This document shows positions 1 to 64,000 of a stretch of 64,000 bases of DNA, one piece after another. Each line of letters starts with the position of its first letter. Within the stretch, counting starts at the first letter, position 1. Made by a program: the position numbers and the translations under genes. Below the pieces are notes generated by a model. That model did no database searches. It saw nothing but the letters and a program-made list of their open reading frames with translations, and was not told the DNA's origin. Source of the DNA: Salinibacterium sp. ZJ70 (GTDB lineage Bacteria; Actinomycetota; Actinomycetes; Actinomycetales; Microbacteriaceae); the NCBI RefSeq assembly GCF_011751865.2, contig NZ_CP061770.1:372001-436000 (forward strand), written 5' to 3'.

Positions 1-1
1 G

Positions 2-1564
2 GGCCTCTCGACAGGCATCGTGGAGGCCCGCGACTGGTCGTCAGGAACGAGCAGCCGCAGCTCGAAGCTGGTGCACGGCGGCATCCGCTATCTGGAGCAG
101 CTCGACTTCGGGCTCGTCCGGGAGGCGCTGATCGAACGCGGGCTGCTGCTGCAGCGGATCGCCCCGCACCTCGTGAAACCCGTCAAATTCCTCTACCCCG
201 TGACCGCCCCCGTGGTGGAGCGGGCGTACATCGGGGCGGGCATGGCCCTCTACGACCTGTTCTCATGGACGGGCGGACGGGCTCCCGGGGTGCCCCATCA
301 CCGGCACCTCTCGAAGAAGCAGCTCGCCAAGGCGGCGCCCGACCTCGCCCCGGATGCTTTCCGCGGCGGCCTCGTGTACTACGACGCCCAGGTCGACGAC
401 GCGCGCTACGTCGCGAGCCTGGTGCGCACCGCGGCCGAGTACGGCGCGCATGCCGCGAGCCGGGTGAAGGTGCTGGACCTGCTGCGGGAGGGCGCGCGCG
501 TCGTGGGCGTCCACGCCCTCGATCGGGAGACCGGCGAGGAGTTCGACATCCGCGCCCGCCAGGTGCTGTCGGCGACGGGCGTCTGGACGGATGAGATCCA
601 GCAGATGGCGGGTGTGCGTCCGTTCCGCGTGCGGGCGTCGAAGGGTGTGCACCTCGTGATCCCGCGCGACCGCATCCGGGGCACGATCGGGCTGCTGCTG
701 CGCACCGAGAAGAGTGTGCTGTTCCTCATCCCGTGGGGCAGGCACTGGCTCATCGGCACCACCGACACGGACTGGGAGCTCGATCTCGCGCACCCCGCCG
801 CGACGGCCGCCGACATCGACTACATCCTCGGTCACATCAACACCGTGCTCGCGACGCCGCTCACCCGCGACGACGTGGAGGGCGTGTTCGCCGGGCTTCG
901 GCCCCTGCTCGCAGGCGAGAGCGACGAGACCAGCAAGCTCAGCCGCGAGCACATCGTCGCGACGCCCGTGCCGGGTCTCGTGGTGGTCGCGGGCGGCAAG
1001 TGGACGACCTACCGGGTGATGGCGAAGGACACCGTGGATGCCGCCGTGCGGGCCCTCGGACGCCCGGTGCCCGAGTCGGTCACCGAGGACATCGCCCTCA
1101 CGGGCGCGGAGGGCTACCCCGCGGCCTGGAACCGACGCGGACGCATCGCCCGCCGCTACGGCCTCACCCCAGCCGCGGTCGCGCACCTGCTCAACCGCTA
1201 CGGCATGCACGCGCGCGACGTGCTCGCGCTCGTGCGGGCGCGTCCCGAGCTCGGGGAGCTCCTTCCGGGGACAGAGGACTATCTCGCCGCCGAGGTCGTG
1301 TACGCGGCGAGCCACGAGGGCGCCCTTCACCTGGACGATGTGCTGGCCCGGCGCACCCGTATGTCGATCGAGGCATGGGACCGGGGCGTGTCAGCGGCGC
1401 CCGTCGCGGCGCGCCTCATGGCCGAGGTGCTCGGCTGGGACGAGGCCCGGATCGTGCGCGAAGTCGAGCTGTACCTCGAGCGGGTCGTGGCGGAGAGGGC
1501 GAGCCAGCTGGAGCCGAACGACGCATCCGCTGAGCGGGTGCGGCTCGCCGCGCGCGAAGTGTGA
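2..1564 (+). CDS. glpD: Glycerol-3-phosphate dehydrogenase, 5' truncated by window edge
   Basis: FAD enzyme that oxidises sn-glycerol-3-phosphate to dihydroxyacetone phosphate and passes the electrons to membrane quinone. The frame is already open at base 2, so the N-terminal Rossmann FAD motif lies outside the window. The first visible residues include GTSSRSSKLVHGGIRYLE, the conserved segment after the FAD motif of GlpD/GlpA. The middle part (around LIGTTDTDW and GGKWTTYRVMA) is the DAO fold. The last ~130 residues match the C-terminal helical domain of the family. 520 residues are visible, against about 570 in full-length actinobacterial proteins, so little is missing. A glycerophosphodiesterase at 9785 could supply its substrate, but the two are not in one operon. 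Confidence 0.95.
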   Translation, partial: GLSTGIVEARDWSSGTSSRSSKLVHGGIRYLEQLDFGLVREALIERGLLLQRIAPHLVKPVKFLYPVTAPVVERAYIGAGMALYDLFSWTGGRAPGVPHHRHLSKKQLAKAAPDLAPDAFRGGLVYYDAQVDDARYVASLVRTAAEYGAHAASRVKVLDLLREGARVVGVHALDRETGEEFDIRARQVLSATGVWTDEIQQMAGVRPFRVRASKGVHLVIPRDRIRGTIGLLLRTEKSVLFLIPWGRHWLIGTTDTDWELDLAHPAATAADIDYILGHINTVLATPLTRDDVEGVFAGLRPLLAGESDETSKLSREHIVATPVPGLVVVAGGKWTTYRVMAKDTVDAAVRALGRPVPESVTEDIALTGAEGYPAAWNRRGRIARRYGLTPAAVAHLLNRYGMHARDVLALVRARPELGELLPGTEDYLAAEVVYAASHEGALHLDDVLARRTRMSIEAWDRGVSAAPVAARLMAEVLGWDEARIVREVELYLERVVAERASQLEPNDASAERVRLAAREV

Positions 1565-1588
1565 CCGACGGCCGCGACGCAGCGGCCC

Positions 1589-1957
1589 TCAGTCGGAGGG
1601 GCGCAACGACACCAGGATCTCGGCGTGCCGCAGCAGGAACGTGCGCTCATCGAGCTTCTTGCGGCGCAGCCACCCGGTGACCTCGTCGTTGTGCTTGCTC
1701 GCGTTGCAGGACGCGCAGGCCGGCACCACGTTCTCGAGCGTGTAGCGGCCGCCGCGGGAGATCGGCTGGATGCAGTCGCGCTGCAGTGCCGCCGCGGGCG
1801 ACTGGCAGTAGGCGCACCCGCCCCAGGCATCGAGCAGGCTCTGCCACTCGGCGGGGGTGAGGTCGTTGTCGGCGCGCGCCACGCGATTGCGGCGCCGCGT
1901 GGCGTACCGGGCGCGGGCCGCCGGTGAGGCGGGAGAGGAGCTGCGGCGGCGTCGCAC
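1589..1957 (-). CDS. Small HNH-type protein, variant active site
   Basis: 122-residue basic protein with an HNH/McrA-like core: a CAYC zinc-type pair near residue 49, then RDCIQPISRGG, then ENVVPACASCNASKHN. The GG, EN and C-x2-C..N..K positions are those of HNH nucleases. The usual DH before the proline reads DC here, so the position of the first catalytic histidine is a cysteine. It may be a divergent nuclease or a subfamily in which this is normal. The gene converges on glpD. Its GTG start is preceded by TACGAT at 1964-1969 with a 6-base gap, so it is probably leaderless. Confidence 0.7.
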   Translation of the reverse strand: MRRRRSSSPASPAARARYATRRRNRVARADNDLTPAEWQSLLDAWGGCAYCQSPAAALQRDCIQPISRGGRYTLENVVPACASCNASKHNDEVTGWLRRKKLDERTFLLRHAEILVSLRPSD

Positions 1958-2051
1958 GCCTCGATCGTAGCCGCGCGCCGATCCGCCCGGCGCCGGCGGA
2001 AGCGCCGCCGTTAGGCTGGTGCGGTCCGAACCGCCTCATGAGGAGCTCACC

Positions 2052-2573
2052 ATGGTCGACGTCCGCCGCGTCAAACTCCCCGGCGTGGGAGTGCTCCACA
2101 CCTTCGTCACCGACGACGGCGGCAAGGTGGGTGTCATCACGCACCGCTCCGGCGCATCCGACCTGATCTCGTTCTCGGATGCCGAGGACGGCGACCACAA
2201 GGTGTCGCTGCGTCTCGACGAGGATGAGGCGCGCACGCTCGCCGAGCTGCTCGGCGGCACGCAGATCACCGAGTCGATCAGCAGCCTCGAGGCCATCCCC
2301 GGCCTCTCGATCGACTGGTTCCCGGTCGACTACGACCACCACATCGCCGGGCAGCCGCTCGGCAGCATGACCGATCGCGGCCTCCCGGGCGTGACGGTCG
2401 TGGCGGTCGTGCGCGGCGACTCCGCCAACCCCGGCCCCGACGCCGACTTCCGCGTCTTCCCCGGTGACACGCTCGTCGTGGCGGGCGCACCCGAGAAGGT
2501 CGCGAAGGCGTTCCAGTTCTATCGGACGGGCGAGTTCAAGTCGCGTAGCGCTGACGCTCCGCCCGGGGGCTGA
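2052..2573 (+). CDS. khtT: Cation/proton antiporter regulatory subunit (KhtT-like, RCK_C domain)
   Basis: 173-residue cytosolic protein. The N-terminal half is a small beta-rich domain. The C-terminal half (about residues 85-165, with GLPGVTVVAVVRGD and FPGDTLVVAGAPEKV) is a TrkA-C/RCK_C ligand-binding domain. KhtT-type subunits gate the adjacent CPA2 antiporter, and B. subtilis KhtT is known to bind c-di-AMP. I chose ATG 2052 because AGGAG lies at 2041-2045; the upstream in-frame GTG at 2019 has no ribosome site. A TAGGCT -10 lies at 2012-2017. The antiporter gene starts 2 bases after the stop, so the two are one operon and probably one complex. Confidence 0.85.
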   Translation: MVDVRRVKLPGVGVLHTFVTDDGGKVGVITHRSGASDLISFSDAEDGDHKVSLRLDEDEARTLAELLGGTQITESISSLEAIPGLSIDWFPVDYDHHIAGQPLGSMTDRGLPGVTVVAVVRGDSANPGPDADFRVFPGDTLVVAGAPEKVAKAFQFYRTGEFKSRSADAPPGG

Positions 2574-2575
2574 GC

Positions 2576-3994
2576 ATGGAGGGGCACCTCGGCGAGAACC
2601 TCATCGTTCTCGGCGTCCTCTTCGTGATCGCGTATGCGCTGGGTCGCCTCGGCAAGCTCATCGGCGTGCCGACGATCCCCATCTACATGCTCGTCGGCCT
2701 GCTCGCGAGCCCTCACGTGGACTGGTTCCCGCTCGACTTCGAAGCCGGCTACGTCGAGCTCATCGCGGTGTTCGGCCTCATCCTGCTGCTGTTCAACCTG
2801 GGGCTGGAGTTCGATCAGGACGAGTTCTTCGGCAATGCCGGGCGTCTGCTCATCTCGGGCGGCACGTACGTGGCGATCAACATGATCGCGGGCTTCTCCT
2901 TCGGGATGATGGTGGGCTGGGGCACGCGCGAAGCGCTCGTGATCGCCGGGATGACGACCACCTCGTCGAGCGCGATCGTCACGAAGCTGCTCATCGAGCT
3001 GAAGCGGCTGGCGAACCCCGAGACCCCGATGATCCTCGGTGTGACGGTCGTGGAGGACATCTTCGTCGCCGTGTACCTGGCGATCGTGTCGGTCGTGCTC
3101 TCGGGCGAGACGGACTTCTGGGCGGTCGTCCTGAAGCTCGCGATCGCGTTCGTGTTCCTCGCCGTGATGTTCTCGGTGGCGCGATTCGGCGGCAGGTGGG
3201 TGTCGAAGCTCATCCAGACGAAGGACGATGAGCTCTTCACGATCCTGATCTTCGGCCTCGCCGTCATGTTCGGCGGCATCGGCGAGATCATCGGCGTGAC
3301 GGATGCGATCGGCGCGTTCCTCATCGGTCTCGCGATCGGCGCGACCCGCTTCCGCGCGCGCATCGAAGCCTTCACGACACCGCTGCGCGACGTGTTCGGC
3401 GCCTTCTTCTTCCTCAACTTCGGGCTGGCGCTCGACCCGTCGACATTCGGGCTGGTGCTGCTGCCGGTGGCCATCGCCGTCGCGATGACGCTCGTCCTGA
3501 ACGCGATCGCCGGGCAGATCGTGGCGCGCATCAACGGCTTCGGTGCTCAGGCCGGCATCAACACCGCCGTCATCCTCGTGAGCCGCGGCGAATTCGTGCT
3601 CATCCTCGCGACGCTCGCGATGATGGGCGATCTCAACCCGCTCCTCACACCGTTCGCAGGGCTCTACGTGCTCGTGATGGCGATCGTCGGGCCCGCGCTC
3701 GCCGTCAACTCGGAGCGCATCGGGGCGCTGCTCGGGGTGCGCAAGAAGGTCGCCGAGGGGCCCCACGCGCTCGACATCGAACGCGAACGCGCCCTCGCGC
3801 TCGCCGAAGCGGCGATGGAGGGCGAGCCGATCGTCGACAATGGAGGCAGTGACCTCGACATCGAGGACACCGAACCGGAGTTCGATCCGGAGCGCGAGCG
3901 CGAAGCGCGACTCGCGGAGCAGGCGCGCAGCCAATCGGATCGACTCTCGGATGACGACGTGCGGCCCCGCCGCGAGATCGACCCGGAGTACTGA
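2576..3994 (+). CDS. khtU: CPA2 cation:proton antiporter (KefB/KhtU family)
   Basis: 472-residue integral membrane protein. About 12 hydrophobic segments fill residues 1-385, with the family features GLILLLFNLGLEFD (helix 3), TTTSSSAIVTK, and GAFLIGLAIGATRFR. A charged cytosolic tail follows (residues ~390-472), very rich in Glu, Asp and Arg. There is no TrkA-N domain, as in KhtU, where the nucleotide-type regulation comes from the separate KhtT protein encoded just upstream. The likely role is K+ (or Na+/NH4+) efflux in exchange for protons under alkaline, salt or c-di-AMP stress. The substrate ion cannot be read from the sequence. Confidence 0.88.
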   Translation: MEGHLGENLIVLGVLFVIAYALGRLGKLIGVPTIPIYMLVGLLASPHVDWFPLDFEAGYVELIAVFGLILLLFNLGLEFDQDEFFGNAGRLLISGGTYVAINMIAGFSFGMMVGWGTREALVIAGMTTTSSSAIVTKLLIELKRLANPETPMILGVTVVEDIFVAVYLAIVSVVLSGETDFWAVVLKLAIAFVFLAVMFSVARFGGRWVSKLIQTKDDELFTILIFGLAVMFGGIGEIIGVTDAIGAFLIGLAIGATRFRARIEAFTTPLRDVFGAFFFLNFGLALDPSTFGLVLLPVAIAVAMTLVLNAIAGQIVARINGFGAQAGINTAVILVSRGEFVLILATLAMMGDLNPLLTPFAGLYVLVMAIVGPALAVNSERIGALLGVRKKVAEGPHALDIERERALALAEAAMEGEPIVDNGGSDLDIEDTEPEFDPEREREARLAEQARSQSDRLSDDDVRPRREIDPEY

Positions 3995-3995
3995 C

Positions 3996-4829
3996 GTGAC
4001 CGAACCCGCAGCGACCGCCGACGAGCGGGACGACCGTCCGCCGCGTCCCACAGCCGCGCAGTTCTTCAGCGTCGCCCGCCGTCCCAAGTGGATCGCTGCG
4101 CTCGTGCTCTCGCTCGCGGTCGCCGGGGCCTTCGCCGCCCTCGGGCAGTGGCAGCTGGAGCGAAGCTTCGACAGCGTCGTCCTCGAAGAGCCCGAGACCG
4201 AGACGTACGTGCCGCTCGAGACGGTCGCCGAGCCGTTCGCGCCCATGCGCGATCCCGCGATCGGCCAGAAGGTCACCGTGTCGGGTGAGTTCGTCGCCGA
4301 CGACTTCACGGTGCTCACCGGTCGAGACAACGACGGAGAGCTCGGGGCCTGGCTCGTCGGCCACCTCCTCACGGAGGCGGGCGACTCGCTCGCCGTCGGC
4401 GTCGGCTGGGCGCCGGATGCCCAGCAGGCGCTCGCCGCGGCAGCCCGCGTCGAGACGGGGAAGACGCTCGAACTCGCCGGGCGCTACCTGCCGAGCGAAT
4501 CGCCTGAGCTCAACGACGTCGAGGCGGGGGAGCGTCGAGCGCTCTCGGTCGGCGAACTCGTGAACCTCTGGGCGGAGCCGAGCAGCCCCTACGCGGGGTA
4601 CGTCGTGCTCGAGAAGCCGCTCGGCGGCCTCGACGCCATCCACGCGCCGCCGCCCCTGCGCGACGCGAGCCTCAACTGGCTGAACGTCTTCTACGCGGCC
4701 GAGTGGGTCATCTTCGCCGGATTCGCGGTCTACCTCTGGTACCGCGTCGTGCGCGACGAATGGGAGGCCGAGCAGGAGGCCGCCGCCGATGCGGGCGGGG
4801 CGAGCGCTCAGCCGCGTTCCGTAGACTAG
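3996..4829 (+). CDS. SURF1-like cytochrome oxidase biogenesis protein
   Basis: 277-residue membrane protein with the SURF1 layout: one N-terminal transmembrane helix ([16 protein letters not shown]) followed at once by the hallmark GQWQLERS, a long extracytoplasmic loop, and a C-terminal helix in [20 protein letters not shown]. The family helps insert heme a into cytochrome aa3 oxidase. I chose GTG 3996, one base after the khtU stop, because the protein before it in frame is low-complexity and overlaps khtU. It ends 5 bases before the DUF3817 gene. No oxidase subunit is in the window, so the functional link rests on the family. Confidence 0.82.
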
Positions 4830-4834
4830 AGGCC

Positions 4835-5272
4835 ATGCCCTCCGGACCCCGTCTCGCCGATATCCCGCGCCTGCGGACCGCACTGAAGGTCTACCGCGTC
4901 TCCGCCGCCATCACCGGCGTGTTCCTGCTGCTGCTCGTCGTCATGATGGTGCTGCGCTACGGGTTCCACGTGGATATCGAGCTCGGCGGCCCCTTCGGGT
5001 TCCTCGCGCTGACGCCGATCGGCCAGATCACGGCGATCAACCTCTCGATCGTGATCCTCGCCGCCCACGGATGGTTCTACGTGCTCTACCTGGCATGCGA
5101 CTTCGTGATGTGGCGCCTCGCGCGGTACTCGTTCATGCAGTTCCTGCTGATCGGCCTCGCCGGTGTCGTGCCGTTCCTGTCGTTCTACTTCGAGTTCTAC
5201 GTGCCCCGGTACATCAACGGGCGCATCGACAACACACTGGCGGCGAAGGCCGCCGAGGAGGTTCCCGCGTGA
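4835..5272 (+). CDS. DUF3817 membrane protein
   Basis: 145-residue protein with three predicted transmembrane segments: [19 protein letters not shown], the [20 protein letters not shown] stretch, and [19 protein letters not shown]. The layout and the [12 protein letters not shown] motif fit DUF3817, a family of unknown function often encoded next to guaA in actinobacteria, as here. ATG 4835 follows TAGACT (4822-4827) by 7 bases, suggesting a leaderless transcript in addition to read-through from the SURF1 gene. Its stop overlaps the guaA start by four bases (GTGA), so the two are translationally coupled. No function is assigned. Confidence 0.85.
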
Positions 5273-6843
5273 GCGAATCCACCGCGCAGCGCCCCGTGCT
5301 GGTCGTCGACTTCGGCGCCCAGTACGCGCAGCTGATCGCCCGACGCGTGCGCGAGGCTGGCGTCTACAGCGAGATCGTGCCCCACACGATCAGCGCCGAT
5401 GAGCTCGCCGCGAAGAACCCGATCGGCATCGTCCTCTCCGGTGGCCCGTCGAGCGTCTACGAGGAGGGCTCGCCCTCGCTCGACACCGGCATCCTCGAGC
5501 TCGGCATCCCCACCTTCGGCATCTGCTACGGCTTCCAGGTGATGGCGCAGCAGCTCGGCGGCGAGGTCGCCAAGACCGGCTCGCGTGAGTACGGTGCCAC
5601 CGAGGTGCGCGTCGCCGAACGCGGATCGCTGCTCACCGACCAGCCCACCACCCAGATCGCGTGGATGAGCCACGGCGACTCCGTCATCAAGGCGCCCGAG
5701 GGCTTCACGGTGCTCGCCTCGAGCGACGTCACCCCCGTCGCCGCGTTCGCCAACGACGAGCGCAAGCTCTACGGCGTGCAGTGGCACCCCGAGGTGAAGC
5801 ACTCGGTGCACGGCCAGGCCGTGCTCGAGAACTTCCTGCACCGTGCCGCCGGCATCCCCGCCGACTGGAACTCCGGCAACGTCATCGCCGAGCAGGTGGA
5901 GCGCATCCAGAACCAGATCGGCTCCGGCCGTGTCATCTGCGGCCTCTCCGGCGGCGTCGATTCGGCCGTCGCAGCCGCGCTCGTGCACAAGGCCGTCGGC
6001 GACCAGCTCGTGTGCGTCTTCGTCGACCACGGCCTGCTGCGCGCGGGCGAGCGCGAGCAGGTCGAGAAGGACTACGTGGAGGCCACCGGCATCCGCCTCG
6101 TCACCGTGGACGCGCGCGAGCGCTTCCTCGCCGCGCTCGCCGGCGTCACCGACCCCGAGACCAAGCGCAAGATCATCGGCCGCGAATTCATCCGCACCTT
6201 CGAGCAGGCGCAGGCCGAGCTCATCGCCGAATTCGCCGCCGAAGGCGACCCCATCCGCTTCCTCGTGCAGGGAACCCTGTACCCGGATGTCGTGGAGTCG
6301 GGCGGCGGCACCGGCACCGCCAACATCAAGTCGCACCACAACGTGGGCGGCCTGCCCGAAGACCTGCAGTTCGAGCTCGTCGAGCCGCTGCGCACCCTCT
6401 TCAAGGACGAGGTGCGCGCCATCGGCCGCGAACTGGGCCTTCCCGAGGCGATCGTCGCCCGCCACCCCTTCCCCGGCCCCGGCCTCGGCATCCGCATCAT
6501 CGGCGAGGTCACCGAGGAGCGCCTCGAAACCCTCCGCGCCGCCGACCTCATCGTGCGCGAAGAGCTCACCGCCGCGGGTCTCGACGCCGAGATCTGGCAG
6601 TGCCCCGTCGTGCTGCTCGCGGATGTGCGCTCGGTGGGCGTGCAGGGCGACGGCCGCACCTACGGTCACCCCATCGTGCTGCGCCCCGTCTCGAGCGAAG
6701 ACGCCATGACCGCCGACTGGACGCGCCTTCCGTACGACTTCCTGGCCCGCGTCTCCAACCGCATCACCAACGAGGTGGCGGATGTGAACCGCGTGGTGCT
6801 CGACGTCACGTCGAAGCCGCCGGGGACCATCGAGTGGGAGTGA
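5269..6843 (+). CDS. guaA: GMP synthase (glutamine-hydrolysing)
   Basis: Converts XMP, glutamine and ATP to GMP, the last step of guanylate synthesis. 524 residues, the normal length. Residues 9-195 are the class I amidotransferase domain with nucleophile Cys86 (GICYGFQ) and the His173/Glu175 pair (GVQWHPEV). Residues ~205-400 are the ATP-pyrophosphatase domain with the P-loop SGGVDS at 227-232. The C-terminal ~120 residues ([13 protein letters not shown], and KPPGTIEWE at the end) form the dimerisation domain. The GTG start overlaps the preceding stop. A strong 13-bp hairpin 50 bases downstream ends the operon. Confidence 0.98.
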
Positions 6844-6891
6844 GCCGATAACCGGCTCACTCCGGCGGGCGTCTCGCCCGCCGGCCGCACA

Positions 6892-6920
6892 GAAGGGCGA
6901 GGCCGATGGCCTCGCCCTTC
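6892..6920 (+). terminator. Terminator hairpin after guaA
   Basis: Perfect 13-bp stem (GAAGGGCGAGGCC pairing with 6908-6920) around a 3-base GAT loop. No long T tract follows, as is usual in high-GC actinobacteria. A weaker 8-bp hairpin (6864-6882) precedes it. Confidence 0.8.
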
Positions 6921-7168
6921 GTCGTTCCTGCGAGCCACTTCTCTGGTCGCGGGGCGGAAACTGATCGCGCGCCGCATGCCCCCGCGCCCTTCGGGCGCTC
7001 CCGCCAGACCCGATGCCAGCGTCGCGCGACCAGCATCCGCCCCACTCCTGCTCCACGTTCGAGTGGGCGGCGCCGACCACCGCGCTGGCATGAGCGGGTA
7101 CCCTCGCCCCCCTGAGTCTCCGCCGTGAGGGGGAGGCGCGCGTCGGAGGTCGGTGGGAGACTCGACCG
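6921..7168. other. Non-coding gap between guaA terminator and MFS gene
   Basis: I see no convincing gene here. An open frame running from the terminator region (6906-7115) is low-complexity and overlaps the hairpin. A possible -10 (TACCCT, 7099-7104) could serve the MFS gene. A 7-bp inverted repeat (CCCACTC...GAGTGGG) lies at about 7040-7070. No riboswitch is recognised. Confidence 0.5.
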
Positions 7169-8485
7169 GTGAACGACACCACCACCCCCCGGGCCTGGAA
7201 GCGCGACACGACCATCTTCCTGACTGGTCAGACCGTCTCGCTGTTCGGGTCGATGCTCGTGCAGTACGCGATCATGTGGCACCTGACTCTCGAGACGAAG
7301 TCGGGCCTCGTGCTGACGCTGTCCGTGGTGTTCGGCATGCTGCCGCAGGCGATCGTGTCGATCTTCGGCGGTGTGTGGGCGGACCGTCTCAACCGCAAGT
7401 GGCTCATCGTGGGTGCGGATGCGGCGATCGCGGTGACGACGGTCGCGCTCGCGCTGTTCATGATGTCGGGCTACACGGAGCTGTGGCTCATCTTCCTGAC
7501 GCTCGCGATCCGCTCGACGGGAGCCGGCATCCAGAGCCCTGCGGTGATGGCGCTCATCCCGCAGCTCGTGCCCACGGATCAGCTGCTGCGCATCAACGGC
7601 ATCTTCCAGTCGATCCAGTCGGCCATGATGCTCATCGCACCGGCGGCGGCCGCCGCGATCTACGCGTCGGCGTCGATCATCGCGATCTTCTGGGTCGATG
7701 CCGCGACGGCGATCATCGGCATCGGATTCCTGCTGCTGATCGCGGTGCCGACGGTGCGCACCGAGATCACGTCGGGGTACTTCACGGATCTGGCGAAGGG
7801 CGTGCGGTACACGTTCAGCCACCGCTTCGTGCGCTGGATCATGGTGGTGTTCGCCGCTGTGTTCGTGCTGACGGTCGCGCCGTCGATGCTCACGCCCCTC
7901 ATGGTGGTGCGCGAGTTCGGCGACGAGGTCTGGAAGCTCACGGTCAACGAGCTCGCGTTCAGCGTGGGCATGCTCGCCGGCGGGATCCTGATCGCCGTCT
8001 GGGGTGGGCTCAAGAACCGCGTCCACATGATCCTCGGATCGTCGGTGCTGTTCGGTGCGCTGACGCTCGCGCTCGGCCTCTCGACCGACATGTGGCTGTT
8101 CTTCGGCTTCATGCTGCTCGTGGGCCTCGCTGTTCCGTTCTTCTCGACCCCGTCGACGACGCTCCTGCAGGAGCGCGTCGACCCGGAGTACCAGGGACGC
8201 GTGTTCGGGTTCGTGGGCGTCGTGATGGCGACGGCGATGCCGGTGGGCATGGTGGTGTTCGGGCCGCTTGCGGATGTGGTGCCGGTGCAGTGGGTGCTCA
8301 TCGGCGCCGGAATCCTGACGTTCGTCGTGGTGGCGATCGCCGCGCTGATTCCCGCGGGCCGGCATGCGATCGCGATCGGCGCGGAGCTGCCTCCTGCGAG
8401 CGACGAAGCCTCTGCCGGGGGCGCCGACGCCCCAGCGGCGGACGCCGAGGCACTGGATCAGAGCCGGCGACCCCGCGGCGAGTGA
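7169..8485 (+). CDS. MFS exporter (MFS_3 / EntS-MefA type)
   Basis: 438-residue transporter with 12 predicted transmembrane helices and the MFS loop 2-3 motif GGVWADRLNRKWLIVGADA. Sequence blocks such as PAVMALIPQLVPTDQLLRING and LLQERVDPEYQGRVFG are those of the MFS_3 group, which includes enterobactin exporter EntS and macrolide exporters Mef. This suggests efflux of a siderophore or drug, but the substrate is unknown. The C-terminal 40 residues are an Ala/Asp/Glu-rich cytosolic tail. GTG start, with a weak GGTGGGA ribosome site about 10 bases upstream. It stands alone, without a linked regulator. Confidence 0.85.
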   Translation: MNDTTTPRAWKRDTTIFLTGQTVSLFGSMLVQYAIMWHLTLETKSGLVLTLSVVFGMLPQAIVSIFGGVWADRLNRKWLIVGADAAIAVTTVALALFMMSGYTELWLIFLTLAIRSTGAGIQSPAVMALIPQLVPTDQLLRINGIFQSIQSAMMLIAPAAAAAIYASASIIAIFWVDAATAIIGIGFLLLIAVPTVRTEITSGYFTDLAKGVRYTFSHRFVRWIMVVFAAVFVLTVAPSMLTPLMVVREFGDEVWKLTVNELAFSVGMLAGGILIAVWGGLKNRVHMILGSSVLFGALTLALGLSTDMWLFFGFMLLVGLAVPFFSTPSTTLLQERVDPEYQGRVFGFVGVVMATAMPVGMVVFGPLADVVPVQWVLIGAGILTFVVVAIAALIPAGRHAIAIGAELPPASDEASAGGADAPAADAEALDQSRRPRGE

Positions 8486-8540
8486 CGCGCCCCCGATCAG
8501 GGGACTGCCCGCCCCGAGGGCAGCGCCCTACGCTTCAGGC

Positions 8541-9209
8541 ATGCAGGTGAACCGGGTCCGCGATCGCGCGCGCGCCCTCATCGACGATGCGGGAACCTCA
8601 TCGCCGACACCGCTGTTCATCGCCTTCGTGACGACCCTCGCGCTCGCGGCGCTGTTCGCCTACCGGGGTGGTCCGTCGGCGACAGCGACGCTCGATTTCC
8701 TGGTGCTGGCGGCAACCGTCTCCGCCGCGGCGCTCGGTGCGTTCGGGGGACTCGTGCTGTGGGCGACGCGCGCCGGGCATCGCGCGGCGAACCTCGCCGC
8801 GGTGCGCCCGGGGGCGCTGGTGATCCGCAGCACCCGTGTCGCCGGCCTCCGGCAGGCGCTGCGCACGCTGCGCACCCGCCCGCCGTTCGTGCCGTTCGGC
8901 CTCACTCTCCTCGCCGATGACACGGGCGTCGAGCTGTGGGCAGGGTCCGCAGAGCACCCGCTGCGTCTCGGACGCGTGCCGTGGGAAGCCGTCGCCGGAA
9001 TCCGCGTGACGCACGTGACGCGCTGGGGGCGAGCTGCAGATGGCATCAGCGTCGCGCTGCTGGACGGAACGCACGGTGCGGCGGTGGAGTTGCCGTTCGC
9101 GCTCGTCGGCTCGGGACTCGCGGGCCTCTTCACGCCGCCGCGGGAGGATCTCGACGCGCTCGTCGCCGAGCTCGAGCGCCGGAGGCTCGCCTCGTACGCG
9201 ACCCTCTGA
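8541..9209 (+). CDS. Two-helix membrane protein, unknown function
   Basis: 222 residues. Two hydrophobic helices near the N terminus (FIAFVTTLALAALFAY and FLVLAATVSAAALGAFGGLVL) are followed by a cytosolic domain of about 145 residues. The pattern around VELWAGSAEHPLRLGRVPWEAVAGIRV resembles bacterial PH-like domains of membrane proteins, but I cannot assign a family. ATG 8541 follows TACGCT (8529-8534) by 6 bases, so a leaderless transcript is likely. The gene is convergent with the next one, and only six bases separate their stops. Confidence 0.75.
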   Translation: MQVNRVRDRARALIDDAGTSSPTPLFIAFVTTLALAALFAYRGGPSATATLDFLVLAATVSAAALGAFGGLVLWATRAGHRAANLAAVRPGALVIRSTRVAGLRQALRTLRTRPPFVPFGLTLLADDTGVELWAGSAEHPLRLGRVPWEAVAGIRVTHVTRWGRAADGISVALLDGTHGAAVELPFALVGSGLAGLFTPPREDLDALVAELERRRLASYATL

Positions 9210-9215
9210 CGACCC

Positions 9216-9740
9216 TCACTCGAGACGGGCGCGGCGTTCTCCGATGAGCCGCGCCATAAGGCCTGCGAGCCACGCGCAGAGCACCATCGTCGCGAACACG
9301 GCGGCGACCGCGGGCAGCATCCGCGAGTAGTCATGCTCGAACATGCCGCCCGTGATGACCGCGACGGCGATCACCGGGATAACCGTGAGCGTCGTGATCG
9401 CGGGGCGGTGCCGCACGAGCAGCCAGCAGAGGTACGGGATCGCGAGCACGAACGTGAAGCGCGGGCCCGCGAGGAGCAGGAACGAGCCGAGCATCGACAG
9501 CGGGAGGGCGACGAGTCGACGCCAGCCGGCAGACGGCGCGACCCACCACCCGACGGCGTGCGCGGCGGCACCCATCGCAAGCGCCCACAGGGCGACATCG
9601 TTCGACCCCGCGATCACGGCTCCGCCGCCGATGGTGAGCCAGCCAGCCGCCCACAAGCGGGTCGCCGGGTCTCCCCACCGCAGGGGGATCAGCGACGACG
9701 GCTCCCTGAAGGCGGACGTCGGTCGGGCTCGCGAAGTCAT
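9216..9740 (-). CDS. Multi-pass membrane protein, unknown function
   Basis: 174 residues with five or six short hydrophobic segments (for example LTIGGGAVIAGSNDVALWAL, LVALPLSMLGSFLLLAG, MLPAVAAVFATMVLCAWLAG) and a basic C terminus. I do not recognise the family. Its ATG is preceded by TACGCT on the minus strand (9748-9753) with a 7-base gap. The divergent glycerophosphodiesterase gene has its own TATCGT only 20 bases away, so two leaderless promoters are packed back to back in 44 bases. Confidence 0.7.
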   Translation of the reverse strand: MTSRARPTSAFREPSSLIPLRWGDPATRLWAAGWLTIGGGAVIAGSNDVALWALAMGAAAHAVGWWVAPSAGWRRLVALPLSMLGSFLLLAGPRFTFVLAIPYLCWLLVRHRPAITTLTVIPVIAVAVITGGMFEHDYSRMLPAVAAVFATMVLCAWLAGLMARLIGERRARLE

Positions 9741-9784
9741 CCGCGCCAGCGTATCGCCCAGCGCAGAGGTTCTATCGTGGTGGG

Positions 9785-10774
9785 GTGAGTGTGGAGCGTC
9801 GACCCTGGGTCATCGGGCACCGCGGGGCGAGCGGCTACCGCCCTGAGCATTCGCGCGCCGCGTATGAGCTCGCCTTTGCGCTGGGTGCTGACGCGGTGGA
9901 GCCCGACATCGTCGCGACGCGCGACGGGGTGCTCGTGCTGCGCCACGAGAACGAGATCTCGGGGACGACCGATGTGGCCCAGCGTCCCGAGTTCGCCGAC
10001 CGTCGCACGACGAAGCGCATCGACGGCCAGAGCCTCACCGGCTGGTTCACGGAGGACTTCACGTGGGATGAGCTCGCGACGCTGCGGTCACGGGAGCGGC
10101 TGCCGAAGACCCGCCCGCATTCGGTGACGTTCGACAGTCGGTATCCGATCATGCGCCTCGACGATCTGCTCGACCTCATCGCCGACGCATCCGAGCGCCA
10201 CCGCCGCCCCCTCGGCCTGGTCGCCGAGGTGAAGCACGCGACCTACTTCGACTCGATCGGCCTGCCGCTCGGCGAGCTCATCGCGGACACGCTGCGCGGC
10301 TTCGACGGACCGCTCGTCGTGGAGAGCTTCGAGGAGACGGTGCTCGGTGAGATCCGCGAGCGCGGCGTCGACGCCCGATTCGTGTACCTGCTCGAAGCGA
10401 AGGGTGCGGCCCCTGATCTCATCGCGCGCTACGGCGCATCCGCTCCCGACTACAGCACGCAGCTCGACGACATGGGACTGATGGAGCTCGCGGGCCGTGT
10501 CGACGGCATCAGCGTCGACAAGTCGCGACTCCTGAAGCCGGACGTTCGGGCGGGTGTGGAGCTCGTGGAGCGCGCGCATCGTGCGGGGCTCGAGGTCTAC
10601 ACCTGGACCCTGCGCCCCGAGAATCGGTTCCTCGTGGAGGAGAACCGCACGGACGCGGGGCAGGCGGCGTGGGGCCGGTGGCGACAGGAGTTCGAGGCCG
10701 TCTTCGCGACGGGGCTCGACGGCGTGTTCGCCGATCACCCGGATCTCGCGGTCGCGGTGCGCGACGGTCTCTGA
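9785..10774 (+). CDS. Glycerophosphodiester phosphodiesterase
   Basis: 329 residues, TIM-barrel GDPD family. It hydrolyses glycerophosphodiesters to glycerol-3-phosphate and an alcohol. The catalytic HRGASGYRPEHS is at residues ~11-22, the metal-binding EPDIVATRDGVLVLRHEN follows at ~40-57, and EVKH is at about 148. No signal peptide is visible, so it is probably cytosolic, although the length and the insert after the HEN motif resemble the GlpQ-like group that is sometimes secreted. GTG 9785 follows TATCGT (9773-9778) by 6 bases. Its product could feed GlpD, encoded at the window start. Confidence 0.9.
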   Translation: MSVERRPWVIGHRGASGYRPEHSRAAYELAFALGADAVEPDIVATRDGVLVLRHENEISGTTDVAQRPEFADRRTTKRIDGQSLTGWFTEDFTWDELATLRSRERLPKTRPHSVTFDSRYPIMRLDDLLDLIADASERHRRPLGLVAEVKHATYFDSIGLPLGELIADTLRGFDGPLVVESFEETVLGEIRERGVDARFVYLLEAKGAAPDLIARYGASAPDYSTQLDDMGLMELAGRVDGISVDKSRLLKPDVRAGVELVERAHRAGLEVYTWTLRPENRFLVEENRTDAGQAAWGRWRQEFEAVFATGLDGVFADHPDLAVAVRDGL

Positions 10775-10784
10775 GGTGCGCTGA

Positions 10785-10821
10785 CCCGAGCCGCGTCCCG
10801 TGCACGACGGGACAACTCGGG
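10785..10821 (+). terminator. Terminator hairpin after the phosphodiesterase gene
   Basis: Outer stem CCCGAG/CTCGGG (10785-10790 with 10816-10821) encloses a 7-bp inner stem GTCCCGT/ACGGGAC (10795-10801 with 10807-10813). It begins 10 bases after the stop codon. Confidence 0.65.
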
Positions 10822-10941
10822 ATCGGGTCGAGTCGCCCGTCCCTGGAGCGCGGGACCGCTGCGCGGCCACTCTCATGGAGCAGATGCGCATCGGCATGGC
10901 CGGTGCGACCCAGACATCCCCCACTCCAGGAAGAGATCACC

Positions 10942-12465
10942 GTGAACACCACCACCCTGCGTCGCGCGCTCGCCGTGGGCGCGACCGCCGCCATCGCCGC
11001 GAGCCTCACCTCGTGTGCGCTCGTACCCCAGGCGGACGCCCCCTCCGGCAGCGTCGGCTTCGACGCCGTGCAGAGCGCCGTCATCCAGCTCGAGGCCCGA
11101 GGCACGTTCGTCGATCCCGAACAGGGTGGCTACGAGTCCGCCGGTCGCGGGTCGGGCTTCATCATCTCGGCCGATGGGCTCGCGATCACCAACAACCACG
11201 TCGTGGTCGGCGCGGGCACGCTCGACGTGTGGCGCGGGGGCGACCAGAGCGACACACTCGACGCCCGCGTGCTCGGCGCATCCGAGTGCCTCGACATCGC
11301 CGTCGTGCAGCTCGAGAAGGGCAGCTACCCCTACCTCGACTGGCATGAGGGAGAGATCGCCACCGGCGCCGATGTCTACGCCGCGGGCTTCCCGCTCGGC
11401 GACCCCGACTTCACCATGACCCGCGGGATCGTGTCGAAGGCCGACATCGAAGGCGACACCTCGTGGGCGTCGATCGACTCGATCATCGAGCACGATGCGA
11501 AGATCCGCCCCGGCAACTCGGGCGGGCCGCTCGTCGACGGATCCGGCCGCGTCGTGGGCGTCAACTACGCCGGCGAGACGACCTACGACTACAACTTCGC
11601 GATCCACCGCGATGAGGTGCAGGACGTCATCGAGCAGCTCATCGCGGGCGAGAGCGTGATGAGCCTCGGCATCAACGGCATGGGGGTCACCGGCGAGGAC
11701 GGCGGGCTCGGCGTCTGGGTCTCATCGGTCGCCGCCGGATCCGCCGCCGACCAGGCGGGGATCGAGCCCGGTGACCTGATCACCCGCATGCAGGGGGTGA
11801 GCGTCGGCACCGACGGCACCATGCGCGAATACTGCGACGTGCTGCGCACCCACGGCACGGAAGCGGCGCTCGACCTCGAGCTCTACCGTCCGTCCGAGGA
11901 GGCGTACTTCCGTGGTCAGGTCAACGGCGACGAGCTGACCGCCGTGCCCGTCATCGGCGGCACGGGAGGCGGGGGCAGCCAGTCGAGTGGCGACTTCATC
12001 GATGTCGTCGACGCGAACGGCAACCTCTCGGTGCAGGTGCCGGCCGCGTGGCGCGACCACGCGCTGGCGCCGTTCACCGACGAGAACGGGGACGAGTGGT
12101 CGCAGATCGTCGCGAGCACGGATGTCGCGGCGTACCAGTCCGGATGGACGGTCGCGGGTGTGAACCTCATGGCATCGGCGACGGCGCACGCGAGCACCGA
12201 CATCCACAACCTGCTCGACGCCACTCGCACCAGCGTCACCGCCGATGGGTGCACGTCCGCCGGCCCCCAGCCGTTCACCGACGGGTACCACACGGGCGAG
12301 TACGAGTACTACACCGACTGCGGCTCCACGAAGTCCGACTACATCGTGATCGCCGCGCTCGCGGACGACGGGAGCTACCTGATCTACGTCGCGATCCAGG
12401 CGATCGACGAATCGGATCTCGCCGCCGTCGACCGCGTGGTGAGCAGCTTCATCGCGGGCTTCTGA
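10942..12465 (+). CDS. Secreted HtrA-like serine protease lipoprotein with PDZ domain
   Basis: 507 residues. The signal peptide ends in the lipobox LTSC, so Cys25 would be lipidated and the protein anchored outside the membrane. The trypsin-like domain has His86 (NNHVVVG), Asp118 (CLDIAVVQ) and Ser193 (GNSGGPL). A PDZ domain (about residues 240-325, GVWVSSVAAGSAADQAG and GIEPGDLITRMQG) follows. The last ~170 residues form a separate domain after a Gly/Ser linker, of unknown function. The likely role is envelope protein quality control or processing. I chose GTG 10942 for its AGGAAGAG ribosome site. The insert-rich C-terminal domain is not part of classical DegP. Confidence 0.9.
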   Translation: MNTTTLRRALAVGATAAIAASLTSCALVPQADAPSGSVGFDAVQSAVIQLEARGTFVDPEQGGYESAGRGSGFIISADGLAITNNHVVVGAGTLDVWRGGDQSDTLDARVLGASECLDIAVVQLEKGSYPYLDWHEGEIATGADVYAAGFPLGDPDFTMTRGIVSKADIEGDTSWASIDSIIEHDAKIRPGNSGGPLVDGSGRVVGVNYAGETTYDYNFAIHRDEVQDVIEQLIAGESVMSLGINGMGVTGEDGGLGVWVSSVAAGSAADQAGIEPGDLITRMQGVSVGTDGTMREYCDVLRTHGTEAALDLELYRPSEEAYFRGQVNGDELTAVPVIGGTGGGGSQSSGDFIDVVDANGNLSVQVPAAWRDHALAPFTDENGDEWSQIVASTDVAAYQSGWTVAGVNLMASATAHASTDIHNLLDATRTSVTADGCTSAGPQPFTDGYHTGEYEYYTDCGSTKSDYIVIAALADDGSYLIYVAIQAIDESDLAAVDRVVSSFIAGF

Positions 12466-12484
12466 CCCCCCTGACCCCCCGAAT

Positions 12485-12517
12485 GCCGGCCGGCGCCGCT
12501 CCCAGGCGCCGGCCGGC
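12485..12517 (+). terminator. Terminator hairpin after the protease gene
   Basis: Perfect 12-bp stem GCCGGCCGGCGC (12485-12496) pairing with 12506-12517, with a 9-base loop. It starts 20 bases after the protease stop. Confidence 0.8.
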
Positions 12518-12599
12518 GCCATCGTGTTCGGCACGAGGCTCTGAGGCCGACCGAGGCACCCGGCTGACGGTCGGGGGCCCCGCCTAGACTGGGGCCGCC

Positions 12600-14984
12600 A
12601 TGACCTTCCTCCTCGACGGATTCGACACCGACCCCGGTGGCGCAGCTCCCGCGTCCCTCGCCCCCGAAGACCCGCTCCTCGCCGGACTGAACCCGCAGCA
12701 GCGGGAAGCCGTCATGTACCGCGGCAAAGCGCTCCTCATCGTCGCGGGAGCCGGATCCGGCAAGACGAGCGTGCTGACCCGCCGCATCGCAGGGCTCCTG
12801 TCGACCCGCGAAGCGTGGCCCAGCCAGATCCTCGCGATCACCTTCACCAACAAGGCCGCCGCCGAGATGCGCGAGCGCGTGCATCAGCTCGTGGGCGGTG
12901 CCGCCGACGGCATGTGGATCTCGACGTTCCACTCGGCGTGCGTGCGCATCCTGCGTCGCCAGGCGGAGGTCATGGGTCTCAAGCAGGCGTTCACGATCTA
13001 CGACTCCTCGGATTCGAAGGCGCTCCTCAAGCGCATCATCAAGGAACTCGAGGTCGACACCCTCGGGCTCACCGTGCCGAGCGTCGCCGGGAAGATCTCG
13101 AAGCTCAAGAACGAGCTCACCGACGCCGACACGTACGCGCGCAGCGTCAACCCGAACGACCCCGCCGAGGTTGCCTTCATCGAGGTGTTCCGCCGCTACA
13201 CCCACGGCCTCCGCCGGGCCAACGCACTCGACTTCGACGACCTCATCGCCGAGACGGTGCACCTGTTCCGCGCGTTCCCGGACGTCGCGGCGCTGTACCA
13301 GCGTCGGTTCCGTCACGTGCTCGTCGACGAGTACCAGGACACCAACCACGCCCAGTACGCGCTCATCCGCGAGCTGACGCGCGGGATCGAACCGCAGCAT
13401 GTGCCGGCGGACACCCGCACGCGCACCGACGCGACGGGCGGCATCCCCGGCGCCTCGCTCACCGTCGTCGGCGACTCCGACCAGTCGATCTACGCGTTCC
13501 GCGGCGCCGACATCCGCAACATCGTCGAGTTCGAGCGCGACTTCCCCGACGCGAAGGTCATCCTCCTCGAGCAGAACTACCGCTCGACGCAGAACATCCT
13601 CGACGCCGCCAACGCCGTCATCTCGATCAACTTCGACCGCCAGGAGAAGAACCTCTTCACCACCGCGGGCGCGGGCGCGAAGATCACGGGCTTCACCGGC
13701 TACTCCGCGTACGACGAAGCCCAATTCGTGGCCGACGAGATCCAGAAGCTGCACGAGCAGGGCGAGTCGTACAAGGACATGGCCGTGTTCGTGCGCGTCA
13801 ACTCGCAGACGCGCGCACTGGAGGACATCCTCATCCGCTCGGCGATCCCGTACCGCATCGCCGGCGGCACCAAGTTCTATGAGCGCGCCGAGATCAAGGA
13901 CGTCATGGGCTACCTCATCCAGGTGGCGAACCCCGCCGACGACCTGGCTCTGCGTCGCATCATGAACACCCCCAAGCGCGGCATCGGCCCCGCGACCGAA
14001 GCTGCCCTGCAGGCTCACGCCGACCGCATCGGCACGCCGCTGCGCGAGACGCTGCGGGAAGCCGACCAGCTGGGCCTCGGCCCCAAGGTCACGAAGGCCA
14101 TCATGGATCTCGGGAAGATCCTCGACGACGTCGAGGCGATGGTCGAGACGAAGCCCCCCGCCGACGTGCTCACGGAGCTGCTCGTGCGCACGGGCTACGT
14201 CGACGCTCTGCGCGCGACGCGCGACGCCCAGGATGAGGTGCGCGCGGAGAACGTCGAGGAGCTCCTGTCGTTCACGAAGGAGTTCGCCAAGCGCAACCCC
14301 GAGGGGCGTCTCATCGACTTCCTCACCGAGGTTGCGCTCGTGGCCGCCGCCGATGACATCGACGACGAATCCGGTGCCGTCACGATCATGACGCTGCACA
14401 CCGCGAAGGGCCTCGAATACGACACGGTGTTCCTCACCGGCATCGAAGAGGACCTGCTTCCGCACCGCATGTCGGCGGGGGAGCCCGGCGGCATCGCCGA
14501 AGAGCGGCGCCTGTTCTATGTGGGGATCACGCGCGCCAGAAAGCGCCTTTACCTCTCGCTCGCGATGACGCGCGCCCAGTTCGGCGACACCTCGGTGGCG
14601 CTGCCGAGCCGGTTCCTGCAGGACATCCCCGGGCACCTCATCGAATGGCGCCAGTCGCCCGGCATGGCCAACTCGCGAGGCGGCACGCAGTCGCGTGCCC
14701 TCAACGGGGGCCGCTCGTCGCGACCGAGCTTCAACTACCGCGACTCGCTGCCGCCCGCACCCAACCGGGAGAAGCGCGAATGGAAGTCGGCGGTCACCAA
14801 CACGGTCCGCGACAACGGCGACCTCACGCTCGAAGCGGGCGACCGCATCCGTCACACCGACTTCGGCGACGGCAAGGTCGTGAACGTCACCGGAGAGGCC
14901 CCGAAGGCGATCGCCGAGGTTCAGTTCGAGACCGCGGGCCGCAAGCGTCTGCTCATCAAGATCGCACCCATCGAGAAGCTGTAG
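12600..14984 (+). CDS. pcrA: ATP-dependent DNA helicase PcrA (UvrD/Rep superfamily 1A)
   Basis: 794-residue 3'-5' DNA helicase for nucleotide excision repair and clearing of replication blocks. Visible motifs in order: Q-motif LNPQQREAV, Walker A AGAGSGKT (about residue 50), motif Ia ITFTNKAAAEMR, motif II VDEYQDTN, motif III GDSDQSIYAFRGA, motif IV QNYRS, motif V TLHTAKGLEYDTVF, motif VI VGITRARKRLYLS. The C-terminal ~100 residues end in a small Tudor-like fold (GDRIRHTDFGDGKVVNV), as in PcrA, where it contacts RNA polymerase. ATG 12600 follows TAGACT (12585-12590) by 9 bases, so leaderless expression is likely. Confidence 0.97.
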   Translation: MTFLLDGFDTDPGGAAPASLAPEDPLLAGLNPQQREAVMYRGKALLIVAGAGSGKTSVLTRRIAGLLSTREAWPSQILAITFTNKAAAEMRERVHQLVGGAADGMWISTFHSACVRILRRQAEVMGLKQAFTIYDSSDSKALLKRIIKELEVDTLGLTVPSVAGKISKLKNELTDADTYARSVNPNDPAEVAFIEVFRRYTHGLRRANALDFDDLIAETVHLFRAFPDVAALYQRRFRHVLVDEYQDTNHAQYALIRELTRGIEPQHVPADTRTRTDATGGIPGASLTVVGDSDQSIYAFRGADIRNIVEFERDFPDAKVILLEQNYRSTQNILDAANAVISINFDRQEKNLFTTAGAGAKITGFTGYSAYDEAQFVADEIQKLHEQGESYKDMAVFVRVNSQTRALEDILIRSAIPYRIAGGTKFYERAEIKDVMGYLIQVANPADDLALRRIMNTPKRGIGPATEAALQAHADRIGTPLRETLREADQLGLGPKVTKAIMDLGKILDDVEAMVETKPPADVLTELLVRTGYVDALRATRDAQDEVRAENVEELLSFTKEFAKRNPEGRLIDFLTEVALVAAADDIDDESGAVTIMTLHTAKGLEYDTVFLTGIEEDLLPHRMSAGEPGGIAEERRLFYVGITRARKRLYLSLAMTRAQFGDTSVALPSRFLQDIPGHLIEWRQSPGMANSRGGTQSRALNGGRSSRPSFNYRDSLPPAPNREKREWKSAVTNTVRDNGDLTLEAGDRIRHTDFGDGKVVNVTGEAPKAIAEVQFETAGRKRLLIKIAPIEKL

Positions 14985-15016
14985 TCCGCGTCGCACGTCA
15001 GGCGTAGCATCCCCGC

Positions 15017-15982
15017 ATGACCCTCAGCGCGGAGCTCGCCGACTGGCTGCTCGACTCCGATCCCTCCATCCGCTGGCAGGTGCTGCAGGATCTGCTCGCC
15101 GCCCCCGCGGAGGAGGTCGCGGCCGAGCGAGCGCGTGTGGCCCGCGAAGGGTGGGGTGCGCAGCTGCTCGCCCTGCAGGAGGGCGACGGCCGCTGGGACG
15201 GCGGCACCTACCGCCCCGGATGGGTCGATGAGTCCAAGCCCGCGTACGACGCCTGGACGGCGACGCACTTCTCGCTCACGAGCCTGCGCGAGTACGGCGC
15301 CGACCCCACCGACCCCGCTGTGGTGCGGGCCGTCGAGCTCGTGCGCGACAACGTGCGCTGGGAGCACGACGACGAGCCCTACTTCGAAGGCGAGACCGAG
15401 GCGTGCATCAACGGCACCGCGCTCGCCAACGCCGCGTACTTCGGCCGCGGCGTCGAAGGGCTCGGCGGGCAGCGGATTGTCGAGACCCTGCTCGACGACC
15501 GCCGCGCGGACGGCGGCTGGAACTGCTGGAGCGATCCGGTGTCGTCATTCCATCCCACGATCTGCGTGCTCGAGGGCCTGCTCGAGTGGGAGCTCGCGGG
15601 CCACGACGATCAGGCCGTGCGCGAAGCTCGGCTCGGCGCCGAGGAGTACCTGCTCGAACGGCGACTGCTCTGGCGGCGCAGCACGGGCGAGCTCATCGAT
15701 CCGCGATTCTCGATGCTGTCGTGGCCTGTGCGGTGGTTCTACGACGCGCTGCGAGCCCTCGAGCACTTCCGCCGTGCCCGGCCCGAGGGCGACCCGCGCC
15801 TCGCGGATGCCGTGGCGCTGCTGCGCGGCAAGGCCGACGCCGATGGATGCTTCACGCTCGAGCACTGGCACGAGGGTCCCATCCCGTTCAGCCTCGGGCG
15901 CGAATACGAGGGCATGCCCTCGCGCGCCGTCACCCTGAACGCGCAGCGCGTGCTGCAGTGGGCCGACAGCATCGGGCTCTGA
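15017..15982 (+). CDS. Alpha/alpha-barrel protein of squalene cyclase-like fold, unknown function
   Basis: 321 residues. Spaced motifs such as DGRWDGGTYRP, DGGWNCWSD and DADGCFTLEHWHEG resemble the QW repeats of prenyltransferase/squalene cyclase alpha-alpha toroids, and such actinobacterial proteins are often labelled squalene cyclase. The catalytic DxDD motif of squalene-hopene cyclases is not present, so I do not assign cyclase activity. No signal peptide or membrane helix is seen. ATG 15017 follows TAGCAT (15005-15010) by 6 bases (leaderless type). It converges on the next gene, with a 55-bp palindromic element between them. Confidence 0.65.
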   Translation: MTLSAELADWLLDSDPSIRWQVLQDLLAAPAEEVAAERARVAREGWGAQLLALQEGDGRWDGGTYRPGWVDESKPAYDAWTATHFSLTSLREYGADPTDPAVVRAVELVRDNVRWEHDDEPYFEGETEACINGTALANAAYFGRGVEGLGGQRIVETLLDDRRADGGWNCWSDPVSSFHPTICVLEGLLEWELAGHDDQAVREARLGAEEYLLERRLLWRRSTGELIDPRFSMLSWPVRWFYDALRALEHFRRARPEGDPRLADAVALLRGKADADGCFTLEHWHEGPIPFSLGREYEGMPSRAVTLNAQRVLQWADSIGL

Positions 15983-16021
15983 GTACCGGCGGGATCCGTC
16001 GCGCGGGCCGCATCACACGTG

Positions 16022-16077
16022 GAGGGGTCGCAAACGGCCGCTCTCCCCGGCGTGTCGCCTGCCATTTGCGACCCCTC
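16022..16077. repeat. Palindromic intergenic element, copy A
   Basis: 56-bp inverted repeat between two convergent genes. Its 17-bp arms (GAGGGGTCGCAAACGGC and 16061-16077) differ at one position. The 22-base centre carries GGCGTGTC. It belongs with copies B-E (19133, 42398, 47565, 50084): same length and termini GAGGKGTC/GACMCCTC. It could act as a bidirectional terminator here, but copy D lies between divergent genes. Confidence 0.85.
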
Positions 16078-16106
16078 GGGGATCGGAGGCGGGCGGATGC
16101 GGGTGG

Positions 16107-19013
16107 TCAGCGCCGGAGACGGGTGAGCACCGCATCCAGGCGCTCGACGAAGTAGTCGGCGTCGGCGGCGGTGAGCGTCATCGGCGGCTTGATCTTGAGC
16201 ACGTTCTTGCCGTCGCCCGTCGGCAGCACGATGACGCCCTCAGTGAGCAGCCCTTCGCACACCGCTGTCGCGAGCGCGCCGTCGGCCGTCATCGCGTCTC
16301 GATCCGAGACGAGCTCGAGGCCGAGGTACAGCCCCATGCCGTGCACCGCGCCGACGGACGGATGATGCGCACCGAGCGCGGCGAGACCGTCGCGCAGATG
16401 GTCGCCCACGATGCGGGCGTTCTCGATGAGCTGCTCGTCCTCGAGGATGTCGAGCACGGTGTTGCCGACGACGCAGCTCACGGGGCTGCCGCCCGCCGAC
16501 GAGAAGAAGCTGCCCTCGGCGGCGAACGCCTCGGCGATCGCGCGCGTCGTGATGACGGCGCCGAGCGGCTGGCCGTTGCCGATCGACTTCGCGATCGTGA
16601 TGACATCCGGCACCGCGCCCTGCTGCTCGAACGCCCAGAAGTGGTGGCCGAGACGCCCGAAGCCCACCTGCACCTCATCGGCGATGCAGAGCCCGCCCGC
16701 GGCGCGCACGGCTGCGTAGACGCCCGCGAGGTAGCCGTCGGGAAGCAGCACGCCGCCTCCGTTGCCGAAGACGGCCTCGCCGATGACCCCAGCGGGCGGG
16801 GCGCCCTCGGCGACGAGCTGGGACACGAGCTCCGCGAAATCAGCGACGTATGCGGGGCCCGAGTCCGGGCCGCGATAGGTGCCGCGCACGGGGTTCGGCA
16901 CATCCGCGAGCCGCACCCAGTCGGGGCGCGAGGAGAGCGCGTGCGGGTTGTCGTTGAGGCTCGACGACACCGCATCCGAGGCCATCGACCAGCCGTGGTA
17001 CGCCTCGCGCAGGCCGATCACGGTGGGGCGCCCGGTCGCCGCACGCACGAGGCGGATCGCGAGATCCACGGCCTCGGTGCCGCTGTTGACGAGGAACACC
17101 GTGTCGAGACCCTCCGGGGCGAGGGCGGCGAGGCGCTCGCTGTAGCGCACCAGCTCGCCGTAGTGGAAGCGCGAGTTGGTGTTGAGGCGGCGCCACTGGG
17201 CGGCCGCCGCCTCGGCGATGCGCGGATGTCCGTGGCCGACCGCGGCGACGTTGTTGACGATGTCGAGGTAGCTGCGGCCGTCTTCGTCGAGAAGGTAATG
17301 CCGCCACCCGCGCTCGATGCGCGGCGGGTTCGCGAAGTAGCGCTCGTGCACGCGAGCGAAGGCGGCTTCGCGGCGCTCGAGCAGAGCGGATGCGGGCACC
17401 GCTGTCGAGGAGGGAACCCCCGGATCAGGAGAGGGCGCCTCGATGCCGATCCAGGCGAGCGGGTCGGGGCAGACCTCAGCCCAGAGCGCGCGCTCGCTCG
17501 CGCGGATGCGGGTGGGCGGAGTGAGGCCGGGGAGCCGGGCGGCAGCGATGCGAAGGCGCTCGCCGGAGGTGCCGAGCGGGTCGCCCGCCGCGACAGCGCC
17601 CGTCGTGGCGTCGCGCGCGCCGTCGATGCGCAGCTCCGCCCCGCCGGCGGCGAGCACGAGCGTGCCGTCCTCATCGACGCGCGCCTCACCCGCGAACGGA
17701 GCCGCGAGCGGGGTGCCGGCGTCGAGGAAGAGCGAGACTCCGAGAGAGACGGACCGCGGAGGGGTGGAGCTGAGGGCGATGCCGTGATCGGGGCGGGCTT
17801 CGCCGTGGCGGGTGGCGACGACCGAGCCGGGTTCGCGCGTGCGCTCCGCTTCGGCCCCCGCTGTGCCGCCGTCGAGCCAGGCGCCCGCATCCCACACGGA
17901 GGAGTACACGGACAGGTCGAGGTGCGTGACGGCGGTGCCCTCATGCAGCAGCGACGCGGTGGCAGCGGGGGCGTCGGCGAGCGGGCGCAGGGCGGCGCGT
18001 AGCACCAGCGCGGCTTCATCCATCCTCGTCTCCAGCGCCGTGCGCAGCACCGTCGCGTTGCGATCCACCTCGCGAGAGACGTGCGGATTGTCGTCGTCGA
18101 GGGCGAGCTGGTGGTGAGCGGCGGCCACCAGAACGGCGGCGCGCAGTGTGACGAGCGGCCACAGCGCCCGGATCTCCGCGTCATCGAGCGGCGTGATCGC
18201 GTCGAAGGCGCGCACCTGGTCGAGCACGCGCCAGGGCTCCCCGGGGGTGTGGGCGAGCAGTGTCGTCGTGCCCACCGCGAGCTCGGCGACGCGCCACCCT
18301 GACGACAGGTCGCCGAAGTCGATGACGCCCGAGATGCGCTCGCCCGCGGCATCGGCGACGACGTTGTCATCGGTGATGTCGCCGTGGATGAGCTGCACCG
18401 GCAGACGGTCGGCCAGATCGCGGAGGCGCTCGGTGGCGCGCTCGGCTGCGGCCGTCACGCGGGCGCGCTCGTCGGGGTCCGGGATGCTGGGGGTGAGCTC
18501 GCGAACCAGATCGGAGGCGAGCCTCAGATCCCACCCGGTGCGCGGTGCCTCCTCGTGCGGCAGGCCGGCGAGGGCGGCGGCCACGCGCGCGGCTGTCTCG
18601 CCGAGCGATGTCGCGAGAGCGGGTGAGGGGGGCAGCTCGGTGAGCGGTGTGCCTTCGATCCACGTGACGCAGCGCACGGGGAGCTCGACGCCGTCGACGT
18701 GCGCGAGCGCGAGGTCGTCGCCCGCGAGCGTCTGTCGGGCGGCGGGCACCGCGATCTCGGGTGCCGCGGTCGCGATCCGCTCGAACGCGAGGTGCTGCAG
18801 TCGCAGCTGCTCGATCGGGAGGCCCGGGTTGCCGAGCTTCAGCACGAACCGGCCTTCGGGGGTGTCGACGCGGAAGTTGCGGTCCTGCTGGCTCCCGAGC
18901 TCGACGGCGGTGTCGGCGTCGAGGCCCCACAGCTCACGCAGGACGCGCGTCGCATCCGCGATCCCTACGTTCGGGCGCGGCAAGCTGAAGTCGACGGATT
19001 CAGACGTGGACAC
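16107..19013 (-). CDS. Fusion of APH-type kinase, M23-like domain and class III aminotransferase/phospholyase
   Basis: 968 residues with three parts. Residues 1-330 are an aminoglycoside/choline-kinase fold: Lys59, the catalytic loop HGDITDDN at 210-217 and the metal-binding IDFGD at 231-235. Residues ~345-500 resemble a peptidase M23 beta-barrel, but I see no complete zinc-binding HxH, so it is probably not catalytic. Residues ~545-968 are a PLP enzyme of aminotransferase class III with Lys809 in ITIAKSIGNG. Human hydroxylysine kinase and the AGXT2L phospholyases are the separate counterparts, and kinase/lyase fusions of this kind are known in bacteria. I infer phosphorylation of an amino alcohol (ethanolamine or hydroxylysine type) followed by elimination of phosphate and ammonia. 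GTG start with AAGAGG at 19021-19026; a tetranucleotide array lies upstream. Confidence 0.85.
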   Translation of the reverse strand: MSTSESVDFSLPRPNVGIADATRVLRELWGLDADTAVELGSQQDRNFRVDTPEGRFVLKLGNPGLPIEQLRLQHLAFERIATAAPEIAVPAARQTLAGDDLALAHVDGVELPVRCVTWIEGTPLTELPPSPALATSLGETAARVAAALAGLPHEEAPRTGWDLRLASDLVRELTPSIPDPDERARVTAAAERATERLRDLADRLPVQLIHGDITDDNVVADAAGERISGVIDFGDLSSGWRVAELAVGTTTLLAHTPGEPWRVLDQVRAFDAITPLDDAEIRALWPLVTLRAAVLVAAAHHQLALDDDNPHVSREVDRNATVLRTALETRMDEAALVLRAALRPLADAPAATASLLHEGTAVTHLDLSVYSSVWDAGAWLDGGTAGAEAERTREPGSVVATRHGEARPDHGIALSSTPPRSVSLGVSLFLDAGTPLAAPFAGEARVDEDGTLVLAAGGAELRIDGARDATTGAVAAGDPLGTSGERLRIAAARLPGLTPPTRIRASERALWAEVCPDPLAWIGIEAPSPDPGVPSSTAVPASALLERREAAFARVHERYFANPPRIERGWRHYLLDEDGRSYLDIVNNVAAVGHGHPRIAEAAAAQWRRLNTNSRFHYGELVRYSERLAALAPEGLDTVFLVNSGTEAVDLAIRLVRAATGRPTVIGLREAYHGWSMASDAVSSSLNDNPHALSSRPDWVRLADVPNPVRGTYRGPDSGPAYVADFAELVSQLVAEGAPPAGVIGEAVFGNGGGVLLPDGYLAGVYAAVRAAGGLCIADEVQVGFGRLGHHFWAFEQQGAVPDVITIAKSIGNGQPLGAVITTRAIAEAFAAEGSFFSSAGGSPVSCVVGNTVLDILEDEQLIENARIVGDHLRDGLAALGAHHPSVGAVHGMGLYLGLELVSDRDAMTADGALATAVCEGLLTEGVIVLPTGDGKNVLKIKPPMTLTAADADYFVERLDAVLTRLRR

Positions 19014-19044
19014 GACAACACCTCTTCATGTGCGGGTGTCTCGA

Positions 19045-19050
19045 ATCCTA
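19045..19050 (-). promoter_or_regulatory. Putative -10 element of the fusion gene
   Basis: TAGGAT on the minus strand, 31 bases before the GTG start. A -35 element spaced 17 bp away would fall inside the CTGG array, so array length changes would alter what lies upstream of the core promoter. Confidence 0.4.
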
Positions 19051-19057
19051 GAGAATC

Positions 19058-19107
<50 letters not shown>

Positions 19108-19132
19108 TCGGTGTCGCCGTCGCCTCTCGACT

Positions 19133-19187
19133 GAGGGGTCGCGAATGACGGGTATGACGGCGTGTCATCGGTCATTCGCGACCCCTC
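19133..19187. repeat. Palindromic intergenic element, copy B
   Basis: 55-bp element with perfect 17-bp arms GAGGGGTCGCGAATGAC and 19171-19187; the centre carries GGCGTGTC. Relative to copies A and C, the arm base changes A to G on the left and T to C on the right, a paired change that keeps the stem. Its right edge overlaps the last two bases of the MpaB-like gene, for which it may serve as terminator. Confidence 0.88.
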
Positions 19188-19929
19188 ACAGAAGGGAAGT
19201 GGGGGCGGACGGCATGAGCAGTCGCGAGGGCAGCTGACGGATGCGCCGCGGGGCGAGGTGCGCGATCGCGCGCGCCGTCGCGAGGGCCACGCGTTCGCGC
19301 CGCGGGCGACGGGGGAGTCGGTACGCGTCGCGCACGGCATCCGGCAGCAGCGCTGCGGTCGAGAGGCGTGCGAGCGGCATCGCGAGACGCACCCACCCGG
19401 GCACGGTGCCGCGCGCCGGATGCAGCACCGCGTGCGCGAGAGCGCGCGCGGTGTCGTCGACAGCGAGCGTCGGCAGCATCGCCTCCCAGTACGCCGCGAA
19501 CGCCGCGCGGTCGGCGGGCCACAGCTCGGCGGGCACCTGCAGGCTCGTGCCGAAGCGGGCGGATGCGGCGTACACCTCTTCGGCGACGTCCTCGCGGAGC
19601 GGGGTGAAGAGGGCATCGTGCACGCGCGTGCCCGTGTCGTAGAGCGTCGCCGCGACCCAGAGCTGCGGTTCCGCATCCGTGGCTCCCGGGATCCCGCGGT
19701 GGGCGTCATCCACCCAGCGGGCCGCGGTCTCCGCGACCTCGGGGGAGCCGACACCGAGCGCGTACACGTAGCCGAGGGTGTGCCGAAGCCGCCGCATCGG
19801 ATCGCGGGTGAAGTCGCTGTGCGCAGCGACAGCACGCGCGACGGTCGGATGCGCGAGCTGCAGCAGCAGCGCCGCCCCGCCGCCGAGCACGAGCGAACCC
19901 TCGGCGAGGTAGTCGCGGGCGGTCGTCAT
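19186..19929 (-). CDS. MpaB/DUF2236 family (oxygenase-like) protein
   Basis: 247 residues, mostly helical, with LLQLAHPTVARAVAAHSDF and the conserved RLRHTLGYVYALGVGSPE and DDAHRGI segments of the DUF2236 family. This family includes the rubber oxygenase Lcp and the MpaB oxygenase, which use histidine-coordinated b-type heme. The family His residues (AHP, AHSDF, RHT) are present. The substrate is unknown. I chose ATG 19929; upstream in-frame sequence is low-complexity. The stop codon lies within palindromic element B. The gene is divergent from sucC. Confidence 0.75.
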   Translation of the reverse strand: MTTARDYLAEGSLVLGGGAALLLQLAHPTVARAVAAHSDFTRDPMRRLRHTLGYVYALGVGSPEVAETAARWVDDAHRGIPGATDAEPQLWVAATLYDTGTRVHDALFTPLREDVAEEVYAASARFGTSLQVPAELWPADRAAFAAYWEAMLPTLAVDDTARALAHAVLHPARGTVPGWVRLAMPLARLSTAALLPDAVRDAYRLPRRPRRERVALATARAIAHLAPRRIRQLPSRLLMPSAPTSLL

Positions 19930-20079
19930 CGGCCTATTCTTCTCCGCGGCCCTCGCGTCCGCCTGAGCGGGCCCTTCATCCCTTCGGGCGGATGCGCCGC
20001 CCCTTGGGGAGGGCGACCCGCCGCCCGACGGCGGATTTCGGGGCGGGGGCGGCGTGTCGTCCTCCCTGAGCGAGCGGGG

Positions 20080-20085
20080 TAGAGT
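20080..20085 (+). promoter_or_regulatory. Putative -10 of sucCD
   Basis: TAGAGT. Transcription would start near 20092, just before two tandem inverted-repeat operators (20100-20133), leaving an ~88-base leader to the sucC GTG. Confidence 0.4.
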
Positions 20086-20099
20086 GGCACACGGCCATT

Positions 20100-20133
20100 T
20101 ATCTCGACGTCGAACTATCTCGGCGTCGAGAGA
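20100..20133 (+). promoter_or_regulatory. Two tandem operators upstream of sucC, shared with icd
   Basis: Site 1 (20100-20117) is TATCTCGA-CG-TCGAACTA and site 2 (20116-20133) is TATCTCGG-CG-TCGAGAGA. Both are imperfect copies of the perfect repeat TATCTCGATGTCGAGATA found upstream of icd (35957-35974). A position just after the predicted transcription start fits repression by road-block. Confidence 0.7.
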
Positions 20134-20180
20134 GTTCAGGCCCCCCAACATTTCCGCCGCGATGTGAAAGAAGCGACAGC

Positions 20181-21347
20181 GTGGATCTCTACGAGTACCA
20201 GGCCCGCGACGTGTTCGAGAAGTACGGGGTTCCCGTACTTGCTGGCATCGTCGCAGACACCCCCGCCGAGGCGCGAGCCGCGGCCGAGAAGATCGGCGGC
20301 GTGACCGTCGTCAAGGCGCAGGTCAAGACCGGAGGTCGCGGCAAGGCCGGCGGCGTCAAGGTCGCCAAGACTGCGGATGACGCGGAGGCCGCCGCAGAGG
20401 CGATCCTCGGTCTCGACATCAAGGGCCATGTCGTCAAGCGCGTCATGGTGGCCCAGGGTGCCGACATCGCGGAGGAGTACTACTTCTCGGTGCTGCTCGA
20501 CCGCGCCAACCGCTCGTACCTGAGCCTCGCCTCCTACGAGGGCGGCATGGAGATCGAGCAGCTCGCCGAGGAGCGCCCCGACGCGCTCGCGCGCATCGAG
20601 ATCGACCCGCTCACCGGCATCGACCTCGACAAGGCGAAGGAGATCGCGGTCGCCGCGAAGTTCCCCGCCGAGATCGTCGACAAGGTCGCCCCCGTCTTCG
20701 TGAAGCTCTACGAGGTGTACACGGGCGAAGACGCCACCCTCGTCGAGGTGAACCCGCTCGTGCTCACCGGATCCGGTGAGATCGTCGCGCTCGACGGCAA
20801 GGTCTCGCTCGACGGCAACGCGAGCGAGGTGCGTCACCCCGAGCACGAAGCGCTCGAGGACAAGGACGCCGCAGACCCGCTCGAGGCGAAGGCGAAGGCC
20901 GCGGGCCTCAACTACGTCAAGCTCGACGGCCAGGTCGGCATCATCGGCAACGGCGCGGGCCTCGTCATGTCGACGCTCGACGTCGTCGCGTACGCCGGTG
21001 AGAACCACGGCGGCGTCAAGCCCGCCAACTTCCTCGACATCGGAGGCGGCGCCTCGGCCACGGTCATGGCCGACGGCCTCGACGTCATCCTCGGCGACGA
21101 GCAGGTCAAGAGCGTGTTCGTGAACGTCTTCGGCGGCATCACCTCGTGCGTCGCCGTCGCGGAGGGCATCGTGAAGGCGCTGGAGATCCTCGGCGACGCG
21201 GCCACCAAGCCGCTCGTCGTCCGTCTCGACGGCAACCAGGTGGAGGAGGGCCGCGCGATCCTCGCGGCCGCCAACCACCCGCTCGTCACCGTTGCCACCT
21301 CGATGGACCAGGGCGCCGACAAGGCCGCCGAGCTGGCTGCGAAGTAA
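20181..21347 (+). CDS. sucC: Succinyl-CoA ligase, beta subunit
   Basis: 388 residues, normal for the family. The N-terminal ATP-grasp domain starts [19 protein letters not shown] and includes [16 protein letters not shown]. The C-terminal flavodoxin-like domain carries [12 protein letters not shown] and [19 protein letters not shown], the region that meets the alpha-subunit phosphohistidine. Works with SucD to make ATP or GTP from succinyl-CoA in the TCA cycle. GTG start behind a GAAAGAAG ribosome site. Thirteen bases separate it from sucD, so they form one operon, probably controlled by the operators at 20100-20133. Confidence 0.98.
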
Positions 21348-21354
21348 GGACTAG

Positions 21355-22251
<897 letters not shown>

Positions 22252-22273
22252 TTCCGCGGATCCGTCCGCATGC

Positions 22274-22310
22274 GACGCGCCCCCATCCGGTTGCCGGATC
22301 GGGGCGCGTC
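22274..22310 (+). terminator. Terminator hairpin after sucCD
   Basis: Outer 10-bp stem GACGCGCCCC with 22301-22310, an inner 6-bp stem ATCCGG/CCGGAT, and a 3-base loop, starting 22 bases after the sucD stop. Confidence 0.85.
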
Positions 22311-22357
22311 GTCGTTCAGGCAGGTTCGACGCGGGGGTGGCGCTCTAGGCTGTCGGC

Positions 22358-23935
22358 ATGGCTTCGACCCCCGCCCGCCGCCTCGGCGCCGTGCTCGCCA
22401 CCGTTCTGAGCGCGTCGCTTCTGCTGTCCGGCTGTACGCTCATCCCGCTGTTCGGCCCCGGGGGCGGCAGCTCCAACGAGGTGCGCCCCGGTCCGACGCG
22501 CGAGACGGTCGACCCCGATCTCGAGCGCTTCTACACGCAGGAGCTCGACTGGCGCTCTGACTGCGGCACGGAGCGCGTCGACTGCACGGATGTCACGGTG
22601 CCGCTCGACTGGTCGGAGCCGACGGGTGAGACGATCACGATCGCCATCGCGCGCCATCGAGCCTCGGGCACACCGATCGGCTCGCTGCTCGTGAACCCGG
22701 GCGGACCGGGCGGCTCAGGCTTCGACTTCGTTGCGTATTCGGCTCCCTACATCGTGAGCTCTGAGGTGCTGAAGCGATACGACGTCATCGGCTTCGACCC
22801 ACGCGGCGTCGGCGGCTCGACGGGCATCGAGTGCTTCGCCGACGACGCGGACAAGGATGAGTACCTCTACGGCACCTTCGCGAACGCCTACGGCACGCAG
22901 GGCTGGCTCGACGAGCTCACGGCGCGCGCCGCAGACTGGACCGCCTCGTGTGTGAGCAAGACGGGCGAGCTGCTCGGTCACCTCGATGCCGCATCCGTCG
23001 CGCGCGATATGGACGTCATCCGCGCGCTCCTCGGCGACACGAAGCTGAACTACCTGGGCTACTCGTACGGCACCTACCTCGGCACCATGTACGCCGAGCT
23101 GTTCCCGAAGAAGGTGGGTCGGATGGTGCTCGACGGCGCCGTCGACCCGGCCGTCGGCGACCTCGAGAGCCTCGTGACGCAGATGGCGGGCTTCGACTCG
23201 GCGCTGCGCGCCTACATGGAGTGGTGCCTGCCGCAGTCGGACTGCCCGTTCCGCGGAGGGGTGGATGCGGCGCTCGCGACGGTGCGGCAGATGCTCGACA
23301 CGGTGGATGCCCGCAAGCTCACCGCCTCCGATGGGCGCGTGCTCGACTCGGCGACAGTCGCGACGGCGATCATCTACACGCTGTACTCCGAGAGCTCGTG
23401 GCCCGAGCTCTCGACGCTCTTCACACAGCTGCGCAAGATGGATGCCGACACGGTGTTCCTCTTCGCCGACGCCTACAACGACCGCGACAGCCTGGGCGAA
23501 TACAGCGGCAACTCGATGGAGATCTACACGAGTGTGATCTGCAACGAGGGCGACCTCGCGACGGATGGTGTGAGCACCCTCGACGGCATCGCGCAGATCG
23601 ACGCGGCCGCGCCGATCCTCGGCCGGTACGCGGCGTACGACGATTACGCGGTGCTCGATGTGGTGTGCTCGAACTGGCCGTTCCCGGTCGCCGACCTCCC
23701 CACGACGTTCACCGCGGAGGGCGCTGCGCCCATCATGGTGATCGGCACGACGAATGACCCCGCCACCCCCTATGCCAACGCGGTCGCACTGGCGGAGCAG
23801 CTGTCGAGCGGCTTCCTCGTGACCTATGAGGGCGAGGGGCACACGATCTACGGCAACGGCGTCCGCTGCATCGACGACATCGTCGATGCGTACCTCATCT
23901 CGGGCACTGTGCCGTCGGGCGATCCACGGTGCTGA
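22358..23935 (+). CDS. Secreted alpha/beta-hydrolase lipoprotein, tripeptidyl aminopeptidase type
   Basis: 525 residues. Signal peptide with lipobox LLSGC near residue 25. The oxyanion region VNPGGPGGSG, nucleophile elbow YLGYSYGTYLG and the late His in YEGEGHTIYG give a serine hydrolase triad. The TAP-like C-terminal domain is that of Streptomyces SlpD/SlpE and tripeptidyl aminopeptidases, so the likely role is removal of N-terminal peptides from proteins outside the cell. ATG 22358 follows TAGGCT (22346-22351) by 6 bases. The end overlaps the ptsI start by 7 bases. Confidence 0.88.
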   Translation: MASTPARRLGAVLATVLSASLLLSGCTLIPLFGPGGGSSNEVRPGPTRETVDPDLERFYTQELDWRSDCGTERVDCTDVTVPLDWSEPTGETITIAIARHRASGTPIGSLLVNPGGPGGSGFDFVAYSAPYIVSSEVLKRYDVIGFDPRGVGGSTGIECFADDADKDEYLYGTFANAYGTQGWLDELTARAADWTASCVSKTGELLGHLDAASVARDMDVIRALLGDTKLNYLGYSYGTYLGTMYAELFPKKVGRMVLDGAVDPAVGDLESLVTQMAGFDSALRAYMEWCLPQSDCPFRGGVDAALATVRQMLDTVDARKLTASDGRVLDSATVATAIIYTLYSESSWPELSTLFTQLRKMDADTVFLFADAYNDRDSLGEYSGNSMEIYTSVICNEGDLATDGVSTLDGIAQIDAAAPILGRYAAYDDYAVLDVVCSNWPFPVADLPTTFTAEGAAPIMVIGTTNDPATPYANAVALAEQLSSGFLVTYEGEGHTIYGNGVRCIDDIVDAYLISGTVPSGDPRC

Positions 23936-25581
23936 CCGGGCAGGGCGTGAGCCCTGGGCGAGCGGCGGCGCCCGCCGTGCACCTCGTGGGCCGCTTCTCG
24001 GAGCCGCTCGCGACGGCGCACGTGGCCGTGGAGCACCGTGTGCTCGAGGTGACGCGGATCGCGGCGGCGGGCGAGCGGGTCGCGGTGCGGTTCCGCGAAC
24101 TCGCGGCGGCCGCGGACGCGGAGACGTCGGCGATCCTCGAGGCGTCGGCGCTCATGGCCATCGACCCGGAGCTGCGTGCGGCGGCTGAGGCTGGCGTGCG
24201 AGACGACGGTCGCACTGCAGAGCGCGCCGTGTGGGATGCGGCGGCGCAGTTCGCCGCCCTGCTCGAGTCGCTCGGCGGGATGCACGCCGAACGGGCCGCG
24301 GATGTGCGGGATGTGCGCGACCGGATCGTGGCCGATCTGCTGGGCGTCGATCTGCCGGGCGTCCCCCGGCGGGCGGAGCCGTTCGTGCTGGTCGCTCGCG
24401 ATCTCGCCCCCGCCGACACGGTGTCGCTCGCGTCGAGCGCGTGTGTCGGCATCGTGACGCAGTTCGGCGGCCCCACGTCGCACACCGCGATCATCGCGCG
24501 GGCCCTCGGGCTGCCCGCGATCGTGGGGATGGCCGACATCGAGGCGATCCTCGACGGCGAGATGGTGCTCATCGACGGCTCGACGGGTGCCGTCGACACC
24601 TCTCCGAGCCCCGAGGATGTGGCCACGGCGGTGCACCGCGCCCCGACGCCGTACGTGGGCGACGCGATGACGGCGGACGGCATCCGCATCCCCTTGCTCG
24701 CGAACATCGGGGGCGCGGTGGATGCGCGCGCCGCGGCGGAGGCGGGTGCGGATGGCGTGGGGCTGTTCCGCACCGAGTTCTGCTTCCTTGATCGTCAGGT
24801 CGCTCCCGACTTCGATGAGCAGGTCGCCGCGTATCGTTCGGTGCTCGCGGCGTTCCCCGGCCAGATGGTGATCGCCCGCACGTTGGACGCCGGATCCGAC
24901 AAGCCGCTGCCGTTCGTCGATGTCGCCCGTGAGCAGGATGAGGCGCTCGGCTTCCGCGGGCTCCGGGTGTCCCGGCGAGATCCGGCCCTGCTCGACACGC
25001 AGCTCGCGGCGCTCGCCGCGGCCGGCGAGCAGGAGTCGGTGGATCTGCGTGTGATGGCGCCGATGGTGTCGACCCTCGAGGAGACGCGCGATTTCGCTCG
25101 GCGCGCCCGTGCGGTCGGCATCCGCAGTGTGGGGATCACGATCGAGACCCCCGCGGCGGCGATGACGGCGCGGGAGCTCATCGCCGAGCTGGATTTCGTG
25201 AGCATCGGCACGAACGATCTCACCCAGTACACGATGGCCGCCGATCGCCACCTCGGCGAGCTCTCGGACCTCGTGGATGTGTGGCAGCCGGCCGTGCTTC
25301 GCCTCATCGCGCTCATCGGGGAGGCGGGTCTCGCATCCGGCAAGCCGGTGGGTGTGTGCGGGGAAGCCGCCGCCGACCCCGCCCTCGCTCCCGTGCTGGT
25401 GGGACTCGGGGCGACGGAGCTGTCGATGAGCGCCCGCGCCCTCGGGGATGTCGCCGCAGCGCTCGCGGTGGTGGACGGTGCCGCGTGCACCCGCGCCGCA
25501 CGCGCGGCGATCGCCGCCCCCACCGCAGCCGAGGCGCGCGCGGCCGCCGTCGCGATCCTCACGGAGGCCGCGTCCGCGTGA
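23929..25581 (+). CDS. ptsI: PTS enzyme I (phosphoenolpyruvate-protein phosphotransferase)
   Basis: 550 residues. It transfers phosphate from PEP to HPr at the head of the sugar phosphotransferase system. The phosphohistidine domain has GGPTSHTAIIARALG. The PEP-binding barrel has GADGVGLFRTEFCFL, VMAPMVSTLEE, SIGTNDLTQY and the active-site Cys in GVCGEAAAD. GTG 23929 lies inside the end of the peptidase gene (7-base overlap), implying coupling. No HPr or enzyme II gene is in the window, so its partners must be elsewhere. Confidence 0.95.
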   Translation: MLTGQGVSPGRAAAPAVHLVGRFSEPLATAHVAVEHRVLEVTRIAAAGERVAVRFRELAAAADAETSAILEASALMAIDPELRAAAEAGVRDDGRTAERAVWDAAAQFAALLESLGGMHAERAADVRDVRDRIVADLLGVDLPGVPRRAEPFVLVARDLAPADTVSLASSACVGIVTQFGGPTSHTAIIARALGLPAIVGMADIEAILDGEMVLIDGSTGAVDTSPSPEDVATAVHRAPTPYVGDAMTADGIRIPLLANIGGAVDARAAAEAGADGVGLFRTEFCFLDRQVAPDFDEQVAAYRSVLAAFPGQMVIARTLDAGSDKPLPFVDVAREQDEALGFRGLRVSRRDPALLDTQLAALAAAGEQESVDLRVMAPMVSTLEETRDFARRARAVGIRSVGITIETPAAAMTARELIAELDFVSIGTNDLTQYTMAADRHLGELSDLVDVWQPAVLRLIALIGEAGLASGKPVGVCGEAAADPALAPVLVGLGATELSMSARALGDVAAALAVVDGAACTRAARAAIAAPTAAEARAAAVAILTEAASA

Positions 25582-25632
25582 GAGCTGCGCGCCACCCCGG
25601 CGTCGGAGGCGCGGCGACGTAGGCTACGGGGC

Positions 25633-26871
25633 GTGACCCGCCGCCTCACTCTGCTGTTCTCTGCCTTCGAGGCGCTGCTGGTGGTCGCGATCGGCGTCGC
25701 CATTCCGCTGCTGCCGGCGACGATCCTGTGGGCCGCGCACTTCGGCTTCGCCCCCGACTGGGCGGGCTTCTGGCGCGCCGCGGTGGATGTGTGGCTCATC
25801 GGCCACGGCGTCGACGTGACCTTCGTGCTCGATGAGGCGACCGCCGCGTCGATCGGCGCTCCCGCCGGCACCCGCGTGCTCGTGTCGATCGCCGCCCTCG
25901 GCTTCGCGCTCCTGACGCTTGTGCTCGGTGTGCGCGCGGGCGGGCGGATCGCCGAGACGGGGCACCGCGCGCTCGGCGAGCTGGCGAGCCTCGGCGTGTT
26001 CGCGGCGCTCTCGTTCCTCGTCACCTTCTCCGCCCTCCACGCCGACGCGCGTCCGTCGCTCTGGCAGGGGGCCCTGCTGCCGACGCTCGTCTACGGCACG
26101 GGTCTGCTGCTGGGTGTGCTGCGCGCGGGAGCCGAGCAGGGCCCGGATGCGAACGGCAGCTCGCTGCGCGACTGGATCGCCGACTGGCGGCCGCGCACGC
26201 GCGCATCCGTCGGCGCCGCTCTCACGGCGGGGGCGGCATCCGTCACCCTCACCCTCGCGGTGAGCGCGATCGCGGTGACGGTCCTCCTGTTCGCGGGCTA
26301 CGCGCAGATGATCAGCCTCTACGAGACCCTCCACACCGAAGTGCTGGGCGGCTTCGTGCTGACGGCGGGACAGCTCGCGTTCATGCCGAACGTGGTCGTG
26401 TGGGCGATGTCGTGGTTCCTCGGCCCCGGCTTCGCGCTCGGTGAGGGCTCGCTCGTGTCGCCGCTCGGCACAGCGGTCGGGCCGCTTCCCGCGATCCCGA
26501 TGCTCGGCGCCCTTCCCGCGGGAGGGCTCGACTTCGGTTTCGCGGGGCTCGCGGTGCCGGTTGCGGCGGGGTTCATCGCGGGAGCGCTCGTGCGTTCGCG
26601 TGTGCTGCGTCAGCTCGGCGACGCCTCGCGGGCTCTCTGGTTCGCGATCGTCGCGGTCGCGGGCGGCGTCTTCGGCGGGCTCCTCGCGGGCCTGCTTGCG
26701 GCGGCCTCCGCGGGGGCGATGGGACCGGGTCGATTCAGCGCGGTGGGCCCGGATGCGCTCGCCGTGGGTCTCGCGGCGGCGGGGCTCTTCGCACTCGGCA
26801 TCGCCATCGGGCTCGCCGCCGCGGTCCCGTCGCGCGTCACGGCTCGTCTCACCGAATCCGCCTCGCGATAA
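25633..26871 (+). CDS. perM: PerM-like membrane protein (DUF6350)
   Basis: 412 residues with about nine or ten hydrophobic segments and Ala/Gly-rich loops, matching the DUF6350/PerM family. In mycobacteria perM precedes purN and purH, the same order as here, and PerM is linked to cell division and persistence in the host. GTG 25633 follows TAGGCT (25620-25625) by 7 bases. The stop codon TAA (26869-26871) is also the first three bases of the likely purN -10, TAAGCT. Confidence 0.8.
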   Translation: MTRRLTLLFSAFEALLVVAIGVAIPLLPATILWAAHFGFAPDWAGFWRAAVDVWLIGHGVDVTFVLDEATAASIGAPAGTRVLVSIAALGFALLTLVLGVRAGGRIAETGHRALGELASLGVFAALSFLVTFSALHADARPSLWQGALLPTLVYGTGLLLGVLRAGAEQGPDANGSSLRDWIADWRPRTRASVGAALTAGAASVTLTLAVSAIAVTVLLFAGYAQMISLYETLHTEVLGGFVLTAGQLAFMPNVVVWAMSWFLGPGFALGEGSLVSPLGTAVGPLPAIPMLGALPAGGLDFGFAGLAVPVAAGFIAGALVRSRVLRQLGDASRALWFAIVAVAGGVFGGLLAGLLAAASAGAMGPGRFSAVGPDALAVGLAAAGLFALGIAIGLAAAVPSRVTARLTESASR

Positions 26872-26880
26872 GCTGAGCCA

Positions 26881-27471
26881 GTGCTGCGCCTCGTCGTCCT
26901 CATCTCCGGGGGCGGATCGAACCTCCGCGCCCTCCTCGATGCCGCTCAGTCGGCCGACTTCCCCGCCCGTGTCGTCGCGGTCGGCGCCGACCGTCAGGCT
27001 GACGGCCTCGCGCACGCCGAGCACTTCGGCATCCCGAGCTTCGTCGTGCCGTTCACCTCGTTCGACTCGCGCGAGGCGTGGGGCGACGAGCTGCTCGCCC
27101 AGCTGCGCGAGTGGGAGCCGGATGTGGTGATCCTGTCGGGTCTCATGCGTCTGGTTCCGCCGCAGGTCGTCGAGGCGTTCAGCCCCGCGCTCATCAACAC
27201 CCACCCGGCCTACCTGCCCGAGTTCCCGGGGGCCCACGCGGTGCGCGATGCGCTCGCCGCGGGTGCCGCCCAGACGGGAGCGAGCGTCATCATCGTCGAC
27301 AACGGTGTCGACACCGGACCGATCCTGCACCAGCGTCGTGTGCCGATCGAACCGGGCGACACCGAAGCCACCCTGCACGACCGCATCAAGCCTGTCGAAC
27401 GCGAGCTGCTGGTGCAGACCGTGCTCGACATCGCAGACGGCACCATCGACCTCAAGGAGTACGCATCGTGA
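26881..27471 (+). CDS. purN: Phosphoribosylglycinamide formyltransferase 1
   Basis: 196 residues. Transfers formyl from 10-formyl-THF to GAR in purine synthesis. Phosphate-binding loop [14 protein letters not shown] at the N terminus, catalytic region [24 protein letters not shown], and [13 protein letters not shown] 26881 follows TAAGCT (26869-26874) by 6 bases, so it may have its own leaderless promoter inside the perM end. Its stop overlaps the purH start (GTGA). Confidence 0.97.
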
Positions 27472-29102
27472 GCGGACATCAGATCGACCCCAGCCTCTAC
27501 CGGGAACGCGACCGCGTCGCGATCCGCCGAGCCCTCATCGCCGTGAGCGACAAGACGGGGCTCGTCGAGCTCGCCACGGCGCTCGCGAACGCGGGCGTCG
27601 AGATCGTGTCGACGGGAGGCACGTCGAAGGCGATCGCGGATGCGGGTCTCCCCGTCACCCAGATCGGCGACCTGACCGGCTTCCCCGAGCACCTCGACGG
27701 GCGCGTGCGCACCCTGCACCCGCACGTGCACTCGGGCCTCCTCGCCGACCTGCGCCTCGAGAGCCACGAGGCGGAGCTCGAGACCTTCGGCATCAAGCCG
27801 TTCGAGCTCGTGGTCGTGAATCTCTACCCCTTCGTCGAGACGGTCGCCTCGGGCGCCTCGTTCGATCAGGCGGTCGAGCAGATCGACATCGGCGGCCCCG
27901 CGATGGTGCGCGCCTCGGCGAAGAACCACGCGAATGTCGCGGTCGTCGTCTCGCCTGCGAAGTACGGTGCGATCGTCGAGGCGCTCGCGGACGGCGGCAC
28001 GACCCTCGCGCAGCGCCGCGAGCTCGCGCGCGACGCCTTCCTGCACACCGCCCAGTACGACGCCGCGGTGTCGCAGTGGTTCGTCGAGCAGGTTCCCGGC
28101 GCCGACTGGACGATCGACGTAGCCTCTGCCCCCGCATCCAGCGAAGAGGTGTCCAGCTTCGCCCCGCAGCTCGACGTGCACGCCGACCTCGACGCGACCC
28201 TCCGCTACGGCGAGAACGCGCACCAGAAGGCGGCCCTCTACACGCACCCCGGCGCGGCCGGCATCGCCCAGGCGATCCAGCACGGCGGCAAGGAGATGTC
28301 CTACAACAACTACGTCGATGCGGATGCCGCGCTGCGCGCCGCGTACGACCACGAGACGCCCACGGTCGCGATCATCAAGCACGCGAACCCGTGCGGCATC
28401 GCGACGGCCGATGACATCGCGACCGCCCACGCGCTCGCGCACGCATGCGACCCCGTCTCGGCGTTCGGTGGTGTGATCGCCGCGAACCGCGTCATCACGA
28501 AGGCGACGGCCGAGTCGATCGCGCCCATCTTCACCGAGGTCATCGTGGCGCCCGGGTTCGAGCCGGAGGCGCTCGAGATGCTGCAGGCGAAGAAGAACCT
28601 GCGTCTGCTCGAGCTGCCCGCCGGGTACCAGCCGAACGTGCCCGGTCGCGTCGAGATGCGCCAGATCTCCGGGGGACTGCTCGTGCAGGAGCCCGACGCG
28701 CACTTCGCCGACCCGGCCACGTGGACTCTCGCCACGGGCGATGCCGCCGACGAGCAGACGCTCGCCGACCTCGCCTTCGCGTGGCGCGCGGTGCGCGCCG
28801 TGAAGTCGAACGGCATCCTGCTCGCCTCGGGCGGTGCCTCGGTGGGTGTCGGCATGGGCCAGGTGAACCGCGTCGACTCGTGCAAGCTCGCCATCGAGCG
28901 CGCGGGGGAGCGCGCGGCCGGTTCGGTCGCCGCATCCGACGCCTTCTTCCCGTTCGCGGATGGACCGCAGATCCTCATCGACGGCGGCATCCGAGCGATC
29001 GTGCAGCCGGGAGGCTCCGTGCGCGACGCCGAGGTCATCGAGGCGTGCGAGAAGGCCGGCGTCACCCTCTACCTCACCGGAGAGCGCCACTTCTTCCACT
29101 GA
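27468..29102 (+). CDS. purH: Bifunctional AICAR formyltransferase/IMP cyclohydrolase
   Basis: 544 residues, the last two steps to IMP. The N-terminal cyclohydrolase (MGS-like) domain has [15 protein letters not shown] and STGGTSKAI. The C-terminal AICAR transformylase has the Lys-His pair in [11 protein letters not shown] and ends ERHFFH. GTG 27468 overlaps the purN stop by four bases. Together with purN, glyA, folD and the ZTP riboswitch in this window it forms the formyl-THF-using branch of purine synthesis. Confidence 0.98.
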
Positions 29103-29121
29103 CTCGCCTCCTCCCTCCTCC

Positions 29122-29223
29122 GCTGCCATAGACATGTCTTTGGCAGCTGAGACACCCGCGCGCGGGTGTCTCAGGGCAGGAAAGGGTGTCTGAATGGGGT
29201 GCTGGCTGCGCGAGACATGTCTC
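29122..29223. repeat. Cluster of nested palindromes between purH and the purine permease gene
   Basis: Three parts. First, 29122-29147: GCTGCCA and TGGCAGC flank the perfect palindrome AGACATGTCT (29130-29139). Second, 29147-29174: a perfect 28-bp palindrome with half-site CTGAGACACCCGCG. Third, 29212-29223: the palindrome GAGACATGTCTC, repeating the core of the first. The function is unknown. It sits just before the shared terminator of two convergent genes. Confidence 0.75.
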
Positions 29224-29251
29224 TGACCACACCGCACCTCTGATGCGAACG

Positions 29252-29287
29252 ACGAAGGCCCGGATGGCGAACCATCCGGGCCTTCGT
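29252..29287. terminator. Bidirectional terminator between purH and permease gene
   Basis: 16-bp perfect stem (ACGAAGGCCCGGATGG at 29252-29267 with 29272-29287) closed by a CGAA tetraloop, between convergent genes. Confidence 0.88.
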
Positions 29288-29301
29288 GCGTGCGGAGCGC
29301 G

Positions 29302-30693
29302 TTACGCGATGAGCGCTTCGATCGGTCCGCGCGCGAAGTAGAGCACGAAGCCCGCCGCGACGACCCACAGCAGCGGGTGCACCGTCTTGGCCTTGCCGCT
29401 GAGCGCGTTGACGACGACCCAGCTGACGAAGCCCGCGCCGATGCCGTTCGCGATCGAGTAGGTCATCGGCATGACGGTCGCCGTGAGGAACACCGGGAGC
29501 AGCACGTTGAAGTCGCTGAAGTCGATGTTCTTGATCTGGGCGAGCATCATCGCACCGACGAGCACCAGAGCGGCCGCGGCGATGAAGCCGGGGACGAGGC
29601 CGGTGACGGGGGTCACGAACATCGCGAGCAGGAAGAGTACACCGGTGACGACGTTCGCCAGACCCGTGCGGGCGCCCTCGCCGATGCCCGAGCCGGACTC
29701 GACGAAGACGGTCGCCGACGACGACGAGGTCGCGCCACCGACGACGGCGCCGACGCCCTCGACGATGAGCGCCGACTTGATGCGCGGGAAGTCGCCCTTC
29801 TCGTCGGCCAGCTCAGCCTCCTTGGCGAGACCGGTCATGGTGCCCATGGCGTCGAAGAAGTTGGTGAACACGAGGGTGAACACGAACATCAGCAGCGCGA
29901 CGAAGCCGACCTTGCCGAGGTCGAAGCCGAAGTCCACGGCGCCGACGAGGCTCAGGTCGGGGAGAGCGAAGATGCCCGCCGCGAGGCCGAAGTCCGCCAC
30001 GGGGGTGAAGATGTTCACGATCGCGGCGACGACGGTGCCGGCGACGAGGGCGATGAGGATCGCGCCCTTCACCTTGAGGGCGATCAGGATGCCGCCGAGC
30101 AGCAGGGTGACGACGAAGAGCAGGGTGTCGATCGTCGCGACCGAGCCGGCGATGCCGAGCTCGACGGGCGTGCCGCCGCCGGTGGTCACGAAGCCCGCGT
30201 TCACGAAGCCGATGAACGAGATGAAGAGGCCGATGCCGACAGTGATCGCGAGCTTCAGCTGCACGGGCACCGCGTCGAAGATCATCTTGCGCAGGCCGGT
30301 GGCGGCGAGCAGCACGATGATAAGGCCGTTGATGATCGTGAGGGCCATCGCCTCGCCCCAGCTGACCTGGCCGACGACCGAGAACGCGAGGAACGCGTTG
30401 AGGCCGAGGCCCGCCGCGAATGCGAAGGGGAGCCGCGTGATGACGCCGAACAGGATCGTCATGATCCCGGCCGTGAGGGCGGTGCTCGCGGCGACGGCGG
30501 GGCCCGAGAGCACATTGCCGTCGACGTCGGCGGTGCTGAGGATGAGCGGGTTCAGGATGACGATGTACGCCATCGTCACGAAGGTGACGAGACCGCCGCG
30601 CACCTCGGTGCCGATGGTCGAGCCGCGCTCGCTGATGTGGAAGAACTTGTCGAGTCCGCTTCGCGGTTGGCTCGTCGTGGTCTGAGAGGTCAC
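29302..30693 (-). CDS. NCS2-family purine permease (PbuG/GhxP/AdeQ type)
   Basis: 463 residues, about 12-14 membrane segments. The N terminus (LDKFFHISERGSTIGTEVRGG, shortened here) and the blocks FVTMAYIVILNPLI and GLGLNAFLAFSVV are typical of the AzgA-like NCS2 branch, which takes up adenine, guanine or hypoxanthine with protons. This fits its place next to purH. GTG 30693 has GGAG 8 bases upstream. A possible -10, TACACT (minus strand, 30765-30770), would leave a 65-base leader. I looked for a purine riboswitch there and did not see one. Confidence 0.88.
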   Translation of the reverse strand: MTSQTTTSQPRSGLDKFFHISERGSTIGTEVRGGLVTFVTMAYIVILNPLILSTADVDGNVLSGPAVAASTALTAGIMTILFGVITRLPFAFAAGLGLNAFLAFSVVGQVSWGEAMALTIINGLIIVLLAATGLRKMIFDAVPVQLKLAITVGIGLFISFIGFVNAGFVTTGGGTPVELGIAGSVATIDTLLFVVTLLLGGILIALKVKGAILIALVAGTVVAAIVNIFTPVADFGLAAGIFALPDLSLVGAVDFGFDLGKVGFVALLMFVFTLVFTNFFDAMGTMTGLAKEAELADEKGDFPRIKSALIVEGVGAVVGGATSSSSATVFVESGSGIGEGARTGLANVVTGVLFLLAMFVTPVTGLVPGFIAAAALVLVGAMMLAQIKNIDFSDFNVLLPVFLTATVMPMTYSIANGIGAGFVSWVVVNALSGKAKTVHPLLWVVAAGFVLYFARGPIEALIA

Positions 30694-30795
30694 AGATGGC
30701 TCCGGAGGATGAGGTCGGGATGTGGTGGTGGAAGGGCGGCCACCTGGCGGGTCGCCCCGGCCTGAGTGTAGTGAATATGTGATCCATCAGCGTTA

Positions 30796-30824
30796 TTGCG
30801 CGCGGGGATCGTCGTGCATAAGCT
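30796..30824 (+). promoter_or_regulatory. Putative promoter of the ABC exporter operon
   Basis: TTGCGC (30796-30801) and TAAGCT (30819-30824), 17 bp apart. Transcription would start near 30831, directly in front of the structured leader at 30836-30877. Confidence 0.5.
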
Positions 30825-30835
30825 GGAAGGCTGCC

Positions 30836-30877
30836 AGGGCGCGCATCGGGAAACCGGACGCGCCCTCCGGCTTTCCC
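30836..30877 (+). promoter_or_regulatory. Pseudoknot-like or attenuator-like leader of the ABC exporter operon
   Basis: AGGGCGCG (30836-30843) can pair perfectly with 30859-30866. GGGAAACCGGA (30848-30858) can pair with 30866-30877 (11 bp, one bulged C). The first helix's 3' strand fills the whole loop of the second, and the strands alternate, so the RNA must form an H-type pseudoknot or switch between two folds. No known riboswitch class is recognised. It lies about 43 bases before the start codon, which lacks a clear ribosome site. Confidence 0.55.
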
Positions 30878-30919
30878 ACTTCCTCCCTGCGCCTCCGTGC
30901 GCGTCAGCGAAACCGATCC

Positions 30920-32731
30920 ATGCCACACGCCACCTCCCCTGCGCCTGCTCGCGGCACCACACGCACCCTGATGCGGCTCCTGCCGTTCGTGCGCCCCTAC
31001 CTGGCACGCACGATCGTGAGCTTCTTCGTCTACATCGCGCTCGTCCTCGTGGCGCTCGGCGTGCCGATCGCGCTCCAGTGGATCGTCGACGGACCGCTCG
31101 CCGACGGCGACGCCGCCGCCGTGTGGCCCGCGGCGGGCGTCGTTCTGCTGCTCGGCATCGCCGAGGGTGTGCTCATGGTGCTGCGACGCAGCCTCGTGCT
31201 GACGCCCTCGACCCACATCGAGGCGGGCATCCGCAACACCCTGTACGCGAAGCTGCAGGACCTGCCTGTCTCGTTCCACGATCGGTGGCAGTCGGGCCAG
31301 CTGCTCTCGCGCGCGATGGGCGACCTCTCCATCATCCGGCGCTGGTTCGCGTTCGGCATCGTGCTGCTCGTCGGCAATGTCGTCGTGATCATCCTGGGGT
31401 TCACGATCCTCTTCACGTGGTCGTGGCAGCTCGCCCTCATCTTCATCATCACGTCCATCCCGATGTGGTTCGTGAGCTTCCGCTTCGAGAAGCGCTACTC
31501 GATCGTGTCCCGCCGCGCCCAGGATCAGCAGGGCGACCTCGCGACCGCGGTCGAGGAGTCGGTGCACGGCATCCGCGTGCTGAAGGCGTTCGGACGCGGC
31601 AAGCACAGCCTCCAGGCGTTCCTGCAGCAGGCGGAGGAGCTGCGCGGCACGGAGCTTGCGAAGGCGAAGGCTGTGGCGCAGCTGTGGCTGTGGCTGCTCA
31701 TGATCCCCGACACGGCGTTCGCTCTGTCGCTGCTGGGCGGTGTGTGGCTCGCTGCCACCGGTGAGCTGAGCGTCGGCGCGCTCGTGGCGTTCTTCTCGGC
31801 GGCTGCGGTGATGCGCTGGCCGATCGAGTCCATCGGATGGCTGCTGCAGATGACCTTCGAGGCGCGCACCGCTGTGGAGCGGCTCTTCGAGGTGCTCGAC
31901 GAGCCGAACCCGATCACGGATCCTGCGACGCCGTCGACGCCCGCCGAGGCACGCGGACGCCTCGTGTTCGATCACGCGCACTTCCGCTACCAGGACTCGC
32001 CCGATGGCGTGCCGGACCTGCTCGACGACATCCAGCTCGCGCTCGAACCCGGTGAGACGATGGCGCTCGTGGGCCTCACCGGCTCCGGCAAGACCACCCT
32101 CACCGCGCTCACGACGCGGCTCTACGACGTCACAGGCGGCCGCATTCTGCTCGACGGTGTCGACATCCGCGACCTCACGCGCGACGAGCTGCGCGCGCGC
32201 ATCGCGATGGCGTTCGAGGAGGCGACGCTCTTCTCGGCATCCGTGCGCGACAACGTGCTCATCGGCCGCCCCGAGCTCGAGCCCGGTTCCCCCGAGGCTG
32301 AGGCGGTGCTCGCCGAGGCGCTCGAGATCGCGCAGGCGGACTTCGTCGAGCGCCTGCCGTTGGGCGCCGATACCACGATCGGGGAGGAGGGCATGAGCCT
32401 CTCGGGTGGGCAGCGCCAGCGCGTCGCGCTCGCGCGTGCCGTCGCTGCACGCCCCTCGGTGCTCGTGCTCGACGATCCGCTCTCGGCGCTCGATGTCGAT
32501 ACGGAGGCGCGCGTCGAAGCGGGGCTGCGCAGCGTGCTCGCCGACACGACGGCGCTCATCGTCGCGCACCGTCCGTCGACCGTCATGCTCGCCGACCGCG
32601 TTGCACTGCTGCAGGACGGCCGCATCACCGATGTCGGCACCCACAGCGAGCTGCTCGCGCGCAACGAGCACTACCGCTACGTCATCTCGTCGCTCGACGA
32701 CGACCGCACGATCGAGGAGGTGCGCGCATGA
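30920..32731 (+). CDS. ABC exporter half-transporter, subunit with degenerate Walker B
   Basis: 603 residues: six transmembrane helices (about 1-310), then a nucleotide-binding domain with Walker [10 protein letters not shown], signature [10 protein letters not shown]-loop AHRPS and Walker [12 protein letters not shown]. The catalytic Glu after Walker B is Asp, the mark of the non-hydrolysing site in heterodimeric exporters such as TM287/288, LmrCD and BmrCD. Its stop overlaps the start of the second half-transporter (ATGA). The likely role is drug or lipid export; the substrate is unknown. ATG 30920 has no clear Shine-Dalgarno site. Confidence 0.92.
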
Positions 32732-34542
32732 CCGCCGTCATCGAGGGCGTCGAAGGCGAAGACCGCCAGGATTACACTCGCGCCGAGAACAAGGTCATCC
32801 GCGCCCGCGCGCTGAAACTGCTCGGATCGCTTCTGCGCCCCCTCAAGACGCGCGTCATCTGGTCGTTCGTCGTCATCGCGGTGAGCACGGCTCTGCAGAC
32901 CGCGGGGCCCGCTCTCATCGCGCTCGGAATCGATGTGGGCCTTCCCGCGATCGTCGAACGCTCGGATGCGATGCCGCTCATCGGCATCGTGGCGCTCTAT
33001 CTGACCGCGGCTGTCGTGGGCGCGGTGCTCATGTGGCAGTACACGATGCTGTCGGCGCGGCTCAGCCAGGCCTTCCTGTTCGACCTGCGCGGGCGCATCT
33101 TCCGCCACTCGCAGCTGCTGAGCCTCGAGTTCCACGAGAGCTACACCTCGGGCCGCATCATCGCGCGGCAGACGAACGACCTCGACTCGATCCGCGAGCT
33201 GCTCGACTCGGGACTGCAGGGTCTCATCCGCGGCATCCTCTACATGGCGTTCATCGCGATAGCGCTCGTCATCATCGACCCCGTCACGGCGCTCATCGTC
33301 GCGTGCTCGCTGCCTGTCCTGTTCGCGCTCACTCGCTGGTTCCAGGTGGCGTCGCAGAAGGCGTTCCGCGCCACGCGCGTGCACTCGGCGCGCGTCATCG
33401 TGAAGTTCGTGGAGACGATGACCGGCATGCGCGCCGTCAAGGCGTTCCGTGCGGAGAAACGCAACGAGCGGGAGTTCGGCGAGCTTGTCGAGAACTACCG
33501 CGACGCCAACGCCCGAGCGATCCGCGTGTTCAGCATCTTCGACCCGGCTCTCGTCGTGGTCGGCAACATCGTCGTCGCGGCGGTGCTCCTCGTGGGCGGG
33601 CTGCGGGTGGTCGACGGCGGGCTGGCGATCGGCGTGCTGCTCGCGGCCCTCATGTACGCGCGCCGCTTCTACGACCCGATGGAGGAGATGGCGCAGTTCT
33701 ACAACTCGTACCAGTCGGCGTTCGCTGCGCTCGAGAAGATCTCCGGCGTGCTCGACGAGAACCCGAGTGTTCCCGAGCCCGCCAAGCCGGTCGATCTGTG
33801 GGAGGCGAAGGGCGAGCTCGAGTTCGACGGCGTCGAGTTCGCGTACAACGCCGACCGGGTCGTGTTGCCCGAGTTCGACCTGCACATCCCCGCGGGGCAG
33901 ACGATCGCGCTCGTCGGATCGACGGGGGCAGGCAAGTCGACGCTCGCCAAGCTCGTCGCGCGGTTCTACGACCCGAGCTCCGGCTCGGTGCTGCTCGATG
34001 GCATCGACATGCGCACCGTGCACCCCAAGGATCTGCGCCGCGCGGTGGTCATGGTCACCCAGGAGGCGTACCTGTTCTCGGGTTCGGTCGCCGACAACAT
34101 CGCCCTCGGCAAGCCGGGAGCGAGCCGCGACGAGATCATCGCCTCGGCGAAGGCGGTGGGCGCGCACGAGTTCATCGAGGCGCTTCCGGGCGGCTATGAC
34201 ACGGATGTCAACAAGCGCGGCGGACGCGTGTCGGCTGGCCAGCGCCAGCTGCTGTCCTTCGCGCGTGCGTTCATCGCCGACCCGGCCGTGCTCATCCTCG
34301 ATGAGGCGACGGCGTCGCTCGACATCCCGAGTGAGCGCCTCGTGCAGGAGGGGCTCACGACCCTGCTCGCGGATCGCACCGCGATCGTCATCGCGCACCG
34401 CCTGTCGACCGTCTCGATCGCCGACCGGGTGCTCGTGATGGAGCACGGGCGCATCGTCGAAGACGGCACCCCCTCCGACCTCATCGCCGGAACCGGACGC
34501 TTCGCGGCGCTGCATAAGGCGTGGCGCGACTCGCTCGTGTGA
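32728..34542 (+). CDS. ABC exporter half-transporter, catalytically complete Walker B
   Basis: 604 residues with six transmembrane helices and a nucleotide-binding domain: Walker [10 protein letters not shown], Walker [12 protein letters not shown] with the catalytic Glu, and H-loop IAHRLSTV. The signature reads VSAGQRQLL instead of LSGGQ. In a heterodimer this altered signature faces the altered Walker B of the first subunit, so both deviations fall in one degenerate ATP site and the other site stays canonical. It starts within the stop of the first subunit gene, ensuring equal synthesis. Confidence 0.93.
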
Positions 34543-34575
34543 GCGAGTCCCGCCACCCTGAGCTCCAGCGCGCGC

Positions 34576-35058
34576 TCAGCCGCCCTGCATGGTGGAGAGC
34601 AGGATGACGAGCACGACCGCGACCGCCGTGACGCCCGCCGCCGCGACCCCGAGCATCGTGAACAGCCTGCGGCGGTCCATCGTCTCGGTGAATCCCAGCT
34701 CGTCGGCCTCGCGGCGCACGAGCCGGCGGATGGGCTCCGCGCTCACGCGCAGGTCCACCTGGTCGTCGAGGCGCTGGCGGGTGGAGGCGGAGGCCTGCGC
34801 TGCGAAGCGAGGCGCGTTGTCGGGGCCCCAGGCGAGTTGACGCGGAGTCTCGATGATCGTGAACGTCGAGTCGATCTCGTCGGTGATGATCGAATAGCTG
34901 GAGGTGGCGCTGAGGCGCGTCTCCTTGAACACCACCCACCAGGCGGGGTTCGCGAGGTCCAGCTCGATGTCGAACCCCTTCGGGGTGCGGCGGAACGCGA
35001 ACGCGGTGCCGCGCAGGTGCTGCTGCATCGCAGCCATCATGTCGTCGGTGCGGCTCAT
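34576..35058 (-). CDS. C-tail-anchored hypothetical protein
   Basis: 160 residues. A soluble N-terminal region (about 1-125) is followed by one C-terminal membrane helix (LFTMLGVAAAGVTAVAVVLVI region) and a very short tail, so it is probably tail-anchored with the domain in the cytosol. I do not recognise the family. I chose the ATG at 35058 because TAGCCT (35067-35072, minus strand) precedes it by 8 bases, the leaderless arrangement common in this window. It converges on the ABC operon. Confidence 0.7.
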   Translation of the reverse strand: MSRTDDMMAAMQQHLRGTAFAFRRTPKGFDIELDLANPAWWVVFKETRLSATSSYSIITDEIDSTFTIIETPRQLAWGPDNAPRFAAQASASTRQRLDDQVDLRVSAEPIRRLVRREADELGFTETMDRRRLFTMLGVAAAGVTAVAVVLVILLSTMQGG

Positions 35059-35136
35059 GACACGACAGGCTATCGTTCGGACACCCGGGGTGTGCACGCC
35101 CGTTCGGGGGGAGGACCCGCCTGTCCCGAGAGATCG

Positions 35137-35457
35137 TCAGTCGCGGGGGCGTGCGCGGCGCATGTCGACGCGGAAACCGGATCCATCGCTCGCCCATCGC
35201 AGGGGCGTTCCCTCGCGACGGTAGTGCTCGAGTGCCGCGTCGTCGTGCCCCGGCGCGACCTCGCCGGATGCCCGCACCACGCGCCACCACGGGACGTCGC
35301 CGCCATGGTGCGCCATGATCCGCCCCACCTGCCGGGCGGCGTGGGAGCCGAGCATCGCGGCGATCTCGCCGTAGCTCAGAGCGCAGCCCTCGGGGATCGC
35401 GGCGACGATATCGAGAACCGCCTCGACGAACGCGTCCGGCGTTCCCGGCTGCGGCAT
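35137..35457 (-). CDS. Alkyltransferase-like DNA-binding protein (ATL)
   Basis: 106 residues, the DNA-binding domain of O6-alkylguanine-DNA alkyltransferase: GCALSYGEIAAMLGSHAARQVGR, then VPWWRVVRASGEV. In MGMT the second block is PCHRV with the acceptor Cys; here Trp replaces Cys, as in ATL proteins, which bind O6-alkylguanine and hand it to nucleotide excision repair rather than repairing it. It begins 4 bases after the acetyltransferase gene stop, so the two form an operon read on the minus strand. ATG 35457 fits the domain start. Confidence 0.85.
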   Translation of the reverse strand: MPQPGTPDAFVEAVLDIVAAIPEGCALSYGEIAAMLGSHAARQVGRIMAHHGGDVPWWRVVRASGEVAPGHDDAALEHYRREGTPLRWASDGSGFRVDMRRARPRD

Positions 35458-35461
35458 GGCG

Positions 35462-35917
35462 TCAGAGGGCGAGTGCGCCGAGGTTCTCGCCGTAGGGAGT
35501 CTCGCCGACGACCTCGAAGCCGACAGCCTTGAAGAACTCCTCGGGGCCATCCTCGCCGGATGCCCACACCACCGTGATCTGGGAGAAGCCGCGACGGCGG
35601 GCCTCCTCGGCGAGTGCCTTCACGGCGAAGCGTCCGACGCCGGATCCCTGGGCATCCGCCTCGACGTGCACGCGCCAGAGCGCGGCCTTCAGGTAGTCCT
35701 CGGTGGCGTCCGGGTCGAACGTGCCCATGACGTAGCCGACGACGACGTCGTCGCCGTCGAGCACGACGCGCGGCCACGAACCCGCAGGATCGAGATCCTG
35801 CTCGGCGTGCACGTAGGTCTCCGGCTCGATGAAGGCCTCCTGGCCGGGCTTGAGGGCGAGGTTGCGCGCCGCGACGATGGTCTGCGCGGTCAGCTCTTCG
35901 AGTCTCAGTTCGGCCAT
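35462..35917 (-). CDS. GNAT-family N-acetyltransferase
   Basis: 151 residues with the acetyl-CoA binding signature RVHVEADAQGSGVGRFAVKA and a C-terminal beta strand region FFKAVGFEVVGE. The substrate is not readable from the sequence; the N terminus (TYVHAEQDLDPAGSWPRVV) resembles diamine/polyamine acetyltransferases, but this is weak. First gene of a two-gene unit with the ATL gene. The ATG follows TAGCCT (35924-35929, minus strand) by 6 bases, so it is probably leaderless. Confidence 0.85.
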   Translation of the reverse strand: MAELRLEELTAQTIVAARNLALKPGQEAFIEPETYVHAEQDLDPAGSWPRVVLDGDDVVVGYVMGTFDPDATEDYLKAALWRVHVEADAQGSGVGRFAVKALAEEARRRGFSQITVVWASGEDGPEEFFKAVGFEVVGETPYGENLGALAL

Positions 35918-35956
35918 ATCCCCAGGCTATCCCGGTCATGAGGAGAGCGCACCAGA

Positions 35957-35974
35957 TATCTCGATGTCGAGATA
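35957..35974 (+). promoter_or_regulatory. Operator upstream of icd
   Basis: Perfect inverted repeat TATCTCGA-TG-TCGAGATA with 8-bp arms. It overlaps the expected -35 position of the icd promoter (-10 TAGTCT at 35989-35994), a repressor-like placement. The same word occurs twice upstream of sucC (20100-20133). Confidence 0.75.
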
Positions 35975-35988
35975 ACTCGCACTCGCGG

Positions 35989-35994
35989 TAGTCT
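35989..35994 (+). promoter_or_regulatory. Putative -10 of icd
   Basis: TAGTCT; start of transcription near 36001, giving a leader of about 26 bases with the ribosome site GAAAGGA at 36013-36019. Confidence 0.6.
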
Positions 35995-36026
35995 GGTTCG
36001 CGGCGTACACGCGAAAGGACACCCAC

Positions 36027-37244
36027 GTGGTCGAAAAGATCAAGGTTGAAGGCAAGGTCGTCGAACTCGACGGCGACGAGATGACCCGCATCATCTGGCA
36101 GTTCATCAAGGACCGTCTCATCCACCCGTACCTCGATGTGGATCTCGAGTACTACGACCTGGGCATCGAGAACCGCGACGCGACCGACGATCAGGTCACG
36201 ATCGACGCGGCTCACGCGATCCAGAAGCACGGTGTCGGCGTCAAGTGCGCCACCATCACCCCCGACGAGGCCCGCGTCGAGGAGTTCGGCCTCAAGAAGA
36301 TGTGGAAGTCGCCCAACGGCACCATCCGCAACATCCTCGGCGGCGTGATCTTCCGCGAGCCGATCATCATCTCGAACATCCCGCGCCTCGTGCCCGGATG
36401 GAACAAGCCGATCATCATCGGCCGTCACGCGTTCGGCGACCAGTACCGTGCCACCGACTTCCTCTTCGAGGGCAAGGGCACGCTCACGGTCGAGTTCACC
36501 CCCGAAGACGGCAGCGAGCCGCTCAAGTTCGAGGTCTTCCAGGCCCCGGGCGACGGCATCGCGCAGGTGCAGTACAACCTCGACGCCTCGATCCGCGACT
36601 TCGCGCGCGCCTCGCTCAACTACGGCCTGGCCCGCAACTACCCGGTGTACCTCTCCACGAAGAACACCATCCTGAAGGCCTACGACGGCCGCTTCAAGGA
36701 CATCTTCCAGGAGATCTTCGACGCCGAGTTCAAGGAGCAGTTCGACGCCGCGGGCCTCACCTACGAGCACCGCCTCATCGACGACATGGTCGCTTCGGCC
36801 ATGAAGTGGGAGGGCGGCTACGTCTGGGCCTGCAAGAACTACGACGGCGACGTGCAGTCGGACACCGTCGCGCAGGGCTTCGGCTCGCTCGGTCTCATGA
36901 CCTCCGTGCTCGCCACCCCGGACGGCAAGATCGTCGAGGCGGAGGCCGCGCACGGCACCGTCACGCGTCACTACCGTCAGCACCAGGCGGGCAAGCCCAC
37001 CTCCACCAACCCGATCGCCTCGATCTTCGCGTGGACCCGTGGACTCATGCACCGCGGCAAGCTCGACGGCAACCAGGCCCTCATCACGTTCGCCGAGACC
37101 CTCGAGGACGTCGTCATCAAGACCGTCGAGTCGGGCAAGATGACCAAGGACCTCGCGCTGCTCGTCGGCCCTGACCAGGAATGGCAGACCACCGAGGACT
37201 TCCTCGCGACGCTCGACGAGAACCTCAAGGCGCGTCTGGCGTGA
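36027..37244 (+). CDS. icd: NADP-dependent isocitrate dehydrogenase
   Basis: 405 residues. Oxidative decarboxylation of isocitrate to 2-oxoglutarate with NADPH formation. The sequence ([19 protein letters not shown] near the N terminus, [18 protein letters not shown], and [16 protein letters not shown] in the cofactor region) is the homodimeric type II enzyme otherwise known from eukaryotic mitochondria and many bacteria, not the monomeric type of corynebacteria. GTG start with a good ribosome site. Controlled through the operator at 35957. A hairpin (37265-37298) separates it from mdh. Confidence 0.97.
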
Positions 37245-37264
37245 GCTGAGCCTCGCAGCACCGC

Positions 37265-37298
37265 ACGAAGGGCTGGGTCGAAAGACCTGGCCCTTCGT
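37265..37298 (+). terminator. Terminator hairpin after icd
   Basis: Stem ACGAAGGGC (37265-37273) with 37290-37298, extended inward by two G-T pairs and GGTC/GACC, closing on a GAAA tetraloop. Confidence 0.85.
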
Positions 37299-37324
37299 CG
37301 TATCCGGAACGTAGCGTGGGGGGC

Positions 37325-38317
<993 letters not shown>

Positions 38318-38347
38318 GGGCGCGGCCGCGCTGGCCGCCGCTCGGGG

Positions 38348-38920
38348 TCAGTGGAAGGTCTCGCCGCGTTCCAGCATCGCGACGAACTGGCGGGCCCGAC
38401 GCTCGCGCGTCTCGGCTTTGACTCCATGGGTCACGCGGAAGATGAACGCCCACCGGTTCTGCGCGGTGAGCGCCGCGAACGCGGCCGCCGCCGCCGGACT
38501 CGCATCAAGGCCCGCCTGCAGCTCGGCGGGTACGGGTGCATCCTTCTGGCGGTAGGCGGCATCCCAGCGGCCGTCGGCCTTCGCGCGGTCGATCTCGGCC
38601 TGACCGGCGGGCCGCATCCGCCCCTCCGCGATGAGACGAGCCACATGCTCCTGGTTGATCTGCGACCAGGGGCTGCGCGAGCGGCGCGGCGTGTACGCCT
38701 GGAGGCTGAACTGGTCGTCGAACGCGCCCGCCTGACCGTCGATCCACCCGAAGCACAGCGCCACATCGAGCGCCTCCTGGCGGGTGATCCCGAGCTCGGT
38801 CGCCTTCGCCTTGAGGATCTTCAGTCGCACGCCGTCGACGGGCGGATCGTCCTCGAGGAACTGCTCCCACTGCCGAGGCGAGGTGAAATGCAGGATCGGC
38901 TTCTCGGCGAACGACGACAT
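38348..38920 (-). CDS. YdeI/OmpD-associated family protein
   Basis: 190 residues. Blocks EALDVALCFGWIDGQ, YTPRRSRSPWSQINQEHVARLI and the C-terminal WAFIFRVTHGVKAETRERRARQFVAML match the YdeI/OmpD-associated family, whose members have been linked to protection against cationic peptides but have no firm biochemical role. No membrane segment is seen. The ATG follows TATCGT (38926-38931, minus strand) by 5 bases. Its promoter lies immediately behind the hsp20 terminator. Confidence 0.8.
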   Translation of the reverse strand: MSSFAEKPILHFTSPRQWEQFLEDDPPVDGVRLKILKAKATELGITRQEALDVALCFGWIDGQAGAFDDQFSLQAYTPRRSRSPWSQINQEHVARLIAEGRMRPAGQAEIDRAKADGRWDAAYRQKDAPVPAELQAGLDASPAAAAAFAALTAQNRWAFIFRVTHGVKAETRERRARQFVAMLERGETFH

Positions 38921-38935
38921 ATCTCACGATATGAC

Positions 38936-38964
38936 GGACCCCGGACAGCGTGGGTCCGGGGTCC
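38936..38964 (-). terminator. Terminator hairpin after hsp20
   Basis: Perfect 11-bp stem GGACCCCGGAC (38936-38946) with 38954-38964 and a 7-base loop, 14 bases beyond the hsp20 stop on the minus strand. Confidence 0.8.
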
Positions 38965-38977
38965 GGTCGTGATGGGG

Positions 38978-39409
38978 CTACTTCGCGTTCGCCTCGAGCT
39001 GCTCGCGCTTGGCGTTCGTCTGCACCGAGATCTTGCGCGGCTTCGCCTTCTCGGAGATCGGGATGACGACGCTCAGCACGCCGCTCTCGTAGTTGGCCGA
39101 GATGGCGCTGGTGTCGATGCCCTGGCCGAGGGTGAGCTGGCGCAGGAACGAGCCCGTGGGGCGCTCGCGACTGATCCAGCGGATGCCGTCGTCGCTGCGG
39201 GCGGTGCGCTCGGCGCGGATGGTGAGCAGCTGACCGTCCACATCGATGTCGATGCTGCCCGGGTCGACACCCGGCAGGTCGGCGGCGAGGACGTAGTGGT
39301 CGCCGTTGCGATGCAGGTCGACGGGCATCAGCCGCGGGCCCTGGCGAGTGTCGAGGAGCTGGCTCGCCATGCGGTCGAGCTCGCGAAACGGGTCGAAGGA
39401 CATGTTCAT
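38978..39409 (-). CDS. Hsp20/alpha-crystallin small heat shock protein
   Basis: 143 residues. ATP-independent holdase chaperone. The alpha-crystallin domain runs from PVDLHRNGDHYVLAADLPG to SGVLSVVIPI, and the C-terminal tail after the domain is short and Lys-rich. I chose ATG 39409 because GGAGAGA precedes it; the in-frame ATG seven codons upstream has no such site. Expression is probably under HrcA: a CIRCE element overlaps the promoter (39465-39494). Confidence 0.95.
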   Translation of the reverse strand: MNMSFDPFRELDRMASQLLDTRQGPRLMPVDLHRNGDHYVLAADLPGVDPGSIDIDVDGQLLTIRAERTARSDDGIRWISRERPTGSFLRQLTLGQGIDTSAISANYESGVLSVVIPISEKAKPRKISVQTNAKREQLEANAK

Positions 39410-39464
39410 GGTCTCTCCCTCCGGTTGCACGTGAGTCGGTGTGACTCAACTTCCATCTGACACT

Positions 39465-39494
39465 TTTCTAGCACTCTCGGGGCGAGAGTGCCAA
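39465..39494 (-). promoter_or_regulatory. Promoter of hsp20 with overlapping CIRCE element (HrcA operator)
   Basis: CTAGCACTC-N9-GAGTGCCAA (39468-39494) matches the CIRCE consensus TTAGCACTC-N9-GAGTGCTAA in 16 of 18 positions with the exact 9-base spacer. On the minus strand it overlaps TTGGCA (39489-39494) and TAGAAA (39465-39470), a -35/-10 pair 18 bp apart. HrcA binding would block the promoter. Confidence 0.9.
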
Positions 39495-39534
39495 CGCGCT
39501 CGCCGAGTGCTGCAGAGGGTCTGACAGCGCCGGA

Positions 39535-41037
39535 TCAGTAGCCGAGGAACACGTCGGTGCGGACGCGGCGCACCCCGACCGCCCGCAGCTCGCGCCGCAG
39601 TCGCGCCACGTCGTTCGGCGCGCCCGAGAGCAGCACCGTGCGCTCCGTGACATCCGGGATCGCCGAGCGCACCACGTCGGCCGTGAGCTCCGATGCGCCC
39701 GCCCACACCCAGCGCTCGGGGAGCGGACCCGGATCCTCCGGGCACAGCAGGACGACCGCGCACCCGGACGCCGCGATCTCGTCGCGGTAGGCGAGCTCGG
39801 CGGCCGAGCGCACCGCGTACACGAGCACCGCATCCCCGGCACGGCCCGCCGCCGCGAGGTGGCGCAGGTGCGCGATGAACGGCGTCACCCCGATGCCCGC
39901 GGCGACGAACGCGAGCCGCGCCTCGCGGCGGCGGGGGAGGGTGAAGTCGCCCCACACACCCGTCGCGTGCACCCGTGCGCCGGGCGCAAGCGCCCGCAGA
40001 GCGCGCTTGAAGCTCGAGGCGTCATCGCGGATGCGCACGCCGATCGTGAGCTCATCGCCGTCGACCGACGCCACCGAGAACACGCGGCGCGTGCCCGCCG
40101 AATCGGGTCGGGCGTGCGGCACCGTGATCTCGAGGTACTGGCCGGGTTCGACACGCAGCGGGCGCCGCGCGCGGAAGCGGAACTCCCACGCGGTCGGTGT
40201 GAGCATCCGCGAGTCCACGAGCTCGAGACGCAGCCCGCGCCGCTGACCGAACGCGAACCCGATGACCCCCGCGACCACGAGGCCCAGCTCGGGAGTCGCG
40301 TGGAGCGGCCCGAGGGTGAACGGCACGGTCGCGAGCAGCGCGGCGACGACCGCGACCAGCAGTCGCTGCCAGCGCCGCGGGGGGAGTGTGAGCGGCTCGC
40401 TCAGCATGAAGCCCGCCGCGAAGACGAGCGGCGAGGAGGCGAACGCGAACGACAGCGCCGTTCCGACATCCAACCCGAACGCGAGCATGAGACCCGTCGT
40501 GACCGCGCCGCCCACGAGCACGTAGACGAGACCCATCGGCAGGTGGCGCGTGCGGTGCAGAATCGCAAGCGCGAACAGCGCGACGAGCGGCAGCAGCAGG
40601 CCCGTGCCGATCCACCAGGACGGGAACGCGACCCCGAGGAGCCCCGCCGCAAGCGCGCCGACCGCGGCGGGGTTCGCGAGGTGGCGTCCGCGCCACGCGA
40701 GGACGTACTTGGAGGCCGCCGCGATCGCAGCGGCGAAGGCGAGACCGAGCATCCCGTCGAGAGTGAGCGTCGGCTCGAGCACGAACGCGAGCAGCAGCGC
40801 GGTGATGATCCACGACGGTGCGTGCGGACGCGTGCGCACGATCCGGGCGAGCACCTCGTTCGCGATCCACGACGTCGCGAGCAGCACCGCCGCGCTCGCG
40901 AGCAGCGCGAGCGGGGAGAACGCGAGAGCACCCGCGATCGACAGCGCGAGCGCGAGCGCGCCGAGGGTCGTGAGACCGGCGATCACGAGCAGGTACATCG
41001 GGATGCGCCCGAGCGCGCGGTCGATGCGGTCGATCAT
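39535..41037 (-). CDS. NqrB/RnfD-like membrane domain fused to ferredoxin-NADP reductase domain
   Basis: 500 residues. Residues 1-265 hold about ten transmembrane helices with the RnfD/NqrB/YedZ-like blocks KYVLAWRGRHLANPAAVGA and FMLSEPLTLPP. Residues ~268-500 are an FNR module: FAD binding around PGQYLEI and RRVFSVAS, and the NAD(P) motif AAGIGVTPF. There is no 2Fe-2S domain. I infer electron flow from cytosolic NAD(P)H through FAD and the membrane domain to an outward flavoprotein, most simply the FMN-binding lipoprotein encoded at 41902. ATG 41037 overlaps the apbE stop (ATGA), so the genes are coupled. Confidence 0.85.
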   Translation of the reverse strand: MIDRIDRALGRIPMYLLVIAGLTTLGALALALSIAGALAFSPLALLASAAVLLATSWIANEVLARIVRTRPHAPSWIITALLLAFVLEPTLTLDGMLGLAFAAAIAAASKYVLAWRGRHLANPAAVGALAAGLLGVAFPSWWIGTGLLLPLVALFALAILHRTRHLPMGLVYVLVGGAVTTGLMLAFGLDVGTALSFAFASSPLVFAAGFMLSEPLTLPPRRWQRLLVAVVAALLATVPFTLGPLHATPELGLVVAGVIGFAFGQRRGLRLELVDSRMLTPTAWEFRFRARRPLRVEPGQYLEITVPHARPDSAGTRRVFSVASVDGDELTIGVRIRDDASSFKRALRALAPGARVHATGVWGDFTLPRRREARLAFVAAGIGVTPFIAHLRHLAAAGRAGDAVLVYAVRSAAELAYRDEIAASGCAVVLLCPEDPGPLPERWVWAGASELTADVVRSAIPDVTERTVLLSGAPNDVARLRRELRAVGVRRVRTDVFLGY

Positions 41038-41894
41038 GCGAACACCTCTCCGGGGAAGTCGCGGCTCGATTCGATCGTGCCGTCCTGCAGAATCCTGACC
41101 CATTCCACGCCCCGCCGTGCGAGCCACGCGTCATCGACGCCCACGAGCAGCGCCGTCGCGGCCCCGTCGGCGGTGAGCTCATCAGCCGCGACCGCCCAGC
41201 TCGCCACGACATCCCGCACGGGGAGCCCGGTGACGGCATCGAGGATGTGGTGGCGTCCGTCGGCGCGCACGCGACGGTTGCCGGCGCTCGCCGAGAGCGC
41301 ACCCTCCGAGAGCTCCGCGACGCCGATCGCCTTCGTCGGGTCGCCCGGATGCTCGAGCGCGATCCGCATGGGGACGTCGCGGATGCGGAGGTCACCCGAC
41401 CCGTCGACGACGTGGCGCGCGAATCCGGCGTCGGCGAGCTGCGCGCTCACGATGTCGACGAGGTGGCCCTTGCCCGCCGCGCCCACGTCGAGCGTGACGC
41501 CGCGCAGGGTGTCGAGGTGCGTGCCGTCCCAGGCGAGCGCGTCCGCCCATGCGGGGATGGCGTCGGCAGCGCCCGGCAGGCGCGGCCCGAACCCGGCTGC
41601 CGCGAGCGCCCCGCCGACGAGCGGCGACATGCGTCCCTGGGTGGCGGTGTAGAGCTCGGCGTAGAGGGCGAGCAGGGGGCCCGCGTCATCGGGCAGACGG
41701 TGGCGGCCGGGCGTGCGCGCGATGACCGCGACGAGCGAGTCGTCGCGGTAGCGCGACCAGTCGGCGTCGAAGCGGGCGATGCGTCGGGCGATCGACGCAC
41801 GCACCTCATCCGGGATGGGCATCTCGGTGTCGATGCGCCACGGGGTGCCGATCGCGGCGAAGTGCCACGCGTGCGCCAGGGGGTCGGCGATCAC
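41034..41894 (-). CDS. apbE: FAD:protein FMN transferase (ApbE)
   Basis: 286 residues. Attaches FMN from FAD to Ser or Thr of exported flavoproteins. Family blocks: GRMSPLVGGALAAAGFG, VTLDVGAAGKGHLVDIV, DGSGDLRIRD and the C-terminal ADELTADGAATALLVG with the metal/FAD-binding Asp. No signal peptide is seen. It lies between the FMN-binding lipoprotein gene (7 bases upstream) and the NqrB-FNR fusion gene (4-base overlap), so its target is very likely that lipoprotein. Confidence 0.9.
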   Translation of the reverse strand: MIADPLAHAWHFAAIGTPWRIDTEMPIPDEVRASIARRIARFDADWSRYRDDSLVAVIARTPGRHRLPDDAGPLLALYAELYTATQGRMSPLVGGALAAAGFGPRLPGAADAIPAWADALAWDGTHLDTLRGVTLDVGAAGKGHLVDIVSAQLADAGFARHVVDGSGDLRIRDVPMRIALEHPGDPTKAIGVAELSEGALSASAGNRRVRADGRHHILDAVTGLPVRDVVASWAVAADELTADGAATALLVGVDDAWLARRGVEWVRILQDGTIESSRDFPGEVFA

Positions 41895-41901
41895 GGCCGG
41901 C

Positions 41902-42354
41902 TCAGGGTGCGAGCGCCTCGGCCTTGATGGTCGCGAGAGCGTCGTTGAAGCCGCCGCTCGTGAGCGACGACCCGGCGACGCGCGAGACGTTCAGGGTGTC
42001 GATGTCCTGGCCGACGATCGCGTCCGCGATGCCGCCCGCGAACTTCTCCTGGAACTGGAGCGACTGCGGGTCCTGACCCTCGGGTGTCACCGTCACGGCC
42101 GTGACGATGTCGTTCTCGAGGGTGAGCTCGACGGCGACCTTCTGCTGGCCGCCGGGCGAGACGTATCCGCCCTCCGCGCTGTAGGTGCCGTCGGCGTAGG
42201 CGGAGTCGGCTCCCGTGGCACCGTCGGTCGTGAGCGGGGTGGTGCTTCCCCCGGTGGGGGCACAGCCCGCGAGTGTGAGCAGACCGAGGCTGGTGGCGGC
42301 GAGGGCGCCGGTGCGGGCGAGCGGGGAGTGGGCGGCGCGGCTCGAAGGCGTCAT
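41902..42354 (-). CDS. FMN-binding-domain lipoprotein, candidate flavinylation target
   Basis: 150 residues. Signal peptide with lipobox LAGC at Cys31, a low-complexity Thr/Gly linker, then a small FMN_bind domain (about residues 50-150). The C-terminal GSSLTSGGFNDAL lines up with the GATLTSNG flavinylation site of NqrC/RnfG, which makes Ser130 the candidate acceptor instead of Thr. First gene of the module with apbE and the NqrB-FNR fusion, forming a three-protein path for electrons across the membrane. ATG 42354 has GAGAGGGTGG shortly upstream. Confidence 0.85.
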   Translation of the reverse strand: MTPSSRAAHSPLARTGALAATSLGLLTLAGCAPTGGSTTPLTTDGATGADSAYADGTYSAEGGYVSPGGQQKVAVELTLENDIVTAVTVTPEGQDPQSLQFQEKFAGGIADAIVGQDIDTLNVSRVAGSSLTSGGFNDALATIKAEALAP

Positions 42355-42397
42355 GACGTCCACCCTCTCAGCGCCCCCTTGGACGACGCTGGATGCC

Positions 42398-42453
42398 GAG
42401 GTGTCAGAACACGCCGTATGGCGCAGCCCGCATGCGGCGTGTTCTGACACCTC
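42398..42453. repeat. Palindromic intergenic element, copy D
   Basis: 56-bp element with perfect 19-bp arms (42398-42416 with 42435-42453), extended by ATG/CAT. Outer half GAGGTGTCAG is shared with copy E. GGCGTGT also occurs, here in the right arm. It sits between the divergent FMN-binding lipoprotein and DHFR-like genes, so it cannot be the terminator of either. Confidence 0.85.
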
Positions 42454-42493
42454 AAGGGGGAGGGGTGTCGGTGGGGGTGCGTAGCGTCGCGGC

Positions 42494-43027
42494 ATGACGA
42501 GGACTCACTACTACACGGCGTCGACGCTCGACGGGTTCATCGCGACGCGCGACCATTCGCTCGACTGGCTGCTGAAGCAGCCGTTCGACGAGCACGGGCC
42601 GATGAACTACGAGAGCTTCGTCGCCGACATCGGGGCGCTCATCATGGGTGCGTCGACGTACGCGTGGGTGCTGGAGCACGACGCGGGCTGGTCGTACACG
42701 CAGCCGGCCTTCGTGCTCACGCATCGGGAGTTCCCGGTGCCGGATGGCGCGGATGTGCGGTTCCGGTCGGGTGACGTCGCGGCGGTGCACGCGGAGGTGA
42801 TCGCCGCTGCGGAGGGGCGCGATGTGTGGGTCGTGGGCGGCGGTGACCTCGCGGGGCAGTTCGCGGATGCGGGCCTGCTCGACGAGGTGTGGGTGCAGTT
42901 CGCCCCGGTGACGATCGCGGAGGGGCAGCCGCTGCTGCCCCGGTCGCTCGACCTGGAGCTCGTGGATCACGCGCGCAATGGCGGATTCCTGTGTGCGCGC
43001 TACCGGGTGGTGACCCCCGCCGAATAA
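42494..43027 (+). CDS. Dihydrofolate reductase-fold (RibD C-terminal domain) protein
   Basis: 177 residues, RibD_C/DHFR-like fold: HYYTASTLDGFIATRDHSLDWL at the start, IGALIMGASTYAWVL, and DVWVVGGGDLAGQF for NADPH binding. Such stand-alone proteins are common in actinobacteria, with unknown substrates; the name dihydrofolate reductase is by fold, not proven activity. ATG 42494 follows TAGCGT (42482-42487) by 6 bases. A second, more distant paralogue lies at 62552. Confidence 0.85.
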   Translation: MTRTHYYTASTLDGFIATRDHSLDWLLKQPFDEHGPMNYESFVADIGALIMGASTYAWVLEHDAGWSYTQPAFVLTHREFPVPDGADVRFRSGDVAAVHAEVIAAAEGRDVWVVGGGDLAGQFADAGLLDEVWVQFAPVTIAEGQPLLPRSLDLELVDHARNGGFLCARYRVVTPAE

Positions 43028-43072
43028 GCCGTGAAGGGGGCGCGAGCACCCCAGGTCACGAGGTTGTTAAGG

Positions 43073-43345
43073 GTCGACGTGCGCGTCGAGAACGACGTCA
43101 ACGCCGCGGCCCTCCGCGCGTTCCAGGTGCTCACGGCCGACGCCCAGCACGTGGTCATCGGCGGCGGCATCAGCCGCCTCGGCAACGAGCTCATGCAGGG
43201 CGTGCTGGCCGTGATCGCCCAGTGGGAGAGCGACTCCACGTTCGTCGCTACGCTGGGCCTCGGGGAGCGGCTGCGGCTGCTGCCCGCCCATTCCCGGCCG
43301 CGGCTGTGGGGGCCGCGCTCGTGGGGGCCCCGCCCGTTGCGACCG
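43073..43345 (+). pseudogene. Remnant of a ROK-family sugar kinase
   Basis: Frame 2 reads VRVENDVNAAALRAF and then directly HVVIGGGISRLGNELM. In intact ROK kinases these two conserved segments are about 130 residues apart, so the middle of the gene (catalytic Asp region and zinc motif) is deleted. The typical C-terminal end AAAVGAALVGA follows only in another frame (about 43290-43330), indicating a frameshift. The N-terminal ATP-binding part is missing too, as the DHFR-like gene ends at 43027. Its place in front of nagB suggests a former N-acetylglucosamine kinase or glucokinase. Confidence 0.8.
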
Positions 43346-43372
43346 AACCGAACCATGTACGAGGAAGTGCTG

Positions 43373-44158
43373 ATGGCTGAAGTCGTGATCCTGCCCGGAA
43401 CCCCCGCGGAGGCGAAGGCGGCCGCGGGTGAGCTCGCTGCGGATCTGATCGCGCGGGTTGTGGCAGCCAAGCCGGAGGCGGTGCTGGGCCTCGCAACCGG
43501 ATCCACGCCGTTGCCGGTATGGGAGGCGCTGTCGCGCCGCAAGCTCGACTGGAGCCGGGTGCGCGGGTTCGCGCTGGATGAGTACATCGGCCTGCCGGCA
43601 GGCCACCCGGAGAGCTACCGCGCGGTGATCACGCGCGAAGTCGTCGACACTCTCGGCCTCGATCCCGACCTCGTCCGCGTGCCTGGGGACGACGGCGGGG
43701 AGATCGCAACCGCGGGACAGCGCTACGAGGCCGCGATCGCCGCGGCCGGGGGTGTCGACATCCAGGTGCTCGGCATCGGGCGCACGGGGCACATCGGCTT
43801 CAACGAGCCGGGATCGTCGTTCGCGTCGCGCACCCGCGTGAAGACCCTCACCGAGCAGACGCGCATCGACAACGCACGGTTCTTCGATTCGCTGGACGAC
43901 GTTCCGCGACACTGCCTCACGCAGGGCCTCGGCACGATCCTGGATGCGCGGGAGCTCGTGCTGCTGGCGTTCGGCGAGGCGAAGGCGGATGCCGTGGCCG
44001 GGGCTGTGGAGGGGCCGGTGTCGGCGTCGCTGCCGGGTTCGGCGATCCAGATGCACCCGGAGGTGACGGTGATCCTCGATGAGGCGGCGGCCTCGAAGCT
44101 GCGATTCGCCGACTACTACCGCTTCGCCTGGGACAACCGCCCCGACTGGGCGAGCTGA
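43373..44158 (+). CDS. nagB: Glucosamine-6-phosphate deaminase
   Basis: 261 residues. Converts glucosamine-6-phosphate to fructose-6-phosphate and ammonia. Visible: the loop ATGSTPLPVWEAL, catalytic FALDEYIGLPAGHPESY, and LGIGRTGHIGFNEPGSSF. I chose ATG 43373 with GAGGA at 43361-43365; an open frame continues upstream but only into the ROK pseudogene, so a longer start would be an artefact. It acts after NagA, encoded convergently just downstream. Confidence 0.95.
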   Translation: MAEVVILPGTPAEAKAAAGELAADLIARVVAAKPEAVLGLATGSTPLPVWEALSRRKLDWSRVRGFALDEYIGLPAGHPESYRAVITREVVDTLGLDPDLVRVPGDDGGEIATAGQRYEAAIAAAGGVDIQVLGIGRTGHIGFNEPGSSFASRTRVKTLTEQTRIDNARFFDSLDDVPRHCLTQGLGTILDARELVLLAFGEAKADAVAGAVEGPVSASLPGSAIQMHPEVTVILDEAAASKLRFADYYRFAWDNRPDWAS

Positions 44159-44202
44159 GCCCGTCCGTCAGGTGCGACTGAGCACAACGTGGCGGGCTCC
44201 GC

Positions 44203-45339
44203 TCAGCGCAGGCGCGCGCCCGCGGCCCACACCGCGGTGACGCGGCCCTCGGCGTCGAGCGCCACCGCATCCGCGGCGTAGCCCGGCTCGAGCAGACCGA
44301 GGCGCTCGCCTTCGCCGATCGCGCGCGCCGGCACCGCTGTGACGGCGGCGACGGCCACCGACCACGACAGCCCGACCACGTTCACGGCACGGCGCAGCGC
44401 CGCATCCAGGGTGAGAGTGGAGCCCGCGATCGTGTCGGTGCCGGACAGCAGCGCGAGGCCGTCGCGCACCGTCACGTTGAGCGAGCCGATGCGGTAGTCC
44501 CCGTCTTCCGAGCCTGCGGCGGCCATGCCGTCGGTGATGAGCGCGACGCGACCGGGAGCCTCCCGGAGCGCAACCGCGGCAACCGACTCGTGCACGTGGT
44601 GCCCGTCGAGCACGAGCTCGAGCGTCACGCGCTCGTCCTCGAGCGCCGCGACTACGGGGCCCGGGGCGCGGTGGTGGATGCCGTTCATGGCGTTGAAGGC
44701 ATGGGTGAGCAGCGTCGCCCCCGCGTCGAACGCGCGCCGCGCCGTCTCGAAGCCGGCCTCCGTGTGGCCCACCGCGACGCGCACCCCGGCGCGAACGAAC
44801 ACCTCGATCGCATCCATCGCACCCGGCAGCTCCGGGGCGATCGTGATCTGCCGCAGCGTGCCGTGCGAGGCCGCGAGCAGCCCGTCGACGTCCTCCGGGT
44901 CCGGCGAGCGCAGGAAGTCCGCATTGTGGGCGCCCCGACGCTCGGCGGCGAGGAACGGGCCCTCCAGGTGGGAGCCCAGCACGAGCGGGTCGGAGCCCGC
45001 GAGCTCTGCGATCTCCGCGAGGCTCGACCGCAGCGAGACGAGCGGGTTGGCCACGAGCGAGATCACGGATCGCGTGGTGCCGAGTGCGCGGTGCGTCGCG
45101 AGCGCGGCGATCAGCTCATCGCCGCCGTCATCGAACGCGTGCCCGCCGCCCCCGTGGCCGTGGATGTCGATGAACCCCGGCGTGAGCCGCGCGCCCGCGA
45201 GATCGACCGTCTCATCCGCGGCCGGGCGACCGGATCCGCGCCCCACCGCGGCGATGGCATCGCCGTCGAACAGCACCCAGCCGTCGGGGGTCTCGCCGCG
45301 CTCGTCGGTGACCAGGGCGGAGTGAAGGAGCGTCGTCAC
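44203..45339 (-). CDS. nagA: N-acetylglucosamine-6-phosphate deacetylase
   Basis: 378 residues, amidohydrolase superfamily. Metal-binding IDIHGHGGGGHAF, LGSHLEGPFLA, VGHTEAGF, THAFNAMN and catalytic Asp in LITDGMAAAG are all present. Removes acetate from GlcNAc-6-P, producing the substrate of NagB. GTG 45339 follows TACGCT (45346-45351, minus strand) by 6 bases, which decides the start; in-frame sequence further upstream is low-complexity. Convergent with nagB, so the pathway pair is not one operon. Confidence 0.95.
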   Translation of the reverse strand: MTTLLHSALVTDERGETPDGWVLFDGDAIAAVGRGSGRPAADETVDLAGARLTPGFIDIHGHGGGGHAFDDGGDELIAALATHRALGTTRSVISLVANPLVSLRSSLAEIAELAGSDPLVLGSHLEGPFLAAERRGAHNADFLRSPDPEDVDGLLAASHGTLRQITIAPELPGAMDAIEVFVRAGVRVAVGHTEAGFETARRAFDAGATLLTHAFNAMNGIHHRAPGPVVAALEDERVTLELVLDGHHVHESVAAVALREAPGRVALITDGMAAAGSEDGDYRIGSLNVTVRDGLALLSGTDTIAGSTLTLDAALRRAVNVVGLSWSVAVAAVTAVPARAIGEGERLGLLEPGYAADAVALDAEGRVTAVWAAGARLR

Positions 45340-45395
45340 ACGCTCAGCGTAGAACCCGCCCCCCACTGCTGCCGCGCAGGCCCGCGGCGCCCCGC

Positions 45396-46247
45396 TCAGC
45401 GGAAGATGATGGTGCGCGCGCCGTCGAGCAGCACGCGGTCCTCCGAGAACCACTTCACGGCCTGCGTGAGCGTGCGGCTCTCCTCGTCCTGGCCGATCGC
45501 CACCAGCTGCTGCACGGTGCGCGAGTGATCCACACGCACGATGTTCTGCTCGATGATCGGACCCTCGTCGAGGTCGCTCGTCACGAAGTGCGCCGTCGCG
45601 CCGATGATCTTCACGCCGCGGGCGTGCGCCTGCTTGTACGGGTTGGCGCCCTTGAAGCCAGGCAGGAACGAGTGGTGGATGTTGATGATGCGGCCGGCGA
45701 GCCGGTCGCACAGCTCGGGGGAGAGGATCTGCATGTAGCGCGCGAGCACGACGAGTTCGATGTCGTGCTCCTCGACGACGTCGAGGATGCGCTGCTCGAA
45801 CGCGGCCTTCTCCTCAGCGTTCGTCACCGGCTGGGATTCGAACGGAACCCCGTAGAACCCCGCCATGTCGCCGAGGTCCGGGTGGTTGGAGAGCACGAGC
45901 GGGATGTCGACACCCAGCTGCCCGGCGCGCTGGCGGAACAGCAGATCGTTGAGGCAGTGGCCCGCCTTCGACACGAGCACGAGCGTGCGCAGCGGCCGGC
46001 CCACCTCGTCGATCGTCCACGTCATCCCGTACCGGTCGACGACGGGCTGGAGAGCCGTCTCGAACGCGCTGCGCTCGGTGTCGGACTCCACCTGCAGGCG
46101 CATGAAGAAGGTGCCGGTGTCGTCGCTCGAGAACTGCTGCGACTCGGTGATGTTCCCCTGGGCCTCCACGATCGCTCCGCTGATGGCGTGCACGATGCCG
46201 GGCTTGTCTTCGCAGACGATGGTGAGGGTCCAGTGGTTGGCGGTCAT
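45396..46247 (-). CDS. purU: Formyltetrahydrofolate deformylase
   Basis: 283 residues. Hydrolyses 10-formyl-THF to formate and THF, balancing the one-carbon pool used by PurN and PurH. An N-terminal ACT domain (LTIVCEDKPGIVHAISGAI) is followed by a PurN-like catalytic domain with INIHHSFLPGFKGANPY and TSDLDEGPIIEQ. The ATG follows TAGGCT (46256-46261, minus strand) by 8 bases. Divergent from the MFS gene at 46320; both promoters lie in a 72-base gap. Confidence 0.96.
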   Translation of the reverse strand: MTANHWTLTIVCEDKPGIVHAISGAIVEAQGNITESQQFSSDDTGTFFMRLQVESDTERSAFETALQPVVDRYGMTWTIDEVGRPLRTLVLVSKAGHCLNDLLFRQRAGQLGVDIPLVLSNHPDLGDMAGFYGVPFESQPVTNAEEKAAFEQRILDVVEEHDIELVVLARYMQILSPELCDRLAGRIINIHHSFLPGFKGANPYKQAHARGVKIIGATAHFVTSDLDEGPIIEQNIVRVDHSRTVQQLVAIGQDEESRTLTQAVKWFSEDRVLLDGARTIIFR

Positions 46248-46319
46248 AGCCCTTCAGCCTATTGCGTCGCGCCGCATCCACTCTCCTGCTGAAGGCATGG
46301 TCGCGCGTATGCTCTCCCG

Positions 46320-47513
46320 GTGAGCAGTACGAACGACGCCGGCGGTTTCCCCTACTTCAAGCTGCTCGTGCTCTCCGGCGCGATCTTCGCGTCGGTGTCG
46401 AGCGAGTTCCTGCCGACCGGTCTGCTGCCCGAGATGGCGGCGGAGCTGGGCGTCAGCGAATCCCAGATCGGCCTGCTCATCACCGTGTTCGCGGGAACCG
46501 TCGTGCTCACCACGGCGCCCCTCACGGCGCTCACTCGCCCGTACTCGCGCAAGTGGCTCATGGTGGCGCTGCTTGCCGTGTTCGCGATCACCAACGTGCT
46601 GTGTGCGATCGCGCCGTCGTACGAGATGCTCATGATCGCCCGCATCCTGGGTGGTGCCGCCCACGGCCTCTTCTGGGCCGTCACCGGTCCGTACGCCGCC
46701 CTGCTCGTGCCCCGGCATCAGCTGGCCCGCGCGATCTCGGTGACGAACGCGGGAGGAACGGCCGCGTTCATCCTGGGCGTGCCGTTCGGCACCTTCCTCG
46801 GGCACGCGCTCGGCTGGCGGATGGCGTTCGCGGCGATGGCCGTGATCGTCTTCGTGTTCGCGGTGTTCGTGGTCGTGTACCTGCCGCCGGTGTCGCACCT
46901 CGTGCGCCTCGCGACCGGGGAGATCGCGGTCCCCGCCCACAAGGACCGCACGCTTCCGGCGGTGCTCGCGGTCGCCCTCACGGTGCTCGTCGTCGCGATC
47001 GGCCACAACGCGTTCTACACCTACATCGCGGCGTGGTCGATCCAGATCGGCCATGTGGATCCGGAGTGGGTGAGCGCTCTGCTGCTCGCCTACGGCGCCG
47101 CGGGGGCGGTGGGTCTCGCGCTCGGCGGTGCCTTCGGCGACCGCTACCCGCGGGCGACGGTGGCGATCTCGGTCGCGGGAGTCTCGCTGTCGATCGCCGC
47201 GCTCGCATGGCTCGGCACGTCGGCGATTCCCGTGACGATCGGCATGATCGTGTGGAGTGCGTGCTTCGGCGGCTTCCCCGCGCTCATGCACGCGCGGAAC
47301 CTCCACGCCGCGTCTCCCAACATCCGCGATTACGCCGCCGCATGGCTGACGATCGCCTTCAATGCCGCGATCGGCGGCGGCGCGCTGCTCGGCGGGCTCA
47401 TCATCGACGGTCTCGGCATGCAGGCGCTTCCGTGGATCGCGGCGGGCATCGTCGCTGTGGGCTTCTTCGTGGCGCTGTTCGCCAGTCGCGAGCGGATGCG
47501 CGTACGGCGCTGA
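46320..47513 (+). CDS. MFS exporter of the DHA1 (AraJ/YdhP) type
   Basis: 397 residues, 12 predicted helices. The start SSEFLPTGLLPEMAAELGVSE and the block LTRPYSRKWLM plus ILGGAAHGLFWAVTGPYAA are typical of the DHA1 group with AraJ, PbuE and chloramphenicol exporters. PbuE-type members export purine bases and ribonucleosides; the neighbourhood of purU makes this possible, but nothing in the sequence settles the substrate. GTG 46320 follows TATGCT (46308-46313) by 6 bases. Confidence 0.85.
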   Translation: MSSTNDAGGFPYFKLLVLSGAIFASVSSEFLPTGLLPEMAAELGVSESQIGLLITVFAGTVVLTTAPLTALTRPYSRKWLMVALLAVFAITNVLCAIAPSYEMLMIARILGGAAHGLFWAVTGPYAALLVPRHQLARAISVTNAGGTAAFILGVPFGTFLGHALGWRMAFAAMAVIVFVFAVFVVVYLPPVSHLVRLATGEIAVPAHKDRTLPAVLAVALTVLVVAIGHNAFYTYIAAWSIQIGHVDPEWVSALLLAYGAAGAVGLALGGAFGDRYPRATVAISVAGVSLSIAALAWLGTSAIPVTIGMIVWSACFGGFPALMHARNLHAASPNIRDYAAAWLTIAFNAAIGGGALLGGLIIDGLGMQALPWIAAGIVAVGFFVALFASRERMRVRR

Positions 47514-47564
47514 CCCCTCGGCCCGCCGCCCTGCGATGGGGCTCAGGCAGCCCGTTCCTCCGGT

Positions 47565-47619
47565 GAGGGGTCGCAAATGACGTTCGCCACGGCGTGTCGG
47601 CCGTCATTTGCGACCCCTC
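47565..47619. repeat. Palindromic intergenic element, copy C
   Basis: 55-bp element with perfect 18-bp arms (GAGGGGTCGCAAATGACG and 47602-47619) and a 19-base centre carrying GGCGTGTC. It lies 50 bases after the MFS stop and ~100 bases before the glyA promoter, so it may end MFS transcription. Confidence 0.88.
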
Positions 47620-47720
47620 CGCGCGTTGTCAGGGGCGCGGGGTCTGGCCCCGCTCGCTCGCAGAGAGCCAGCCGACCCATCCGCCGTCATCCGACGGAGT
47701 GATCCCTCACATGCGTCGCG
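47620..47720. other. Non-coding spacer before the glyA promoter
   Basis: I see no gene here. GGGGTCTGGCCCC makes a small inverted repeat near 47640, and CCGTCATCCGACGG one near 47685. The open frame crossing it has no ribosome site and overlaps the riboswitch. Confidence 0.5.
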
Positions 47721-47726
47721 TAGACT
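47721..47726 (+). promoter_or_regulatory. Putative -10 of glyA-folD
   Basis: TAGACT; transcription would start near 47733, at the 5' edge of the ZTP aptamer. Confidence 0.6.
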
Positions 47727-47730
47727 GGTC

Positions 47731-47831
47731 GCGTCGCAACTGGCGTTCGGATGGGTCACCATCGGGGAGCGGCGAACACGTGAATGATGGCCGTACGCCT
47801 GGGCCGTCCACCCCCGTCACCGGGTAGTTTT
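47731..47831 (+). promoter_or_regulatory. ZTP riboswitch (pfl motif) controlling glyA-folD
   Basis: The aptamer has the conserved GCAACTGGCG (47737-47746), CGGGGAGCGG (47763-47772) and, after a variable linker, ACGCCTGGGC (47795-47804), the order and spacing of the pfl RNA. It senses ZMP/ZTP, which build up when 10-formyl-THF is short, and raises expression of one-carbon genes. A small hairpin CCCG-TCAC-CGGG (47813-47824) followed by TAGTTTTCT looks like the transcription terminator of the expression platform. The glyA ribosome site AAGGAG is at 47843-47848. Confidence 0.88.
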
Positions 47832-47853
47832 CTCGTGAGCATAAGGAGCGCCA

Positions 47854-49146
47854 GTGTCCGCTGAATCCACCTTCAACGCACCTCTTTCCGAGGTCGACCC
47901 CGAGATCGCAGCAGTGCTCGAGCAGGAGCTCGCACGCCAGCGCGACACGCTCGAGATGATCGCGAGCGAGAACTTCGTGCCGCGCGCGGTTCTCGAGTCG
48001 CAGGGCTCGGTTCTCACCAACAAGTACGCCGAGGGCTACCCCGGCCGTCGCTACTACGGCGGCTGCGAGTACGTCGACGTCGCCGAGTCGCTCGCGATCG
48101 AGCGCGCGAAGAGCCTGTTCGGCGCCGCGTTCGCCAACGTGCAGCCTCACTCGGGAGCCTCGGCCAACGCCGCCGTGCTGTCGGCGATCGCGACCCCCGG
48201 CGACCGCATCCTGGGCCTCGAGCTCGCCCACGGCGGCCACCTGACCCACGGCATGAAGCTCAACTTCTCCGGCAAGCTCTACGAGGCCCACGCCTACGGC
48301 GTCGACCCGGAGACCTTCCAGGTCGACATGGATGTCGTGCGCGAGCGCGCCCTCGAGGTGAAGCCGCAGGTCATCATCGCCGGCTGGTCGGCCTACCCGC
48401 GCCAGCTCGACTTCGCCGCGTTCCGTGCGATCGCCGACGAGGTGGGCGCGACCCTCTGGGTCGACATGGCGCACTTCGCCGGCCTCGTGGCTGCGGGCCT
48501 GCACCCCTCGCCCGTGCCGCACGCGCACGTCGTGAGCTCGACGGTGCACAAGACGATCGGCGGCCCCCGCTCGGGCTTCATCCTCACCAACGACGCCGAC
48601 ATCGCGAAGAAGATCAACTCGAACGTCTTCCCCGGTCAGCAGGGCGGCCCGCTCATGCACGTGATCGCCGCGAAGGCGACCGCGTTCAAGCTCGCCGCAT
48701 CCGACGAGTTCCGCGACCGCCAGGTGCGCACCCTGCGCGGCGCCGCGATCCTCGCCGAGCGTCTCGTGCAGGATGACGCGAAGGCCGCGGGCATCTCGGT
48801 GCTCACGGGCGGAACGGATGTGCACCTGGTGCTCGTCGACCTGCGCGACTCGGAGATCACCGGCCAGGAGGCGGAGGACCGCCTGCACGAGGCCGGCATC
48901 ACGGTCAACAAGAACTCGGTTCCGAACGACCCGCGCCCGCCGATGGTCACTTCGGGCGTGCGCATCGGCACCCCGGCGCTCGCGACCCGCGGCTTCGGCG
49001 ATGAGGAGTTCACCGAGGTGGCTGACATCATCGCCCTCGCGCTGCAGCCGGGTGCCGACCTCGCCGCGCTCCGCGAGCGCGTCACGGTGCTCGCCCGCAA
49101 GTTCCCCCTCTACGAGGGCCTCACGTCGCCGGGAAGCTGGGCGTGA
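47854..49146 (+). CDS. glyA: Serine hydroxymethyltransferase
   Basis: 430 residues. PLP enzyme that converts serine and THF to glycine and 5,10-methylene-THF. Visible: [16 protein letters not shown] near the N terminus, the PLP lysine in [15 protein letters not shown], and [23 protein letters not shown] 47854 has AAGGAG 5 bases upstream. Under the ZTP riboswitch. The stop overlaps the folD start (GTGA), making an operon for consecutive steps. Confidence 0.98.
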
Positions 49147-50024
49147 CCGCGCAGCTGCTCGACGGCCTCGCCACCTCGGCGGCGATCAAGGCCGAGCTGA
49201 AGGTTCGCGTGGCGGCGCTCGCGGAGAAGGGCATCGTGCCCGGTCTCGGCACGCTGCTCGTGGGCTCCGATCCGGGCTCGGTGAGCTACGTCGGCGGCAA
49301 GCACCGCGACTCGGCCGAGGTGGGCATCCGCTCCATCCGCGAGGAGCTCCCGGCGGATGCGACCGAGGCGGATGTGCGCGCAGCGATCGAGCGTCTCAAC
49401 GCCGACCCCGAGGTCACGGGCTACATCGTGCAGCTGCCGCTGCCGAAGGGCATCGACGAGAATGCGATGCTCGAGCTCATCGATCCCGCGAAGGATGCCG
49501 ACGGACTGCACCCCACCAACCTGGGCCGTCTCGTGCTGGGTGTCGACGGGGAGCTCGATTCGCCGCTGCCGTGCACGCCCGCTGGCGTGGTCGAGCTGCT
49601 GCGTCGCCACGACGTGCCGATCGCCGGCAAGCACGTGACGATCATCGGACGCGGCCTCACGGTGGGCCGCCCGCTCGGCCTGGTGTTCACCCGCAAGGGC
49701 GTGGATGCGACGGTGACGCTCACGCATTCGCGCACCGCGGATCTTGCCGCCGAGGTGCGCCGTGCGGACATCGTGGTCGCTGCTCTCGGTGTGCCGCACT
49801 TCGTGCAGGCCGAGTGGATCAAGCCGGGCGCTGCCGTGCTCGACGTGGGCGTGACGCGCGTCGGCACGACCGAGTCGGGTCGTGCGCGCCTGCACGGCGA
49901 CGTGCATCCGGATGTCGCGGATGTCGCTGGCTGGCTGTCGCCGAACCCCGGCGGCGTCGGACCGATGACGCGTGCCCTGCTCATCGCGAACGTCGTGGAC
50001 GCTGCGGAGCGCGCCGCCCGCTGA
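49143..50024 (+). CDS. folD: Methylene-THF dehydrogenase/methenyl-THF cyclohydrolase
   Basis: 293 residues. Turns 5,10-methylene-THF into 10-formyl-THF, the donor for PurN and PurH. Active-site lysine in [30 protein letters not shown], and cofactor loop [13 protein letters not shown]; the usual Ser after GR is Gly here. The GTG overlaps the glyA stop by four bases. A hairpin (50042-50075) closes the unit. Confidence 0.97.
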
Positions 50025-50041
50025 CGCGCGCTCCATTCGCA

Positions 50042-50075
50042 CGAAGGCCCCACCGCATCCGCGGCGGGGCCTTCG
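50042..50075. terminator. Terminator after folD
   Basis: Stem CGAAGGCCCC (50042-50051) with 50066-50075, continued inward by CCGC/GCGG after one mismatch, with an ATCC loop. It belongs to the recurring CGAAGG...CCTTCG terminator type of this window. Confidence 0.85.
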
Positions 50076-50083
50076 GCCTTCCT

Positions 50084-50139
50084 GAGGTGTCAGTTCGTGC
50101 CGCGTCCGGCGTTCGCCACGCGGCACGAACTGACACCTC
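50084..50139. repeat. Palindromic intergenic element, copy E
   Basis: 56-bp element with perfect 21-bp arms (50084-50104 with 50119-50139) and a 14-base centre. Shares GAGGTGTCAG termini with copy D. Its centre shares CGTTCGCCACG with copy C. It lies between convergent folD and the HesB-like gene, behind a separate terminator. Confidence 0.88.
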
Positions 50140-50147
50140 GTGGGTCG

Positions 50148-50435
50148 TCAGCCCTGCGAGACGCCCTGGGGCTTGAGTGCGAAGCGCACGTCGCCGGTCT
50201 CCTCGATGACGGCGTCGAGGGTCATCTCGTCGAGGATGGCGGCGAGCTGCCCGTCGAGGAAGACGCGCGCGTCCCCTCGTTCGACGACGATCTCGGCGAC
50301 GTCGGGTGCTTCGGCGACGGCGAGGTTGAAGCGGTCCTCGCCCTGCTGGATTCGCATCCCCGCTGTCTCGATGGGAGAGACGCGCGCGACGAGCTCCGAC
50401 ACGACGGTGCCGGCGGTCTCGGTGAGAGTGAGCAT
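50148..50435 (-). CDS. HesB/IscA-like protein without cysteines
   Basis: 95 residues. The pattern MLTLTETAGTVVSELV, then RFNLAVAEAP, then DARVFLDGQLAAILDEMTLDAVI, follows the A-type Fe-S carrier (HesB/IscA) fold. The three cluster-binding cysteines of real carriers are absent; there is no Cys in the protein, so iron-sulfur binding is unlikely. Such proteins are seen in other actinobacteria under the HesB name. ATG 50435 with AAAGGGG upstream. Not linked to suf genes here. Confidence 0.7.
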   Translation of the reverse strand: MLTLTETAGTVVSELVARVSPIETAGMRIQQGEDRFNLAVAEAPDVAEIVVERGDARVFLDGQLAAILDEMTLDAVIEETGDVRFALKPQGVSQG

Positions 50436-50637
50436 GGGTGTTCCCCTTTCTCGATGGACCGGCCACGTTGCCGAGAATCCGCCCTCGCCTCAACCCCTCG
50501 GCGCGCGCGTCGTCCCGATGCGGAGCCGTTTGCCAGGGCTCATGCACCTCGCACGAAGGTGCGCCCCGTCCAGGGGGAGACGAATCCGCCTCACCTTGGT
50601 GATGTAACATGTAGTCCGCTACCCGAGGAGTCTTCTC

Positions 50638-51918
50638 ATGAACCACCGCCTCCCGCAGATTCTCAGCGCTGTGTCGGTCGTCGCATTGGGGGCAGGACTC
50701 GTCGTCGCGCCGCTGTCGCCCGCGCCGGCCGCCCGCGCGGACGTGCCGCCCGTGCCTGCAAGCGAGTTCTTCGCCGAGCAGTGCGTCGGCGACACCGTGG
50801 AAGATCCCACCGACGCGCGCGTGCCCCAGGATCCCGACGACGCGGGCTCCCCGCTGGTGCCCGGGCCGGTGCCCGATCTCACCCGGGTGTGGGGCCCGCG
50901 CCTCGCGGACTACAACGCGGGTCACGTCGTCGCGCTCTACGACGCCTTCGGCAGCAACGAGACAGACGGTTACCCGCCCGTGTGCGGCGTCCGCTACGTC
51001 GAGAGCGAAGGCGGCCCTGTCTCGGAGTGGATGTTCTGCACGCACATCTGGCGCTCGGTATGCTCCGGTGCCGACGCGGACGGGAACCTGCTCGACAAAG
51101 CGGGCAACGTGATCCCGGGTCATCGTGCCGTCGGCGGGAACGCCGACCTGACGACCGACCAGGAGCGGCTCATCGCATACCTCATCCGCAACGGCGTTCC
51201 GTCGTACTCGGGAGTCGGCTACTACGACTACGGAGCCACCGAGGCGCGCGCCGATGCGGGGTCGTACGAGCGGATGTCGCTCCAGGTGCTCATCTGGTGC
51301 ATCACCGACCCGGTGACCGCCTTCACCGAGTACGACTACGAGCACGATCGCGGCGCGACCTGCGCGGCATCGATGCCGCCGGAGGAGCAGGAGCGTCTGC
51401 TGGCGCTCATCCCCGACGCCCCGGAGGTGACGCTCGACTTCGACGAGGCGGGCGCTCCCGAGGTGCCTGGGGCCCCGCTTGTGGCGACGCTCACGACCAA
51501 CATCTACGAGCAGCCGATCCGACTCGACGTGACCGGGGGCGCGAGCGTCGAGGTCGTCTCGGGTGACGCGGCGCTCAGCGGCACCACGCTCACCGTGGCC
51601 GTGGGCGCCGACTCCGCGAGCATCGTGCTGCGCGTCACTCCCGCATCGGATGAGCCGGTGCAGATCACGGCGACCGCACGCCCCACCCAACGGAGCGCCC
51701 TGAGCTGGAACCAGCCGGGTGTCGATGAGGTGTGTCAGGTCTTCGCCACCTTCTCGGAGCTCGACGCCGCAGAGGTGTCCGACACCACGCGCCTCGCCTA
51801 TCGCAGCGCGGCGCAGCTCGCCCGCACCGGCGTCGAACTGGCCACGGGTGCGCTCGCGGCGGCGCTCGCGCTTCTCGCTCTCGGCACTGCGCTCGTGGTG
51901 CGCCGCCGGGCGGCGTAG
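50638..51918 (+). CDS. Cell-wall-anchored surface protein with putative thioester (TQXA) domain
   Basis: 426 residues. Signal peptide (1-34, ending ARA). A Cys-containing segment WMFCTHIWRSVC (Cys134) and, 80 residues on, SLQVLIWCITD (Gln216) match the Cys and Gln that form an internal thioester in Gram-positive TQXA/TED adhesins, which bind host or surface amines covalently. A beta-rich stalk follows (about 255-365). The C terminus is a sorting signal: LARTG (394-398), a hydrophobic helix and RRR, the LAxTG form used by class E sortases of high-GC Gram-positives. ATG 50638 with GAGGAG 7 bases upstream; TAACAT at 50605-50610 may be its -10. Confidence 0.75.
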   Translation: MNHRLPQILSAVSVVALGAGLVVAPLSPAPAARADVPPVPASEFFAEQCVGDTVEDPTDARVPQDPDDAGSPLVPGPVPDLTRVWGPRLADYNAGHVVALYDAFGSNETDGYPPVCGVRYVESEGGPVSEWMFCTHIWRSVCSGADADGNLLDKAGNVIPGHRAVGGNADLTTDQERLIAYLIRNGVPSYSGVGYYDYGATEARADAGSYERMSLQVLIWCITDPVTAFTEYDYEHDRGATCAASMPPEEQERLLALIPDAPEVTLDFDEAGAPEVPGAPLVATLTTNIYEQPIRLDVTGGASVEVVSGDAALSGTTLTVAVGADSASIVLRVTPASDEPVQITATARPTQRSALSWNQPGVDEVCQVFATFSELDAAEVSDTTRLAYRSAAQLARTGVELATGALAAALALLALGTALVVRRRAA

Positions 51919-51944
51919 CTCGGATCGGCCTCGGATGCGAAAGG

Positions 51945-51978
51945 AGGCGCCGGTCGGCGGGGGGACTGACCGGCGCCT
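51945..51978. terminator. Terminator between the adhesin gene and galK
   Basis: Perfect 11-bp stem AGGCGCCGGTC (51945-51955) with 51968-51978, followed by CGTTCTCTTC. Likely serves both convergent genes. Confidence 0.85.
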
Positions 51979-51996
51979 CGTTCTCTTCGCGGAGGG

Positions 51997-53159
<1,163 letters not shown>

Positions 53160-53163
<4 letters not shown>

Positions 53164-54245
53164 ACGGATGCAACCGCCTCTCGCAGCCGCGCGGCTGCAT
53201 CTTCGGGAACGATGTCCGCCACCCAGGCGCCCATGGCGGCCTCGGATCCGGCGAGGAACTTGAGTCGATCGGCGGCACGGCGCGGCGACGTGATCTGCAG
53301 CATGAGGCGCACGTCGTCGCGGCCCTCGTGCACGGGTGCCTGGTGCCAGGCCGCGATGTACGGAGTCGGCGTCTCGTAGAGGGCGTCGAGGCCGAGCAGC
53401 AGGCGCTTGAACACCACCGCGAGCTCGTCCCGTTCGGCATCGTTCAGTGCATCGATGTCGGGAACGTGGCGGTGGGGGAGCATGTGCACCTCGATGGGCC
53501 AGCGTGCGGCGAACGGCACGAAGGCGGTCCAGTGCTCGCCCGCGAGCACGACACGGGGCCCCTGCTGCTCGCTCTCGAGGATGCGCTGGAAGAGGTCGGG
53601 TCCGAGCTCGGCGATCGCGGCGAGCGTCGACTGGGTGCGCGGGGTCACGTAGGGGTAGGCGTAGATCTGGCCGTGGGGGTGGGCGAGCGTCACGCCGATC
53701 GCCTCGCCGCGGTTCTCGAACGGGAACACCTGGGCGACGCCGGGGAGCGCCGAGAGCTCGCGCGTGCGATCGGCCCAGGCTTCGATGACGGTGCGGATGC
53801 GGCTGATGCTCTGGGTGCCGAGCGATCCGGTCGACTCGGGGCTGAAGCACACGACCTCGCAGCGGCCGACGGACGGCGCGGTGCGGTCGAAGCCGCGGCC
53901 GACCGGGGCGAGGGGGCCGCTGCTGTCGGGACCGAACGAGGGGGACTTGTTCTCGAAGACGACGACGTCGTACAGGTCGGGGATCTCGGAGGGGTTCTCA
54001 GGCGTCTGCGGCGCAAGCGGGTCGAGGTGCGCGGGCGGCAGGAAGACGCGATTGTTGCGGCCGGACGCGACGGAGATCCAGTCGCCGGTGAGCACATCCT
54101 GACGCATGGTCGCCGTTGCGGGGCGGGGGTCGAGGGTGCGCTCGTCGACACGGCGCTCGGCGGGGAGCGTGGTGTCGGCATCGTCGAAGTAGATCAGTTC
54201 GCGGCCGTCGGCCATGCGGGTCGAGCGGCGAGTGACGGAGGACAT
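53160..54245 (-). CDS. galT: Galactose-1-phosphate uridylyltransferase
   Basis: 361 residues. Exchanges UMP between UDP-glucose and galactose-1-phosphate in the Leloir pathway. The nucleophilic histidine lies in TLAHPHGQIYAYP; WPIEVHMLPHRHVPD and IAAWHQAPVHEG are further family blocks. ATG 54245 follows TATCGT (54252-54257, minus strand) by 6 bases (leaderless type). That -10 sits inside the inverted repeat at 54250-54263. No galE is in the window. Confidence 0.96.
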
Positions 54246-54249
54246 GGGT

Positions 54250-54263
54250 TTACGATAACGTAA
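54250..54263. promoter_or_regulatory. Candidate operator between galT and the DeoR regulator gene
   Basis: Inverted repeat TTACG-ATAA-CGTAA covering the galT -10 and 35 bases before the deoR-type gene start. A natural site for autoregulation and galactose control, but short and unproven. Confidence 0.45.
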
Positions 54264-54297
54264 GTCACCCTTGTCGATCCGAAAGGAAACGAAAGCG

Positions 54298-55107
54298 ATG
54301 GAGCTCGCTCTGCCTGCAGATCTGCGTCGGGCGCGCATCGTCGAGCGCATCCGGGAGGACGGCGTTCTGCGCGTCGCCGACGCCGCCACGCTCTTCGGTG
54401 TGAGCGAGGTCACCATCCGCACCGACCTCGCCGCCCTCGATGCGGCCGGCCTCGTGCGGCGCGGGCACGGTGCCGCGTTCCCGGTTCCCGGCGGACGCCG
54501 AGAAGAGCCCCTCGAGCGCGTCACCGCACGTGACGCGGCGAGCAAGCGCGCGATCGGTCGGCGAGCGGCGGCGCTCGTCGAGAGCGGCACGAGCGTGCTC
54601 CTCGACGTCGGCTCGACGACCCTCGCGGTGGCCCGGGCGCTCGTCGAGCGGGTCCTGCGCGGCGACCTCGACGAGATCGTCGTCATCACCAACGGGCTCA
54701 CGATCGCCCTCGCGCTCGAATCCGCCGTGCCCCACATCACTGTCGCACTCACGGGGGGAACCCTCCGGCCCCTTCAGCATTCGCTCGTCGACCCCGGTGC
54801 CACCGAGACCCTTCGCGACCTGCACGTCGACCTCGCGATCGTCGGATGCAACGGCATCGACACCGATGGGCGGGTCATGAACCTCAACCTCGCCGAGGCG
54901 GGAGTGAAGCGCGCGATGATCGCCGCGTCGACCGCGCACCTCGTGGTCGCCGAGTCGGCGAAGCTCGGCCAGCGGCACCTCGGCGGCATCGGCGTCGTCG
55001 ACGAGCGCACCACCCTCGTCACGGCCGGAGAGTGGACCGACACCGCCGCCGCGACCGCGCGCGCGCTCGAAGCGCGCGGAGCCCGCGTGATCCGTTCAGA
55101 CGCCTGA
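54298..55107 (+). CDS. DeoR-family transcriptional regulator of the gal genes
   Basis: 269 residues. N-terminal winged HTH with the DeoR signature ADAATLFGVSEVTIRTDLAALDAAGLVRRGHGAA. The C-terminal sugar-phosphate-sensing domain has DVGSTTLAVARAL and DLAIVGCNGID. Position between galTK and the sugar porter/mutarotase genes suggests it senses a galactose metabolite and represses the locus. I chose ATG 54298 with GAAAGGAAA at 54281-54289; a TTG upstream would read into the leader. Confidence 0.9.
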   Translation: MELALPADLRRARIVERIREDGVLRVADAATLFGVSEVTIRTDLAALDAAGLVRRGHGAAFPVPGGRREEPLERVTARDAASKRAIGRRAAALVESGTSVLLDVGSTTLAVARALVERVLRGDLDEIVVITNGLTIALALESAVPHITVALTGGTLRPLQHSLVDPGATETLRDLHVDLAIVGCNGIDTDGRVMNLNLAEAGVKRAMIAASTAHLVVAESAKLGQRHLGGIGVVDERTTLVTAGEWTDTAAATARALEARGARVIRSDA

Positions 55108-55206
55108 ACGCGCTCCAGGCATCCCGACCCGACGCCGCGGCTACCTCACCGACGCCCCGAGTGCAAGCGGTGTCACGCACCCGGACCGCAGGCTTAAGGT
55201 GGCCGG

Positions 55207-56664
55207 GTGACGCACCCCCCGGCTTCCATCCCTCCTGACGCGTTCTCCATACGCAGTCCCTTCGGGCGGCGTGCCATCGGGCTCTCGGTCGCCGCGGCGG
55301 TCGGCGGGTTCCTGTTCGGCTTCGACTCCTCCGTGATCAACGGCGCCGTCGATTCCATCGAGGGCGACTTCGAGCTCAGCGCCTTCGTGACGGGCTTCGT
55401 CGTCGCGATCGCGCTTCTCGGATGCGCCGTGGGGGCCGTGATCGCGGGGCAGCTGTCGGATCGCTGGGGTCGCCTCAAGGTCATGATGCTGGGCGCCGTG
55501 ATGTTCCTCGTGAGCGCCGTGGGCACGGGCTTCGCGTTCTCCGTCTGGGACCTCGGTCTCTGGCGCGTGGTCGGCGGCATCGGCATCGGCATCGCCTCGG
55601 TCGTCGCGCCCGCCTACATCGCCGAGGTCGCGCCGCGTCAGATCCGCGGCGGCCTCGCCTCGCTGCAGCAGCTGGCCATCACGATCGGCATCTTCGCCGC
55701 CCTGCTGAGCGACGCGCTCCTCGCCAACGGCGCGGGCGGCGCGGGCGAGCCCTTCTGGTTCGGACTCGAGGCCTGGCGATGGATGTTCCTCGTCGCCGTC
55801 GTGCCCGCCGTCGTGTATGGCCTGCTCGCCTTCACCCTCCCCGAATCACCGCGGTTCCTCATCTCGCAGGGCCGCATCGACGAGGCGAAGGCGATCTTCG
55901 CGCGCCTCGTGCCGAAGGCGGACCTCGACCACACCGTCCGCGACCTGCAGACGGCGATCGAGGAGGATCGCAAGAACGCGGGTGTCTCGCTGCGCGGGCC
56001 CGTCCTCGGCCTTCAGCGGATCGTCTGGGTCGGCATCATCCTGTCGGTGTTCCAGCAGTTCGTCGGCATCAACGTGATCTTCTACTACTCGACGAGCCTG
56101 TGGGCGTCCGTCGGGTTCGCGGAGTCTGCGTCGTTCCTGATCAGCGTCATCACGTCGGTCGTCAACGTGCTGGTCACGTTCGTCGCGATCTTCCTCGTCG
56201 ACCGCGTCGGCCGGAAACCGATCCTGCTCACCGGGTCCATCGTCATGACGGTGTCGCTTGCGACGATGGCGATCGCGTTCCTCTTCGCGGAGGGCGACGA
56301 GGGGGCCGTCACGCTGCCGGCACCGTGGGGCCCCATCGCGCTCGTCGCCGCCAACCTGTTCGTCGTCGGATTCGGCGCGTCGTGGGGTCCGCTCGTCTGG
56401 GTGCTGCTGGGAGAGATCTTCCCCAGCCGCATCCGCGGCAAGGCGCTCGGCGTCGCGGCGGGCGCGCAGTGGATCGCCAACTTCCTCATCACGGTCTCGT
56501 TCCCGGCGATGAGCGGATGGTCGCTGCCGCTCACCTACGGCATGTACGCGCTCTTCGCGGCGCTGTCGTTCATCTATGTGGCCTGGCGTGTACCCGAGAC
56601 GAAGGGCATGGAGCTCGAGCAGACCGAGACGCTGTTCGTGCGGAAAGCTCGCAGTCAACGATGA
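55207..56664 (+). CDS. Sugar porter (MFS, galactose/glucose/xylose:H+ symporter type)
   Basis: 485 residues with 12 predicted helices and sugar porter motifs GFLFGFDSSVINGA, DRWGRLKVM, PESPRFLISQGR, QQFVGINVIFYYST, DRVGRKPIL and VPETKGMELEQ. The QQ.GIN.I.YY segment is typical of sugar-binding helix 7. Context (galactose genes on both sides) makes galactose the likely substrate, though glucose or xylose are possible. GTG 55207 follows TAAGGT (55195-55200) by 6 bases. Confidence 0.93.
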   Translation: MTHPPASIPPDAFSIRSPFGRRAIGLSVAAAVGGFLFGFDSSVINGAVDSIEGDFELSAFVTGFVVAIALLGCAVGAVIAGQLSDRWGRLKVMMLGAVMFLVSAVGTGFAFSVWDLGLWRVVGGIGIGIASVVAPAYIAEVAPRQIRGGLASLQQLAITIGIFAALLSDALLANGAGGAGEPFWFGLEAWRWMFLVAVVPAVVYGLLAFTLPESPRFLISQGRIDEAKAIFARLVPKADLDHTVRDLQTAIEEDRKNAGVSLRGPVLGLQRIVWVGIILSVFQQFVGINVIFYYSTSLWASVGFAESASFLISVITSVVNVLVTFVAIFLVDRVGRKPILLTGSIVMTVSLATMAIAFLFAEGDEGAVTLPAPWGPIALVAANLFVVGFGASWGPLVWVLLGEIFPSRIRGKALGVAAGAQWIANFLITVSFPAMSGWSLPLTYGMYALFAALSFIYVAWRVPETKGMELEQTETLFVRKARSQR

Positions 56665-56695
56665 CGCCGCCGCACACGGGCCTAGGCTTCTGCAC

Positions 56696-57622
56696 GTGCT
56701 GACCCCCATCGGAGACATCATCGAGCTGCGCACGCCGCGCTCCACGGCGTCAGTGGCGACCCTCGCCGCCGCCCTCACGAGCTTCACCGTCGATGGGCGC
56801 GATCTCGCCGAGCGCACCCCGGCGACCCGCCTGCCCTCGCACGGGCACGGCATCGTGCTCGCGCCGTGGCCCAACCGCGTGCGCGATGCGCGCTGGAGCC
56901 ACGAGGGGCAGCCGCTGCAGCTCGACATCACCGACCCCACCCGCGGCAACGCCATCCACGGACTGCTGCGCAATACCGCCTACCGTGTGCTCGCGCGTGA
57001 CGAGGCGAGCGTCGAGCTCGGGGCCGTCATCCATCCGCAGCACGGATGGCCGTTCCAGCTGGAGACGATCGTGCGCTACGCGCTCGCCGAGGACGGCCTC
57101 ACCGTGACCCACCGCGCCCGCAACATCGGGAGAGCCCGAGCCCCGTGGGCGGTGGGCGCGCATCCGTACTTCCGCATCGGCGAGACCCCGGTCGACGACC
57201 TGACCCTCGAGGTGCCCGCTGCGCGCTACCTCGAACTCGATGAGCGGCTCGTTCCCGTGGGCGTCGCGGATGTCGAACCCGGGTCCGAGCTCGATCTGGG
57301 CAGCCCCCGGCGGCTCGGCGACGCCGACCTCAACGTCGCCTACGAGGGTCTCCCCGTCGGCGGCGACGTCGCGACGCTCACCGCGCCCGACGGCTCCCGT
57401 CTCGTGCTCTGGCAGGATGGAGACTTCGGCTGGCTGCAGGTGTTCACACCGCGGGACTTCCCGCACGTCGCCTCCGACGGCTCCGAGACGCGCGGCCTCG
57501 CGGTCGCGCTCGAGCCCATGTCGGCGGCACCCGACGCCCTCAATTCGGGGCGCGGATTGGCGTGGCTGGAGCCGGATGAGATCTGGGAGGCGTCGTGGGG
57601 CGCCCGATTCGAGGAGAGCTGA
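56696..57622 (+). CDS. galM: Aldose 1-epimerase (mutarotase), first of a tandem pair
   Basis: 308 residues, galactose mutarotase fold. Blocks PWPNRVRDARWSHEG, RGNAIHGLLRN (with the conserved His), VGAHPYFRIG (catalytic His) and ALEPMSAAPDALNSG (catalytic Glu) are visible. Converts beta- to alpha-galactose for galactokinase. GTG 56696 follows TAGGCT (56683-56688) by 7 bases. Its stop overlaps the start of the second mutarotase (TGATG). Confidence 0.9.
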   Translation: MLTPIGDIIELRTPRSTASVATLAAALTSFTVDGRDLAERTPATRLPSHGHGIVLAPWPNRVRDARWSHEGQPLQLDITDPTRGNAIHGLLRNTAYRVLARDEASVELGAVIHPQHGWPFQLETIVRYALAEDGLTVTHRARNIGRARAPWAVGAHPYFRIGETPVDDLTLEVPAARYLELDERLVPVGVADVEPGSELDLGSPRRLGDADLNVAYEGLPVGGDVATLTAPDGSRLVLWQDGDFGWLQVFTPRDFPHVASDGSETRGLAVALEPMSAAPDALNSGRGLAWLEPDEIWEASWGARFEES

Positions 57623-58539
57623 TGAGCCGCACCGGAGTGGGCGATCGTTTCGAACTGCGCGCGGGGGAGGCCTACGCCGAGATCGGCACCGTCGCGGCGG
57701 TGCTCACAGCGCTGCGCGTCGGCGACATCGACCTCACCGAGCCGCTGCCGCACGATGTCGCGCCGCCGCCCCTGTGCTCGGGCATCGCGCTCGCACCGTG
57801 GCCGAACCGCGTGCGGGCGGGGCGCTGGATGCTCGACGGCGAGGTGCAGCAGCTCGACATCACGGAGCCCTCCCGCGGGGGAGCGCTGCACGGCCTGCTC
57901 GAGTTCGCCGAGTATGAGGTGCGCGAGCGCACCGAGTCGACGGCCACGCTCGGCGCCGTCATCTACCCGCAGCACGGGTGGCCGTTCCTCATGGACACCT
58001 GGATCCGGTTCGAGCTCGCCGCCGACGGCCTCACGGTGTCGCATGGTGCGCGCAACCTATCCGACCGCCGCGCGCCCTATGCGACCGGCACCCACCCGTA
58101 CCCGCGCATCGGCGGATTCGATGTCGCCGATCTCGTGCTGACGGTTCCGGCTGACGAGTACCTCGAGGTCGATGAGCGCCTCGACCCGGTCGAGTGGCGT
58201 GCCGTCGAGGGCGGCACCGACCTGCGCGCCGGGGTGCGTGTGGGCGACCTCGCACTCGACACCGCGTTCCGCGCCCTCACACCGCGCGATGGCGTCACGG
58301 CGACGCTCTCCGCGCCCGACGGCAGCCGCCTCGACATCTGGCAGGACGACGACTGGCGCTACCTGCAGGTGTTCACCACTCCCGCCTTCCCGCGCACCGC
58401 GGGTGAGGGCACGGCCGTCGCGATCGAGCCCATGACGGCCCCGCCGGACGCCCTCAACTCCGGCGACGACCTCATCTGGCTCGAGCCGGGTGAGAGCTTC
58501 GAGGGCTCCTGGGGCTTTCGCTTCACGCCTGCCGGCTGA
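57622..58539 (+). CDS. Aldose 1-epimerase, second of a tandem pair
   Basis: 305 residues, clearly paralogous to the gene just upstream: PWPNRVRAGRWMLDGE, RGGALHGLLEF, TGTHPYPRIG and AIEPMTAPPDALNSG align block by block. The catalytic His and Glu positions are kept. ATG 57622 overlaps the first epimerase stop by one base, with GAGGAG at 57611-57616. The two copies are diverged, so they may serve different sugars. A short hairpin (58546-58562) follows. Confidence 0.9.
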   Translation: MSRTGVGDRFELRAGEAYAEIGTVAAVLTALRVGDIDLTEPLPHDVAPPPLCSGIALAPWPNRVRAGRWMLDGEVQQLDITEPSRGGALHGLLEFAEYEVRERTESTATLGAVIYPQHGWPFLMDTWIRFELAADGLTVSHGARNLSDRRAPYATGTHPYPRIGGFDVADLVLTVPADEYLEVDERLDPVEWRAVEGGTDLRAGVRVGDLALDTAFRALTPRDGVTATLSAPDGSRLDIWQDDDWRYLQVFTTPAFPRTAGEGTAVAIEPMTAPPDALNSGDDLIWLEPGESFEGSWGFRFTPAG

Positions 58540-58545
58540 GCGCAC

Positions 58546-58562
58546 GCCCGCGGTTCGCGGGC
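58546..58562 (+). terminator. Short hairpin after the mutarotase genes
   Basis: GCCCGCG (58546-58552) pairs with 58556-58562 over a 3-base loop, starting 6 bases after the stop. Weak evidence for termination. Confidence 0.5.
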
Positions 58563-58630
58563 CGCGCCGCGGAATCGGATGAAGGGATTCGGCATCCCGC
58601 AACTCGTATGCGTTTGGAAGAATCCTGTCA

Positions 58631-59728
58631 GTGAGCAGTGCCCCCGCCCCCAGCAGCCCCGCCCCCTCCGCACCGACCACGCGTCAGATCCGCACCTGGC
58701 GTCGCTACCTCGCCGCCGAACGCGCTGAGGCGGCGACCTACCGCGAGATCGCCTCACGCCGCGATGGCGAGGAGCGCGAGATCCTGCTCGCGCTCGCCGA
58801 CGCGGAGTCGCGCCACGAAGCCCACTGGCTGTCGCTGCTCGGCTCGCGCGCCGAGCCCGCGCCGCGCGCCGACGCCCGCACCCGGCTGTTCGGGTTCCTC
58901 GCCAAGAGGATGAGCATCCTGTTCGTGCTGGTGCTCGCGCAGCGCGCCGAAGGCCGCTCGCCGTACGACACCGATTCCGACGCGACCGTGCAGATGGCCG
59001 CGGACGAGCGCATCCACGGCGAGGTGCTGCGCGGGCTCGCCGCGCGCGGCCGCACCAAGCTCTCCGGCAGCTTCCGCGCCGCCGTCTTCGGTGCCAACGA
59101 CGGACTCGTCTCGAACCTCGCGCTCGTGCTCGGCATCGGCGCGACAGGTGCGCCGCCGCAGGTGGTGCTCTTCACCGGCATCGCCGGTCTGCTCGCCGGC
59201 GCCCTGTCGATGGCGGCAGGCGAGTACGTGTCGGTCAAGTCGCAGCGCGAGCTGCTCGCCGCCTCCCGCCCCGATCCCGCCTCGCAGTCGGCGCTGCCGC
59301 ATCTCGACGTGGACGCGAACGAGCTCGCCCTCGTCTACCGCGCACGCGGCATGGACCCGGATGATGCGGCCCTGCAGGCCGAGACCGTGCTCGCCTCGCT
59401 CCACCTCGACGCCCCCGAGCCTCCCTCCGAGTTCGACGCGGATGAGGCGATCGGCTCGCCGTGGCATGCCGCCGGGTCGAGCTTCCTGTTCTTCGCATCC
59501 GGGGCGATCTTCGCGGTCATCCCGTACCTGTTCGGGATGACCGGGCTGCCGGCTGTGATCCTCGCGTCGGTGCTCGTCGGGCTCTCGCTGCTCGCGACGG
59601 GCGCGATCGTCGGCGTGCTCTCGGGGGCTTCGCCCCTCAAGCGGGCGCTGCGCCAGCTCGCGATCGGCTACGGGGCGGCCGCCGTCACCTATCTGCTCGG
59701 TCTCGCGTTCGGCACCACGGTGGCGTAG
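58631..59728 (+). CDS. Ferritin-like/VIT1 fusion, MbfA-type iron exporter
   Basis: 365 residues. Residues ~20-150 form a ferritin-like helical domain with di-iron ligands in ERAEAATYREIA, ADAESRHEAHW and ADERIHGEVLRG (ExxH motifs). Residues ~155-365 are a VIT1/CCC1 transporter domain with FRAAVFGANDGLVSNLALV, GALSMAAGEYVSVKSQ and three late helices. This is the architecture of MbfA, which exports iron under iron excess or peroxide stress. GTG 58631 was chosen from the domain start; no clear ribosome site or TANNNT -10 at the standard distance. Confidence 0.88.
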   Translation: MSSAPAPSSPAPSAPTTRQIRTWRRYLAAERAEAATYREIASRRDGEEREILLALADAESRHEAHWLSLLGSRAEPAPRADARTRLFGFLAKRMSILFVLVLAQRAEGRSPYDTDSDATVQMAADERIHGEVLRGLAARGRTKLSGSFRAAVFGANDGLVSNLALVLGIGATGAPPQVVLFTGIAGLLAGALSMAAGEYVSVKSQRELLAASRPDPASQSALPHLDVDANELALVYRARGMDPDDAALQAETVLASLHLDAPEPPSEFDADEAIGSPWHAAGSSFLFFASGAIFAVIPYLFGMTGLPAVILASVLVGLSLLATGAIVGVLSGASPLKRALRQLAIGYGAAAVTYLLGLAFGTTVA

Positions 59729-59755
59729 CCCGCGCCGCCGACGGATACTGGGCGC

Positions 59756-60172
59756 ATGGACCGCGCCGACCTCGTGCGACTGCGGCAGGCTCGCGACCGG
59801 ATCGATCGCGACTACGCCGAGCCGCTCGACGTCGCCGCGCTCGCGCGAGGTGCGCTGATGTCCGTCGGGCATTTCCAGCGCTGCTTCCGTGCCGCCTACG
59901 GCGAGACGCCCTACGGGTACCTCATGACGCGGCGCATCGAACGCGCGAAGGCGCTGCTGCGCCGGGGTGATCTGAGCGTCACCGAGGTGTGCATCGCCGT
60001 GGGCTGCACCTCGCTCGGCTCGTTCAGCTCGAGTTTCACGCGGCTCGTGGGGATGAGCCCGAGCGCCTACCGCGCCGGGGCGCACCCGGATGCCGCCGAT
60101 GCCGCGCTCGACGGCATTCCGTGTGTCGCGAAGTCGATCACGCGACCGATCAGGATCCGAGAAGCGGGCTGA
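59756..60172 (+). CDS. AraC-family regulator, DNA-binding domain only
   Basis: 138 residues. Two helix-turn-helix units: YAEPLDVAALARGALMSVGHFQRCF and the C-terminal VTEVCIAVGCTSLGSFSSSFTRLVGMSP. There is no sensor domain. A 25-base gap separates it from the VOC gene, a pairing seen often in actinobacteria, so it probably controls that gene. ATG 59756 follows GATACT (59744-59749) by 6 bases. Confidence 0.9.
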   Translation: MDRADLVRLRQARDRIDRDYAEPLDVAALARGALMSVGHFQRCFRAAYGETPYGYLMTRRIERAKALLRRGDLSVTEVCIAVGCTSLGSFSSSFTRLVGMSPSAYRAGAHPDAADAALDGIPCVAKSITRPIRIREAG

Positions 60173-60197
60173 ACCTCGCGCGCGTACCGTGGCCCGC

Positions 60198-60599
60198 ATG
60201 ACGATCACACTGCAGCACAGCTACATCGCCTTCGATGACGCCGAAGCGGCGCTTCTGTTCTATCGCGACGTGCTCGGGTTCGAGGCGTCGAACGATGTCG
60301 ACATGGGGGAGGGGATGCGCTGGATCACCCTCGCCCCCGCGGGCTCTCCGGTCTCGATCGTGCTCACGCCGGTGGGTGCGGGGGAATCGGATGCCGACCG
60401 CGAGACCCTCGCCGACCTCCTCGCGAAGGGGGTGCTTCCGGGCGTCGTGCTCGCGACCGACGATCTCGACGGCGACTTCGCGCGCATCGAGGCATCCGGT
60501 GCCGACATCGTGCAGGAGCCCACCGATCAGCCGTGGGGCGCGCGCGATGCCGCGTTCCGCGATCCGGCCGGCAACATGATCCGACTCGCCCAGCGCTGA
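60198..60599 (+). CDS. VOC/glyoxalase-fold protein
   Basis: 133 residues, one vicinal-oxygen-chelate unit pair: HSYIAFDDAEAALLFYRDVLGFE at the start and GARDAAFRDPAGNMIRLAQ at the end. Metal-ligand positions are only partly visible, so it could be a dioxygenase, glyoxalase or a resistance binding protein. ATG 60198 follows TACCGT (60185-60190) by 7 bases. Pairs with the AraC gene upstream. Confidence 0.85.
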   Translation: MTITLQHSYIAFDDAEAALLFYRDVLGFEASNDVDMGEGMRWITLAPAGSPVSIVLTPVGAGESDADRETLADLLAKGVLPGVVLATDDLDGDFARIEASGADIVQEPTDQPWGARDAAFRDPAGNMIRLAQR

Positions 60600-60784
60600 G
60601 CGGCTGATGTGCGGCGTGGGGTTCGGCGATGGGCGGTGGACGCCGGTGCCGTTTGCGGCAGCCGCCGCGTTTGCGGGGCCTGCGCCCCGAAGTGGTGACA
60701 CCTCACCATCTGGCGCCGAGCGGATCGCCGAGGCCATACTGACCTCATCCGGCGGATGTCCGGCGAGCAGGGAGGCACACTGAC

Positions 60785-61111
60785 GTGCGATTCGACGTGA
60801 AGGCCGACAAGGGCGACAACTACTCGTGGTGGCTCACCTCGAGCAACGGGCAGACCGTCGCGTGGGCAGGTGAGGCGTACGCCTCGAAGTCCAACGCCAA
60901 GCGCGCCGCCGAGGCGTTCAAGGCCGGGGCGGCCGAGGCCGAATTCGAGCTCTACGAAGACAAGGGCGGCGCCTGGCGCTGGCGTGCGCACCGCGGCAGC
61001 AACGTCGTCGCGGTTCCCGGTGAGTCGTTCGCGTCGAAGGCGAATGCGCAGCGCGCCGCTGACAACGTGCGCGACAACGCCGGATCGGCCGAGGTCGCCG
61101 TCGCCGACTGA
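60785..61111 (+). CDS. YegP/DUF1508 domain protein
   Basis: 108 residues, with two similar halves of the YegP (DUF1508) kind: WWLTSSNGQTVAWAGEAYASKSNAKRA, and in the second WRWRAHRGSNVVAVPGESFASKANAQRA. Small cytosolic proteins of unknown function. GTG 60785 with GGAGG at 60771-60775. A CATACT at about 60735-60740 may be its -10. The preceding 185 bases hold no gene I can support. Confidence 0.85.
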   Translation: MRFDVKADKGDNYSWWLTSSNGQTVAWAGEAYASKSNAKRAAEAFKAGAAEAEFELYEDKGGAWRWRAHRGSNVVAVPGESFASKANAQRAADNVRDNAGSAEVAVAD

Positions 61112-61128
61112 CGGCCGAGTGGACTCAC

Positions 61129-61166
61129 ACGGCGGGCGCACCCGGATCTCACGGGGCGCCCGCCGT
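61129..61166. terminator. Terminator between DUF1508 and SMR genes
   Basis: Perfect 11-bp stem ACGGCGGGCGC (61129-61139) with 61156-61166, between convergent genes. Confidence 0.85.
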
Positions 61167-61169
61167 CGT

Positions 61170-61535
61170 CTACTCCGGCTGCGCGACGGGCGCGGGCGTC
61201 TCGTCGCGTGCGCCGGGTTTCGTCGGCACGAGCTTGAGGCCGATCACAGCACCCACGATGAGCGCGATGAACAGCAGCTTCCACACCGACGGCTGCTCAT
61301 CGCCCACGAGCAGCGCCCAGCTCACGGTGAGGGCCGCGCCCACGCCCGTCCACACCGCATAGGCGGTGCCGATCGGCAGAGTCTTGGCGGCCCACCCGAG
61401 GCCCAGCATGCTGAGCGTCACGGTCACGGCGAACACGATCGTCGGAACCGGGCGCTGGAAGCCGTCCGAGTATCCGAGCGCCGTCGCCCACACCGCTTCG
61501 AGCACGGCGCTGAGAAGCAGGATGATCCACGGCAT
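61170..61535 (-). CDS. Small multidrug resistance family protein, guanidinium exporter type (partner 2)
   Basis: 121 residues, four helices and a hydrophilic tail. The membrane-embedded Glu of the SMR family is in VLEAVWATALGYSDGF, and the S.GF after helix 1 is a SugE/Gdx feature rather than an EmrE one. GTAYAVWTGVGAALTV is the helix 3 signature. One base separates it from the first SMR gene, so the two probably form a heterodimer, as paired SMR proteins do. Regulation by the upstream guanidine-III riboswitch supports guanidinium/H+ antiport. Confidence 0.92.
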   Translation of the reverse strand: MPWIILLLSAVLEAVWATALGYSDGFQRPVPTIVFAVTVTLSMLGLGWAAKTLPIGTAYAVWTGVGAALTVSWALLVGDEQPSVWKLLFIALIVGAVIGLKLVPTKPGARDETPAPVAQPE

Positions 61536-61536
61536 C

Positions 61537-61851
61537 TCAGCTCACCACCTTGAGGCCGATGACGGCGCCCACGAGCACACCGAGCAGCAGGATGCGGGCG
61601 ACGCTCGCGCGCTCCTGACCCGACACGATCGCCCAGATGACGGTGAGCGTCGCGCCGATGCCCACCCACACGGCGTAGGCGGTGCCGGTGGGGATGGCGG
61701 TCATCGCGAACGCGAGCCCGGCCATGCTGGCGACCATCGCGACGACGAACAGGATGCTGGGGCCGATGCGGCGGAACCCCTTCGATGCCGCGAGCGCGGA
61801 AGCCCAGACGGCTTCGAGCATCCCGGATGCGATCAGAATGAGCCATTCCAT
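61537..61851 (-). CDS. Small multidrug resistance family protein, guanidinium exporter type (partner 1)
   Basis: 104 residues, four helices. Essential Glu in GMLEAVWASALAASKGF, then GTAYAVWVGIGATLTV and GVLVGAVIGLKVV. Start at 61851 with AGAAGG six bases upstream (61858-61863). The guanidine-III aptamer ends directly at that ribosome site. Forms an operon with the second SMR gene. Confidence 0.93.
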   Translation of the reverse strand: MEWLILIASGMLEAVWASALAASKGFRRIGPSILFVVAMVASMAGLAFAMTAIPTGTAYAVWVGIGATLTVIWAIVSGQERASVARILLLGVLVGAVIGLKVVS

Positions 61852-61863
61852 GGCGAACCTTCT

Positions 61864-61904
61864 GAGTCAGTCTTGTCCGGTGCGGGTACTGCTCCCTCGT
61901 CCGC
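61864..61904 (-). promoter_or_regulatory. Guanidine-III riboswitch
   Basis: Read on the minus strand, GCGGACGAGGGAGCAGTACC (61904 to 61885) and CCGGACAAGACTGACTC (61880 to 61864) hold the conserved positions of ykkC-III: GGACGAGG, GTACCCG and GGACAAGAC. GCGG pairs with CCGC for P1; GAGCAGT pairs with ACTGACTC (one bulge) for the pseudoknot. The pseudoknot strand abuts the AGAAGG ribosome site, implying translational control. Confidence 0.92.
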
Positions 61905-61930
61905 GAACCCGGCTGCGGGCTCCGTCATCC

Positions 61931-61936
61931 AGGCTA
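61931..61936 (-). promoter_or_regulatory. Putative -10 of the SMR operon
   Basis: TAGCCT on the minus strand; transcription would start near 61925, giving a 74-base leader that contains the riboswitch. Confidence 0.55.
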
Positions 61937-62041
61937 CCGCGCCCTCCTGTGCACCCCCGGTGCAGCGCCGGTGTCCCTGTGGGAGGCGATGGCGTCGCTG
62001 GTGCTCGCGCCGAGCACGGCGGCGTACGATGCTGTGACTCC

Positions 62042-62128
62042 GTGATCGAGAAGAAGGCGCCGCATGTGCATGAGGACCACGACGTGATCGCCGCCCCGCT
62101 TCGGCCGCGCAGCGGTGCACGCGGATGA
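62042..62128 (+). CDS. Possible 28-residue small protein
   Basis: GTG-started frame (start IEKKAPHVHEDHDVIAAPLR) that ends with TGA overlapping the ATG of the next gene (ATGA). TACGAT at 62025-62030 is 11 bases upstream. The sequence is more varied than the low-complexity shadows around it. It may be a real small protein or a coupling leader for the gene at 62125. Weak evidence. Confidence 0.3.
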   Translation: MIEKKAPHVHEDHDVIAAPLRPRSGARG

Positions 62129-62523
62129 GCGCGATCGACGCCGTCGGGATGATCGGCGAGCTGCTCTCGCTCGTGGGCCTCGTCGCCGGTGTGCCGTTCC
62201 TCGTCGCCGCAGTCGCCCTCCGCTGGCGTGACGGACGGCGCGAGCCTGTCGACGTCGCGGTCGTCGACGTGCTGGAGTCGGAGCGCGTGGCGGTGTGGAG
62301 CATCGGCGGACGCACGTTCTCTCGGCCGCTCACCGCTGCCGAGGACGCCTCCGATGCGGTGGCCGCGACGACGGTCACGGGGTACGCGTCGGCTCGGGAT
62401 CCGCACCTCCTGGCGCTCGCGCGGCGGTCGCAGGGCGAGCGATCCTGCACCGCACTCGCGGCCACGTTCCTGGGCGTCGCGGCGATCGGGTTCGTGGCCT
62501 CCCTCGCGCCGATGCTCTGGTGA
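62125..62523 (+). CDS. Two-helix membrane protein, unknown function
   Basis: 132 residues: an N-terminal helix (LLSLVGLVAGVPFLVAAVAL), a central soluble part of ~65 residues, and a C-terminal helix (LAATFLGVAAIGFVASLAPML). Family not recognised. Start overlaps the end of the possible small frame upstream. No clear ribosome site of its own. Confidence 0.65.
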   Translation: MSAIDAVGMIGELLSLVGLVAGVPFLVAAVALRWRDGRREPVDVAVVDVLESERVAVWSIGGRTFSRPLTAAEDASDAVAATTVTGYASARDPHLLALARRSQGERSCTALAATFLGVAAIGFVASLAPMLW

Positions 62524-62551
62524 TGTCGCGGCGCGCTTCGGGGTGTTCACG

Positions 62552-63157
62552 TCAGCGCACGGGCCGCAGGATCTCGACGTTCACGCCCGCGCCGAGCGGG
62601 CGACGCGCGACCATCTCGAAGCGCGTGAACGGGAAGCCGTCGCCGAACAGCCGCTTGCCCGATCCGAGCACGATCGGATACCGCACCAGCCGATACTCGT
62701 CGATGAGGTTGTGCGCGGCGAGTGTCCGGATGAGCACGCTGCTGCCCCACACCCGGATCTCGCCAGCCAGGTCACGCCGACGCAGTTCGTCGACGGCGGC
62801 GGGGACGTCGGGTACGAGCACGTGGGTGTTGCGCCACCTCGGATCGGTGAGGGTGCGCGAGGCGACGAACTTGGGGATGCGGTTGTAGATGCGCGTGAAC
62901 TCGCCCTCGAGACCGGGCGCGTTCTCATCCCACACGCCCCACGATCTCGCGAAGATGTCGTACGTCCTGCGTCCGAGCAGCAGCGCTGCGGTCGACTGCT
63001 CCCACTCGGTGACGACCTCATCCACGCCCGAGCCCTCGCCGTAGCGGAACTGCCACCCGCCGTGCGCGAAGCCGTCATCGACGTCTTCGTCGCTCCCGCC
63101 CGGTGCCTGCATGACACCGTCGAGCGTGATGAACGTCTGAACCACGATCGAGCTCAT
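62552..63157 (-). CDS. Dihydrofolate reductase-fold (RibD C-terminal domain) protein
   Basis: 201 residues: VVQTFITLDGVMQAPGGSDED, LLGRRTYDIFARSW, IPKFVASRTLTDPRW, EIRVWGSSVLIRTLAAHNLIDEY and YPIVLGSGKRLF are the usual blocks. This is the larger, more typical member; the one at 42494 is shorter. Substrate unknown. ATG 63157 with GGAGGGAA upstream. The 21-base gap to the cupin gene suggests one transcript. Confidence 0.88.
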   Translation of the reverse strand: MSSIVVQTFITLDGVMQAPGGSDEDVDDGFAHGGWQFRYGEGSGVDEVVTEWEQSTAALLLGRRTYDIFARSWGVWDENAPGLEGEFTRIYNRIPKFVASRTLTDPRWRNTHVLVPDVPAAVDELRRRDLAGEIRVWGSSVLIRTLAAHNLIDEYRLVRYPIVLGSGKRLFGDGFPFTRFEMVARRPLGAGVNVEILRPVR

Positions 63158-63178
63158 GGGGTTCCCTCCATGCAGTGT

Positions 63179-63532
63179 TCAGGGCACAGGCGGTGCGACG
63201 GGGCCGAGTGCCGGATCCGCGGGGGAGCCTGCGGCATCGCCCTTCAACTCGATGAGGACCGTGTGCGTCGGGGTGTCGCCGGTGTTCGAGCCTGCGTGCT
63301 CCTGCGCGGCGAGCCAGACGGCCTTGCCCGGAGGCAGCACCACCTCGACCTCATGTCCACCCGACATGAGCTTGCGCTGGAACCCCGAGAGCGTCACCAT
63401 GACGCTGTTCGGATGCGTGTGGGCAGTGGTGGTCGTGCCCGGCACATCCGTGTACTCGAGCACCCGCACGAACTCGTTCTCCCACATGATTCGGTAGTTT
63501 TCGGGGTTGCTGACCGTCGGGTCGCTGCTCAT
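63179..63532 (-). CDS. Small cupin-domain protein
   Basis: 117 residues, single cupin barrel. Metal-ligand histidines are in TTAHTHPNSVMVTL; the second cupin motif around LPPGKAVWLAAQEHAGSN is also visible. The ending is Pro/Ala-rich. Function unknown. ATG 63532 follows TAGGGT (63539-63544, minus strand) by 6 bases. Confidence 0.85.
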   Translation of the reverse strand: MSSDPTVSNPENYRIMWENEFVRVLEYTDVPGTTTTAHTHPNSVMVTLSGFQRKLMSGGHEVEVVLPPGKAVWLAAQEHAGSNTGDTPTHTVLIELKGDAAGSPADPALGPVAPPVP

Positions 63533-63639
63533 GGCGCGACCCTACGCCTCGTGCGCGCGGTTGTCGCCTGTCAGTTCGCTCCACATCTTCGCCGCCTCGC
63601 ATGGTGATCCAGGGCCGCCACACAAGGCCCCGCATCCGC

Positions 63640-63645
63640 CATACT
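63640..63645 (+). promoter_or_regulatory. Putative -10 of the PQQ-repeat lipoprotein gene
   Basis: CATACT; transcription would begin near 63652, 9 bases before the palindromic operator. Confidence 0.5.
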
Positions 63646-63660
63646 GAGGGGCGCTCTGCT

Positions 63661-63674
63661 TGGGAGCGCTCCCA
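63661..63674 (+). promoter_or_regulatory. CebR/CelR-type LacI-family operator
   Basis: TGGGAGCGCTCCCA, a perfect 14-bp palindrome identical to the site known for cellobiose-responsive CebR (Streptomyces) and CelR (Thermobifida). A half-site GCTCCCA recurs at 63681. It lies between the likely transcription start and the start codon, so bound repressor would block transcription. Confidence 0.8.
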
Positions 63675-63689
63675 CGGAAGGCTCCCACC

Positions 63690-64000
63690 ATGGCGACGAC
63701 GCCGGCTTTCATCTCCCGCGTGCTGCTCGGCACCGCACTCATCCTCGGTCTGAGTGGCTGCACTGCGCCCGCTCCCGCGGCGGTCGAAGACTTCTCTGCG
63801 GCCCTGGGCACTCTCCGCGAGTGCGTCGCCGCCTCGGACGGCGAGGCAACTCCGGGCACCCTGGTGTGGACCGTCGACCTCGGCTCCGAGTCGTGGTCGA
63901 CACCGGTCGTCGTGGGCTCGACCGCCTACCTCGGCGCAGATGACGGCGTGCTTCGCGCGGTCAACACGGCCACGGGCACCGTTGAATGGAAATTCGTCAC
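63690..64000 (+). CDS. PQQ-repeat (beta-propeller) lipoprotein, 3' truncated by window edge
   Basis: 103 residues visible. Signal peptide with lipobox LSGC (Cys about 23). From residue ~50, LVWTVDLGSESWSTPVVVGSTAYLGADDG, then LRAVNTATGTVEWKF, shows the W-D/G and A-x-D-x-x-T-G-x-x-x-W pattern of PQQ/BamB-like beta-propeller blades. Such proteins bind no PQQ unless part of dehydrogenases; the role is unknown, possibly extracellular binding. Behind a CebR-type operator, so probably linked to plant polysaccharide use. The frame is open at the end. Confidence 0.8.
   Translation, partial: MATTPAFISRVLLGTALILGLSGCTAPAPAAVEDFSAALGTLRECVAASDGEATPGTLVWTVDLGSESWSTPVVVGSTAYLGADDGVLRAVNTATGTVEWKFV

What the first reader, a model, noticed from the sequence alone, without database searches (positions are those of the whole stretch)
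16022..50139. Family of five 55-56-bp intergenic palindromes with shared termini and covarying stems
Copies at 16022-16077, 19133-19187, 42398-42453, 47565-47619 and 50084-50139 are all 55 or 56 bp, start with GAGGKGTC and end with GACMCCTC. Three form a GAGGGGTCGC type with GGCGTGTC conserved in the unpaired centre; two form a GAGGTGTCAG type. Arms are perfect over 17-21 bp in four copies. Copy B changes both sides of one stem pair (A-T to G-C), and the D and E arms differ inside but remain perfectly paired, so selection or spread acts on the folded form. Termination alone does not explain them: copy D lies between divergent genes and copy E behind a separate terminator. I know no named element with this sequence. 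Candidates are a REP/MITE-like mobile repeat, a nucleoid or regulator binding site, or a family of small structured RNAs.
Basis: seen in the sequence. Interest (0 to 1): 0.82.

Follow-up and report, generated by a model that had tools for sequence, protein, structure and literature searches.

The report
Dispersed palindromes paired with resident nuclease
The five palindromes belong to two families of fixed-length DNA repeats scattered through this bacterium's genome, and each family also brackets its own gene for a probable DNA-cutting enzyme, which looks like an undescribed repeat-plus-nuclease partnership.

Summary
The five palindromes are real and belong to two genome-wide families: G-type (17 exact copies) and T-type (27); the reversed pattern gives 0. 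No RAYT-type transposase matches in 9 of 9 genus genomes, and a hairpin-RNA role is not supported. Comparing neighbours across genomes exposed a partner. In this genome each family brackets one intact nuclease gene (G-type at G000:2512478-2513359, T-type at 2320670-2321566), with an AbiEi-like N-terminal domain and an I-Bth0305I/Vsr-like EDxHD catalytic domain. In related nuclease loci the two gene flanks share sequence in 50 of 74, against 0 of 288 and 0 of 450 controls. Arms diverge with the nuclease and are genome-specific even at orthologous sites. One prediction from nuclease flanks held; a second held in one genome but met a counterexample, G005. Best reading: the palindromes are half-site-spacer-half-site targets of the resident nuclease, forming a REPIN-like population with an unrelated enzyme. 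Binding, cutting and nuclease-driven copying are inferred, not shown.

The parts
16022..16077 (+). G-type palindrome, copy A (56 bp; the other 16 exact G-type copies are 55 bp), between convergent genes
19133..19187 (+). G-type palindrome, copy B (55 bp); overlaps the stop-codon end of the minus-strand gene 19186-19929 (PF09995)
42398..42453 (.). T-type palindrome, copy C (56 bp), variant arms AACACGCC, between genes called divergent
47565..47619 (+). G-type palindrome, copy D (55 bp), between MFS gene and glyA (same strand); site empty in G003, G004, G006 and G007
50084..50139 (.). T-type palindrome, copy E (56 bp), between folD (+) and a minus-strand gene; G007 has a different, longer palindrome after folD

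Best explanation
Each palindrome is a recognition target made of two half-sites (about 20 bp each) around a spacer of fixed length, for a resident nuclease made of an AbiEi-like DNA-binding domain and an EDxHD (I-Bth0305I/Vsr-like) catalytic domain. The nuclease is encoded in a unit palindrome-gene-palindrome, one gene per palindrome family in this genome, and is inherited largely vertically. The other copies are a dispersed, non-coding population kept and renewed by that enzyme, as REPINs are thought to be by RAYTs. SHOWN by sequence: dispersal, fixed length, matching flanks around the gene, nuclease-specific and genome-specific arms, persistence of sites with changed arms. INFERRED: that the nuclease binds the arms as a dimer, that it cuts or nicks in the spacer, and that repair from other copies spreads the palindromes and homogenises their arms.
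Against: No binding, cleavage or transposition data. No target duplications (0 of 44 for k>=4). G005 has 11 GAGGCGTC copies and G001 five G-type copies without a recognised cognate nuclease. 31 of 80 nuclease relatives show no strict flanking palindrome on either side and 24 of 74 no shared flank score >=18. The genome of L236 holds only the flanking pair. In G-type copies the arms mispair in 8% of cells. Preference for gene 3' ends (120 of 138 within 150 bp) also fits a host function. Independent insertion into the same intergenic space could mimic persistence of orthologous sites. From general knowledge, a hydrolytic EDxHD nuclease has no known strand-transfer activity, so a copying mechanism is missing.
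Confidence: 0.68

Rival explanations
1. The palindromes are operator-like or chromosome-organising sites: the AbiEi-nuclease protein binds them as a regulator or nucleoid-like protein, and the sites arise by mutation and selection, not by copying.
For: AbiEi-like N-terminal domain; symmetric half-sites; sites at orthologous places with changed arms.
Against: Catalytic-type residues are invariant in 38 of 38; copies sit near gene 3' ends rather than promoters; no shared function among neighbours was seen (the latter partly cut); independent origin of matching ~55-bp palindromes at 44 sites is implausible without copying (inference); site D is empty in four sisters.
Confidence: 0.13
2. They are bidirectional transcription terminators or 3'-end stabilisers kept by the host.
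For: 61 of 138 between convergent genes and 120 of 138 within 150 bp of a gene 3' end; very stable predicted folds.
Against: 0 of 138 have a T-run after the stem on either strand; a separate terminator-like hairpin precedes copy E (seen by eye); terminators need no fixed length, genome-specific arms or matching copies around one nuclease gene; the T-type centre is not selected to pair. A secondary terminator effect is not excluded.
Confidence: 0.09
3. Solo copies are scars: a mobile palindrome-nuclease-palindrome unit inserted many times and its gene was lost by recombination between the two flanking copies, like solo LTRs.
For: The two copies around one gene often share the spacer (for example L064, L200, L232); broken nuclease genes occur (G001 pieces L283/L287; 5 of 80 loci with an early stop).
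Against: G- and T-nucleases keep neighbours between species, so the gene moves rarely; one intact gene per family against 17-27 other copies in G000; spacers differ between most solo copies.
Confidence: 0.08
4. Ordinary REP/RAYT or MITE of a resident insertion sequence.
For: Repetitive, palindromic, extragenic.
Against: PF01797 no match at E<=0.001 in 9 of 9 genus genomes; no lone G-type arms in a BLAST with copy D (T-type not tried); no target duplications.
Confidence: 0.02

Closest known systems
REPIN-RAYT (REP-associated tyrosine transposase) systems
   Same: Dispersed extragenic inverted-repeat units with conserved ends and variable spacer; partner genes single-copy with phylogeny largely congruent with species; several types per genome, a cluster of each beside its own gene (PMC3116915, abstract part and passages seen).
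   Different: Partner is an AbiEi-EDxHD nuclease, not a Y1 transposase; host phylum Actinomycetota; tens of copies here against 430 doublets in that paper; arms change in concert at persisting sites.
I-Bth0305I-type EDxHD homing endonucleases
   Different: Gene free-standing between ordinary genes as far as read; N-terminal domain AbiEi-like; the target-like palindromes are multicopy and flank the gene instead of being interrupted by it.
AbiEi antitoxin (type IV toxin-antitoxin) and the DUF559 / MTES_1575 REase families
   Same: N-terminal AbiEi-like domain; C-terminal MTES_1575/DUF559 nuclease domain; MTES_1575 REase is called a Vsr REase in PMC3710099 (passages seen).
   Different: Of five proteins, 3 fall below the DUF559 cut-off and 2 just above; all 5 are below the MTES_1575 cut-off. 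No published palindrome link found.
GTAG/CGTC-tagged REPs
   Same: Small palindromes mostly downstream of genes; [quoted passage not shown]
   Different: 45-65 bp here against 20-40 bp; different termini; that paper's main text has 0 words beginning Actinobacter, Microbacter, Clavibacter, Arthrobacter or Leifsonia.

Membership tests
REP/REPIN-RAYT | Dispersed extragenic palindromic units with conserved ends | tested here: met
   44 copies; 2 of 138 copies from 13 genomes inside called genes
REP/REPIN-RAYT | Partner gene is a Y1 (HUH) transposase, PF01797 | tested here: not met
   no match at E<=0.001 in 9 of 9 genus genomes; control rings in 5 of 14
REP/REPIN-RAYT | Partner gene single-copy, flanked by its repeat type, vertical | tested here: met
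   met by a different enzyme:
REP/REPIN-RAYT | GTAG/GGAG or CGTC tag at the base of the hairpin | not tested
   termini GAGGKGTC read from sequence; no formal test
EDxHD nuclease (I-Bth0305I/Vsr-like) | Catalytic-domain fold | tested here: met
EDxHD nuclease (I-Bth0305I/Vsr-like) | Conserved E-D-x-H-D residues | tested here: met
   E200, D233, H250, D259 invariant in 38 of 38; residue-by-residue equivalence to 3r3p not checked
EDxHD nuclease (I-Bth0305I/Vsr-like) | Cuts its long target | not testable with these tools
   needs biochemistry
Homing endonuclease gene | Gene interrupts its own target site; allelic empty target | tested here: inconclusive
   gene lies between two whole palindromes; nuclease loci without the gene in sisters were not searched for
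Type IV toxin-antitoxin (AbiEi/AbiEii) | AbiEi-like domain | tested here: met
Type IV toxin-antitoxin (AbiEi/AbiEii) | Adjacent AbiEii toxin gene | not tested
   no family search of neighbours was run for it
Intrinsic terminator | GC hairpin followed by T-run | tested here: not met
   0 of 138 with >=5 T in the 9 nt after the stem on either strand
MITE of an insertion sequence | Target-site duplication | tested here: not met
   0 of 44 for k>=4; 1 of 44 at k=2 and 3

The most novel reading that the evidence does not exclude
A new class of genome-wide repeat system in Actinomycetota: AbiEi-EDxHD nucleases, each recognising its own 45-65-bp two-half-site palindrome, maintain populations of these palindromes at gene 3' ends and continually rewrite their arms in place (nuclease-driven gene conversion) as the nuclease's specificity drifts, so that ancestral sites persist while the recognition sequence turns over between sister species.
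Probability: 0.45. Interest if true: 0.93.

Novelty: categorically new. Interest (0 to 1): 0.87.

Why it matters
REP-like palindromes with a known partner have been tied to one enzyme class, RAYT transposases. Here an unrelated nuclease, found in many Microbacteriaceae and Arthrobacter relatives and known to me only by domain names, is tied to its own palindromes. That gives a testable job for many DUF559/AbiEi-type genes, offers dozens of nuclease-target pairs whose specificity can be read from genomes, and makes concerted evolution of dispersed DNA sites directly testable.

Tried and rejected
RAYT/Y1 transposase as partner: no match in 9 of 9 genomes. Recurrent neighbour gene within the window's genome alone: 186 genes clustered, only ABC transporters, dehydrogenases and the like; the nuclease appeared only across genomes (whose printed list was cut in the middle, so some small clusters were not seen). 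Target duplications: none. RNA role: weak covariation in G-type, unselected centre in T-type, no T-run; Rfam at gathering scores found none of the palindromes in window 15000-51000. Prediction that GAGGCGTC palindromes would be confined to G004: failed (G005 11, G002 4, G001 2, G008 one unpaired chance-like match). The AGTACGTACTT test was not fully blind: two copies, in G002 and G006, had already been seen. The family-wide scan (20 of 150 genomes) overstates spread: many single matches lack pairing arms and 6 of 150 genomes have a control match. Structure search: the only Foldseek hit at E<=0.001 is a mitoribosomal protein at TM 0.28; the 3r3p ranking rests. Literature: ten searches listed no paper that I recognised as linking palindromes to DUF559/MTES_1575/AbiEi nucleases; only open-access PMC papers are held, and the primary I-Bth0305I paper is not.

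Error found and mended: loci that the genome search gives for minus-strand matches are not turned round, so searches used the wrong strand for those. In one search this touched 2 of 88 loci (L260, L274), and the 13 genus loci in it had been chosen by me from 28, favouring loci with a visible flank signal. One search repeats all of this with strands set right and without that choice: 30 genus loci (two of them, L283 and L287, pieces of one broken gene), 22 DUF559 loci, and 103 loci merged after dropping 2 duplicates. Its figures replace those (which were 9 of 22; 53, 43 and 33 of 88; r 0.36). One search gives controls for the larger windows. The strict finder gave 1 of 22.
Full report
WHAT IS THERE. 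The five reported sequences are exactly as described. In the genome that holds the window (G000, 2,844,936 bp, one contig) the pattern GAGGKGTC-N30-45-GACMCCTC has 44 places and its reversed control none. They fall into two families: 17 G-type copies (16 of 55 bp, one of 56 bp) with GAGGGGTCGC-AAATGAC-like arms and an off-centre CGGCGTGTC (one copy with CGGCGCGTC), and 27 T-type copies (all 56 bp) with 20-bp arms GAGGTGTCAGTTTGTGCCGC and a free 16-bp centre. BLAST with copy D adds four G-type-like places with altered termini, three of which the palindrome finder also sees. No target duplications (0 of 44 at k>=4); the base before a T-type copy is C/T in 27 of 27 and after it A/G in 27 of 27.

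WHERE THEY SIT. With a home-made gene caller, 23 of 44 lie between convergent, 17 between same-direction and 4 between divergent genes. Over 138 copies in the stretches fetched from 13 genomes (not every copy of each genome was fetched, for example 18 of 28 for G115 and 19 of the G006 set): 61 convergent, 63 same-direction, 11 divergent, 3 at stretch edges. In one search, with a slightly different set of 138, 120 are within 150 bp of a gene 3' end, 25 overlap a stop codon, 2 lie inside called genes, and none is followed by a T-run. Copy D is between an MFS gene and glyA on the same strand, not between divergent genes.

THE SAME DESIGN, DIFFERENT ARMS, IN RELATIVES. In nine genomes of the genus the counts are 44, 5, 0, 1, 8, 0, 25, 14 and 1. 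In 150 family genomes, sets of three or more outside the genus appear in G115 (28), G056 (16), G144 (6) and G082 (3); many single matches look like chance. Length stays at 55 or 56 bp and the termini stay, but arm positions 9-18 are private to each genome: leave-one-out scoring assigns 121 of 121 copies of the seven larger sets to their own genome, among 4 (G-type) or 3 (T-type) choices.

FINDING THE PARTNER. RAYTs were not found. Clustering the genes near palindromes in 13 genomes gave, beside orthologues of ordinary genes, one small family present once in each of four genomes (printed list partly cut) and always between two palindromes. These proteins of about 300 aa have weak MTES_1575/DUF559 matches. 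tblastn showed a second such gene in the window's genome that my caller had missed (L070), between two G-type copies with altered termini, and one in L134. So in G000 the G-type palindromes bracket one nuclease (2512478-2513359) and the T-type palindromes another (2320670-2321566), 40% identical to each other. In both units the gene's stop codon overlaps the first bases of the downstream palindrome. A third pair is likely: the nuclease at 1722523-1723419 has a flanking palindrome that matches the solo palindrome at L046 1309-1361 over its whole 53 bp with a few mismatches.

IS THE PAIRING GENERAL? A scan of species genomes with the five-protein profile kept 80 of 112 loci, mostly Microbacteriaceae with some Arthrobacter and Paenarthrobacter. 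A palindrome finder that knows no motif saw a 40-70-bp palindrome upstream in 36, downstream in 32 and on both sides in 19 of 80; 31 of 80 have neither. Independently of any palindrome rule, the 300 bp upstream and 200 bp downstream share a sequence scoring at least 18 in 50 of 74 testable loci, not in 24; none of 288 cross-locus pairs and none of 450 within-locus pairs do. In the genus 23 of 30 nuclease loci and 18 of 22 DUF559 loci reach that score in somewhat larger windows, against 1 of 453 and 2 of 450 control pairs. With a slightly looser finder on 103 merged loci, 60 have an upstream, 49 a downstream and 36 both palindromes; of 688 control windows of each size 2 have one. Arm similarity rises with nuclease similarity (Mantel r 0.45; 500 permutations at most 0.08; n=70). 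In other hosts the flanking arms recur: a 46-bp family with 6 and 3 copies in two Rathayibacter genomes and a 49-bp family with 2 and 4 copies in two Paenarthrobacter genomes, the 2 being only the flanking pair, and 0 in two Arthrobacter genomes searched with it; controls 0.

GENUS TEST. G-nuclease (over 60% identity to G000's) is found in G000, G004 and G007, T-nuclease (over 55%) in G000, G004 and G006, among the 30 loci compared. G-type copies: 17, 8, 14 with the nuclease; 5 (G001), 1 (G003), 1 (G008, letters not shown, so type unknown) and 0 in G002, G005, G006 without it. GAGGTGTC copies: 27 (G000) and 25 (G006); none among the matches shown for other genomes. Two further families were then looked for. 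The AGTACGTACTT family, seen around nucleases of G002, G003 and G008 in variant form and as single copies in G002 and G006, was found 9, 4 and 12 times in G002, G003 and G008, once in G006 and not in the other five. The GAGGCGTC family, read from the T-nuclease flanks of G004, was found 13 times in G004 (three of them around the nuclease), but also 11 times in G005, 4 in G002, 2 in G001 and once, unpaired, in G008, none of which has a recognised T-nuclease. That is a partial failure; recent loss of the nuclease would explain it but was not tested.

CONCERTED RENEWAL. Thirteen pairs of palindromes, at eight distinct sites, lie between orthologous gene pairs (both neighbours at least 45% identical) in different species; one site is the T-nuclease locus. 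In ten pairs the type is the same, and in 19 of 20 leave-one-out comparisons each copy fits its own genome's arms better than the sister's. In three the type differs (G in one species, T in the other). The nuclease genes keep neighbours: both sides for the G-nuclease in G000, G004 and G007; at least one side for the T-nuclease in G000, G004, G006 and the L181 genome, while their flanking arms differ. Sites and genes thus seem inherited while the recognition sequence turns over; repeated insertion into the same gap is the alternative. Gains or losses also occur: site D has no palindrome in G003, G004, G006 and G007, which keep the same MFS (70-72% identity) and glyA neighbours.

MECHANISM AND LIMITS. 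I favour nuclease-target pairs that form a REPIN-like population (0.68 for the target reading; about 0.45 for nuclease-driven copying and conversion). How a hydrolytic nuclease would seed new sites without target duplications is unknown; copying during break repair or replication is a guess. A secondary effect on transcript ends is possible. Ten literature searches listed no report of such a pairing that I recognised, but subscription papers are not held.

Noticed in passing
window 47726-47811 (+): ZMP/ZTP riboswitch (RF01750, 56.3 bits) between palindrome D and glyA.
   Followed up: no
L046 1309-1361 and L278 (G000:1722523-1723419): A solo 53-bp palindrome AATCGTGCC... whose arms match the palindrome beside a third nuclease gene of this genome: a probable third pair.
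   Followed up: partly
L117 1572; L118 2735; L119 2226; L141 3099; L122 204; L169 748: Other ~53-58-bp near-perfect palindromes with unrelated termini near the main ones, perhaps further families with their own nucleases.
   Followed up: partly
L262, L263, L269 (flanks of the G-nuclease): Copies that flank the G-nuclease carry altered termini (GAGGGGAC, GCGTCCCCTC or GCGCCCCCTC) in 3 of 3 species, unlike the 17 exact dispersed copies of G000; the exact-terminus search biases this comparison.
   Followed up: no
L045 2010-2065: T-type copy with two different arms (TTTGTGCC left, GGCGTGTT right) inside a long called ORF that resembles a helicase by eye.
   Followed up: no
L078-L099 (DUF559 loci of the genus): 18 of 22 more distant DUF559 genes also share sequence between their two flanks, such as CTCCTGCATTT and CTCCTTGATTTGGGA, so the pairing may span the wider family.
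   Followed up: partly
L172, L176, L178, L179 (G006); L101, L102, L108 (G056); L115 (G144); L148 (G007): Pairs of palindromes separated by only 17-122 bp.
   Followed up: no
L292, downstream of folD: In G007 the gap after folD, where copy E lies in this genome, carries a different, longer palindrome with ~26-bp arms (read by eye).
   Followed up: no
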